Below, one piece after another: positions 1-64,000 of a stretch of DNA of 64,000 bases; within the stretch, counting starts at the first letter, position 1, and the number at the start of each line of letters is the position of its first letter. The stretch lies in contig NC_089723.1 in the NCBI RefSeq assembly GCF_035083965.1, positions 32,925,193-32,989,192 of the forward strand, written 5' to 3'. A program made the translations under genes and the position numbers. This DNA comes from Branchiostoma lanceolatum. Lineage: Eukaryota > Chordata > Leptocardii > Amphioxiformes > Branchiostomatidae. The notes under the pieces are model-generated. The model saw only the letters and a list, made by a program, of their open reading frames with translations, did no database searches and had not been told where the DNA came from.

Positions 1-46
1 TCGTCTTCCCTCGAGCTTACTCTCATTTCAACCTCCTCGCGTTTAA

Positions 47-425
47 GCCCTCTCATACCCTGGAATCCAGAGCATATGTACCGGCTCGCGCCCGGACCTT
101 CCTCGGGGCCTATCCTTCCGCTCCCCCGAAGATCTACCCCGCCCCACTTCCCGCTAACCACACAAGATCCGCAGTGTAGCGGTGGGGTGTAGCGGAAGTA
201 GGATGGCAGCCTATGGCAGCCAGAGGTAGAAAGGCCATCAGAAACTGACTGGCCCGGTAAAACACCACTAAGCCGACCCTAGAGACTGGGACCAGGCTAG
301 CTAGCGGGGAGTGGGGCGGGGTACGTTGTCGGGCCAGGGGGAGGGTAGGTCCCGAGGAAGCTCCGGGCACGGGCCGATGAAGGTCGCTCGGTATAATTGC
401 TCTGGATTCCAGGGTAGCCCTCTCA
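47..425. mobile_element. Foldback TIR element with 9-bp target duplication (MULE-like)
   Basis: The element spans 56-416 and is flanked by identical 9-bp copies of GCCCTCTCA at 47-55 and 417-425. Its ends are inverted repeats that begin TACCCTGGAATCCAGAGCA and stay recognisable but imperfect for about 110 bp on each side. It has no coding capacity. A 9-bp target duplication is the usual mark of Mutator-like (MULE) transposition, so I assign it tentatively to a non-autonomous MULE. Confidence 0.75.
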
Positions 426-599
426 GGACATAACATCCTCGTTTTATTGTTTTGCACTATAAAGGTCAAGGAATTCTCAATCCATACCTCTGAATCTCAA
501 CATAATCAGATGGATTGGTACTGCGTAAATGAAGTGAAATGTGATGAAATGCGTAGTTAATACTAGAATGGCAACATTTTCGGGAAAATGCAGAATATT

Positions 600-1760
600 C
601 CCCTCCCATTACCTACATCGCAAATATGACATCCTTAGCATTGACTGTAAGGATATGACGAAGTTTCTGCATAAATTATGCAAAGGAGGTCGGCATTAGC
701 ATAATTTATGGCCAGGTGTGTTCGGCCTTTCCTAAAGGTACCTACATCTCAAATATGACATCCGTAGCTTTTATGGCTAGGGATATGCATAAATTATGCA
801 TAATGCACTCATTAGCATAATCTATGGCCGGGTTTTCTGACCTTTCCTAAAGGTACCTGCATCTCATCCGTAGCCTTTACAGTAAGGGAAAAACAAGTAT
901 ATGCATAAATTATGCAAATGAGGTCCGCATTAGCATAATTTATGTACAGGTGTGTTCACCTCTCCTAAAGGTACCTACATCTGAAATATGCCATCCGTAG
1001 TCTTTACGGTAAGGGATATACATACATTATGCAAATGAGGTCCGCATTAGCATAATTTATGTACAGGTGTGTTCACCTCTCTTGAAGGTACCTACATCTG
1101 AAATATGCCATCCGTAGTCTTTACGGTAAGGGATATACATACATTATGCAAATGAGGTCCTCATTAGCATAATTTATGTCCAGGTGTGTTCACCTTTCCT
1201 AAATATACCTACATCTCAAATATGACATCTGTAGCTTTTACGGTAAGGGAAATACAATTTTCTGCATAAATTATGCAAATGAGGTCCTCATTAGCATAAT
1301 TCATGGCCAGGTGTGTTTACTTTTCCTAAATATATCTACTTCTCAAATATGGCATCTGCAGCTTTTACTGTAAACGCAATACAAGTTCTTGCATATATTA
1401 TGCAAATGAGGTCCTCGTTAGCATAATTTATTGCCAGGTGTGTCCACCTTTCCTACAGATACCTACATCTCAAATATGACATCTGTAGCTTTTACGGTAA
1501 GGGAAATACAAGTTTCTGCATAAATTACGCAAATGAGGTCCTCATTAGCATAATTCATGGTCAGGTGTGTTTACCTTTCCTAAATTTATCTACATCTCAA
1601 ATATGACATCTGCAGCTTTTACTGTAAACGCAATACAAGTTTTTGCATAAATTATGCAAATGATGTCCTCATTAGCACAATTTATTGTCAGGTGTATTCA
1701 CCTTTCCTATAGGTACCTACATCTCAAATATAACATCCGTACATTGTAACATAAGGTACA
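600..1760. repeat. Satellite array, ~115-130 bp unit, 9-10 copies
   Basis: The phrase near GGTACCTACATCT recurs at about 738, 853, 968, 1087, 1205, 1331, 1456, 1583 and 1713. The period drifts from 115 bp at the left to 130 bp at the right. Most units also carry ATGCAAATGAGGTC, TTAGCATAATTTATG and a GGTGTGTTCACCTTTCC-like segment. The unit is AT-rich with several short inverted repeats. A single unit in opposite orientation lies near 50006-50152. No coding capacity. Confidence 0.9.
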
Positions 1761-1819
1761 TATAACTTGCTGCAATACCATTAGTAGAGCTACCACCGCA
1801 CATCTACTTGGTTTTTGGC

Positions 1820-1850
1820 AGAAGAAAGAAGAAGAAGAAGAAGAAGAACA
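1820..1850. repeat. (GAA)n microsatellite
   Basis: A short run of GAA/AAG triplets directly precedes the inverted-repeat complex. Confidence 0.8.
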
Positions 1851-1964
1851 GGCAAGCAAAAACAGTATATCCCCCTTCCCACTGGAAGGGGAATATAATT
1901 AGGATCCAATTGTCAACAGCTAAGCATACAGTTAAAGTATAGTACGGCACTAGAAGCACCAAGC

Positions 1965-2480
1965 TGAAGCTAGCCCTCGATTCGGGCATCGACTTGCCTG
2001 GGAAAGAAAGGCTTGCTGGACGGCGTGTAGCGATTTCTGCTGTTTATCTAGATGTGGCCCATGAAGTTGAAATAGTAACTAGGATACATTAGGATCTAGA
2101 GTACTTTATGCAAGTATCAAATTCAACGTCCTAATGTATCCTAATTACTATTTCAAATTCATGGGCCACAAGTACTCTAGATCCTAATGTATCCTAGTTA
2201 CTATTTCAATTTCATGGGCCACATCTAGATAAACAGCAGAAAGCGCTACAAGCCGTCCAGCAAGCCTTTTTTTCCCAGGCAAGTCGATGCCCGAATCGAG
2301 GGCTAGCTTCACCGGGGCTTGATGAGACCCCCTGTGGCTCGTTCATAAGATCCGGCCAGTTGAATTTGATACTTGCATAAAGTACTCTAGATCTCAACGT
2401 ATCCTAATCACTATTTCAAGTTCATGGGCCACATCTGATAAAATCCCATCGACGGCCGAATCGAGGGCCAGTGTCCCTTG
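1965..2480. repeat. Nested inverted-repeat (foldback) complex
   Basis: The left arm starts at 1965 with TGAAGCTAGCCCTCGA and runs to about 2110. Its reverse complement occupies about 2155-2311. The centre contains extra inverted copies of an ACTAGGATACATTAGGATCT segment. A third partial copy of the arm follows at about 2360-2480, and the arm end appears again near 2738-2765. This looks like a foldback transposon that was rearranged or nested. I found no clear target duplication. Confidence 0.7.
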
Positions 2481-2779
2481 TCAGTTGTCACTATTATTTT
2501 ATGCCGATTTCGTGATATTATGTCCTTTCCGACATTATTTGCAAGTAAATATCTCCTTGTTTGGTACTAGTTGAGCCTTGTATTGCCTTTTGTGTTCGTT
2601 GTAAGAGAGCTGGCATAGATTCTAGGTTTTTCGAATCGGTAACTGAATAGGTTGCTATGTTCTGTCTATTCCCTCTTATCGAAGGCTGAATCGGCGGCAA
2701 AATCCAATCGAGGGCTGAAACGAAGGCTGTGAATCGAAGGCCGAATCGAGGGCTAGCTTCAGCTTGGTCTAGAACCAAC

Positions 2780-3965
2780 AGGTTGAAGACTCGGGACATT
2801 GTCGCCATGTCAACGGCAAGTCCAAACAAATACGATGCACTCTGACGTGTTGTTGTTCTGGGGTTGATGACACCAGATCCATGACACAGCCCTCCTGTAG
2901 CCTGATATCGCGCGCCGAGCAGCAAGTCAGGCTGTCATGTAAGATGTAACGACCGACCCTGCACATGCTGTAACGGCTAGCCCCCTAGTGAGGGTCATTA
3001 ACCTTATGATTTGTCAGTATCGACTTGTCTCGTCTACAGACTGAATCCTTTACAATGCGCAAAATATGCCGCGATCAACCAAAGTCCACAATGATTGAAT
3101 ACACGCAAAACTATCATTAACTTCTAAATTTTTAAAGCGACACGTAGCAGAAGTCTTAATTCCCACAAGCTGTTCACGAAACACGTGTTTTCGTGTCACT
3201 GCGCGGCGACATGATTTAGTAGCGATTTAACGCTGCATATCACCGATTATAGGAGATGGGGTAAGATCACTACACCATTGTTTTCTACCAGATGTGAAAA
3301 CGCGCCACTGGCTGAACGCTAGAGGGACCTGGAATGTCTGTAGTGGTTCGAAAGACATGCATATTTCTGAACAGCGTAACAGCGAACTCTTGCTTCCATC
3401 GCAAACATAAAGATATCGTGAACTTGAAAACACGATGAACACTTTCATTTTACCTTTAACTGAATGACCTTTGGAACTAGATGATACCGCGACTTTATAA
3501 TAATAATAATAATAATATCAGGTGTATTTGCAGCCAGTGCCACAGGCAGGTACCCAATGTGTAGGGTAATGAGGCTGTTTAACGTGTTCGAGGCACCTCC
3601 TCGAGCACGGGACCCCCGTTTTACGTCCCTCCCAGAAGACGATTTCGTGGAAAGCTTCGTGAGGCTACAGCAATCCGGACGTCCTTGGTTGGTCCCCCAT
3701 CCAAGCACTGTCCGGACCGCGCGTTGCGTTTAACTTCCGAGATCGAGGGATCGGGTGTATCCAACGCGCCACGCGGCCGTAGCTATATCGCCAAATATTG
3801 TTAAGGTAGATTAACAACAAGGTAAGATAAATAACGCGTTATCAGTAAGCAGCCACAAACGCCCTAAAATCCGTAAAAAAACTGGGATCTTTCAGTGGAC
3901 TTTATGAAATTGAATACCGGCGCGGCGTTCGTGGCTTATCCCATTGACATGAAGTGGTGCTACCG
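2780..3965. repeat. Segmental duplication, copy A
   Basis: 2780-3470 and 3786-3965 are nearly identical to 4880-5640 and 5705-5865. Short minus-strand reading frames are shared by both copies, but I recognise no protein in them and do not call genes. Copy A carries a 5S-type SINE where copy B has about 60 bp of unrelated sequence. Together with copy B this implies one duplication followed by independent insertions. Confidence 0.85.
3498..3785 (-). mobile_element. 5S-rRNA-derived SINE (SINE3-like)
   Basis: Read on the minus strand, the element starts with a 5S-rRNA-like head: AGCTACGGCC, then GATCTCGGAAGTTAA, then CAGTGCTTGGATGGGGGACC. These match the 5' end, the internal promoter region and the later conserved segment of 5S rRNA. 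An unrelated body of about 150 bp follows and the element ends in an (ATT)n tail, seen on the plus strand as ATAATAATA at 3498-3520. It is non-coding and would use an internal polymerase III promoter of 5S type. It is not a functional 5S gene because the 3' end is replaced. Confidence 0.8.
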
Positions 3966-4879
3966 TGCTAGTCTGGTACTACCAGATTATAGATTGTCTT
4001 ACCTTGTGCTTACTTTGAGATCGTCAAACAACTCAGGTAATTCTATTCCACAGGGTTTGATTTTCAAGATTTATCGATGAAGCCCCCCCCCCCCCCCCCT
4101 TTATACTTGGTCCACCGTACCCAAAATATACCAGCGACAGTTTTTATATAGCCTGGATGCCAGACCCCTAATCTCTAAAATATCAATTCAATGGATGGAC
4201 ATTTTCAGCCATTTTCAAACCTCACCAATCACAAACTTTGACGCTTAAGTTCACCCGCTATGTGTAAGAGTCATGTATATGGCATTGTAAAGCTTCCAAA
4301 TTTGGAGCAGACATGTTTCTTTGACAAATGAATTTAGCATAATACGTAGGCAGAGCCTGGAACCCTCCGAATTTTGCATAGAGCGTTGTCTGGGAGCGAG
4401 TTCTGTACAGACGACATGTGTGATCCTGTTACCCGTGCCAGGAGGTGGGAAGTGGCTGGCCTCCTGTCGAGCTGGGATTAATTATAAGAGATCGTAGGCT
4501 AATCAACTGATTTTATATCTCGTCCAAATCGCCCTGTCAGAGCAAGGAGGTTATATATGTATGTAACATTCTTGGTCAGAGGCGGCGGTAGTGTAAGGAT
4601 TTGACCACACCTTTCTTCGCTCATAATGTATAATTATTGTATACATCAAATCTCCAATACAGGGCGATCATATTTCATTGCATAACTTTTTCTCCTACAA
4701 CATCTGCTTTTCATAATAAGGTCAAGTACTTCCTGATTTAGACCTCTGATTTCTCAACATAACCAGATGGCCATGGACTGAAGCGGCAAATTGGACCATT
4801 AGCTTTGCTGCTCGGTCAAGGTTAGAATTTGGCTGACAACATCACTACAGGGTACCTAATCAACCTGGCTAGTACCGGT
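3966..4879. other. Intergenic spacer between duplicated blocks
   Basis: I see no gene here. The stretch holds an 18-base poly-C run near 4083-4100 and otherwise unremarkable AT-rich sequence. Confidence 0.6.
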
Positions 4880-5865
4880 ACAACAGGTTGAAGACTCGAG
4901 ACATACCTTCGGGCAGGAATTTGCAATAACCTTATCATTATTATCATTATTATTGTCGCCATGTCAACGGCAAGTCCAAACAAATACGATGCACTCTGAC
5001 GTGTTGTTGTTCTGGGGTTGATGACACCAGATCCATGACACAGCCCTCCTGTAGCCTGATATCGCGCGCCGAGCAGCAAGTCAGGCTGTCATGTAAGATG
5101 TAACGACCGACCCTGCACATGCTGTAACGGCTAGCCCCCTAGTGGGGGTCATTAACCTTATGATTTGTCAGTATCGACTTGTCTCGTCTACACACTGAAT
5201 CCTTTACAATGCGCAAAATATGCCGCCATCAACCAAAGTCCACAATGATTGAATACACGCAAAACTATCATTAACTTCTAAATTTTTAAAGCGACACGTA
5301 GCAGAAGTCTTAATTCCCACAAGCTGTTCACGAAACACGTGTTTTCTTGTCACTGCGCGGCGACATGATTTAGTAGCGATTTAACGCTGCATATCACCGA
5401 TTATAGGAGATGGGGTAAGATCACTACACCATTGTTTTCTACCAGATGTGAAAACGCGCCACTGGCTGAACGCTAGAGGGACCTGGAATGTCTGTCGTGG
5501 TTCAAAAGACATGCATATTTCTGAACAGCGTAACAGCGAACTCTTGCTTCCATCGCAAACATAAAGATATCGTGAACTTGAAAACACGATGAACACTTTC
5601 ATTTTACCTTTTAACTGACTGACCTTTAGAACAAGATGATACCGCGAACTTCTCTTCCCCGTAAGAAAGTGTGATTTGTAAATAATTCAAACTCTATCTT
5701 TCTTTCCTTTATCGCCAAATATTAACAACAAGGTAAAGTACATAACGCGTTATCAGTAAGCAGCTACAAACACCCTAAATCCGTAAAAAAACTGGGATCT
5801 TTCAGTGGACTTTATGAAATTGAATACCGGTGCGGCGTTCGTGGCTTATCCCATTGACATGAAGA
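4880..5865. repeat. Segmental duplication, copy B, with LINE-tail insertion
   Basis: This copy matches 2780-3965. After ACAT at 4914 it has about 50 bp absent from copy A: a CTTCGGGCAGGAATTTGCAA segment followed by (TTATCA/ATT)n. The segment closely resembles the 3' tail of the LINE that ends at 39900 (CCCTCGGGCATGAATTTGCA), so I read it as a very short 5'-truncated retrotransposon insertion. Confidence 0.8.
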
Positions 5866-6156
5866 GGTCCGAAGAACTGAAATAATTGTTTTTTAGAACG
5901 TCACTACATCCATATGTCATGAAATCGACCCTGAAAATTTTCATTAGAGACTTTAATGTTCCTTTTAGTACGAAGTTTCTATGTTGTAGTTTAGGTTTTG
6001 TGCTGTGCAGTGTGTTTATTTTACCTTGTTTTAAGTGCGCGAGTCCAGACCACCTTTCAACCAGAGGACATTTGTTTGACAACGTCCTTTGGACAGTGCG
6101 TTCCGTTCACGGTATCATCTGATAGCCATCTCGCAAATCTTCAAGGTTACTTTTCT

Positions 6157-6894
6157 GACGTAAGTCGCGGTCAAAGTGGTCTACTTTGTTTCGACACGTG
6201 GTAGGACATTATAGAGCTTTTTTTGAGTGATAGTCGCCCGCCTGTCCGTCCGTCTCATCTATACACAGACTACAGACTCCGCAATTTCTTCCTTCGTCGG
6301 TGCCACGTGTTACGTCATTCGTCGGTGAGAAGTAGAAAAAGTCTGCGCGTCTTCACGGTGTGTCGCGTGTGGTCGTTACGTCGTTGAGAGTATCTTCAGA
6401 CAGACTTGTTTATTTCTTCGGACGTAAGTCGCGGTCAAAGTGGTCTACTTTGTTTCGACACGTGGTAGGACATTATAGAGCTTTTTTTGAGTGATAGTCG
6501 CCCGCCTGTCCGTCCGTCTCATCTATACACAGACTACAGACTCCGCAATTTCTTCCTTCGTAGGTGCCACGTGTTACGTCATTCGTCGGTGAGAAGAAGA
6601 AAAAGTCTGCGCGTCTTCACGGTGTGTCGCGTGTGGTTGTTACGTCGTTGAGAGTATCTTCAGACAGACTTGTTTATTTCTTCGGACGTAAGTCGCGGTC
6701 AAAGTGGTCTACTTTGTTTCGACACGTGGTAGGACATTATAGAGCTTTTTTTGAGTGATAGTCGCCCGCCTGTCCGTCCGTCTCATCTATACACAGACTA
6801 CAGACTCCGCAATTTCTTCCTTCGTCGGTGCCACGTGTTACGTCATTTGTCGGTGAGAAGAAGAAGAAGTCTGCGCGTCTTCACGGTGTGCTGT
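6157..6894 (+). promoter_or_regulatory. 264-bp tandem repeat, ~2.8 copies: candidate repeated promoter of the fusion gene
   Basis: GACGTAAGTCGCGG starts copies at 6157, 6421 and 6685, an exact period of 264 bp. The last copy breaks off at about 6894, 25 bp before the ATG of the long fusion gene. Each unit carries CACGTG directly abutting TTACGTCA (near 6304, 6568 and 6832), that is an E-box beside a CRE-like bZIP site, plus a second CACGTG near 6197, 6461 and 6725. There is no TATA box of note. I infer that promoter or 5'-leader sequence was duplicated in tandem; the transcription start is unknown. Confidence 0.5.
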
Positions 6895-6918
6895 GCGGTC
6901 ACAAGACATCCGGCAAAT

Positions 6919-6933
6919 ATGAATTCTAAGATG
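6919..6933 (+). CDS. Fusion gene exon 1 (start codon)
   Basis: The ATG at 6919 encodes five residues (MNSKM) and is followed at once by a consensus donor GTAAGT. It ends in phase 0, as the exon at 10899 requires. I chose it because it lies just after the tandem promoter-like repeats and no other in-frame ATG with a donor is evident upstream of the OTU exons. An undetected non-coding leader exon remains possible. Confidence 0.5.
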
Positions 6934-9900
6934 GTAAGTCACAATTCACCTAATTTCTTCTTTGCTAGTTAATATGCAATATTGAGCGAGTTAGAAATAT
7001 CATAGTGGGTTATGACTTCTTGAGGCATCTGAAACGGGAAAGCAGACTAGTAGTAAGTCCATCCTTTGAAGTTGCGGTAGCTCTGTGACATTTTCATATG
7101 TGCCCGGTTGTCTTGGTACCTTTTCCGAATACAGTAGTTATGTGATTTTATTGCAGTTCTTGTTGGTATAATTCGCGGATAAACATGATAGTACAATATT
7201 CAAGTGCCTTATCTATTACCGCGGTCACATTTTAAAACCCGGTCCCGGTACTTTGCGAAAAGGAAAAGTATAGCATACGACAACCAAATTATACATAAAC
7301 ATACCAGTACATAGCACAACACGTGGTATTGTTTTGTAGAGGTCATCCAGGGGCTGGGCCTATCCTTGACCATTTACCAACCTACACTTGATTAGGAAAA
7401 GCTAACACTTCAAATCTCAGCTAACAATTACTTTAACTGGAAACTGGACTTGTTTGAATCCGATTTTAATTTTAAGGCAGCAGCACACAGTTTTTTCACG
7501 ACAATGGGATAACAAATTAGAAATCTTTTACCATTTGTAAAAAAAATTGATGTGAAACCCAGCAAGCCATGAACGTTACTATATGGCAGTATAGTAAGTC
7601 GGCGTTTACATTGGATGAATAAGATTGTGAATTTGGCGTAAAATGGTATATATGAGTATATGTGCGTGACCTTACGGCAGGCTGCCGTGGCGACTCGGCT
7701 GCAGTACCGCATGACCAACAAGAGTCACCCTTTAAACCAGGACCCCTATCGTCTAAGTTACATCGCTGGCGAAAGTAACGTGGAGCGATAGGGGTTCTGA
7801 TTTAATGAGGATGACAAGAGTCTGAAGACCCCAAATCTCCATGAAATTTGTTTTTATATATAGCGTTTTTTATTTGCCTCTAGCTATTTGTTGTTGGTGC
7901 TGCTTGTTATGTTTTATGTGCCATAGGTTGCTTGTGCCCTTTCTGTTAATATTAGGTGTTCCACAAGTATGAAATTCCAGTTATCTGCCAATATGAAACA
8001 ACAGTATTTTCTCATTGGTAATACATATTAGATCTTCATTTGCATAATTTTTATTTATCAATGTCCCTTTATAAAGTTTATTTCTCATAGGTTGCATTTC
8101 TGAATTGTCATACCAGTGGGTTTATAAAATGTCTCCATTAATTATGCAAATTACATTCTGGTGTGCATTATTACCATTTCATTACATCAAGTAACACTTA
8201 AGCTATCCACATAATAGAAACAAGTACCCGGTATATATGTGGTTTGACCACCAACTGTCGGGCGCCTATGGAATTTATGACCTACTTTTGAGCCCAACAG
8301 CTTAGCATAGCATGCCTACGATGGACATATAGATTTTCCTCATTACTTATGCAAATTAAGTCTCAATTTGCACAATTTTCATGTGTTTTCATAAAAATAA
8401 TACCTTTCTCAACAAGCTGCTAGGGGGCCCAAACCCTCACCACGTCTTCATTACACCAGAAGCTATCTGCCACCAAAAAAAAAAGACCATAGCACGTCCA
8501 GGTCAAGAGATACAAAAATGGAATTTCTGCTGCAGTACCAAGGTCACATACCAGGGGGCCCAAAATTGACCTTGAATTTCGGCTTCACAACACCTGCCCA
8601 CATACCAAATATCATTGTAATCCATCAAGAGGTTCTTGAGTTATGCTGACTACAGTGGTCCGGAAACACAGACAGACAGACAGACACACCCAAAACTATA
8701 TCTCCATTTTTCATGGAGATACATGTAATAACAAATATTATGTTGTTACCAGTTCGAGCATGCTTTTGTTCTTATTGAGAATCTACCATTTTATGAACAA
8801 GTAGTTTAAGTACAGGTTCAGGTCCGGACCTCTACCTAAACCTGTGTACCTGTACCTAAAATTTGTTTAGGTACACAGATCTATTTCTGTCTACTTGTCA
8901 ACACGATAACTCACCAAGCATGCTCAAACATACATAAAAAAGTTTTGTGTCTTTTGATGGGGGTTGGGAAAGCCTAGGGGATTTCTATGGTACTGAATAG
9001 TTCTGGACTTGCTATGATATTGATTCTACAGTGGTAGATAGCTCTTGGGGTAGAGAGTAAGTGGTACAGGCTGTGGTTCCATAGCAGCTTTTTAAAAACT
9101 GCAGGGGTCGATTATGGTTCATACTGTGAAGGAGATTAACTCAGGAAAGGTTTGACAGATTGTCATGATTTTCAGTATGTTCGTAGCGGAAGTACATATT
9201 TGGATACTGATCATGCAAATCTAGGAGTTGATTTGCATAGTTAATGAGGAAAATGAAGTCAATAAACTGCATTCCATGATAGAACTGTTAGTGACATGGT
9301 AATATAAAAGAAGGAGAGAAATATTGTTTAAACTCAGATATCAAGCATGCTAATGAAGACATGACCTGCATGTTTAATCAGTACTACAGTAGATACTATG
9401 CTTACATTGTGTTTAATGACGGGTATTATATTCCTACCTTGAGACTGCGTCATTTAGAACTGAAGGTGACCGTTATTATCTTCGCCGAGTACTATAGTAC
9501 TCGGGGTATATTATGTTTTTGGTTGAGCCAGCTGTTTGGTGGGTCTGTATGTATGTCAAGAGCATGACTCAAGAAACCTTTGATGAATCTTTATGATTTT
9601 TGGTAGGTGTGTAGTGGTTGTGCAAAGGAAGGTCAAGTTCAAAAATGGTTTACCTTGCGTTTTTCAACAGTACTGCAGCTACATGTGCGCTTGTATGTAG
9701 GCAAAAAATTGACGAACACGTTGATGGATCTTCATAATTTTTTGCAGTTGTCTAGATGATGTAGAAACGGAGGTCAAGTTCAAAAATGGTTCTCCTGGCA
9801 TTTTCTGTCGGTACTGCAGTGGGCTTTGTGTGGATGTGTATTTGTATGTGGACAACATAACTCAAGAAGCTGTTGATGGATCTGTATGATATTTAGTGGA

Positions 9901-12900
9901 TGGGTAGGGTTTACGGAAAGGAAGGTCAAGTTCGATAATGGGCCTTATAGCGGGTACCTAAGGTACTGCAGCGGATATTCAAAAATTTAGTGGCATATTT
10001 TCTGAAAGTGCTGTGGTCATGATATTTGTGTGGTAGATAGTTCATGCCACAAGAAGTAAGTTCTGTAAGTTCGGGCCCCCTAGCAGCTTGTTTAGAACTG
10101 CAGTGGGTGTTTTTGTTTTGACATTTGGACACGTATTACTTGAGAAGGGGTGAAGAGAAGTTTTGTATGTAGAGAGCTCAGATGGTGCTTTACACAATTG
10201 ATATCTAATTATAGAAAACAGTAGCTAATCTGCATAATCAGTAAGGATAATTGTAAATCCATTACATTCCATAATGGGTCATGTGACAGTGTTTCCAAAA
10301 CAAGCCAGCAGAAGGCCTTGCCTAGAAGTATAAATAAACAGATGCAGTCTCACTACAATTCAAGCAGATGTGTGGGTCCGGTTGGTTTCAGTTTCAGCAT
10401 TTTTGTCCAACACTCGGGTTGAGACATAACGGAAAGGGAACAAAATAGAAAGCCTTACAAAGCCCCCCCCCCCCATCATAACTTTCAAATGGTATGGTGT
10501 ATGATCAATTTTGCAGGGGGTGATAAGCATGTAAATATTAATCACTCTCCACAATTAGCCTTGATTATTTGGCGAAGATAATGTGTTCGTGGAACTCTAG
10601 TTAGACATAAATCATGCAAATCATTTACATCATTTATAGGGATTGCCTTCTTTGCTTCTTTGATGCATACTTAAAACAACCTGTGTTACTTGGGGAGAGA
10701 AGATGATCAACTGTTATAATATTTGCAAATGAGGACCATATTTGCATGAACAATGAGAGAAATTTATAATGATACGTTCCTCAAAAAGATTAACATCGTT
10801 TGACGAAGGTACTAAGACATCTGTACTATGACATTATCGAACCTTAGATACTTTTCTGTGGAATGACCATAAAGAATAATTTCATTTCTGATTAGCAGCT
10901 GCCATCTGACAGGTGGTGTGGTTTGTCCGGCATCTCTCAACAACTAGAGAATCATCCTGAAGGCAACAGAACAGGTATGAAATCTAATATGATATAATCT
11001 GGACATAATACGTGATGCACATATTGCATTAGGTACGAGTCTATGCTATTTTCTACCCAACTTTTCAAGTGGTCATTTTTCTAAAATTGTATTTTGTTTT
11101 TTGTTTGTATTGTATACCCCGGTAAACCACCTCATGGCATAACACACCATATTTGTACATGTACTGAATTACAGTACAGACTGCATGTCAGAACAGATTC
11201 ATTTGATCCACTCACACCGGGAAGGACCCCTACTCTTTTCGATAAGCGTGGTAGGTTCATTTAAGTGCTCGAGTTGTGTGGCTCTCCTCAAACACAGGAC
11301 CTCCATTTAACGTCCTATCCGAATTAAAACTAACTTTATCACCTTCCCTGCAACAGATTTTGACATCCACCTCAACCGGCTTCTGGCAAACCTTCACCAA
11401 GAGAGGCTGGTCGTCAGAGACTACATAGCCAGGGACGGAAATTGCCAATTCCATTCGATCCTTGATCAATTAAGGCGTCTTGGCAAAGTCAGAGGTTGCT
11501 TGACTGCCGCACACCTCAGAGAAATGGCGGTGTCGTATCTCCGCGACCATCCCGTGTTGGTAAATATTACAAAATGACTGACTGCTACTTAACATAATCA
11601 TTACTACAAGTGTTTGTCATTTTTTAATGTCCAAACAGGGGGTGGGGGGTTGCTGCATCATTCAAAGTCTGTAGTCAGTTATATAAGTTTATCACGATTA
11701 AGATGCATTATCACATAGCCAGATGGCCCTGACCAATCAGAAGCCTCCATTGCGCATGTGTTATGACGTTATATTTTGCAAGCATATGACAAAATAGAAT
11801 AAACCATCTTGATACAACTCAAATCTAAACGGGCCGAAAGAATTCATCCCAATCAGAAGGACACCCAGAAGAAAGGAATGATGATAATGGATAATGGAAT
11901 AGATTTGAAAAAGATTTGACATGGCAAGATTGCAATGTTATCAAATATCATCTGTGAAAATTTTGGTTTTCAAAATGAGCTCTATTATGCTCTGGACAAA
12001 TGTAAATTCTGAATTGCATTCTTAATAGTATAAGGGATCATTTGCCTCATTCAGGAATTGTCAACGCTTATATGGGTCAGTTTCGGTAGGCTATATGATA
12101 ATAATGTTAATGACCCTCGGCTCACTCGATGGTTTTATTCGGACTGCTTACAGCACATGACCAGGCGTTATGACACCATATACACCTCGGGCGGGTCATT
12201 AACCCTTAATTAAGGCATAGCCATTGTCGAATACAATGTATTTCAATCCATGCATATGTTCAAAGAAAATAATCTCCTCTGTTTTACAGCCAGGTTCCAA
12301 TGCAATTCTGGTGGACTTTGTGGCAGGTAGCTGGGAGCAGTATCTAACCGAGATGTCCCGTAATGGATCGTGGGGAGATGACAAAACCCTGCAGGCTTTG
12401 TCAAACATTTTCCAGCTGCCAATACGTATCATCTCTAGTACTTATGTAGGTTTACTTTCATATCACATGTAGTATCATTAGGCATATCATATATCATGCT
12501 GTTATTGCATTCCTTATCGTTTAGGGCTATGTACATCTGTAGCATTGTACATACTGCTGTGTTGCTTTAACGTCTTTCCTGCCAAGCCCAGAGAGCATGG
12601 TAAATTCAGGTAAATAATGAATGCACTGTTCATAATACCATCAACAGTGTTTAAGAAATTCAACACTGAAGTAGAGTCTGGAATGGAAGGACTTGAAATA
12701 TTAGTAATTTCAAAAAAGGGTTGGCCAAATTGGATTTTTGTTTTGTTTTGTCCCAGAACAATGTACAAGTTATGTATCTGATACATTAATTTTTTACAAC
12801 AGGCCATCTAATTCTAAACAACAATGCATGTCAGAGCATTTTTGATATAATTTTGATATGCCACATGTTACATGCTTGTTCCCTGCAGGATGAGCGAGAT

Positions 12901-15900
12901 AAGTATTGCATACATATCTGCCCATCATGGAAGACGTCTCCTTACAAAGATGGCCCAGGTTCTACATGTATCCTGTTAGGACACATTGCAGAGAACCACT
13001 ACGTTAGTCTGGCAAATGGTGACAAGGTGAAGTCAATTAGCAAAATCTAAGATCCTAGACATATATTGATGGGACAGTATGAAAGCAACAACAAACCTTA
13101 TGAAGAGTTAAGATACTGTGTGTAAAGTAGCATGAAGAAATGCAGCACATTATCCTCATACCATTTACCTCAGAAATGCATGGACACGGCTAGATTTTTA
13201 GTTCTTATGAAGGAATATCAGCTTGTCTAAAAAAAGACCAGTGCATATATAGTGACCTGTACATTTTCCTCTGCCTGTTTACCTGTGTGACCTTGTATTT
13301 AAATTGAAGTTAAGTATAATGATTATGAAGAACTGTGCTATATCCACTTAGGTTTATAAAGACACCACATACACAGACAATTATAAAGACATCACAGTCA
13401 CAGCATTCTAGAAGTATACATATTAATATGCTTGTCTGAACACCTTAAGTATATGTGTAGATGATTTTTTAGGGGTATCCAAAAGGGGAGACCCCAAAAT
13501 CTTCCAAAAGATTAAAAAAAGACGACACATATGCTGTGAACTTAAATTATTTCTTACACTTCAGGTGTTAATAGAATATTACTTGTAGTGTAATTATTTT
13601 TTCCATCATACAGGGGGATACTCAACGTGCTTGGGACGGAAGGGCATTTTCCAGTCCAGCAATCCCGACTGCCAACAGATTTGGTGTTCTGTTTAAGGAA
13701 GAGGTACATTTTACTTAATACTTTGCCCTCTATCTGTTGGTGCCTGCAATATTCTTGTATTAACAGCTTCCTCACATCTATTAAATAATTGTAAATACAC
13801 CTATGATGTAGTGAGTGAAAAAGTCATTGTGTCAATAAGCCAAATAATTTGTTTCTGATATGTCTTAGGTGAACACCAACCCCCATGATCATGAGGACAG
13901 CTTTAATGAACCAATTAAACACCCTCGCCGCAAGCACCGCCAAAGGGTTCCGAAACTTGCCAGGCCAGTGTCATCACAAGAGGTACAGTTCTCTCGCTTT
14001 CAACCTCCGGATCTTGCAAAATGATTCCTAAATGATTTTTAATCACAGGACGGCAAATATGCTGTGAAGATAATTATCTATTTCTTACACTTCAGGTGTT
14101 AATAGAATATTACTTGTAGTGTAATTATTTTTTTCATCATACAGGGGGATACTCAACGTGCTTGGGACGGAAGGGCATTTTCCAGTCCAGCAATCCCGAC
14201 TGCCAACAGATTTGGTGTTCTGTTTAAGGAAGAGGTACATTTTACTTAATACTTTGCCCTCTATCTGTTGGTGCCTGCAATATTCTTGTACTAACAGCTT
14301 CCTCACATCTATTAAATAATTGTAAATACACCTATGATGTAGTGAGTGAAAAAGTCATTGTGTCAATAAGCCAAATAATTTGTTTCTGATATGTCTTAGG
14401 TGAACACCAACCCCCATGATCATGAGGACCGCTTTAATGAACCAATTAAACACCCTCGCCGCAAGCACCGCCAAAGGGTTCCGAAACTTGCCAGGCCAGT
14501 GTCATCACAAGAGGTACAGTTCTCTCGCTTTCAACCTCCGGATCTTGCAAAATGATCCCTAAATGATTTTTAATCACAGGACGGCAAATATGCTGTGAAG
14601 ATAATTATCTATTTCTTACACTTCAGGTGTTAAGGCCACAGCAAGTAATTTTTATGGATGACATCAGCGCGCTCATTAATTTTCGCCTGATTTCGAAATA
14701 AAAAACAAGAAATTTCATTGCCCTCCGACGGTGGTCAACATTCCAAAAATGGGCAAATATGTCGTAAACATTGCCAGTCTAAGGTGTTTCATTGCATACG
14801 AATACCCAGTGTAGTTCCTGCCCTAATGGAATGACAAGCTGTTTTCTGCGTTTGTTCTAGTTAATTCTAGTTAATATACACATCTTCAATAACAGTTTAA
14901 TGTTGACAGTCTAAGGTGCTTTGTTGCATATGAGTACCCAGTGTGGTTCCTGCCCATGATGGTATAATAACAAGCTGTTTTCTGTATTTGTTCTAGCAAG
15001 GACATTACTTGTATATAAATAATGGGGGGGGGGGGGGTTCTAGTTAATTGAGCTATATACACAAGGTGTTTCATCGCATATGAATACCCAGTGTAGTTGC
15101 TTCAGATGATGGTACAACAAGCTCTTTTCTGCATTTGTTGTAGTTAGGCTATTGAGATGTATACACATCTACAAGGACATGTTTACTGTTGAATCAATGA
15201 GGTTTTATATTATATATGAAACCTCATTGGTTGAATACAGGAATAAAAGACCTGTTGGTCATGATATCATATTTCGTCTCCTCAATTCTTGATCAAGATT
15301 TATGATCTCAAAATTTGAAAATATAGGAATCTTGTTTTTTTTGCCAGCCTTGTTTTTTTTTCGCCCTATCTCATTAATTTTGGAGTCTGCGGAGGATGTC
15401 ATCCATAAAATTTACTTGCTGTGGCCTAATAGAATATTACTTATAGTGTAATTATTTTTTCCATCATACAGGGGGATACTCAACGTGCTTGGGACGGAAG
15501 GGCATTTTCCAGTCCAGCAATCCCGACTGCCAACAGATTTGGTGTTCTGTTTAAGGAAGAGGTACATTTTACTTAATACTTTGCCCTCTATCTGTTGGTG
15601 CCTGCAATATTCTTGTACTAACAGCTTCCTCACATCTATTAAATAATTGTAAATACACCTATGATGTAGTGAGTGAAAAAGTCATTGTGTCAATAAGCCA
15701 AATAATTTGTTTCTGATATGTCTTAGGTGAACACCAACCCCCATGATCATGAGGACAGCTTTAATGAACCAATTAAACACCCTCGCCGCAAGCACCGCCA
15801 AAGGGTTCCGAAACTTGCCAGGCCAGTGTCATCACAAGAGGTATGTACTTTTACCCATCAATCTTCTCCCTCTTACCTACTTCCATTTTAGCCAATACAG

Positions 15901-18900
15901 ACTGTGTACCCAAACCAAAGTGCCAAATGTGAACATACTATCATGGGCCGGGACAGGACCATGAGATAAATTGGAAGAGGAGGGGGGGATTGTGAGGGTA
16001 AGGGTGGTGGGTTGAGGACAAAGTGGAATGGATATGGGTATGGTTCTCCAACATTTCCTTTTTTTTCCAGATACAGAATACTGATGTTTGTGGGCTACAA
16101 GCAAAGAAGAAAAGACGACAGACAAGAGTGTTCCCTAATGGTTGGTTGATACAAATATACATTTGATGAATGAAATAAATACATGCATTCATGAAGAGGG
16201 ATGAAAATGAGCACACTGTCAATACGTGTAATTTACGAATGTACTATGCCATACTAATCATGGGCCCTGGGGCTGACCTGATTGCTTTCATAACAAGAAT
16301 GTCTTGCAACTGACCAACAAAATCATTTGTCATGTTCTGTGAAAACATTATTTTTGGTCAAAACTTTCCTTAAAAGCAATTTAAAAACAAAACCCTTGTG
16401 GGGGGCATTCTTTAAGGCCCATTTCACAGAATAAAAACAAAAAATGTAATGGGATAATGATCAACCCGGCAATAAAGGTAACCTCTCTGTCTGTACATAA
16501 TGAAGGAAAATTAAAAAAATCTTGAATGAGGATACGTTTTCTACGCAAAACCACTCAAAACACACATCATAAGAACACATGATCTGGGTAATCAGACAAC
16601 AATACCGTGCTACGCTTTATTGTGTATGGCAAATGTGCGCCACCAAAAAACACTTTGAAAAACGGTATTTCCAGGAAATATGAAAACAGGGCAAGTACAT
16701 AAAAAATCTACTTACCCAAACCAACTTTTCACTTGAAATTTAAATGACAGCTTTCTTTGCATTTTTACTTGCAGTAATTGAATTCTTTTTCAGTAAAATG
16801 CACTTTTAAGCATGTAATTATAGGAAAGTTTCAACTACAAGACCAATGAGTGTGGATATCATGTATTTTGGGGAAAGGGCAAAAACTTCAAGAAGCATGA
16901 TGTCACAGCTTACACTCTTTAAGCCACACCAGTTTTAGTCGTTGCTTCTCAGATTTTTACAGAAATAAAATTGGAGCAACAGGGTTAAAAAAGATTGAAA
17001 AAGCATTGTTGCAAAAAGTCTAAGATAAAGACATAGGCTTATATAACATAAAGAACAACAGGATCATTCTTCATATTCAGCAAATGCTGTGTGCCAATCA
17101 TTCCTTTGATCTTTAAGTAAGTTTATAGATTCATTCTTTGATCTCTAAAATCGCTGCAGAGGACGCTGAATTGCGTACTTCATTAGTACAGATTGTTTCT
17201 GATTCTAGCCTGTACTAGTACGGATTGGAATCCTACAACTGAACTGTATCTATATATGTAAATTAGAGACATTTGTATATTATGGCCAATATGAGTAACT
17301 TGATATGCTCAGCCTATTCTTCCAGTTAGTTAGTGGCTCCGTATACTATAATACTACTACTACTGAACTGGAATCTGAATATACAGATTGGAATCCTACT
17401 ACTGTATTGGGGTCTGAATATTGGAATTCCAATCTGTACTTGGACAAATTCTACCAGGACACTCCCCAAGTCCAATGGGAGGAATTCAGATTCAATGAAA
17501 ATGTTTTTGAAGTAGATAAAATTTCAGCATTACAATTCTAGCTATATAGGTAATTACTTGAATTTTAGATATACGATAACCCCACTGTCAGTACACCGTG
17601 AATTTAACCATGGGGTAAGCTAGCCTGTATTTACACAAGCTCTCAGCCGGGGGTTACTGACCCCCACTCTACTCTAGGGGCGTGATTCGTCAGGCTAGGG
17701 GTAAGCCATCTGGTCCAGGTCACAAACCTTCAATCATTTTGACCATTACTGATTGTTCCATGATACACGATTGGACAATTCGCAATTAAGATACTGTCAA
17801 TCGCAATCTGTCCTAGGACAAACTCAAATCTTAGATTACCATGGTACAGTGTTAGTATAAAGGAAAACAACAATATTCTTACAAACCATGATTTTATTCA
17901 GAATCTACAGCTAAGCGTCATCTATTATCAAGCCTTTATCAGTTTTACTAACACTGAAATTTGTTTCAACTACTTGCTAGATAGTGACATAATTGTTGAT
18001 GACTACTAATTACAACAATTATGTATTCAGGCAGCAGTGGCCCCACCCTCCTCGTGACAGCCTGTAGAAAAAAAAAACATTTAGCATATTAAGGTACCTT
18101 GGACCAGAAGTGATATTCTTGAATTATCTGACAGAGCAACCATACATAAAACTAGATCTCCAATTAGGGTTACTATTTGCTAAGCCATTCACTTTCTGCC
18201 ATTTGTTCTCAGAGAACTGTATATACACGTGTTAGAAAATCCCCAGCTTTAGCAAACGAAAAACATACGTTTGAATTCAACAACGGCCTCCCTCCACTTC
18301 TTCTTGGCCCAAGCCCTTGTCAGAGAATCGGGATGGTCGAAAAGCTGTTCCAAATCTCCCAGGATGCGGTTTTCCTCTGCCCACTCTTGCTCTTGTTGTT
18401 TTTGCCTCTCATACGCTTCATGCTCCTTGTCGTCGTCATCCTGATGATTAAAAAATTTATTGTAATTTGTTGTAAGGTTGCTAGCTGACCTCCAGCCACA
18501 ATTAAGATATTATCAACTAAGTTTTATTGTCAAGTTGTAACACACCAGCTTCGAAGGCATGCGGCGCGGCAGCAGCTGGTTATTTTACACCAGTCTGTTA
18601 CACCTAGTCTTTGCTAATCTGACTGCAACATTTCTTTAAAGCTATACAGGTCAGTGAAACAGGTCGGTAGTGGGCATATGTTACAGTGGAACCTTCTCAT
18701 TGGAGACAAGCATAAGAAGCACTAAAACAACACCTTGTGAAAGTACTTACCCTAAGTTCAATCTCAAAAACTATTCTGCACCACATAGCCACAAAGGTAT
18801 ACTTTATAACTATGCAAAGAAAACAGGCTGTTATCCAGTTCGAGGGGAGGGAGCAGTTGAACAGACTTCCATCAGATTATATACAAAACAAGGAACAAAA

Positions 18901-21900
18901 ACAGGCTTCAAAGTACACTTAACAGTATTTCAATGTCCAAAAACTTCCATCCACTGCATGGACAGCTAAACATGTCTAGTTGCCGTTTTTGGAAAAAGCC
19001 GGGGTTCGACTCCTGCATTCTAAGGCGCAGTTTACATTACGTTTTTCGCGTCAGCGGCGAAATTTCTTGCTGTCGGGAGGCCGCTGTCGCGACGTCTCTA
19101 GACACACCGCCCGGAAATCTGACAGACACCTGCGGTGCTTGCATTTCGCCATCTTGTAGAAAGTATCGAGCGTAAGCATAACAAAAGCAAGAAACAAAAT
19201 TGTATGATTGTACAACGGTAGACGGCGTCTCCCCGCCCGTATTAAACTACAATGCAAAGCCTTGTTTATGTGTAGATATTCCATGCTCATCACTCGTAAA
19301 TGTGGGGAGGGGGGCACAAGTACGATAAATATATCCGCGGGGAAATGAATGCACGGCACAAAAGTCGCCGCGGATCTCTCTCTATATATATACCGGGGAT
19401 CTAAGTAGACTTACAGTATGCTAATCAACGCGTGCTTTATGCTAATCGCCGAAACCCTGGCTCCCGCTGACGCGAGCCCGACGTATTCTCTTTAGACGGA
19501 GTTTGAAGTTGACGGGGACTCCCGCTGTGCTGACGGGCGACGGCTTCGAAGCTGACGGGAGAAAATTTGTTGACAGCGGGACTACGTCGACGGGAATTGT
19601 CTTTACACGGGGTTCCCGCTGTCGTCTATACCACAACAAAGGTCAAAGGTCACAATTTCTTTCTGGATTTGAAAATTAAACACATGTCTGGTCCCCCTGC
19701 CTGAAAACTGGCCAAAATTGACCAAAGATTTCACCAGGAAAAAATTCTCAAAAATAATAACAAGAAAAAAAACATGGACAGGCAAACTGGGCTTTGTCCC
19801 TCCCCTTATAGGTAGCAGAACAAGGGGGTAGACAGAAAACTACCCCCCTGGCTGATACACTCTAGGGGTATGATCATTTAGCCGAGGGATGAAGTTCATT
19901 GATTGCTCCCTTGGGAATTGAGGGCCAGGCCCATACCCTGTTACTGAGCCCTATGGTTAAGCAATGGGACAGTAGTACCAATGTCACATGACTTTTTTCC
20001 AAATTTCACAGTGGTTTCTCTCTTTACAACTGTAATTCAGTACTCACCATAGCCTCTCCTCCTACTTGGATGTGAAATTTGAACTTGCCTTGTTGCCTTG
20101 TTTTTACAACTTTTATACCCGACGCCTTGTAATGACATACCAAAGGAAAGCCACAAAATGTACACAAAATGCTCAAAATAAAGAGTTTACATGTTCCTAT
20201 ACACTCCAAATCCATTTTCTTTCAAATAGAGCATTGTCTAATACCACATGCAGGGTATACCTGGCAATAACCCTTTTTTGGTTCCTGTAGACTCTAAAAG
20301 GGCTTTTCTTTGTTCTTTGGGGGGGGGGGGAGGCCCTAGGCATGGCATTTTGATTGACGGTTCATGACTGATAAATAATGTTATGGTATGAACCTGGATG
20401 AATCACTCAGTGCATCATTTCCAATAAATCTATACCTTTATTGCAGTCTTCTAGCCTCTCCCAGCCATTTCTGACAGCTTTCAAGATGCGTACATATACA
20501 CTGTCCAATAGGTAAATACTCTATACTGTTGTGATATCACACTTTTGCTGAAAATCAGACAAAACATGGCACCCACATTCCCCAAATTTGGTGATCATTA
20601 ACCAAAATGTACTTCTTGATAATATTGGAACAGGATTTTGCCAAATTCAAACCAGCTACGAGGTTGGGAGAGGGTCAATGTTATACTACATTCTAGTACA
20701 GGGGAGGGAGCAGTTGAACAGACTTCCATCAGAAAATCCCCTCCCAAATGATGCAATTCTATACCACAACAAAGGTCAAAGGTCACAATTTCTTTCTGGA
20801 TTTGAAAATTAAACACATGTCTGGTCCCCCTGCCTGAAAACTGGCCAAAATTGACCAAAGATTTCACCAGGAAAAAATTCTCAAAAATAATAACAAGAAA
20901 AAAAACATGGACAGGCAAACTGGGCTTTGTGCGCAGGTCCATTAACCGGTCTCTCCCCTCGAACAACGACTACAGATCCCGGAAGTAAACAGACCTTACA
21001 TTTGACCCAGATTTTGCCTGTATTCATCAGCTCAGGGCAGACCTGACCAAACTACTCACAAATGTTCTTACGCCAAGTAATTTGGTGAAGTCAACAAATT
21101 CTGACCAAAATAGGAAAGCTTAGACCCTACCTGTTCTTTCTAAACAAAAAAGTCTCCAGATTGGGCCAGAATTTTCAAGGATATCATTATCACGGTTTTC
21201 GATTGAAAGAATTTTTTGGGATAAAAAAATGGGATAAATAATATATAACTTTTACATTCCTCAATATCACTTTTTTGTTTTGTCTGTAAAGAAAGGAATC
21301 AATTTATCCCACCTGGTCTTGTCCTTGTGTAGCTGAATCCTCGATCCAGTCGCTGTCATCGAAACAGATTTCTGTATAATCAGCAGACACAAGAATAGGA
21401 TGGAAGCTAAGAATCAGGCCTTGGGTATATCTTCTGCAAACTTAAGTCCCCCCCCCCCTACTGTCCCAGTAAATATTCATATACACTAGACTGTATATGC
21501 ATTCACCCACTCCACAAAAACCTACATGATCCTACATTTGTTAAGCCAAACAAGATTTTCAAATGTGACTTTTCCTGCAGCATTAGTTCCGAAAAATTCT
21601 GAGACATCACTTTACTTCTGTACATTGAATTCTCCTGTTCAAACCTTACCAGTATCAGTTTGTGCTTATGTATATGTCACAGTACAGATTGGAATCCAGT
21701 ACAATCTGAATTCTAATCTGTCCTAGGTCAGTTCCAGATTGTACTGGATTCAATCTGTACCGTGACATATACAGTCAAGAAAATGATTTCCATTACTCTA
21801 AAGGGTACCTACTGGCTGAACTTCAAGGTGAATATTCAAGTTGAATATACTTACCAGCACGGATAGTCTGACTCTGTGTGTCCTCCTTGCTGTACGTGTT

Positions 21901-24900
21901 GAAAGCCATTTCTGAAATAAAGCTGGCTTCCAGGCCTAGGTTGGGCTTTATGCCCCAGGGTGCAATACAAATTCCTGCTGCTTCCAGATTTATCTGTCAC
22001 ATGTCTCATATTAATTTGTCATTTGTCATGTCGGTTTCTTTGTCAGTATCTTTGTTCTTCGAACAGTATCATTGTACCAAGCATAAACTATGGTAGCAGT
22101 TAATAATATAATCTGGGCACCCTCGTCAATTAAGGACAGGACCCACCTTGAAAGTTTACAATACCAATTTGGCAAATGGTACAAGTTAAGCTACTGTGTT
22201 TGGTGAACTTGGATGGAAATGTATTACAAGCTTACAGGACAAACTTAGACTAAAATACTATGACCGACTCGTAAAAATGAAAGACCAGAGATGGCCAAAA
22301 CTAATACTTCTTTCCAATTTGGCAAATGGTACAAGTTAAGCTACTGTGTTTGGTGAACTTGGATGGAAATGTATTACAAGCTTACAGGACAAACTTAGAC
22401 TAAAATACTATGACCGACTCGTAAAAATGAAAGACCAGAGATGGCCAAAACTAATACTTCTTCAAATTTTTGATATGATGAAGAAAGGGAAAACTATACA
22501 ATGGTACTGGGTTAAGCACATGAAAAATCTTCTCACATCTACATGTATAGGACTGGACCACTCACCTATCAACAAACACTGGGTTAACTCAGCACTAGAA
22601 TAGTCATACCGCCCAACAGAAAGACACCTTTTTAAACAGCCATGGCCTCTAGTAGACAGGGAAAGAATCTCCATATTCACCAACCCTGAATCAGAACTCA
22701 CACAGGCAGGGGGAGTTCTTCTATGGGAAGCATTTACATCTAGTAACACTGAAATGAAAAAAAAACATCTACTCTTATGATACAGGGGTCCATGGGATAC
22801 AATCATTGATGTACTTGCTAAGAGGTACATCCACAACGCATGGCTTACAAGGAGCTGCAACACCACAAGTGAATGTTAATGCCAACTGTGTTCCATCTTC
22901 TCTTCACTGCAGTTTTAAGTTCAGTTTTATGCAACCTTACATCTATGTAACCCACTCTATCCACACCATGTGATTTCTACTATTATTTTCAAATTGACTG
23001 TCTAAAAACCAGCTATGTTGCCTATGAAGACCATTTGTCACCCAGCCTACTTTTTGTTATGCCCCTTATAGTTATACGGTAACTATGGTTTATCATTGTT
23101 AAATCTCACTACTCTCTGTTGATTGTTATCAGTTACTATGTAACATCATATCCTCAAACCACAGCTACATGTAAACCTACCCCGTTATAGTTCTTCGCAC
23201 TAATTGTTTACATCCAGATTACTGCCACATCCCCCCCCCCATCTGTGCACAGTATGCACTCATTAGATGCTTCAAAGTCTGACCTAACAGCTTGTAAATG
23301 CAACTTTAGGTCCCTGAATGTATTGGGAGCTATCTCTATATGACAGGGTGACCAGCTTTTAACATTTTCCCCTCTATATTTCACTTTTTTTGTATCAATC
23401 ATATGGGCCCTCAGACCACAACCATAACCTTCATAGCACCTGTCTCAAGAAGTACTCCCAGGGGACCATTCCTAAGAGGGCAGTTGGAAGGTCCCAAGTC
23501 ATTTTTTTTATCCTACCACAGCCAATCCTATATTGCCCAGATTTCACAAAAAATCCCACCAAAAAAGAATTTTCAATGGTTTAAAAGGGAAATATTTACA
23601 TTTAGGGGTCCCTAGTAGATTTGAAAGCACAATTTGAAATCAAATTTCTCAATGAAAGACTAATTATAACTGTTGTTTATACTTTCAATTACAGGTGATG
23701 GATGGACAAGCAAATTGAAGTGTGGAGGTGACGATCTAGAAGAAATATCTCCCGGCTTGCTAAAAGAACGTAAACCATTTTCACAAGGACAAAGCTGCCA
23801 TGTGTATAAAGGGACCTACAATGGTATACCGGTAGCCATTAAAACCTTGGTGGGCAAAATCCCCAAGAAAGTTAAAAAGTATATCGAAAATGAAGAAAGC
23901 ATATTCAAAAAACTTGAACACAAAAACGTTGTTCAATTCATTGGAATTTTCAACAAAAGCATTGTGTTGGAGTATGTCGAAAAGGCAATTTTTTTTGGAG
24001 GACAAAAATATGTTTTTAACTCAGTGGATGACTTATTAACAGAAATTGGTGAAGATATTCCATGGACTCTGAGAATAAAAATCATGGCACAATCATCAGA
24101 AGGACTGGAGTACCTGCATGAAAAAGGAATTATACACTGTGACATCAAAAGTGCTAATTTCCTTCTTGGAGGTTCCAAGGATAAAGATCAGGACATTGTT
24201 GTAAAGGTACAGACTGAGACTACCTTTGGTAGAAGTAGAAGAAGTCCTACTAACTTTCTTAACAACTTTCAATACGACAAGGTCACAGAGACTTCATATG
24301 TTTTCAAAACATACTAGTAACCTGCAGTACTGGTTTCTTTACACATGGAAGAAATTACAGCAATATACCTGACAGGGGGGATTAGGGTGTTGGTGCAGGC
24401 GCCTAGACCCCGGGGTGAGAGAGCAAAAATAAACATGGCATTAAAACATTGAAAGCTTGGTGAAATTCTTGGTGGGATTTTTGGTGAACTCTTGGCAAGT
24501 CTGGGGTGGGTATTAACACCATATCCAACATATAGAACCCCCTATTCTATTTGGAATACCTCCGTCAAGAATAGCGCTAGTTGGACAGAAATGGCACGTG
24601 TTAAAGTAAGCAGGGTATGTACATCTGTCACAGGTTTTTCACTGTATCAGGCTGCATGTAAGCTCAGGAAAAAACAAATTGAAAAAGAAATTAGCTCGGG
24701 CACTCATGAGGAGGGAGCTTGAAACACATTGACAACTACTACAAAGTTCGCTAGTAGTCAGAGTTCTGCCTCTTCTGTACTTGTGTATGAAACTGATTAA
24801 TATGAATGTGACACTGATGGTCACCAACAAGGTAATGCTATGCGACGCAACCCGCTTCCGCATTGACCGAAAACATAACGCCCTCACCGTAACTACATTT

Positions 24901-27900
24901 ACCCCTTCCTCAAACAACCCTACTCGGTGGATACATCCGTCCACAAAGAAGGCATACTATTTTTATTTGGTCCGCTCTGAAAGGGTTTCAGAGCCAAAAA
25001 AGCTGAACAGAAGACAGTCTGTATATTCGACAGCCATGCACGCGCATGTCTGTCAAGGGCTGTTTTTGACGGACTATTCAAAATAGAACAGGGGGCGGGG
25101 CTTATGGTGTTCGAACTGGATCGGTCCATTCCCGGACAACACTCAGGGAGTGGGAGAGTTCAAATTTCTTTAAGATAACTTGACCTGTATTGTGCCTGAC
25201 CCAATTTCATTTGTTAATGAAAATCATGGTAGGGACTTCATATCAAACATGTACATTCAAGTAGCTTGACCAAAGGGGAAATCAATGAAATATGTTTTTT
25301 TGCTACTTAGCAACTAATCTGCATGACTAACCCATTCCAAACTTCCTTCATCAATGTGAGGGGAAAATCCTACCTTTTCTCAGGGTGTTGTCTTTCAAGT
25401 TTTCTTTTTTCTGAAAATCATTACATAATCTTCTTGATTCTACATTAGGTTGCAGACTTTGGCCAGTCAATGCATCAAGTTGGAATGAGTATAGCTTCAA
25501 GTTCAAGTATGTCATCCCAGCCCACATCAAAAAGACTGAAAGGAACATTGGCTTTTGCTGCACCAGAGACCTTAGAGACAACGAGAAATGAATGCGCAGA
25601 TCTGCCAACAAAAGCAAGTGATATCTACAGTTTGGTGTTATATTTTGTTCAGATTGTGTGCCCCGAAAGAATACATCCTTGGGAAGGTGTAGTTAGGAAG
25701 CCAATTTTCATACCTGAACAAGCAGCTTCTGGCAAACGTCCTTTATTGCCAGAAACAATTGAAGGTGTATCAAATGAAGTTAAAGATTTACTTTTCAAAG
25801 TGATAAGAGAAGGATGGAACCAATGCCCCACACAAAGGCCAAATTCTGCTGATGTTGTAAAGGCTATAAAAAAAATTTCAAATGAATTGTTACATGAATC
25901 ACAAGCAGAAATTATTGACTTGAATTGTCGCCAGAATAACTCAGAAGAAATTGTTAGCCCCACAGAGATGCCAAATTCTGCTAATGTTGTGATAGCTAAA
26001 AGTATCAACAAAATTTCAAATGAATTGTTACATGAATCACAAGCAGAAATTAGCTCTACTGCCACAAAAGACAATCATGACAACCACAAACTTGAAATTA
26101 TTGACTTGGATTGTCGCCAGAATAACTCAGAAGAAATTGTTAGCCCCACAGAGATGCCAAATTCTGCTAATGTTGTAAAAGCTAAAAGTATAAACAAAAT
26201 GTCAAATGAATTGTTACATGAATCGCAAGCAGAAATTGCTGCCACAAAACACAATCATGACGACCACAAACTTGAAATTATTGACTTGAATTGTAGCCAG
26301 AATAGCTTAGAAGAAATTGTTAGTAACATCGTAATGTTTAGTCGGCACATGGGAAATATAGAAACAGATCCGATGAAGTCTCTACCATCATTTGTCACAC
26401 GAAATCCTGTCATATTGCAGGAACTGTCAAATTTGGCAATTAGCGCATCAGATGAAAGTATTGAAGAATTTTTGTCAAAATTCACAGGTGGTAATGCTTG
26501 CACCTTCCTTTCAGTAATTTTAGCTATCAACCTGAGTAACTGTTATGAAAATGACAAACTGTGCTTAAAGAAACTTATTGAAATGATATGTGACAAAATC
26601 ACAAATTCACCCTCTACATTCAACAGCTATAGAGATATTGCCAAATACTACAGTGTGGATGAAGCACTTGACATTTTAACAAAGACTGGCGATCTAAACC
26701 GTAAATACAATGCAGATATACAGTTAGATCTAGAAGCAGGCACAGATGTTGAGATGGCAAAGACTGCACTATTTGATAGTCTTAAAAGTGCTATAATGAC
26801 AACGTCTGAAATATCTACTTTAGGAGTATATTTGTGTGACCCTTTCTCATGTTGCCTAAGTATAATTGCTGTGGCAGCAGATATTTGGAATATAGTTTTC
26901 ATTGACACACATAAAGTTAGTACTCAGCATGGGGGGAAAGGACATGGTGTCTTAATTGTACACAAGATTACAAAAGAAAAAATGCAAGAGGAACTATGTA
27001 CATTTGTTGAATGGCTGTATTGCAGAATGGATTTATATTCACAGACAGGCTGGCAGCAATATTGGATCATTAAACCATATAATGATTGTAACAAGTATCT
27101 AATGGATGGTGAAATATCCGATGAGGCGCTCTGTCTGGTTGACCTCAATGACGCTGACCCAAATTTAGCAGCTGGCCAAACGGCAAATGATGAACTGTCA
27201 TTTCCCTCACCAGTAACAGATTTCATCAGTGATGGTATATCAATCTATAAGAATGATCCTTCTTTAATAGTCACCCAACAGTCAAAAAACAACACTCCAG
27301 TCCATTTGACAGACCCCAATTGTGCAATCGATGAAAGCAGCCAAAATTTAGGCAGTGACAAGCAACAAACTGAAGAAGTTTCTTTTTTCTTGAAAGACAC
27401 CCTCAGTGAAAGTGTAGAAATCGAGGAGTCGACAGCGCAAAAGTTTGGAAGACTTAATAAACAGATTTTTGGGTATGATTGTTTTAGGAAAGGGCAACTG
27501 GAGGCATTACAGTGCTTGAGGAAAAAAAGAGATACTTACCTTTACTGGCCAACTGGTTCAGGTAAGGGACATGTTCATAGATTCTTTGCATTTCTTAATA
27601 ATAAGATGGTGTTTGTTATCACACCAACAATATCACTGATGGTAGATCAGTGTCAGCAAATAAACAGACTTGGGTTTGACCAACGCCTTTCAGCTTGCTT
27701 TCTTGGTTCTGCACAAAAAGACTTAGACGTTGAAAAGGACATGAAAGAGGGTAAATACAATGTTGTCTACCTCACTCCAGAAAAATTTGTGTCACTAGAA
27801 AGCGAACTTCATGATATCAAGGGAAAAAAGGAAATCTGTCTATTTGTCTTGGAGGAAGCACATTGCAATATCCAATGGAAATCATTTAGACCAATATTCA

Positions 27901-30900
27901 ATGAGCTTGTTTTGGTCCTTAATCAACACCCGGAAGTTCCCCGTCTTGCCCTTTCTGCTACCCCACCAGGTGGAGACATAAACCATTTAATAGACATAGC
28001 AGAACTGAGGGAACCAATAATAAGCACCATTCCAATGTTTCGGCCAGAGCTACAACTTTCAGTCCAATCAGGTTGTGCAATAAAGAACCCCATAATCACC
28101 ATAAAATCAATGATAGACGATACACCTGGGAAGACTGTAATATTTTTTGACCTAATACTTACTTTGAATTCATTTGTAGACAAGATAAAAGACATGTACG
28201 ATATTTGTCCAGCTATCTACCATGGTCGGGTTGAAGACAAAACCAATTCCATGGCTACTATATTGTCTCCAAATGTCAAGTTAATTGCAGCAACGAAAGC
28301 ACTTTGTGTAGGCATAGACATTCCTGACGTTACATTGGTGATCCACTATGAAGCTCCAGATTCTTTAGAAGTATATATGCAGGGTGCTGGTAGAGCTGGA
28401 CGACAAAATAACTCCCTTGCACAGTGTGTATTGTTTTACAATGATGAGGACCTAAAGCGTCAGTCAAGCAATAGGTATAAAGAAGAAAATGTAAAAACAA
28501 AAGAAGAAATGATGAAATCACAACTAAAAGTTTTAGCATACTGCCACACCAAAGAATGTCGGTGGAAATTTTTGCTAGAACATTTTGGACAAAGTCTACC
28601 AGAATCAGGTGAAAAATGTCAAAAAAGCTGCGATAATTGCTTGAGATCTAACAGAAATCCTGATGACTATGTAGATGTTACCGATGTTGCATCCAAGCTG
28701 CTTTTAACTATAGCTGAATTAGGTAGATTTCAAAGTAAAACAACGATCATTCACGTAGCCAGAGGGACTACTGCAAAATCGGTTTGGTCTAAAGTTGGTA
28801 AAACTAAAATTCAATCCATGAAAAGCCACGGACTTCTAGCACAACATTCTAAAGCGTTTGTTATTGTACTGTTTGATGATATAATCCCAGATTACATCAA
28901 TTTTGAGGATGGGTACAGAAATATTTACTATAAGCTTACAGACAGAGGAAAAGTCTTTGTGGAGAGAACAGAAGATGGTTGCTTCAAAATTGCTACTGAC
29001 ATTGAAGATAGAATACTCCTCCGAAAACGACATATCTATGAATCTCAACTCACTCCTGAAGGATTTAAAAGCAGGCGAGCAAGGAAACGAAAAAGTGACA
29101 CGCCAGAAGGATCCCTTTCAAAATGTCCCAAGATGTCAGATGCAGAAATTGAAAATGTGAAGTCTAAGATTGTTCTGGCTCCGAGTTTTGTCACTGTTGA
29201 AACTGAAGAGTCAATTCATAAAGCAATTGACACTTCAAGCAGGCAAAATGGATTGACACAGGAATTTTGGAGTGTAGCACTTGATCAACAGCTTCCACGG
29301 GGGGACTTTTGTTTGGACTGTGAAGACCCGGTACCACTTGAGGGCAGACAATTTGATGTTGACTGGAAGATATTTAGTGCAGCTATTGACACCGAAGGAG
29401 TTAAAATTACTTTCAAGTCTCAGTGGACGTCTTTTTTTTCTGGGTATCACTTAAATGATAACACGGTATTATGGCATTCGAAAGGAGCAGAGTTTAGATC
29501 AACCATGGATCAGTTAAGGCTAAATGGTAAAGGGGTCAGTATCAGATGGAGATGTGGAAATTTTAACAATGGGTGCTATATAACAAAAACATGGGTATCA
29601 TGTGGTATAGTGAGAGAAGAAAACACACCACTAAAGATAACATTTGCAGAGGTCATAACAAGCTCAACTAGAAGGCATAAACATTTGTATGGAGATCTTC
29701 CACAGAGAAATAGGACTAAGAAGGGAAAAACATGTGATTTCTCATCCCTTGGAACATCATACGAAGATCATACTCAGATTAAAACAAAGACACCGTCGGT
29801 AGTAAAACCAGCACTTAAGTTCCTTCGTAACAACATTGAATCTTTTAACAATAATCCTTCAGCATACATTAGTGGCAGAGAGAATCTACGATATTCGGAA
29901 TGTAGGAATGACAGAACAAAAGAAACTGAACTAAAATACCCATACTTGAAAGATGTCACAACCATATCAGACTCATCTGTACAAAACACATCAATAAGGA
30001 AGGAATATCACCGTGTGGAGGCTCTCCTTCATTACATTGCAGAATGTAATGAAAAAAAGAGTATGAAAGCAGGAACGTATGATGCTAAGAAAAAAGTTGG
30101 ACTTCACAAGTCATACATTATTTCTCTTGAGTACATCAAATGTGGAGATGGAATTCTTGCAGTTTGTACAGACTTTGTTGCAGTGAAATTGTTCAATCTA
30201 TTTGGGCATAATGTACTTCAAATTGATGGAACTGGCATTGGCCGTTGGGTAGATGGCCATAAAATTCAGATCTGGTCACTTCAGGTAGATGTTGATATTC
30301 TCAGGGCAGACTCCTATCCTACTGCTAAGTATCCAGTGTGTGAAATTTTCAGCGTTAATGATAATACAGCTTTTTCGATCAGTAAAGGTATCTCTGTGTT
30401 TAAAAATTATTGTGCAAAAATGACAAGAGGTAGAACAGTAGAACCTGCATTGGTTAAGCTTGATGCCGATCCAGCTGAAATTAAGGCTGTAAAGGAAAAT
30501 TATAAGTATGCATGTCGCATTGTAGAGCTCAATCATGTTAACAACACTGTAGAAGAATTCCTCCTTGCAACTTTTACCACAAAGGATACGGAAAAATATC
30601 ATGCTTTGCTCTGGCAGTATTGGCTAAGATATTTAAACTCCTCAGATTCTCTAACCGCAAAAGTAATTGCAGATGAGATAAAATCGTTTTGTGAGACGTA
30701 TTTATCAGCACATGTGTCTAAAAAAGTGATTACAAAATTGGTGAAATATTTCAATTATCCTGAAACAGTGTGTGCATTTGGCAGAAGTCACGTGGACCCT
30801 AAACATCTAGGGCCGGCAGAGCAAGAAGGATGGCACAACTTGATAAAAAATGTATATTCCGACCAAAATAGTGTCAACTACAAATATCTAGATGAAGTGA

Positions 30901-32312
30901 TATACAATTCATATCTTCGTAGAAACGAACTAAATCTTAGATTGTTTAATGACTTTCAAAGTGAACAGCTACCAATAAGGGCAAAGAGAAACAAAATCAA
31001 AAACAAGAAAATGAATAAGGTTTTGGAAGATTGTAAGTCCTCAGTACTTGGCGAGGAAGGTGAGCCATTATCTTCTGAAAGCTCAGTTAGTATTGCGGGA
31101 GCCAAGACAGGTAAAACCGGTGCAAAAACAACTGAAGACAATACATCTGATGATGACACACCACGGTCAAAATGGGGACCACGAAAGAGAAAACGAGATA
31201 GGAAAGAAAAACGCAAAAAGCTTTACGGAACACACGAGGAGTATTCAGACACATTTCTGAAGTCCTTGGACGAAAAGATAAGGGAAAAGTATAAAAGCTG
31301 TAAAGCTAGAGCCCCATTTTCAGAAGATCTGAACAGACTTTTGATAAGAACAGATTGTAAACGTGCAATTGAAGAACCAATGCATCAAGGTGACTTTGAA
31401 ATTGTCACTAGTGCCGTTGACCCTGACTCATTTGATTCATTTTTTGAAAGTATAAAACATTTTGCTGCAATAGCACGGGAAAGGAATGAAAATGTTCAAG
31501 TATCATTTGATCAGTGGGAAGACTACAAGTCATCAGCCCAATCGTTTACTGACAGGGATGTTACGCCACATGTGCGATATAGACTACCGATTTCATGTCA
31601 GTTACACACTACATTGAAACTTCTTTGTGAAACAGAAGTACAAGGTGTAGAAGTTGCAAGCGAAGAAATCATTTTCTCGGTGCAAACTGTTTCCAATGTT
31701 GATACTTGGTTTTTCCGTGCAAGTGTTCTGACATCAAATGTGTGGAAAAATGATTTCTCCAAACCAGTCATTCTCCATATTATTCTATCACCACCAGATA
31801 TGCCATCGACCATCAATGGTATTTACACTATCAATGAATTGTCAGACCAAATCAGCTTAAATCACAGAATTGTACCCAACTTGAATTCAAGCTGGAGAAA
31901 AAATGTCTTAGCTAATATGCACATTGTTCCACCAACAAATGAGAAAAATGTAGCATCAGAAAAAGATGTACCAGCTGTTAACTTCAGAATTGGCCATAAC
32001 TGTATGAAGGAAAACGAATATGCACTTCTGAGATATGACGATGAAAATTACAACAAAAATGATGATGGATTTGCACTGGTAAAAATACTTCAAATTGATA
32101 AAGATGATGGCAAAATAGATGTACAGTGGGCAGAGAAAGTTAACTCAAAATCAAATGTTTACCGATTGACAGAGTGTAAGTCCAGTGAACTTATTGAGAC
32201 TGTTATTGCGAACAATGTCAAGATAAGAAACAGTGCACGATCTAAACGTACTATATGTTTGGTGACTAAATTTAAAGATGTTGAAACAGCTTTCGAAAAT
32301 GAACAAGGTTGA
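6919..32312 (+). CDS. OTU-kinase-RecQ helicase-MULE transposase fusion gene (14 exons, 2881 aa predicted)
   Basis: Exons: 6919-6933, 10899-10974, 11357-11559, 12290-12445, 12889-13026, 13614-13703, 13869-13982, 14145-14234, 14400-14513, 15472-15561, 15727-15840, 16071-16140, 23695-24206, 25449-32312. Every junction has GT and AG, and phases match throughout (for example phase 1 across 10974/11357 and 16140/23695). The summed CDS is 8646 nt with no internal stop. Domains: OTU (residues ~45-195), three 68-residue repeats (197-400), TKL-type kinase (~435-715), tail repeats (~715-890), possible papain-like domain (~940-1110), RecQ helicase (~1260-1660), RQC (~1670-1775), FLYWCH-like knuckle (~1950-2006), DDE core (2187/2266/2385), and a C-terminal tail. 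Each domain is recognised from motifs; the fusion itself is inferred from splice phase. A poly(A) signal lies at 33958. Alternative: two or three adjacent genes whose phases match by chance. Confidence 0.7.
7838..8726. repeat. Interspersed repeat with (GACA)n tract
   Basis: The segment starts with CCCAAATCTCCATGAAATTTG and ends with TCTCCATTTTTCATGGAGATA after a (GACA)n run. Parts recur at 36108-36130 (AAAATCTCCATGAAACTTTG) and 36195-36225 (ATATCATTGTAATCCATCAAG). It is a dispersed repeat of unknown class without coding capacity. Confidence 0.5.
9475..10582. mobile_element. Possible TIR element with internal degenerate repeats
   Basis: The left end ATTATCTTCGCC (9475) and the right end GGCGAAGATAAT (about 10572) are inverted copies of 12 bp. 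Just inside the left end is a perfect 20-bp palindrome CCGAGTACTATAGTACTCGG (9485-9504). The interior contains three degenerate direct copies of an ACTCAAGAARCYNTTGATGGATCT...AAGGAAGGTCAAGTTC unit at about 9560, 9700 and 9860. I found no target duplication, so the boundaries are uncertain. Confidence 0.4.
10899..10974 (+). CDS. Fusion gene exon 2
   Basis: The exon lies between ATTAGCAG at 10898 and ACAG|GTATGA at 10974. In the phase set by exon 1 it reads 25 codons (start LPSDRWCGLSG) without a stop and ends in phase 1. The next exon (11357) also begins in phase 1, so the junction codon is G|AT (Asp31). No domain is recognisable. Confidence 0.55.
11260..11325. mobile_element. SINE body remnant beside the OTU exon
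   Basis: TTAAGTGCTCGAG...CAAACACAGGACCTCCATTTAACGTCC resembles the body of the 5S-type SINE at 3575-3635 (TTAACGTGTTCGAG...GAGCACGGGACCCCCGTTTTACGTCC). It has no head or tail. It ends about 30 bp before the splice acceptor of the first OTU exon. Confidence 0.4.
11357..13026 (+). CDS. OTU cysteine protease domain (fusion gene exons 3-5)
   Basis: Exons 11357-11559, 12290-12445 and 12889-13026 encode residues 31-196. The catalytic signature is RDGNCQFHSI with D57 and C60, the nucleophile loop of OTU-family deubiquitinases. The downstream SWGDDKTLQALSNIFQLPI helix is typical of the family, and H187 (ENHYVSL) is the expected catalytic histidine. OTU proteases cleave ubiquitin or ubiquitin-like conjugates in the cytosol or nucleus. 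The Cys, His and preceding Asp are all present, so activity is plausible. Introns are phase 0 within the domain. OTU and ULP1-type proteases are known passengers of some transposons, so the domain alone does not prove a host gene. Confidence 0.85.
13614..15840 (+). CDS. Fusion gene exons 6-11: three 68-residue repeats
   Basis: Exons 13614-13703, 13869-13982, 14145-14234, 14400-14513, 15472-15561 and 15727-15840 are all phase 0 at both ends, so any number of pairs can be included without shifting the frame. Each pair encodes GDTQRAWDGR... followed by VNTNPHDHED..., ending in a basic KHPRRKHRQRVPK segment that could act as a nuclear localisation or nucleic-acid-binding patch. The only coding difference I noticed is Ser to Arg in the second copy (HEDRFNE). 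No known domain is recognised. Confidence 0.75.
14634..15426. mobile_element. TIR element with TAA target duplication (PIF/Harbinger-like)
   Basis: The 793-bp element has terminal inverted repeats starting GGCCACAGCAAGTAA and continuing through ATGGATGACATC (about 35 bp). It is flanked by TAA at 14631-14633 and 15427-15429. The two other copies of the 531-bp unit keep the empty site GTGTTAATAGAAT, which fixes the boundaries exactly. A TAA/TWA target duplication is characteristic of PIF/Harbinger elements. It has no transposase, so it is non-autonomous. It lies in the intron before exon 10. Confidence 0.85.
16071..16140 (+). CDS. Fusion gene exon 12 (linker)
   Basis: The exon follows a strong polypyrimidine acceptor (TTTTTTTTCCAG) and ends AATG|GTTGGT in phase 1. 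It encodes IQNTDVCGLQ then AKKKRRQTRVFPN, a basic cluster resembling a nuclear localisation signal. The kinase exon at 23695 begins in phase 1 (G|GT), giving a continuous reading frame into the kinase. Confidence 0.6.
16921..16985. mobile_element. Partial TIR-like end (AAGCCACACCAG)
   Basis: AAGCCACACCAGTTTTAG resembles the terminal repeat of the short element at 33264-33463. No matching opposite end was found nearby, so this is at most a broken copy. Confidence 0.3.
17200..17560. repeat. Repeat with GATTGGAATCC motifs
   Basis: GATTGGAATCCTAC occurs near 17223 and 17388, and GGAATTCCAATCTGTAC near 17424. The same words make up the arms of the foldback element at 21671-21771, so this is probably a related degenerate element. 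The short open frames here are not supported as genes. Confidence 0.4.
17893..17898 (-). terminator. Poly(A) signal for the antisense nested gene
   Basis: AATAAA on the minus strand (TTTATT on plus) lies about 130 bp past the stop codon at 18027. Confidence 0.4.
18027..21909 (-). CDS. Nested antisense gene, six exons, 184 aa, function unknown
   Basis: Minus-strand exons in order: 21855-21909 (ATG), 21313-21371, 20436-20520, 20048-20196, 18269-18440, 18027-18061. All have GT donors and AG acceptors, phases are consistent, and the CDS totals 555 nt. The protein starts MAFNTYSKEDTQSQ, is acidic (ICFDDSDWIED), has a hydrophobic stretch from exon 4 (CKLFILSILCTFCGFPLVC) and a charged helical C-terminal region (DDDDKEHEAYERQKQQ, then AWAKKKWREAVVEFKR). 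I do not recognise a family. The start of exon 4 is the weakest choice: other acceptors exist, and the hydrophobic stretch depends on it. The ATG exon has its own acceptor at 21912, so a 5' non-coding exon is likely. It lies wholly inside intron 12 of the fusion gene. Confidence 0.5.
19010..19640. repeat. GC-rich patch with CCCGCTG/GCTGACGGG motifs
   Basis: This block is GC-rich against an AT-rich intron. Near its two ends it has CGCGTCAGCGG (about 19050) and its inverted form CCGCTGACGCG (about 19459), with several further TCCCGCTG/GACGGGA repeats. It may be a non-autonomous TIR element. No target duplication was found. Confidence 0.35.
19625..19795. repeat. ~172-bp dispersed repeat, copy 1
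   Basis: From CTATACCACAACAAAGGTCA to GCAAACTGGGCTTTGT the sequence is essentially identical to 20759-20930. It contains a perfect AGGTCAAAGGTCA direct repeat (DR1). Confidence 0.85.
20690..20930. repeat. Dispersed repeat, copy 2
   Basis: 20759-20930 repeats 19625-19795. The flanking GGGGAGGGAGCAGTTGAACA phrase (20700) also occurs at 18843, so pieces of one element are scattered three times in this intron. Confidence 0.8.
21187..21240. repeat. 54-bp segment identical to 37119-37172
   Basis: The run from TTATCACGGTTTTCGATTG to ATGGGATAAATA is the same at both sites. The second site adjoins the 70-bp minisatellite, so this is probably an end or fragment of that repeat family. Confidence 0.8.
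21671..21771. mobile_element. 101-bp foldback element
   Basis: The arms start TATATGTCACAGTACAGATT and pair with the reverse complement at 21735-21771 over about 37 bp with one mismatch and one indel. There is almost no spacer. I found no convincing target duplication. Confidence 0.7.
22165..22604 (+). pseudogene. LINE reverse-transcriptase C-terminal fragment with internal duplication
   Basis: The translation around FGELGWKCITSLQDKLRLKY and the later WPKLI and NKHWVN segments resembles the region after the reverse transcriptase domain of CR1/L2-like non-LTR elements. A ~149-bp part (22165-22313) is repeated in tandem at 22314-22462. The frame stops at 22603, and further related but broken coding continues to about 22860. 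It is a dead fragment with no catalytic motif. Confidence 0.5.
22870..23694 (+). other. 3' part of fusion intron 12
   Basis: I see no gene in this stretch. It is AT-rich with a poly-C run near 23230 and ends with the kinase exon acceptor TTTCAATTACAG. Confidence 0.5.
23695..24206 (+). CDS. Protein kinase N-lobe and catalytic loop (fusion gene exon 13)
   Basis: This exon encodes residues 424-594. It has a degenerate glycine loop (SQGQSCHVYKG), the ATP-anchoring lysine in VAIK (K473), a C-helix glutamate candidate in IENEESIFKKLEHKNVV, and the catalytic loop HCDIKSANFLL with D573 and N578. The next exon starts with VADFG, so the intron splits the domain just before the DFG motif. Sequence style and the C-lobe suggest a TKL (RIPK/MLK-like) Ser/Thr or dual-specificity kinase. 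Apart from the reduced glycine loop, the catalytic residues are intact. Confidence 0.9.
24207..25448 (+). other. Fusion gene intron 13
   Basis: This 1.2-kb phase-0 intron splits the kinase domain. No gene or clear repeat is seen in it. Confidence 0.7.
25449..32312 (+). CDS. Fusion gene exon 14: kinase C-lobe, RecQ helicase, transposase (2287 codons)
   Basis: One uninterrupted 6.9-kb exon encodes residues 595-2881. It begins with the kinase DFG (597-599), then AAPE (E634) and DIYS, completing the kinase at about 715. Tail repeats, a possible papain-like domain (C945, H1093), a RecQ helicase (~1260-1660), an RQC winged helix (~1670-1775), a FLYWCH-like zinc knuckle (C1963, C1970, H2004, H2006), a MULE-like DDE core (D2187, D2266, E2385), a Lys/Arg-rich spacer (KKMNK, RKRKRDRKEKRKK) and a C-terminal region follow. 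Such a long exon in an otherwise intron-rich gene is typical of transposon or retrocopy ancestry. The reading frame is intact and so probably under selection or young. Confidence 0.85.
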   Translation, partial: VADFGQSMHQVGMSIASSSSMSSQPTSKRLKGTLAFAAPETLETTRNECADLPTKASDIYSLVLYFVQIVCPERIHPWEGVVRKPIFIPEQAASGKRPLLPETIEGVSNEVKDLLFKVIREGWNQCPTQRPNSADVVKAIKKISNELLHESQAEIIDLNCRQNNSEEIVSPTEMPNSANVVIAKSINKISNELLHESQAEISSTATKDNHDNHKLEIIDLDCRQNNSEEIVSPTEMPNSANVVKAKSINKMSNELLHESQAEIAATKHNHDDHKLEIIDLNCSQNSLEEIVSNIVMFSRHMGNIETDPMKSLPSFVTRNPVILQELSNLAISASDESIEEFLSKFTGGNACTFLSVILAINLSNCYENDKLCLKKLIEMICDKITNSPSTFNSYRDIAKYYSVDEALDILTKTGDLNRKYNADIQLDLEAGTDVEMAKTALFDSLKSAIMTTSEISTLGVYLCDPFSCCLSIIAVAADIWNIVFIDTHKVSTQHGGKGHGVLIVHKITKEKMQEELCTFVEWLYCRMDLYSQTGWQQYWIIKPYNDCNKYLMDGEISDEALCLVDLNDADPNLAAGQTANDELSFPSPVTDFISDGISIYKNDPSLIVTQQSKNNTPVHLTDPNCAIDESSQNLGSDKQQTEEVSFFLKDTLSESVEIEESTAQKFGRLNKQIFGYDCFRKGQLEALQCLRKKRDTYLYWPTGSGKGHVHRFFAFLNNKMVFVITPTISLMVDQCQQINRLGFDQRLSACFLGSAQKDLDVEKDMKEGKYNVVYLTPEKFVSLESELHDIKGKKEICLFVLEEAHCNIQWKSFRPIFNELVLVLNQHPEVPRLALSATPPGGDINHLIDIAELREPIISTIPMFRPELQLSVQSGCAIKNPIITIKSMIDDTPGKTVIFFDLILTLNSFVDKIKDMYDICPAIYHGRVEDKTNSMATILSPNVKLIAATKALCVGIDIPDVTLVIHYEAPDSLEVYMQGAGRAGRQNNSLAQCVLFYNDEDLKRQSSNRYKEENVKTKEEMMKSQLKVLAYCHTKECRWKFLLEHFGQSLPESGEKCQKSCDNCLRSNRNPDDYVDVTDVASKLLLTIAELGRFQSKTTIIHVARGTTAKSVWSKVGKTKIQSMKSHGLLAQHSKAFVIVLFDDIIPDYINFEDGYRNIYYKLTDRGKVFVERTEDGCFKIATDIEDRILLRKRHIYESQLTPEGFKSRRARKRKSDTPEGSLSKCPKMSDAEIENVKSKIVLAPSFVTVETEESIHKAIDTSSRQNGLTQEFWSVALDQQLPRGDFCLDCEDPVPLEGRQFDVDWKIFSAAIDTEGVKITFKSQWTSFFSGYHLNDNTVLWHSKGAEFRSTMDQLRLNGKGVSIRWRCGNFNNGCYITKTWVSCGIVREENTPLKITFAEVITSSTRRHKHLYGDLPQRNRTKKGKTCDFSSLGTSYEDHTQIKTKTPSVVKPALKFLRNNIESFNNNPSAYISGRENLRYSECRNDRTKETELKYPYLKDVTTISDSSVQNTSIRKEYHRVEALLHYIAECNEKKSMKAGTYDAKKKVGLHKSYIISLEYIKCGDGILAVCTDFVAVKLFNLFGHNVLQIDGTGIGRWVDGHKIQIWSLQVDVDILRADSYPTAKYPVCEIFSVNDNTAFSISKGISVFKNYCAKMTRGRTVEPALVKLDADPAEIKAVKENYKYACRIVELNHVNNTVEEFLLATFTTKDTEKYHALLWQYWLRYLNSSDSLTAKVIADEIKSFCETYLSAHVSKKVITKLVKYFNYPETVCAFGRSHVDPKHLGPAEQEGWHNLIKNVYSDQNSVNYKYLDEVIYNSYLRRNELNLRLFNDFQSEQLPIRAKRNKIKNKKMNKVLEDCKSSVLGEEGEPLSSESSVSIAGAKTGKTGAKTTEDNTSDDDTPRSKWGPRKRKRDRKEKRKKLYGTHEEYSDTFLKSLDEKIREKYKSCKARAPFSEDLNRLLIRTDCKRAIEEPMHQGDFEIVTSAVDPDSFDSFFESIKHFAAIARERNENVQVSFDQWEDYKSSAQSFTDRDVTPHVRYRLPISCQLHTTLKLLCETEVQGVEVASEEIIFSVQTVSNVDTWFFRASVLTSNVWKNDFSKPVILHIILSPPDMPSTINGIYTINELSDQISLNHRIVPNLNSSWRKNVLANMHIVPPTNEKNVASEKDVPAVNFRIGHNCMKENEYALLRYDDENYNKNDDGFALVKILQIDKDDGKIDVQWAEKVNSKSNVYRLTECKSSELIETVIANNVKIRNSARSKRTICLVTKFKDVETAFENEQG
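25850..26335 (+). repeat. In-frame tail repeats after the kinase
   Basis: The segment PNSADVVKAIKKISNELLHE with the following SQAEIIDLNC and NNSEEIVS parts recurs about three times within residues 728-890, with changes and small insertions. The first copy is the last helix of the kinase domain, so the repeats arose by tandem duplication of that end. Confidence 0.85.
26480..27090 (+). other. Possible papain-like cysteine protease domain within exon 14
   Basis: Residues ~940-1130 include FTGGNACTFLSVILAINL (C945) and KGHGVLIVHK (H1093), spaced like the Cys and His of small papain-fold proteases. A conserved-looking WQQYWIIKPY follows. I infer a second, non-OTU peptidase from this pattern alone. 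It could equally be a structural domain without activity. Confidence 0.35.
27440..28985 (+). other. RecQ-type helicase module within exon 14
   Basis: Motifs in order: motif 0 FGYDCFRKGQLEAL (~1267), Walker A WPTGSGKG (~1294), VITPTISLMVDQ, LTPEKF, Walker B LEEAHC (~1395), SATPPGG, IDIPDVTLVIHYEAPDS, and motif VI QGAGRAGR (~1572). The zinc region is C1631 (CRWKF) with CQKSCDNC (to C1658), and an RQC-like winged helix follows (SKLLLTIAELGRF, then YKLTDRGK). RecQ enzymes unwind DNA 3'-5' using ATP. Here the Walker A Ser/Thr is Gly and the Walker B Asp is Glu, so ATPase activity is doubtful. Confidence 0.85.
29380..30960 (+). other. FLYWCH-like knuckle and MULE-like DDE transposase core within exon 14
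   Basis: RWRCGNFNNGC with a later RRHKH gives C1963-x6-C1970...H2004-x-H2006, the layout of FLYWCH/WRKY-type zinc fingers that often precede Mutator-like transposases. The core has VLQIDGTGIGRW (D2187), LVKLDADPAEIKAVKE (D2266) followed by a C...H pair, and PAEQEGWHNL (E2385), spaced 79 and 119 residues. This fits an RNase H-fold DDE enzyme of the MULE type. The assignment is from pattern only. Confidence 0.55.
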
Positions 32313-33963
32313 GTGTTTATTTAAAAAAAGGGTTCATCCCCATGAGATAATGTCTATGCCACAGCTTTACATTATTCTTATTTTGTAAACACACTAAAGT
32401 TAAACTACTAGTAGATATTTGGTTCAAGTGACAATTAAGCACAATGAGAGTACTGGCAATATTTTTTCTTTTTAATGCACACATACATGTATATGCTATT
32501 CTGGTCCTTTGCATCTTATGTGTCCACCATTTGTCACATAAAGTTTAAGCTGTTCTGACAATACTGCACCCACATAATGTTTCATTTCATGATACTTCGA
32601 AATATCAGCTAAATTAGGACACTCCTCAATTTATGAAAAAGGTTCTTAGGCAGTACAAGTACAGGTGTGAGGTCTATTGCAGAATTTTGGTCTTAGCCAA
32701 TCGTACATAATCTATTTTCTATTGGTGCAGTTAGATTGGACTAATAGTTCAAGTTTAGGAGTCCCAGTAAGATAGACAGGTCGTCGGTAAGTAGGTAACT
32801 CATCCGTGGTGAGACTTGATTGCTGAAACCAGGTAATTATATGACATAGCCACGTAATAAATCCAGCTACTAGTATTCAAGTTTTAAAGGCGAAAACTGA
32901 ACATTCAAAATACTTAAAGTGAGCTAATAAACTAGCCTGAGATTGTCATGTTTAGTTCCAGGATCTACATTCACAAGGAATATTACTTAGTATTACCCTG
33001 GAAATACATTTTGGGTGAAACTTTTTTATTTTTTCTGGCCAACTAACGTCAAAATCATTTCCACACCTTCCTGTGTAATTTAGTATGGTGGTTCTCTGAC
33101 TTCACACTGAAAAGCTGAAGAACAAGAAAAAATATTACATTTGTCAGGCCTAAAATATCTTCTCTTTTCTTCTGAACCACACCTTCCAAAGTTGCAGAGA
33201 AAATATTCAATTATGTCAATTTATCCTATCTAGCTAGCTACTGAGCATAGTGTCTCTTTAGTAGGCCACACCAGTTAAATTTCTTTAAGAAAAACTTTAG
33301 CACAAAAGGCTGGGGTGAAAAAATTGCTCCTGACCCTATTCACACCATGAAACTGTGCAAAGCAAAGTACAGACTTTCCACAGAGATTCTGTTTTCATGT
33401 TGATTTTGGAATTTAGCAGTTTGTTTTAAAACCTGTTAACCAAGAAATTAAATTGGTGTGGCCTCATCTGCCATGTATCTAACCATCTATGTGAAAATAT
33501 TATCAAAGAAAGATAGAAAGAAAGATATGTATGATATCTATAATGTCAATAAGAAATGTGTTGAATTTGTCATGTTTATTTATCTGTCATGAACATGTAG
33601 CCTTTCATTAATGTATGGATTGCAGAGTGACCAAAATCTTTGAAAATGGTGAAAATGGTGATGAAATCAAAGAAACTGATACCTGAATCCTTACTTACAG
33701 TTACAGTTTTCATGAGACAATGAATGGTAATACATAATGATGTGTAGAATAAGTCCCAGTACTAGTATTAAAGATTTTTACCCAGGATTCCTTAATAATT
33801 ATGTAACCATCGTTTAATAATGGTTTGAACTTGTACATTTGTATGTGAAATGGATTGAAGTATGATAAATGAACACATCTTTTTTGTAAATTAAAGATAT
33901 GGTATGCCAAGCTTTAAGCCAACTTGGCATGAGTTTGTACCGTCACATTGATACTTCAATAAA
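32313..33963 (+). other. Likely 3' UTR of the fusion gene
   Basis: No gene is seen. AATAAA at 33958-33963 is the most convincing poly(A) signal; earlier AATAAA words occur near 32866 and 32927. A short TIR element sits at 33264-33463. A hairpin TGCCAAG/CTTGGCA lies near 33904-33928. Confidence 0.45.
33264..33463. mobile_element. 200-bp TIR element (MITE)
   Basis: The ends GGCCACACCAGTTAAATTTC and its reverse complement (GAAATTAAATTGGTGTGGCC) form inverted repeats of about 21 bp with two or three mismatches. The ends share GGCCACA with the Harbinger-like element at 14634, and possible 3-bp flanks differ (GTA and TCA). Probably a small PIF/Harbinger-like element. Confidence 0.55.
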
Positions 33964-34149
33964 ATGTTGGATTTCCAAAATATCAATGTATTATGATTGT
34001 TTTCTTTGTTGAGACTATAACTGTACTATTACCGGTAAGTATAATGTATGGAGTAACATGCTACAAACAAGCTGATCAGCCTACAACAGAAGTTCCTATT
34101 CATGAAGATATTTCCAAGCTTTATGCCCATAATCAATGGGCTGCTCCAA

Positions 34150-34370
34150 AAAAAAGTTGTGGAGGGGGTGGAAGAGGTACAAAATCAGGTTTTACCCCTA
34201 CCCTACCTCCAATCCAGAAATCAGGTTTTACCCCTACCCTACCTCCCCCCCCCCCAGTTCCTAATCCAAAATGGCCCAACTGACCCTAGTTCCAGGTCAA
34301 AGATTGCTCCCCCCCCCCTATTTCCTAATCCAAAATTGCCCAACCGCCCTGGTTCCTAATCCAGATGCTT
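34150..34370. repeat. Pyrimidine-rich short tandem repeats
   Basis: Imperfect repeats of CAGGTTTTACCCCTACCCTA and CCTAATCCAAAATKGCCCAA, with poly-C runs near 34248 and 34310. No coding support. Confidence 0.6.
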
Positions 34371-34605
34371 GAACCCTATAGCCTCTACCAGGCTCCGCCG
34401 GATGGCTGGAAAAATAGTAGAAATTGGCCGTAATAGAGTGAATAGTGTGCCAAGGGAGTTAGCTACGGAGGGAGTACATTATGCCATCGACGTATAATGT
34501 ACTCCCTCCGTAGCTAACTCCCTTGGCACACTATTCACTCTATTACGGCCAATTTCTACTATTTTTCCAGCCATCCGGCGGAGCCTGGTAGAGGCTAGAA
34601 CCCTA
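34371..34605. mobile_element. Perfect palindromic element, 104-bp arms, 8-bp target duplication
   Basis: The element spans 34379-34597 (219 bp): arms 34379-34482 and 34494-34597 are exact reverse complements, with an 11-bp loop. It starts TAGCCTCTACCAGG and is flanked by identical 8-bp GAACCCTA at 34371-34378 and 34598-34605. An 8-bp duplication points to hAT-type transposition. The lack of any arm mismatch indicates a very recent insertion or gene conversion between arms. Confidence 0.9.
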
Positions 34606-36240
34606 CCCCCCTTCCAATCCAGCCTCTTCCCTTCAGGAAAAAGAACATGGGTGGTGACATTATACATGTATACAGGAAGAAAACCGTTGAAAGTGTTTGT
34701 TTCTTTAATAAATGTGAACACGACTGTCAAACAAGCACCCTCATACATTCTCGTCTATGACCTCCTAATCTCCGAACAGTTAATCAAGGTCAAGACATGG
34801 AAAATAGTTTGCCCACACGAACAGAAACATGTTTTCATAACTTGCCGCCAGAAAAGTTACCTCGAATGCTGATTGGTGTATACGATGGCGCAAATTGAAG
34901 ATAATCTTCTTCAGTATCACGAAACGGTTCCATTGGGCTCCCTAATCCAATCCAGAACAATATTTTCTGACGCCATGTTGTCTTTCAGGGCATCTAATAT
35001 GACCTTTGACACCAGGCACATCAGGATCCAAAAAGACAAACAACCGTGGCCATACCGTCAGTACGATAGAATAGATAAAAAGACAACATATGACAGACTA
35101 AAAGTGTGTCGTAGATAGATGGGATTTTAAAAAAAGATGGAGCAACGACATAATATTTACTGATCACTATCATTTTCTCCTTACCCCACTTCTTTGTTTC
35201 CTGCTCATTTTATTTCTCTAAATTCACCTCGCGGGCTGCACCCATAAGTGACCGTAAAGTGGTTTGTGTTAGATTTAAAGAAGCAAGGGTGTAGATAAGT
35301 TATTTCCTAATTTTGTGGAGATTTCACGTAGTATGCCAGTGTAATGGATATAATTTGATGCATTCTGCATTCCGCTAGAGGACGCAGCTACACGAGCGTC
35401 TAATCAGTGTCTAAGAAGCCTGGCGAGATAGTGAGCTCAGGTAGAAAGCCGATTCTTTTCCGTACACACGTACCTGGATACCTACCTACGAGCCCTTCCC
35501 AAAAGTTGGTAGAGCATCTCAGGTAGCACCCGACAACGACTCCGTGCGACCATTGAAGGAGGTACGGCAGTGCCATATGTAACCGAGCCGGTTTAGCAGC
35601 CGATTCTAGCAGTAGGTTTAGCAGCCGATTTCTGACTATAGGAAAGATAGCAGCTGATTCGGATACATCTGTTTCTACTGTCTTTTACTGATTTCGTACA
35701 ATTGTACAATGTAATATGAATATGTATAACGTTATCATCTTCAAATAAAAATTAATGCCTTGACTGGACTGGACTGCGCCAAGAAGGGCAAGGTTATGTT
35801 TTCGGTGGCGTTCGTGTGTTTGTCTGTCAACATGATAACTCGAGAATGCCTCGATGCATTGTCTAGATATTTGTTATTTGAGTAGGTGTTGATTAGACCT
35901 CAAATGATTGGACTCTATGCCTCCTGGCGGCTTTCGGTGGTACTTGAACAGTAAGTTGGTGTTAGGTGCCTTTCCCAAGGGCACAACATCAGTGGCATGT
36001 TAGAAGTTGTAGATGGCTATGGCCCAAATGGCAAAATTCTGATTGAGGGGTGCTTTCCCAACAATACAAAGGTGTTTTAGATATCTCTTACTAGTAAAAC
36101 AAGACCCAAAATCTCCATGAAACTTTGGATTAAACCAGTCCCCCCCCCCCCCCAATCAATATCCCTCAATTGTATGATCCCCACCTGTCGGGCCCTAAAT
36201 ATCATTGTAATCCATCAAGAAGCTCTTGATTTACTGGTAA
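34606..36240. other. Intergenic spacer
   Basis: Several short open frames occur but none shows a recognisable domain or splice structure. A fragment near 35820-35925 resembles the degenerate repeat at 9560-9950, and 36108-36225 resembles the repeat at 7838-8726. Confidence 0.5.
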
Positions 36241-36246
36241 GTTTTA

Positions 36247-37040
36247 TTTAGATTTCTCTTATAGTGAATCGCTGGGATAAGGGGGTGCTATCCCAACAAT
36301 ACACTAGTAAGAGATATTTAGATTTCTCTTATAGTGAATCGCTGGGATAAGGGGTTGCTATCCCAACAATACACTAGTAAGAGATATTTAGATTTCTCTT
36401 ATAGTGAATCGCTGGGATAAGGGGGTGCTATCCCAACAATACACTAGTAAGAGATTTCTCTTATAGTGAATCGCTGGGATAAGGGGGTGCTATCCCAACA
36501 ATACACTAGTAAGAGATATTTAGATTTCTCTTATAGTGAATCGCTGGGATAAGGGGGTGCTATCCCAACAATACACTAGTAAGAGATATTTAGATTTCTC
36601 TTATAGTGAATCGCTGGGATAAGGGGGTGCTATCCCAACAATACACTAGTAAGAGATTTCTGTTATAGTGAATCGCTGGGATAAGGGGGTGCTATCCCAA
36701 CAATACACTAGTAAGAGATTTCTCTTATAGTGAATCGCTGGGATAAGGGGGTGCTATCCCAACAATACACTAGTAAGAGATATTTAGATTTCTCTTATAG
36801 TGAATCGCTGGGATAAGAGGGTGCTATCCCAACAATACACTAGTAAGAGATATTTAGATATCTCTTATAGTGAATCGCTGGGATAAGGGGGTGCTACACT
36901 AGTAAGAGATATTTAGATTTCTCTTATAGTGAATCGCTGGGATAAGAGGGTGCTATCCCAACAATACACTAGTAAGAGATATTTAGATATCTCTTATAGT
37001 GAATCGCTGGGATAAGGGGGTGCTATCCCATGAATTTACT
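36247..37040. repeat. 70-bp minisatellite, 12 copies
   Basis: GCTGGGATAA occurs 12 times between 36271 and 37006, mostly 70 bp apart with a 62-bp variant. Each unit contains two potential hairpins: AAGAGA...TCTCTT and GGGATA...TATCCC. A 54-bp segment shared with 21187-21240 follows at 37119-37172. Confidence 0.95.
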
Positions 37041-37739
37041 AGTAAAGGTTTCAAAAATTGTCTTTCTAGTGAAATAATGGGATACATTTGTGACAGACGT
37101 TATCACGTGTAAAAGTAGTTATCACGGTTTTCGATTGAAAGAATTTTTTGGGATAAAAAAATGGGATAAATAGCTTGAGCTGTTAAAATGTGCAATACAA
37201 AAAACGAACAACAAGACGTAAAACGCCCCGAGAATGAGCCAGATCTTTACACCTGTTTGTAGTTTAGATCACAGCTTCGGTCGCCTGTGCTTCAGTCCCA
37301 AGTCACGTCCGGCCCAGTACAATTAAGGTATGACTATTAAACTCTGTTTATGGCACGTACTGAAGGAGTGCACGGGGGCAGGCTCCCCTCACGAGGGACT
37401 TGATAAAAGGGAGCGATGAAAGTGATGTCAAAGGTTATGGCAGTGAAATAACATCGGTAAGACTTAAAGGGCAAAGTTAGATAAATGAGTGCATGGGACA
37501 TACCTCCCATGCCGGGAGGAGATGGGAGGGGGTTATCAGCTGGCAGGTTCAATGGAATATCTAGACAAAATTCTTCCACTCTCTGTGCTATTATCATAAT
37601 GATTTCTTATATTGATCTAAATAGTACTTCACATGAAGATGTCTTTCATTTGATCAATTGATCATGATTTTCACAATTGATGGTACTCTCCTTAACATAA
37701 CATGGTTCGTTCATGTTACGGGTCTGTAATATCAAATTA

Positions 37740-37920
37740 GAGTGCACAATATAAACGTTATGGAATATAAACTTAAAAATAGAATTTTTGTCAAACTGCA
37801 TCTCAGTCGTGCATGTGTAATTAAACTCTTTGTTACCATTGTTAGTAATTTGTTACCCTTTATACTGTTTGTGCCCTTGCAACAGCCTAGGGCCCACGGG
37901 CATGAATCTGCAAATAAAAG
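37740..37920 (+). mobile_element. LINE 3' tail fragment
   Basis: GCCCACGGGCATGAATCTGC followed by AAATAAAAG resembles the tail of the LINE ending at 39900. No coding part is recognisable. Confidence 0.4.
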
Positions 37921-37984
37921 TTAGCATATCTAACGCTACATTAACAGATGTACAAACAATTCCATTGTCGTGTTGTCTTCTTTA

Positions 37985-38320
37985 TTAGATTTAATGCAAA
38001 TGCACATGATTCAGCCAGATTACCAATAAAGGATTCCCAAAAAGAATGTCGTCTTTTAATTGGATTTCAGAATGAGAATGGGTGATAAAGAGAGTTTATT
38101 GTGCGACAATTGGCACTGGTACAATGTATGGCAACTTGTACATACATAGAAGTTGAACTATTGCCAATATCTAAAAATTTTAAAGAACTAATCTACTTCA
38201 TGAATAACAGTACTGATGTAGTCTAACTATGTTTTGCATACTAATACTCAATAGCATTGTGTTGCTAACAGTATGGTGCGTCAGGAATGTATAGCATTGT
38301 CTCGGTTATTTATGGTTATA
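37985..38320. repeat. ~330-bp dispersed repeat, copy 1
   Basis: The segment from GCAAATGCACATGATTCA to GCGTCAGGAATGTATA is repeated at about 51535-51830 and 51965-52255. Non-coding, class unknown. Confidence 0.8.
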
Positions 38321-38472
38321 ATGTACGGGAAGAAGGTGTTGGGGATTTAACCCTCAAGCTATCCATAAACCAGATAGTGTCATGAAGATGTATTCAAAGT
38401 TCTTGAATCTGTCCTGTTTCCAAACCAATCGCTAGTATAAACAAACCAAACAAACAACTATAAAGACGCTGA

Positions 38473-39905
38473 TTGACATTCATTTTTTATGAAGAATCAT
38501 CATTTGCAAACAAAGTTGAAAATAGACATGTTCCTGTTTCTCAGCCGACCTCTGAATCACACGCTCTATTATTTTCAGAATCAGACAAAGGTCTGCAATC
38601 TGCAATTAACAGACTAAGTGACTTTTGTAGCAAATGGAAGCTCCAAGTAAATATGAAGAAAACAAAAGTAATCATATTTAACAAGGCAGGACGTTCTTTT
38701 CCAAAGCAAAAGTTCTACTTTGAAAATAACACAATAGACAATGTCCCCTCCTATTGCTATTTAGGCCTAACCCTCACATCATCAGGTAGCTTCACTCTAG
38801 CCAAAAAGCAGCTGTCACTTAAGGCACGTAAAACCATTTATAGCTTCAAATCTATCATTCGTTCATCAGTCTTACCACGCGGCCTTCTAAAGATATTTGA
38901 TACCTGCATAAAACCGATCCTTCTGTACGGATGCCAAATCTGGGGGACAGAACAACTACATGATGCGTCGCCTATTGAAAACGTACACAACCAATTCTGC
39001 AAAAATGTTCTTGGTGTTTTTAGAAATAGTAGCAATGTAGCATGTAGAGCAGATTTAGGTAGATTCCCATTAGATATAGATATATGTATATATATAGTTA
39101 AAATCTGGTTACGTCTGGTTCAAATCGATAGATCTACACACCCCCTCCAAGCGGACGCACTCCATCTACAGCAAAGTCTTCCGACGAATACCCGTAGACG
39201 AACATTGTTACAACGTGTTAAAGACATATTAGATTACAATGGATATTCCTATTTGTGGCACTCCGGTAATACACATTGTAAACCTGAACATGTCGGAAAA
39301 GCGCTGAGAAGGAGATTAACAGATATATATATACAATCATTTTTTCATACCTTGGTAAACGACAGCGGTAAGTTAAGATTCTATGCAAAATGTAAAACCA
39401 TGTACAATTTAGAGAGTTATCTTGATCTTGCAGATTTTGATCTACGCTCAGCCATTAGCAAAATTAGAGTTAGTGCTCATCCTCTTGAAATAGAGAGAGG
39501 CCGATATAGAAAATTACCTATATACGAAAGACTTTGTAAGTATTGCAATACAAATGCCGTGGAAGACGAAATACACTTTATTTCAAACTGTTCATTTCAT
39601 GATAATGCACGAAATGAGTTGTCTATTCAGACCACTAAAATCTATCCGAATTTCCCTAAGCTTACAGACAAAGAAAAGACTATTCTTCTTTTAACTACCA
39701 AAAACCCACAAATTATAGAAAAGGTGGGACATTACGTCTTCCATTGCTTACAAAAGAGAAGTCAAACCCTTCCCTAGTTATAGACAATTACATTTGTATA
39801 ATTTAGGTAAGCAGCTTTTATACCTATTTTGTACACTGTTCTTTTATGTATGTTATTTGCATTTAGCCCTCGGGCATGAATTTGCAATAAACTTATTATT
39901 ATCAG
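38473..39905 (+). pseudogene. 5'-truncated LINE (reverse transcriptase C-terminal part)
   Basis: One 434-codon frame encodes the end of a non-LTR reverse transcriptase: LLFSESDKGLQ, where the upstream YADD catalytic box is missing at the truncation, then the thumb (KPILLYGCQIWG) and a C-terminal CKYCNTNAVEDEIHF...C motif common in CR1/L2/Jockey-like elements. The first ~30 codons are unrelated flank. The 3' end is CCCTCGGGCATGAATTTGCA with an (ATT)n tail. The remaining frame is intact, which suggests fairly recent 5'-truncated insertion. Family not assigned. Confidence 0.8.
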
Positions 39906-40189
39906 GCATGTCATACTCGTCTTCTCGAAAGCCCTGCGTATACAATTATTTCACTCCATCCAAAGACGTGTGTTGTTGGTTGTTTTTTTTACCTTAGTCA
40001 CAAATTTCTTTTCATCGAGGTGATGGGTCGAAAGGAAAAAAGAAAAACAACCAGGTATCTGCGGAAATAAAGATGACCCGGTCAGACAAGGCCACGGCGT
40101 TGCCTGAGGACAAAAGTGACACCCAGGTCAGACAACTCAGCTCACCAGCCTTGTCTGTGACAATTGTAATTACTACTTGTTAGACAATC

Positions 40190-40284
40190 CAACCCATAAT
40201 TCGTCACTTCCCACGCGGTATAAAAGACAGACAAACAGACTGCTGTCATTTTCGCTTGTCCAGCCGTTTCACAGAACAGATCAG
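40190..40284 (+). promoter_or_regulatory. TATA promoter and non-coding first exon of the PRMT gene
   Basis: TATAAAAG at 40219-40226 lies about 28 bp before an initiator-like TCATTTTC near 40246. A short leader follows and ends CAGATCAG|GTGAGA at 40284, a good donor. The first matching acceptor before a plausible start codon outside the transposon is CTCACAG at 45117, 24 bp upstream of the PRMT ATG. I infer that this is the PRMT first exon. Confidence 0.55.
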
Positions 40285-40424
40285 GTGAGAAACTTGTGTT
40301 TCTATATACTCAGCATCTTCAGCTAATTTGACTCGTATGTTTAGAATTGTTGGATATTCAGTCTTATTTGAACTAATTAAGTCTCCCATCGTGGTCTCTT
40401 ATTCACCCCCATGAAACTCCTTAT

Positions 40425-40565
40425 GGGCCGTACCCGGTCTTATGGGCCGTACCCGGTAAAATTATGGGCCGTACCCGGTCTTATGGGCCGTACCCGGTAA
40501 AATTATGGGCCGTACCCGGACTTATGGGCCGTACCCTGTACCTATGGGCCGTACCCAATGGCCGA
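40425..40565. repeat. Subterminal direct repeats in left TIR
   Basis: About seven copies of TATGGGCCGTACCC, spaced 18-25 bp, lie just inside the left end. The right TIR carries the mirror set at about 44640-44775. Confidence 0.9.
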
Positions 40566-41214
40566 CATCGCCCGGCCACAGGGCGTAGTCGCGTGAAAGT
40601 CGCGTCTAGATACCCTGTACCGCAACGATACACAATCACACATAGCCTATGCTCTGGCAAACATTCCTGGCCACCTCTCTGCCGAGTGGCGTTGTACAAA
40701 TCGCCCCCAATTTCGAGAACACTCACGCAAGCTGTGGCGAGATGCCGGCTGCAGTGCTCGCGTGGGGTCGAGAAACCCGGAAGTGAGCTTCGCATCGATC
40801 ATCATCATCAGCTGGGTTGTGTGGGAGGCGTCGCGAACAAATGTGGATCCGGACAAAACTCTCGAGCTCCTTGCTATCGGTACGCATTTCACAATTTCAT
40901 CCATGGTATATAACTTTTATTACCGCCCTATTAGGTCACTCCTCCAACAGAGAGTCACTGTAACGTAAGATAATGTTCTTGTTATTATGATTACAGGGGA
41001 TTTGATTTGTTTGTAAAGCGTGGAAGGGGGAGGGCGGTGTAGCATGACAGGGAGCCCGAGCATGCTGCACTGCACAAGTGACCATATACCGACGAGACAG
41101 TGGTGTAATAGAGACAACAACAACAGCATATTGCTAAAACTCTAGGTGAAGATGAACTGTTTCTAGTTTAATACTCTCTAACATCTTTGACTGTCTTATT
41201 CAATCTTCATTCCA

Positions 41215-41380
41215 GAGTATTGCACAATGACAAGAAAAAAGCCTATCAAGCTCCATCTTGGAAAGAAGGACAAAAGGACATATGCTGCCATCCCCTTTCC
41301 CAAAAGGAAAGTGGTACATTGTCTGACTCCCTTATCATCCCCGGCCAAGTTGGGCACTCAGACGACCAGCCCCCGTTGAA
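41215..41380 (+). CDS. Exon-like sequence inside the transposon (50-aa frame)
   Basis: A good acceptor (TTCAATCTTCATTCCAG at 41214) precedes an ATG at 41226, which opens a basic 50-residue frame (MTRKKPIKLHLGKKDKRTYA...) ending at 41378. No partner exon or domain is clear. It may be a real small exon or chance. Confidence 0.25.
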
Positions 41381-42024
41381 CATTAGGAACTCTTAGTTGG
41401 CAAAAGAAGATTTCAGTACTTATGGGTACAGGTGACTCACAAACAAACCTGGGTAAACCTATTTGGAGTAAGACATTAAAATCCTTCTCACATAACCAAT
41501 GCAATATTCATACAGAAATTTGAAAGTATAGTGTTCAGCTGGCAGAATTTGATAGCAGCATTATTGTATCACTACAATCACAGATCTTATAAGGTCTTGG
41601 GGTCTTCATGTGTGCTCATGTGGTAGTTTTTGTCCATTTTTGTTCTTGTAGATTGTGATAATTTCTAATCTACAAAAGAGTCATTCATTCAGTAGGAAAG
41701 CAGAAATCAATAACAACTTGAATTTCAAAGGGACATTGATCCATGACACACTATTTGCCAATAAAGTCACAGTTTATTACTCTATATCTGTAAACCTTAT
41801 GCTTAAAAGTTATAACACATTAAGTACCGTAGTAACAGTAATTTAATTGTTTTTTTATTTCAGGGCCCGTGGATTCCCCAACGACAAGTAGCAAGCCTGT
41901 CTACCCCTGTCAAAGTACAGATGTCATCTTTACAGAAACAGACCACCCTGAACAGTGGGAACCACCCACTAGGCTGACTCTTGTGAAGGCAAAAAACCAT
42001 CCCTTTGATCTGACATCAAGGGCA

Positions 42025-42540
42025 CGCCGCAAGAAACCAACGAAGACTGGCAGAGCGAAGACGGCAGGCTAGACTCCACATGTTTTACAAGATTCAGAGA
42101 AATATTGTAGCATCAGAGATGCCCCTCACCACCAAAGGACACAAAGTACCAACCCGCACCGAGAACAGTCTGACATACCACATACCAACTTCAAAATCAG
42201 ACTACCACTTGAACTCATTCTATCCAAGGACAGCACGTGAATGGAACACTCTACCTGAGTATGCTGTCAAGGCCCAGACCCTAGAAGCCTTCAAGACTAC
42301 CCTACATTAACTCTTTACTCACATTGACGGGTACTCGCCGTCCCCCAGCACCGGGTGACGGTCAGGGAGTGGCGCCCCTGCCCTCTGAGGAGCCAGGGGA
42401 CAGAGAACATCGGACACAAAACACAAATACTAGTAGACTGCGAGCAACCAGTGCCCTAATTGACCTTGACCAAAATACTGTGCCGTAGCCCTCAGCATGA
42501 TGAGGTTGTGCACATAATCAGAAGAAGAAGAAGAAGACTT
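42025..42540 (+). pseudogene. LINE 3' fragment inside the transposon
   Basis: The frame leading into MFYKIQRNIV and ending NSFYPRTAREWNTLP and LEAFKTTLH is the typical C-terminus of CR1-like non-LTR reverse transcriptases. A 3' UTR follows and ends in (GAA)n at 42520-42538. It is heavily 5'-truncated. Confidence 0.7.
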
Positions 42541-42879
42541 TTTCTACTAAAATTGGTGCTCCTTTAAAGGGGCAGACTGATGTAAGGCAGTACCATAGAA
42601 CAGATCTTTCAAAGATCCTGCCTCATGAGCGAATTGGTCTTCTATAAGTAAACTTCACTGCTGTATTCAAAATTTCAATGTAATTATTTTCTCCATTTTG
42701 CCAAACATTATCTTATTTCAAAGTGGAATGATTGTCGCATTGTCAAAATCATTCATTGATTTGAGTACTAGTTTGAAAAAGTAATTGCATATTGTTCAGA
42801 TCTTACAGGACTTACATGGTTAATGATTAAAGATATGGAACATAATTAGGGGCTGCATGTAACGTATGACTTTGTATGA

Positions 42880-43995
42880 TCAATCAGTAGAATTTTTGTG
42901 CACTGTTGCCATGTGGCGCATGAGCTGCCTCGCTCCCTGGTAGCTTTTACTGCACATGTTACAGGTCTTGGGGTCTTCATGTGTGCTCAAGTGTCTTTTC
43001 AAACTTTGTTTCTGTTTGAAAGAAGCAGTGCACACCGTGCACTTGTGATCCTTGGCCTGCTGATGGATCTTCAGGTGGTCACATGTCTTCTGTGGGGCGT
43101 GGGCCTTCCGGCGATGGTGGTACAACTTTACTTTGTTTGCAAATGTCAGTTTGCAGGTTGTGCAGGTGTGCTCTTTGGACTCATGTATGAAACAGCGTTG
43201 CCTGAATCCAGAGTATGACTTAAAACTCTTGCCACACTCCTTGCAGACTAGTACTTTATTATTGTGCTGAATGTCTACATGTTTTTTTAGTGCAAACTTG
43301 TCATGAAAGGATGTAGAGCATTTCTCACAAGTAAACGTTGCTCTGTGTCTGAGGTTGTGTCTTCTGTAGTGGGAAGCAGGTATATTTTCCCCACAGATGT
43401 CACACAAGACGATGTTTGATTCTAAAAGGGGAGAAGTGAGATATCTGTTATTTTAGTATGCACACATAGTTTGTTTATGTATACAAAATATGTGACAGTG
43501 TGAAGGGCTCAAAAGAAAAAAAGTACCAACAAACAACTTAAAAATCTGAATAAAACACATTGACATGTAACTATGTACTTTTACTGTCAACTTTTTATTA
43601 TTAGTAACTGTAAATTTGGAAGAAAATTTCACTCAGTCTGACACCTGTTATTCACTCATATTGCAAATCCTCCCAGAGTTATCTATGACGCTGGTACCCA
43701 AGCTATCAATCACTGGTTTTAAGAGAAATAGAGTCATACAATTGTGGTACACAGGGATGTAACAATGCGCATGCAATGCACTTTTTCAATATTGAATGAT
43801 ACAATGAAACAAGTATATGAAAGTAGATATTCTCCAATGCTCTATACATACATGTTATACTGTATATTCACAGAAATAATTGAATAAAGAAAGGTCACCT
43901 GCAGTTGTGGCACCTGTTTCCTGTCCTTCTACAATTTGTGGTGGCTCGGCATCATCTGTGACAACTGCGTCTGGGGGTTCTTCACCTGAATTCAT
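42880..43995 (-). CDS. C2H2 zinc-finger protein inside the transposon (2 exons, 212 aa)
   Basis: Minus-strand exon 1 is 43899-43995 (MNSGEEPPDAVVTDD..., acidic, 32 codons plus one base), with donor CTGCAG|GTGACC. Exon 2 is 42880-43421, with acceptor CCCCTTTTAG. The phase-1 junction restores G|AA (Glu) and reads on into CDICGENIPASH. About five to six C2H2 fingers follow (CEKC, CKEC, CTTC, CTVC, CNMC), some degenerate (one CDHLKIH lacks its first cysteines). C2H2 arrays bind DNA, so a nuclear role is likely. It lies between the TIRs and is transcribed away from the right TIR, which may serve as its promoter. Whether it is a transposon gene or a captured host gene is open. A 27-bp piece of its last linker recurs at 41590-41620. 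Confidence 0.75.
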
Positions 43996-45117
43996 CTTTG
44001 GCAGTGGTAGCAGTGGGATGGTCAAATTATTTGTATACAAAATGCCATGTTTATTGTTGCAATCAAATTTAATGACAAATTCTAGTACCTATAATTCCAG
44101 TATACAACACCAAAAAAGGTTGCTTCTGAGGTTCGGTCCACTACACTCAGATCTAGTGTGCTCTCCCACCCTATATGATAGTATATTCAGAGAACCCTGT
44201 GGACAGAGATTATATCTCTATTGTAATCCATCTGATTCCTGTTGTTTCGACATTGGCTAGAATTCTAGAAACAGGTGATTCCATTGTGCGTTACCAAATC
44301 GTATATTTCACGGAATGATAGTCTAAATTCACTAGACATTTCACCAACCTTCCGTTGCACCTGCCGGCTGGACTGAACTTGGGTAAAAATGAAATTTCCC
44401 GCCATAGAACAGCATCACTTCCGGGTTTCTCGACCCCACGCGAGCACTGCAGCCGGCATCTCGCCACAGCTTGCGTGAGTGTTCTCGAAATTGGGGGCGA
44501 TTTGTACAACGCCACTCGGCAGAGAGGTGGCCAGGAATGTTTGCCAGAGCATAGGCTATGTGTGATTGTGTATCGTTGCGGTACAGGGTATCTAGACGCG
44601 ACTTTCACGCGACTACGCCCTGTGGCCGGGCGATGTCGGCCATTGGGTACGGCCCATAGGTACAGGGTACGGCCCATAAGTCCGGGTACGGCCCATAATT
44701 TTACCGGGTACGGCCCATAAGACCGGGTACGGCCCATAATTTTACCGGGTACGGCCCATAAGACCGGGTACGGCCCATAAGGAGTTTCATGGGGGTGTTA
44801 TTGGACTAGATTTGGTCGACCTGTTTAATGTATGGCGCCGGCGTCCCCATGTCGCGTTACATCGACGTCATTGTTAGTGTTTTTCTGCCAGGATGAGCTT
44901 TTAATTCAAAGTTCATTACAGTTTTATTGTGGGCGTTCAGAGTAAGGGAGAAAAGCCCCACATGTGCAAGGCAAATAATGATCGCTCGAGCATTCTATTT
45001 TCCATATCCTGGTTGCTTTACACCGATCAACGTGACGCTTCCTTCCTTCCCATAGCCTCAGTTAGTCTCTAAAATGTTTTACTTGCAATTGTAACATATG
45101 ACTTCGCAATCTCACAG

Positions 45118-49988
<4,871 letters not shown>

Positions 49989-50005
49989 CAGCTGTATGCA
50001 GTTAT

Positions 50006-50152
50006 TTTGTCACGCAACCGCATAATTTATCAGAAACTTGTATTAACTTGCGGCAAATGCTACGGATGTTATTTTTGAGGTATAGGTACCGGAAAGGTGA
50101 ATACACTTGGACATAAGTTATGCTAATGACCTCATTTGCATATTTTATGCAG
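50006..50152. repeat. Single inverted unit of the 600-1760 satellite
   Basis: Read on the minus strand, this segment has GCATAAAATATGCAAATGAG, TTAGCATAACTTATG, GTGTATTCACCTTTCC and CAAAAATAACATCCGTAGC in the same order as the satellite unit. It lies directly after the PRMT stop codon, within the probable 3' UTR. Confidence 0.75.
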
Positions 50153-50478
50153 AAAATTTAATTTGATTTCTTCCAAATACACCCCAGCTAGCTTCTTTAA
50201 AAAGGTTTCTTTTGATTTTTACTTCGACTGATAAAATACACAGGACAATAGTGTGGCCATTAGTTATAATGCAGCAAAGGATAGGGCAGTGACAGTTTTC
50301 ATGCAAGATATACAAATGTGACGATGGGTATGGTAGGGAGTAAGGAAGTCTATACAAGTGATTACACGTGCAACCATCATTTCATCCTCACCTTTATCAA
50401 ATGGTTGCGCGGCCAGCTTTTTATAAAAGCATTTCTTGTTTTAAATCTTGGCAGAAAATGTTACTGTAGCATTTGTTG

Positions 50479-50484
50479 AATAAA
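50479..50484 (+). terminator. Poly(A) signal of the PRMT gene
   Basis: AATAAA at 50479-50484 is the first clear signal, about 490 bp past the stop codon at 49988. Confidence 0.5.
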
Positions 50485-50678
50485 ATGTACATTGGTCTAC
50501 ATAGTATGTATGATGTACTCACTAATGAAGATCCTTCAAATAAACAAACAAATAGACCTGTTTTGTCACTGTTTAATCTGACATAACGTTAGTACAAGCA
50601 TATCTACATCCCTACGTCGTGTTTCTTTCTGCCCATGCACTCCGCTTTCTCTAGGTTCAGTTTGCGGTGAAGTTAAAG

Positions 50679-50797
50679 ATATGTAGCAGCCATTGATGAC
50701 CCCCTGGCGTTTCCGATTCCCAGAATTCTGGATCCTATTCTCAGAATTTTGCAGAATGGTGAAAATCCCAAGGGGGTCATCAATGGCTCCTACATAT
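50679..50797. mobile_element. 119-bp foldback element
   Basis: ATATGTAGCAGCCATTGATG at the left pairs with the inverted CATCAATGGCTCCTACATAT at the right. The arms are about 28 bp with one or two mismatches. Confidence 0.75.
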
Positions 50798-51147
50798 TTC
50801 GTTCTTCATTTTCACCAGCCAGATGTTATATTAAGACACTTTTGTTTAAGATAATTGAAATGTGGGAGATAGTCCTAAATTAAACTGGAATTCCAGAATT
50901 AAACTGGGGGCTGTTATAAGTATCGGGTCGTACCTGGTTACCTTCGCTCAAATGTGTTCAGATATCTATTAATTCACAAACATTCCTTGGAAGAAATCTT
51001 GATGTGCAGAAATTTCCTTTTGGCCACTTCTACTACATGTGTGACAATCACCCCTGATCTTCATTCATTTCAGGTACAGATACATATATATATATACAGT
51101 ACAGATACAAATACGGATATATTCGAGTAAGATGACCGTGTCAGTTC

Positions 51148-51387
51148 CTACAGATAAGTGAGGAAGGTTGACACGGTTGCATTCGCGTGGGTTTGCTTAG
51201 GGTGGATGACAGGTTGCGAAACTGAAACCCACACGCTTTGGGCATCCGTCTTCTCCAGCGGCACCATTTCAAGGGAGACGTACTGGTTCTGGTTGGGATG
51301 CTTGCAGCGAGCTGCCGGATGACTCTTACTCTCGAGGTCCGCCTTGATAACGCCAGCCCACCTGGCGCTGCTCTCGTCCGCCAGTTG
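51148..51387 (-). pseudogene. Coding-like fragment, unknown protein
   Basis: On the minus strand one frame reads QLADESSARWAGVIKADLES, continues through KHPNQNQYVSLEMVPLEKTD and VWVSVSQPVIHPK, and stops at 51148. The amino-acid composition looks like a genuine protein end, but I see no clear acceptor at its start, where a stop (TGA) lies just upstream. It is either the last exon of an unseen gene or a pseudogene piece. Family not recognised. Confidence 0.35.
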
Positions 51388-51499
51388 AAGTCAGCTTCTA
51401 CTACAACACCGATTAAAAACAACCACAACCTAAAGTATTACGTCAACTGGTCTTCCTCAGGCACAACAGTCTGTCAGCCCACTACTAGGCAGGAATCAG

Positions 51500-52495
51500 A
51501 CTTCTGTCGCGTTGTCTTCTTTATCGGATTTAAGGCAAATGCACATGATTCATCCAGATTACAGATAAATGATTCCCAGAGAGAATGTCGTCTTTTAATT
51601 GGATTTCAGAATGCAGTATGCAGAGAGATAGTTTCTTGCGCGACAATTGTAACAGGTACAATGTATGGCAATTTGTACATACATAGTTGAACTATTGCCA
51701 ATATCTAACAATTTCAAAGAACTAATCTACTTTATGAATAACAGTAAAGATATAGTCTAACTACGTATTGCATACTAATACTCCAGGGCATTGTGTTGGT
51801 ATAAGTATGCTGCGTCAGGAATGTATAACATTATAACCTTTGAATACTTTGATGATAATTACTGGTTATTCATAGTAAGAGGCACAGATCTATGAGTGCA
51901 TGATAAACTAGTACTACACCAGTTTCTTCGAGGAAAATCCTGTCGTAAAAGTACCCGCTGACAGCCAGATTACAGATAAATGATTCCCAGAAAGAATGCC
52001 GTCTTTTAATTGGATTTCAAAATGCAGTATGAGTGACAGAGATAGTTCATTGCGCGACAATTGTCACAGGTGCAATGTATGGCAACCTGTACATACATAG
52101 AAGTTGAACTATTGCCAACATCTAACAATCTTAAAGAACTAATCTACATACTTCATGAATAACAGTAAATATATAGTCTAACTACATGTATGTAGTGCAT
52201 ACAAATACTCTACCGCATTGTAGTAGTAACAGTGTGCTGCGCCAGGAATGTATAACATTGTCTCGTTTATTTATGGATGTAATGTATTTAAATAGCCCTA
52301 CATAGATAGATACGACATCAATATTGCCTTTTTCTAGCTTTCTCTATAGTCTGCTCTTTCTAAGTTGAAATGATCTACGTATGGTGATAATTACTAGTTG
52401 TTCATAGTAAGAGACACAGATCTATGATGACATGGTAACTAGCACTACACCAGTTCCTTCGAGGAAAATCCTGTCGTAAACGTACCCGCTAACAC
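51500..52495. repeat. Tandem pair of the ~330-bp dispersed repeat plus adjoining segment
   Basis: Two units (about 51500-51963 and 51964-52495) each contain the repeat seen at 37985-38320. They also carry a second segment, CATAGTAAGAGRCACAGATC...CGAGGAAAATCCTGTCGTAAA, at about 51870-51955 and 52402-52490. Confidence 0.8.
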
Positions 52496-52761
52496 TAGGA
52501 ATTACTGTGATCACCAGGAAAATGAAACGTTGACCTGTTCTCCTGCGACTGTGAATCGATCTTGACAAACGTTATTCGTAAGACGGTAGACCCATCCGTC
52601 AATTTGAAGATGAAATGAAGGCTTTGGTTTCTTCATCACAGACCTCCGGGCCACCAAAGAAATTATTCATGGAGACATCACCTAGCATCGAGATTGTCGT
52701 CGTGATCAGAATAGGAAATTAGGATGTTGAAATTTCCTACCATGTCGAGATCTTCTATTGT

Positions 52762-52800
52762 ATAGTTCTTAACAAACAAACAAACAAATAAACAAACAAA
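52762..52800. repeat. (AAAC)n microsatellite
   Basis: Imperfect AAAC/AAAT tetranucleotide run. Confidence 0.85.
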
Positions 52801-53076
52801 CGTCCGTGCTCTCTTGATGATACCACTGTCCATTTTTCAGAAATGCTGCTTCATATGTATCTAGGCCCAATGTAGCGTTCCATTCTTGCTTCATGTACCG
52901 TTGAAGTGTATGGTGGGATGATTGTAGTATAACACGTAGTTATGAAAATGTCCTTTTCTTGGTGATGCGGATCTCGGTTAATTCATTCTAACTTGCTTTG
53001 ACAAAAATATCGATTTATTTGCGTATCTATGTCAACTTTCCTGAAAGGTTCGCAAGGAATCATGTTTTCTTTCCAG

Positions 53077-53180
53077 CTCAACGAGAACGCCGTAACACCC
53101 AGACCCAACAGCAGGTGGCGTCTGCTTACAATCTATTTCCGGCTAGCAAACCGATTGAAATATCCCGTAGGGACAACAGG
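53077..53180 (+). CDS. Isolated exon candidate
   Basis: A 104-bp open stretch lies between TTTTCTTTCCAG and GACAACAG|GTACCT. Two frames are open (QRERRNTQTQQQVASAYNLF and LNENAVTPRPNSRWRLLTIY). No partner exons or domain were found. Confidence 0.2.
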
Positions 53181-53199
53181 TACCTGATGTTGTTGAATT

Positions 53200-55840
53200 G
53201 TTATTAACGTTCAATCAATCCTAGCTTCCCCTCACCAGAATTATAGTCCCAAAGCTTCCTTGATTAGATTCCGGTTATTGGCTGTCTGTCATCAAACGCC
53301 ATTGGCACCGTGCAAAGACTGGTGTAGCATGTTCGATGGTAATAGGACCCAGGAAGGTACAGCAAAGAACAAGCACTGAATTAAAATCTGGAAAATGACA
53401 TTTATGTGAGAACCTGAAGATGACCGTGACTAAAAAGGTAAAGATTTGACTTTTCATGCTTTTCATGGCTTATCGACAGGAACCAAGCAGTTGGAGATTG
53501 AAGAAGACAACACGCAGTTCGACATTTAAAACATCTTTGCGTCGAAGCAAAGACCATTTCTGACATTACCAGCACAATAAGATGGAAAGTGTGGAACCAA
53601 TGCAACGCTTTTTTCTAGGTTGGTCCAATTGTTTATTGGTGGGGAAGTCAACAACAATTTACGCTGCAAAGATATCGGCACCGTGCATTTGTTTGACTGA
53701 ATGAATGATGTTATTTGTGCATCTTACGTCGTTGCTGTGGCTTCAAAGCTGTGCCAAGTATTCTGTGGGGACATGGAGAATCATAAAAACGCAAATCAAC
53801 TTTCAAGACCACCTGTTCACTGTCACAGACTTGATAATCTACTGTTTTTAAAACTCTACAGAGATTTTCCTGAATTCTCACTAACAACAAGCCAGCTATC
53901 GGAACCAAGTCATCACTCCCAAGGACGTTTGTCAAGCATATACAGCAACAAACTTTCACCGAAGTCGTAATTGATGGTAGCGTTAAATTGACTCAATTAA
54001 GTTTTCGTCTTGTGGAGGAAACGGTAAGATGAGCAGGGCAGGCTGACATCCGAGGCGCAGGAGGCATAATCTATCAGGGACGATCTGCTTCACGACAAGC
54101 TACCACAAGAAGTGGTAGTTAGTGAGCTACATGTACCCCTGTACTGCAATATGGATTGTTTTTTACTTAACGTTTATTACTTCAAGATCGTCAATAGACG
54201 TCTTTTATCGTTGTATACAAGTCACACATCCATAGAGCAAGAGGGGGGAAGAAGGGGTCAATACTTGATGACGTTGCATTGGTCTTCATTTGGACTTTGG
54301 GTGTTACGACGTGAGAAATGCAAAATTCGGAGTCTTGGGTATTCTCTTCAAAGTTGCTTTAGAACAGTTGTTTGTTGACGCGTCTGCTCGCTTGCTTGTT
54401 TGTTTGTTTGTTTGTTTGTTTGATTGATTGGTTACGTTGGTTAGTGAAACATAGAAACATATGGCTAGTGGCACATAGTTTTCTTGCTGATTTTGTATAT
54501 TTTTTAGGCCCTAAAAAATGTCAAGTCGCATCATTCAACATGTATTCAAAGCAATGATATATTCACCAGGCAGGCAGTGCGTGACACCTAAGTGATACAT
54601 GTCTCACGTCAACTTTGCAAACGAGCTATTATACCATTTCCTCCGGTGACAAATGAGCCTTCACCGAAAGTTGTCGCAGTGATCAGTCATGGCTCCTCCT
54701 ATCTAAAGACGCTCCCTTGGTATTCCTTACGATATACAACCAAAGCGCTTCTAGCATAACTATGTAAAATGAGATCGAAAGTATGTAGGCGTTATTGCAG
54801 AATGTCAACAAGGTTCCACAACCCTCATAGTAACTTTTCTGTAGCTAAGTGTTTTTGGTCCTCAGAGAATAACGTGCTTTATGTGTAAGCGACCTGTCAT
54901 GCTGTTGGCATGCTACAATCTGGCCTATTCGAGAATCATACGGCAGAAGAACTACGGTGAATGCTATAGCACTGTAGCACTGTTTACAAGTGCGCTGCAT
55001 AAGAAATTGAAATTGCTGCGATCAATTAGTAAGCTGCAAGATAAGCGGATGAGCTAGCGCACTCGCAGAAGTTAGACGAAATTAGACAATTCCCTGCACG
55101 AAGACTTGTGGCTATATTTCCACCACTCTGCCCGAATACGTTGTTAATAGCCGCCTTAAATTGATTTAATCAATTCTCCGTTCACTACAGGCCAGGGGGT
55201 GAGTCGAACATGGCAGACCGCCAGCAGAACCGGAGAGGACACAATCCATCTTAAGCGCCTAGCCAACTCTCCGTTACAAAGCGACTCCAACCACAGTCTG
55301 GCCTCTACGTGATAACGTGTCAAGCGTCATCAACAACATCATGCGCGGCAACATCTTCATTTGACGCCCGAACAGAGCTCATCGCAGAACATCCATCAGT
55401 CAAGACGACAAAGCACGACCTCTGACCTGAGACCGTCCAGGTGAGCTGATAGACACAAAGAAACGGATTACGCCCCGACATTTGTCCAGATACACTACAG
55501 GCAGGACTTTTCGTACCGTTGTCGGCAGAACTGAGGTATCTGATTCTCGACATTTGAACCACGCGTGCCTGCGGGACGTTTTGACGCAATGAGAAAATCT
55601 TGTGTATATTTAGACAAGTCATGAACCGATTTCTAACGGACGTGACATCGGCCGTGATCGGCGCGAAGGGTGCGTGGCCATCAGACGCTACACACGCGGC
55701 TCTATAATGGGTGTGCTATATTGATGCCGACGTGAATAAATGCTGCACGCGAAGTTCCCGCGACAACGTTCTGGTCATATTTTACTTCAACACTCTATAT
55801 GATGACCTACCAACAACTTTCAAAAAGAATCCCTCCTCCT
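53200..55840. other. Non-coding stretch
   Basis: I see no supportable gene. A (GTTT)n run lies at 54393-54422. Short open frames here have no domain or splice context. Confidence 0.5.
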
Positions 55841-55849
55841 TTCTGGTAT

Positions 55850-55925
55850 GAGAATAGACATCGTATCTCTGCAGCAGTCAGTTCCACAAGGCATCGTTCT
55901 TGGTCCAGATATCCGGACCTGTTCA
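55850..55925 (+). pseudogene. Reverse transcriptase relic
   Basis: One frame reads SLQQSVPQGIVLGP, matching the VPQG-S/I-LGP box of reverse transcriptases, with frame breaks on both sides. It is a very old or fragmentary LINE relic. Confidence 0.4.
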
Positions 55926-55929
55926 TGAC

Positions 55930-58900
55930 TGTGCGCTCGGAGCGCAAGTCTACACAGAACAGAATCGATGACAGATGCCTTGTGGTTCACCACAGTGGAA
56001 ACCCGCTGACCCAGAAGACATCAAACCATTGGGGAGTGTGCATAACGAGGCTCCACTCATGATCCTTAGCGCCCAGAAATACCAGCCCCGGGGCACGCAA
56101 CTACAAACCCGCGCTCGCAGATGGCGCTTCCGACCGAAGTGAACAATCACAGATATGTCACTAGGAAACCAGATGCGAATTTTACGCAGTGCCAGTTCGC
56201 AGCTACTGACACGTACTATAGGGTTTCTACCCAGGACCAGTTAATCCATTCAGGAGAGAAAATTTGAGAATAATTTTCTCTATAAATCACCGGCCTTGCC
56301 AGCAACGCACGACGATAACGACCCTTCACGCTTCGTGTGATAATCAGTAGTTTATAGCCGACTTCTGCAAACGCCCGTAAACTCGGCAGCGTGAAGGATA
56401 CAACTAACAATGTTGCCTACTGGCTTAAGGGATTTCTAAAGTTCAATATCATTCGGTGCAAAGGCCCGGGCCACTTGGCCACATCATGGAAACGCGACCG
56501 TGTGCGGTGGATGGTACAGTCGGCGGCTGTTCTCTGGCGTATCCCCTCATCGAAATTGCCCGTGGACACACCCATCTTGCTTCCTATGTTTTATACATGT
56601 TCTTAGTCTTCCAAAAACGCCATGGACGGGTGAAGGCGGGGAATATTTTGCGGGATGTTTCATTCAGCAAATAGGATGCGGCACTCCTGAGGATCGATGC
56701 GCAGCTCATATAGGGTCGAGTAACGTGATATCTCCCAAATCCAGAGCCCTCCCAGCTGACCCGAGTTTGTCAGAAGCCGTCAAGAGAGGCATGTTTTAAG
56801 CACACAGTAGTTCCAGCCATGCACGGCTTAGCAAGAGGCGCGGGGGTTGTCACTGGGCTTGCGGAGGTAAGTGGCAATACTTTCACTTGGCTGAGGAGGT
56901 TCAAATTCTTCTCTGCCTGTCCATGTGTGTGGTTGGTGTTGGTACCAGTGAGCAAGTGCAATACGTGCCTTTTGATATCAACCCGGCTGACTGATCACGC
57001 AGTGAAGTTGATACTGATTGAAAAAAAGGGAACTGTAATATTACACTACAGGCAACAGGCGGACGATCCTCGTATCAATCTATGTGTGTCTTACTTCAGA
57101 GATTTTGTGTTTAAACAAACAATTTTGACCCGACAGAATGATATCGTATGGCAAAATACATCCGACGGTGATCAGGATTGGTGGATAATAAAAACATTAA
57201 TGTACATCGAAAGCAATAAAAGGGACTGACTTGACCGTTGTCCATAAAAGCAGTATAGAGCAATAACTGCTAGCAGCGATCTAAGGGACAATTGAAAAGA
57301 TTAAGTAAAAAAGGCCGAGAGAGACGGGGGATTTAGCGATTCAGCTTATTGGGACTTCGATCGTTTTATACAATCAACGTTGATGACTTTATAGACTGAG
57401 ACGCATCAGGAGCTGAGAGCGGGGTTTTGTCTAAATGGGTTTTTGGGACTAAATATCGCGGAGATTTTTGGGACGCAGCTCTCGTTTTAGGTCGGTAAAG
57501 CTATCCACTATAAATAGGCGATGCCACTTTTACTGCTCTCTTCGCCCTGCAACACAAGATCAATAAATCTACTCTAACTGTCAGGAAGGGTTAGGGGGAG
57601 GGGGCGTAGTAGGGCTGCAGCAGGTGTTGACATTAGATTAACAACCAAAATTTTACACTTAAATTTTCATCACAGTTAATACCTCAATTATTGCACGCCG
57701 AGCCGAGGGAACATCCAATACCCATTCCGCGACCATATAACGGTGCGTACGGCGTCGTTAGTGTATAAGCACCGACGGAAAGTCTATAAACTCGCTTCCC
57801 GGTTGTAACAGTAGTTAACACCTCCAGCAGTGAAGATTTTCCGCGTCATGAGGCCCATGTCCCGCGGTATGCACAGCTACAGAAGTCTCCGGAGAAACTT
57901 AGACAGAGGGGCTTTGCCATGACCCGCAGCGGGGGGAGAATCGCCAATTGGCATCGATCGAATCATGGAATCCCTTCTCCGCCCCAGTTATTTCGGCTAT
58001 CGATATCTCTCTGTCAATCGGAGCTTTATTCCGATCTACTTACCGGAAACATCCGTCAGATACATGAAGTGATATGGGTTGTGGAAGAAGTAAGAACGCA
58101 GCGCTGGGCCTGATCAAAGTCTGTGCCGGAGGGAGTTTCAGTTACACCACTAGATCAAAACACCCTTGAAACTGAAAAGAATCCGCCATATCCTGTTTTC
58201 AGGCAATGTAAAATAGGAGGGTGTATGCATGTAGACTGCTACAGGCATGTACATGATATGACGGAGTTACGAACAGCACTGGCAGAAAGAAGGCTGGATG
58301 ATGAAAATACCAGATGTTTATATCAAAAATCAAGGCCAAAAGCTCCCCTGCCAAATTTGTCCAAATGTCTGTAATGCTGAAACGTGAGAGTGAAATACTG
58401 ATAAAACACTAAGAGATATGGCACTCAGTAGCGTTCTATGTATGGAGCATATCAGACAGCTGTCAAAACGTCAAACAAAAAGCCCATAGTGTTCAATTAT
58501 AGAGACGGTCGTCCGCTGTCTCCAGCAAGTCACCCTTGGAATTTCAGTGAAACAGTTCTCATCTATTACCTGTCAGGTCTGTGGCCTTTACTACTGTTTG
58601 ATTGTAATCTGTGTCGCACACGGGAAGCGGGAGAATCGTTACGACGTGATGGAAACGCTCCTAAATTGCACCCCGATCTTACATACGAGAGGGCGCGAGG
58701 GGATGGAGAATATTACAGGGATGCTCTACTGCCGGAGCGATTTTTTTTATTTTTATTAAACAACAGAAGAATATACAGGACACAGAGGTGATGCACTCTA
58801 GCTAAAGCTAATATTAAACATCACCTCTGGAAAAAAAATTACAACTTACATAGACAGGTACAATAACAATTATAAACAGCAATTGGGTCGTCCAATACAA

Positions 58901-58930
58901 ACAAACAATGAATATATCAATATACCTGAA
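55930..58930. other. Non-coding stretch
   Basis: Several short open frames occur, but I recognise no domain, exon chain or RNA gene. Confidence 0.45.
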
Positions 58931-59752
58931 CTAAGTTTTAAAACGTCTGCTTGTCAAAATATAGTGCTGAGTCAAGCCTAAAATGTTACAGTTGAAATCA
59001 TATGAAACAAAGGATGAGCCTCTTAATAATAAATAAATGAAGGCTTGATCAGACAAAGTATCGATATCAAGAATATGGGCTAAAAGGTTCCGTAGGTTGC
59101 CCAGAAGGTTGAGTCTCTGTTGACTGTATATAGGGCAGTACAAAAGATAATGGACAACGCTTTCGCTTCGACATCCGCAAGTGCAGGCTGGACTTGTTGC
59201 TAAGTTGCGTGTAAATAAACTTAGGTTAAGACTGCACGTGCCGGTGCGAAGGCGTGTGAGGAGGGCGCAAGTGTACCGGGGGCCATGACTAAAATGTGAA
59301 TAGAAAGAGGGACGTACTAATTTGACTAGATGTTTTTTAAACAACGAAAGATTTAATGATCGAACAGATATACCAAGACCGTTCCAATGATGCGTTGCAT
59401 AAGGAATAAAAGACTTTTGATATCGAGTTGTAGAGCAGAGCGGTATCCTTAGATTAAGTTTGTTACGAAGATTATAAGAAGTAGAAATGGAAACTTCAGG
59501 AGGGATCAAATCCTTAAGATACTGGCGAGTATGGCCATGGACAATTTTGTAGAACATGATCAGAGAGTGAACGTGACGTCGATCCGAAAGTTTTTCCCAA
59601 CCTAATTCAGAAAGTAGCGAAGAATACGAAGACCCTCTTACAGCCCCTGAGACTGCAAGCGCGCATTCGTATTGGACACGTTCTAATCGCTGGGAATCAT
59701 ATAAAGTACATATAAAATGCCGGAGCGATTTGAAGTGTTTAAGAAACGTCAC
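58931..59752 (-). pseudogene. 5'-truncated LINE (reverse transcriptase C-terminal part)
   Basis: A 273-codon minus-strand frame encodes a non-LTR reverse transcriptase C-terminus: LERVQYECALAVSGAVRGSS, ELGWEKLSDRRHVHSLIMFY, FIPYATHHWNGL, and a terminal CTCGCRSESVVHYLLYC zinc-like motif. The catalytic palm domain is absent. The frame is intact over this length, which suggests relatively recent truncated insertion. It is a different lineage from the element at 38473. Confidence 0.8.
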
Positions 59753-61514
59753 AAAAGTGAGTAAAACATAGAAGTATAGAAAATATAGCTATAGGATACA
59801 TCTTTGAATTGTGTCTAATCGTGATGGCTGATAGATAAAGTTTGTACGGCCTTCCAAAATTAATATAGCAGGAAAATGGCGTATGTACTAATATAACAAT
59901 ACTTTTGTCACATGTATTTTGATAATGTTGGGTCTATGTTTCATCAACACGTTAAGCTTCTAAGGTGAACTACGAGTCAGCGTCCGGCTTAGTGTTAAAT
60001 GACGTACGGCTTTGTAAACTCAGAAGATCACAAGACACATAACGAAAGTCACAGTTGATAACGTCCACTCATACACGAGAATTCACTTCAATGAATATCT
60101 CTACCCGAATTTTCAAACTTATTCTGAGAACGATATAGGCTGAAACATTAGTATTCAGTAGCACTCGACTACTTGAAATATTTATACACGTGAATGTTCA
60201 GATAATCCTTTTTGATTCAATCTGTAAATCTACTTGAGTTTTATGCAATCTGGCTTACCTGTGCTCAGGATTTTCAGATATCTCTGTTCAGAAATCAACG
60301 TTTTATCTTAACAGTGATAAATTAGATTTAAGGGATAGATCATGTACGGCGAAGAATCATTTTCTAATACTCTGACAAAAGTTATGACCATTTCCTCGAC
60401 ACAATCATCGTCTGATCTGATGAATACAAATCATGCGCTCCCTTCTTTGCGCACAAAGGTGTTTGACTTTGAACCTTTAACATCGTTGTTGCGGTTTAGA
60501 GATGCGTGGAACACAACCATTATTTTTCTCGATAACTATCATTGATTTCTTTCCCCCATACATGATTCAATGTACTTTAAACGCCAGTTTACGAGCGATT
60601 GCTGTGTGGCCGCTGGGCAGGTGTCGTACAGGCCGTAATGCGGTTTTACAGTTGCAATCATTCAAGTGGATGGTAAAATTTTAATAACTGATAATACAGC
60701 GGTGATTCTTCATGATATAGCTTATAAACTGTGAACATTGCATAGATCAGAGCCACATGCACAAAATCTGATCAATTTTCACAAAGCTGATTGTCCTTTA
60801 TCTAGATCGATTACATGTGATCACATTGTACATTGAGTTAGAATGTACATGTGGCAGCCAATAACAGTGTTAGCGTGAGAAGGACCATCTTTGTAATCAA
60901 GTGTTGAGACTGAAATTTCATGTAGCTCTGGACTGCTACATTTCATAGCGAACTGATCTTCCCCTGGTATCATATCAGTTACTAGCTGGGCTGTTAATTG
61001 AATCACCAGACAAGACATGTATAACTTCGCTAAAGGACACATTCGGCTGCATACGAACTGAATGAATAAAATCTTCGGTTTCCTGAAGCCCCAAAATAAG
61101 CAAAAACGGTGAAAACCCCTTCCATTTTGTATTCCACTTGCTCACTGCTGCGATTTCTGTTGATTCATTTCAGATATCATTTTACACAGAAATATATAAC
61201 ATGAAGTACTTAATCACCTAATTTCTTCCGGAGGTGCACACGTGTAAGTATTATGACCCAAGCGTGTGCGGCATAATTGGCCATCTATTTCGTGGCCATA
61301 CAACACGACTGAAATCCAAGATGCAACAGATTACCAGTCATTCATGCTTCGAATGCCTTTGAATGCTACTTAACACTTATCTATCAACCCTCTGTCAACA
61401 CAGCCGATACCAGACACGAAATGGAGTGAAAAGACACCAAGCACATGTGTGACAAAGCGCCCTGTGGAGGGAAGTGATGCCTAGCTAGCTACACCGCTTG
61501 AGCGTCATCAGACC
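59753..61514. other. Upstream region of the Largen-like gene
   Basis: I see no gene or clear repeat. Any promoter of the gene starting at 61515 should lie here, but there is no obvious TATA box next to it. Confidence 0.4.
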
Positions 61515-63123
61515 ATGAAATTGCTGGACTCTGTGGAGGTGAAGGCCCAGATCAAGGTCGTGCTCCAGGAGCTTGATGATGTACTGCATGAACTGAAGAC
61601 AGTGGCCGCCGAGCTGCGCGCAATCATACAGCAGATGGACGACATATCGGCCCGGATAGATCTGGAGGAGAAGCTGGGGAAATCTTCCCAGCTCCGCTCC
61701 ATGTCTCTGCCTCATCCGCGGGGACGACCAAACGGTCAGAAGACGGCCCGATGGGGGCATTATAGACATATCTCAGACATAACCGGCGGATGGGCGAGCA
61801 GGGACAGGTGTGAGTATCCGGATATTCTCGCCTCCCGTCCGCAACACTTCACCGCAGTGCGTGAGACACCTATCCTGGACTCGGAGTCACCCTATCCGTT
61901 AGATGATTACGGCAAACATCGTCCCTACAACACTCTAGACACCAGCCAGCTCAGGAGACGAGAATTTGCATCAACAGTAGCTGCGAAATCCCAGACATTT
62001 CGGCCTAGCAGAGGACGGAGAGCCTCCCCAGTAGGAGCAGAGAGCGACAGTCAAGGTTCACTACCGCCTCACAACACGCGAGAAGAGTCTGTTGAGCTTG
62101 TTAGTGCCACCGCCATGCGAGCTTTAGCTTTGCGGAACGGACCAACCACACCTTACTGTGTTGATAGTCTAAATAGAAGGTAAGTGTCCATCTCAAAAAG
62201 TGAATATCATATGCAATGCATAAAAATTAATATAGAGCAACAGTGGCAAAACTTTTTTATAGCACGAAGAATAGAATCGTTATTCTTTATATCACACCAT
62301 GGAAAAGCTTTCAGCACCAAGGACAGGGCCTCCCACATAAAAAAAGCTGTTTCTGCTTATTCTAAAAAGTAGGACACATTCTAATCTTGCTGTAGAATTT
62401 CACTGGCTGCAATCTGGGCTAGTATGTAGTATTAACAGCAGATGCTTTCATACGGTATTTTTCAGAGGTAACAACCCCGTGGTGCCGGAGTGCGCTGCTG
62501 ACGTGCATGGCCACACAGCACACCGACATGTCTCACACGGAACCACGTGCGGGCACACGTGTCATGGAAGTACTGGCGGAGCCCATAGCGGCGGGGCGAC
62601 GGACAGTGACTACAGCACTCATGTTTCAGACGATTTGGACACACTTTCAAGGCGTACGGCGGGAGAAGACACTTTCAGCTTTGGCCACTCGACAAGATCT
62701 TCTCTCCTTGCATCCGATGAAAACGTGCTACTAAGGAGGCAGACGGGTTGTTTCAGCTGCTCAGAGTCCAATACAGACTCCCAGGAAGAAGTCGGTGGCG
62801 GGTCCTGCATGACGACAAGCCGGACCTGGCGATGTCGAACTGTCTCGGACGCGCGGCGTCGTTTCTTCCGCCCCAAAGTGGAGTTACGAAACGGCGTCGG
62901 GATCAAGTACAACACGATCGGGCATGGCGCCGAGAAACGGGATCCGAAAAGGAATTCGACCGGAAGCGGAAGGACCTGCTCCGTTCTGATGTGTTCCAGA
63001 ACACGAGTCGTGAGCACTGGGTCCCAAACCACCGAGGACATTTCAGACATTGTGGCTGAAGAAAGAGTTAAGAACTACATGAAAGATTATATCAACCTTA
63101 AAGACGAAATTACTAAATTATGA
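61515..63123 (+). CDS. PRR16/Largen-like coiled-coil protein (2 exons, 440 aa)
   Basis: Exon 1 is 61515-62179 and exon 2 is 62466-63123. The donor AGAAG|GTAAGT and acceptor TTTTTCAG join in phase 2 (AG|A, Arg), giving 1323 nt with stop. The N-terminal VKAQIKVVLQELDDVLHELK and following VAAELRAIIQQMDD form a coiled coil that strongly resembles the N-terminus of vertebrate PRR16 (Largen), a regulator of cell size and translation; the related INSYN2 family is an alternative. The rest is low-complexity and Ser/Arg/His-rich, with a His-rich patch (HGHTAHRHVSHG) and a C-terminal MKDYINLKDEITKL helix, without recognisable domains. The ATG is the first in frame before the coiled coil. Length exceeds human PRR16 (about 300 aa). 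Confidence 0.6.
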
Positions 63124-63367
63124 CAGAGACAAACTTCGAAACTCTCAAACAACGATTTGCGGTCTTGTATACTAAGTGTAAATACATTTTACGTCTTCAG
63201 TTCGAGAAGGTAAATTGATTTCTTTCGTATACATAATTTTTTTACGACTACGAAGCAGCTATCTACACCCAAGAATTACATCTTCTTATGTGTTCTTATG
63301 CAACCCGGATCATTAACTTGTAGCATGGAACATGGAACAACGCTTACAGGCTTGTAATTGGCCTATC

Positions 63368-63373
63368 AATAAA
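63368..63373 (+). terminator. Poly(A) signal of the Largen-like gene
   Basis: AATAAA lies about 245 bp downstream of the stop codon at 63123. Confidence 0.5.
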
Positions 63374-64000
63374 GTTCTGGATACCAGCCTGACAGTTATT
63401 GGATGATCATTATTGTCCTCGAGGCCTCCACCTGTTATTTTCTGGAATAATTGCATTTAGCCCTCTAGTCTGTCATCTTCCGTTCCTGCACTGTGAAAAA
63501 TATGTGCCCTTTTCTGAACCTGCATACGGCCGCGGCCTTGAATCGTCCATGAAAAAACAACATATAGTTCCGAAACGAATTCTCTTATTGTCGTCTTATC
63601 TATCTGATTCAAACCATCTGCTGCCAGTGGTATCGACGCTGCTGCAAAAATCTTGTCCTTGAAATTCTAGATCCCAACCGACGGAGATGCAATCCATCAG
63701 CTGGGATTGCTAGATCGCAGCCAGCGCGGTTTGTTGCCCTGCGAAAGGCGAGTCGAGCAATCAGGTGGTAAATCTGCTTAGCGAGGTGTGGAGGACACAT
63801 TCATCACCCTTATACCTCTGGCAGGATGACATTTTTATGTTACGCTCTACGATATTGACAAATTGTAGTTCCTTAACTTTGGTCAAAAGAATGCGGAGAG
63901 ATTTCTTTTACAGTTTAGTCGTAATTCTGAGAAATCGTTTGGGGAAATTCGTGGCGCGTATTCATCAAGGGAGAAATTCCCCGAGAAAACGAGGAAAGTT
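63374..64000. other. Distal intergenic sequence
   Basis: No gene or repeat is recognised. Confidence 0.5.

Follow-up and report, generated by a model that had tools for sequence, protein, structure and literature searches.

In Branchiostoma lanceolatum, a protein kinase and a RecQ module are joined in one protein, a well-supported fusion since the kinase C-lobe and the RecQ segment sit on one exon of 2287 codons. The kinase is the new element of this protein. We tentatively read the product as a DNA-tethered kinase, encoded by a kinase-RecQ gene that is probably transposon-derived and probably immobile.

Results

Gene model of the kinase-RecQ locus

We analysed a 64-kb stretch of DNA (the window), in which the locus occupies 6919-32312 (+). 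Re-splicing the 14 proposed exons reproduced the intact 2881-residue frame of the original prediction, with a stop only at its end. The residues named there were all recovered in place: DGNC from 57 (C60), ENHYVSL at 185 (H187), VAIK at 470 (K473), HCDIKSAN at 571, DFG at 597, QGAGRAGR at 1572, IDGTG at 2186 (D2187) and KLDAD at 2264 (D2266); EGWH begins at model residue 2387, with E2385 immediately ahead of it. Splice donors were scored with a donor matrix, on which the donor scores depend, and consensus patterns for RecQ, kinase and FLYWCH were applied by eye.

The last exon (25449-32312, +) is an open reading frame of 2287 codons plus stop without any interruption, a length far beyond chance. 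Its ATG-started form, of 2280 amino acids, is present in the protein database that we searched (P0001).

An active-looking RIPK-like kinase split over two exons

Exon 13 (23695-24206, +) encodes the kinase from the N-lobe to the catalytic loop (VAIK, HCDIKSAN), and the C-lobe (DFG, APE) follows at the start of exon 14 (25449-25868, +), where profile and PDB matches cover it; the splice cuts the domain just ahead of DFG. The exon-13 frame by itself matched Pfam Pkinase at 4.9e-19, and joining exons 13 and 14 brought the match to 8.7e-30. RIPK2, RIPK1 and IRAK4 are its top matches among solved structures, and we therefore assign the kinase to the TKL group, which bears out the earlier TKL claim. 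The domain keeps K, HCD..N, DFG and APE; by eye, one of the three glycines of the glycine loop is retained. It is a RIPK-like TKL kinase that looks active. No death or CARD domain matched in the pieces scanned.

Between the kinase and the RecQ module, in-frame tandem repeats with spacings of 186 and 180 nt cover the kinase tail and an acidic linker (25873-26323, +). Their synonymous to nonsynonymous codon changes stand at 3:3 and 1:6, and they therefore give no clear signal of purifying selection. They are followed, inside the same exon, by a segment of ~240 residues in which a Cys ... Asp-x-His arrangement can be seen by eye (NACTF ... FIDTH ... GHG; 26484-26960, +) and which is absent from the original prediction. 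This stretch had no Pfam or NCBIfam match and an irrelevant PHROGs match, and a single-sequence AF2 model of 26388-27113 was unusable (pLDDT 38.5). The segment is possibly cysteine-peptidase-like, which we offer as a lead only.

A RecQ module with altered nucleotide-binding motifs

The RecQ segment (27456-28967, +) matched the Pfam profiles DEAD (8.7e-20), Helicase_C (2.5e-13) and RecQ zinc-binding (1e-9), all passing their cut-offs, together with a weak RQC match under its cut-off; no HRDC match was found. In the PDB it matched 1oyw, which we take to be E. coli RecQ, and human WRN, both at about 1e-40. The RecQ assignment made earlier from QGAGRAGR and zinc-binding cysteines thus holds. In the alignments to 1oyw and WRN, Walker A reads GSGKG where both show GKS (the usual form being GxGKS/T), and DEAH is replaced by EEAH; neither motif has the form expected for ATP hydrolysis. 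From general knowledge of P-loop enzymes, loss of the Walker A Ser/Thr suggests that ATP hydrolysis would be weakened.

The C-terminal tail and the transposase question

Downstream of RecQ, the original prediction had pointed to a FLYWCH-like knuckle and a MULE-like DDE transposase. The underlying residues exist. A C-x6-C ... H-x-H pattern is visible by eye at 29544-29684 (+), and DDE-like residues (30216-30836, +, by eye) are D1593, D1672, H1696 and E1793 of exon 14, or D2187, D2266, H2290 and E2387 in the model. At exon 14 positions 1693-1696 the sequence reads ELNH, with E where the C/DxxH signature expects C or D (by eye); a DPKH does occur in the tail, but 7-10 residues ahead of E1793. 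A basic stretch, RKRKRDRKEKRKK, lies further downstream (31182-31220, +) and is a possible nuclear localisation signal, judging from its composition.

Neither claim gained support from profiles or homology. Searches of Pfam, PHROGs and NCBIfam at E<=10 matched no FLYWCH and no transposase profile, and returned unrelated sub-threshold families only. A check set beforehand, for HMM support of a transposase in residues 1950-2450, likewise found none, with a test that is insensitive to remote families. The unassigned pieces of the protein, compared with the PDB, gave irrelevant matches only; two of these, to AcrF6 (E 0.044) and, over the finger region, to PC4-like p15 (E 0.018), were too weak to use. 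In the protein database, the 781-residue C-terminal piece had no match at E<=1e-3 among the 7999 candidates sharing most words (a list that its K-rich stretch may have crowded), and the DDE-like core had none at E<=10 among 3101 candidates. Three pieces compared with viral contigs found no relative.

We also compared the core with a bacterial MULE/IS256 profile, built from 28 of 30 loci, scoring 201 sequences (the core and 200 shuffles). The core ranked 31 of the 115 listed, within the shuffles, and hhalign gave it a probability of 0.2% (0.1-0.5% for 20 shuffles); with an earlier build, possibly with wrong frames, the listing covered 94 of 202 sequences and did not include the core. These results are an absence of support rather than disproof, because animal MULEs are only distantly related to the bacterial loci and none of them served as a positive control. 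A motif pattern fixed before the test found 1 match in 2000 shuffled cores and 4 in 500 shuffled ORFs, and none in the protein itself, so we give the D/D/E spacing little weight. Since no profile shows a transposon domain in the tail, the proposed transposon origin is argued from motifs and exon architecture.

Copies and ends of a possible element

No terminal inverted repeat (TIR) of at least 60 nt flanks the gene within 3000-40000, and a gapped inverted-repeat search across exon 14 gave weak pairs only (best E 0.003, 67% identity over 132 columns). The one inverted pair in the search for repeats of at least 60 nt over 3000-40000 was a perfect palindrome (34379-34597; 104-nt arms, 11-nt loop), which lies 2 kb downstream of the gene. 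By tblastn, no fragment copies of the protein occur elsewhere in the 64-kb window. A search of the protein database returned 8 proteins, among them P0001, which is one sequence on one 40.4-Mb contig; the other 7 are helicases whose names or Pfam domains mark them as RecQ-type, and no second copy was found among the length-compatible candidates. WRN (chain 9hzg_E, 1432 aa, inside the length limits) scored 137.4 bits in the PDB search, yet was missing among these 8 matches; the database search is therefore insensitive and excludes close relatives only, within the length limits.

The OTU part and its join to the kinase

The upstream exons encode an OTU domain (exons 2-5: 10899-10974, 11357-11559, 12290-12445 and 12889-13026, +) with C60 (DGNC) and H187 both present, as had been proposed. 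Pfam matched it at 1e-12, over 57-152 and thus short of the His, and the PDB gave OTU domain-containing protein 2 (E 3e-4). Exon 1 (6919-6933, +; MNSKM) belongs to the splice model without homology support; it lies where a 264-nt tandem repeat ends and has a strong donor, GTAAGT, whose score is reached by 0.2% of 1390 GT sites. In exons 6-11 (13614-15840, +), one exon pair (GDTQRAW..., VNTNPHD...) stands three times in tandem. The corresponding blocks (13521-14102, 14049-14633 and 15427-15843) are 98.1-99.5% identical pairwise, introns included, and by this identity the three copies are a recent local duplication.

Whether OTU, kinase, RecQ and tail share one transcript, giving a single 2881-residue protein, is a matter independent of the origin of the gene and compatible with each reading of it; we regard it as nearly balanced, leaning slightly to doubt. 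Exon 12 (16071-16140, +), placed by the splice model, has a weak donor (GTTGGT) that scores −0.32, the lowest among the 13 donors, with four others barely higher (the donors of exons 7 and 9 score −0.18); 11.4% of the 1390 GT sites equal or beat it. The intron to exon 13 is 7.55 kb long, and if exon 12 is left unspliced, a stop (16164-16166) and an AATAAA (from 16174) follow directly past the donor. Composition also differs between the two parts: GC3 is 50% over the 259 codons of exons 2-7 versus 27-36% (mean 31%) in exons 13-14, in windows sized as that OTU set; the 30% of exon 12 comes from only 23 codons. Against this stand the shared strand of the OTU and kinase exons, the single in-frame phase-1 donor of moderate score that exon 12 offers, and the absence of an ATG ahead of the kinase lysine in exon 13, so that an upstream exon is needed. 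Alternative starts are few: a scan of the exon 12-13 interval for one-exon 5' ends gave 4 ATG-to-donor candidates of the right phase and a score of at least −0.5, from 3 ATGs. The single protein predicted at the outset thus stands for kinase and RecQ, and its OTU-kinase join is weak in donor, intron length and GC3; the OTU part may be a separate upstream gene.

Other features of the window

Downstream of the gene, an inverted repeat pair (40404-40789 and 44411-44797; 387 bp, 386/387 identical) carries subterminal TTATGGGCCGTACCCGG repeats and encloses a C2H2 zinc-finger ORF (42880-43452, minus). No target duplication of at least 6 bp was found at its ends; the whole (40404-44797) looks, from its sequence, like a young, long-TIR element. 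ORFs 38473-39777 and 58931-59788 are probably LINE fragments, given weak, sub-cut-off Pfam matches to reverse transcriptase and to the zinc-binding region of that enzyme. A tandem array with units of 62/70 nt occupies 36188-37095. Upstream of the gene, a 5S rRNA-like sequence (3662-3784, minus; 50.9 bits), perhaps a pseudogene or a 5S-derived repeat, lies near two segments, 2798-3495 and 4952-5651, that are 98.4% identical.

Discussion

Comparison with known systems

The nearest published analogue for RecQ in a mobile element is fungal KolobokH, which pairs a RecQ helicase with a DDD/E transposase and is said, in the available parts of PMC9587614, to occur only in fungi. The likeness lies in RecQ alongside a DDD/E transposase, a part that consists of motifs only in the lancelet protein. 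The two differ in order, RecQ being downstream of the transposase in KolobokH and upstream of the DDE-like part here; KolobokH also makes TTAA target duplications, and a kinase goes unmentioned in those parts of PMC9587614. AcademH is a further lineage of helicase-coding DNA transposons, which like our protein is present in animals (and in fungi), and helicase host-transposon fusions are described as common in fungi (excerpts of PMC10799480).

Among MULEs, the mosquito element Muta1 has D214, D283, H307 and E419, with W401 conserved 18 residues before the E (excerpts of PMC5225508). By eye, the two proteins share an H 24 residues past the second D and a FLYWCH-like finger ahead of the D/D/E-like residues; W401, however, has no counterpart here (C2369 is in its place), and the Muta1 transposase has 504 aa, whereas the giant exon has 2287 codons and no transposase profile match. 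MULEs make 8-11 bp duplications and have long TIRs, of which none was found flanking the present gene; TIRs are absent in some MULEs. The Hydra MULE MuDR-6_HM is listed with an Ovarian Tumour motif in Table 1 of PMC6446971, a likeness to the OTU domain upstream of our kinase; in that paper's main text, "kinase" and "helicase" occur 0 times. Chordate MULEs are hardly documented, and reported lancelet MULE transposases could not be confirmed in one study. FLYWCH-type domestication has been reported in animals (excerpt of PMC10027918).

With the RIPK/IRAK group of TKL kinases the protein shares its best solved-structure matches, and differs from it in being fused to RecQ and in having no death or CARD match in the scanned pieces. 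BLM, WRN and bacterial RecQ share with it the helicase core, the zinc-binding domain and a weak RQC; here, in contrast, Walker A is GSGKG, DEAH is EEAH and HRDC has no match. As far as our searches reach, the single modules have precedents, and neither the kinase nor the whole combination does; no kinase in a transposon-type protein of this kind was found in the literature searched.

Origin and possible role of the protein

Exons 13 and 14 encode, as a real fusion, an active-looking RIPK-like TKL kinase, RecQ and an extended tail that looks DNA-binding. We tentatively propose that the 6.9-kb intronless, AT-rich exon most likely derives from the ORF of a DNA transposon, now a single immobile gene. 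RecQ and the tail would hold the protein on DNA, the basic stretch would direct it to the nucleus, and the kinase domain would be the active output; RecQ would contribute DNA binding or weak ATPase activity more than strong unwinding. We counted in favour of this reading the uninterrupted 2287-codon exon, the kinase residues and the profile match across the splice of exons 13 and 14, the RecQ matches with their altered Walker A and DEAH motifs, a composition unlike that of the OTU exons, the single database member, the lack of a TIR of at least 60 nt, of a second copy among the length-compatible candidates and of fragments in the window, and the published precedents of helicase-carrying transposons and host-transposon fusions. 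Counted against it were the profile-less tail, the insensitivity of the database search, and internal repeats without clear purifying selection.

An autonomous DNA transposon of low copy number, resembling MULEs or Kolobok, with the kinase, RecQ and perhaps OTU as accessory modules for transposition, strikes us as unlikely. It would account for the D/D/E-like residues with an H placed as in Muta1 (PMC5225508), for the FLYWCH-like C2-HxH pattern upstream of them, and for RecQ and an OTU motif, which are known from KolobokH (PMC9587614) and MuDR-6_HM (PMC6446971). It has to contend with a transposase and a finger that lack profile support, a long TIR and a further copy that were not found, altered RecQ Walker residues, ELNH in place of C/DxxH, the unmatched W401 of Muta1 and a RecQ that comes before the putative transposase instead of after it. 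Rather unlikely, too, is a fast-evolving host gene in which a RIPK-like kinase became fused to RecQ and a lineage-specific tail unrelated to transposases: among solved kinases, RIPK2, RIPK1 and IRAK4 come nearest, the tail matches nothing useful, and motif triads of this kind are easily found by eye, the preset pattern having failed to match; but the adjacent multi-exon OTU part, with its GC3 of 0.50, differs in kind from a last exon that is 6.9 kb long, intronless and AT-rich. That unrelated loci were joined by an artefact of assembly or gene modelling is very improbable; the near-identical tandem duplications of the OTU part (98.1-99.5%) would be in keeping with this, but the kinase halves fit over the splice, the 2287-codon frame is intact and the contig measures 40.4 Mb.

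The original prediction had left open a giant autonomous element or a domesticated factor. That the giant exon came from a transposon stays plausible; the giant autonomous MULE is unsupported, having no transposase profile, no TIR of at least 60 nt, no second copy among the candidates searched and altered RecQ nucleotide-binding motifs. We consider it improbable that one polypeptide of a giant animal DNA transposon, or of its domesticated descendant, holds an OTU deubiquitinase, a RIPK-like kinase, RecQ and a diverged MULE-like transposase; if it did, the element would come with ubiquitin and phosphorylation switches of its own.

Should exon 14 be transposon-derived, as we tentatively favour, this protein would be the first of its sort, within the literature searched, to have a signalling kinase built in next to RecQ, and it would raise the question of whether phosphorylation serves mobile elements, or the domesticated genes descended from them, to steer repair or transposition. 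If it is instead a host gene, a RIPK-like kinase combined with RecQ would be an unusual candidate for a DNA sensor or a genome-maintenance factor. Under either origin, the fusion of kinase and RecQ is a concrete finding that can be tested.
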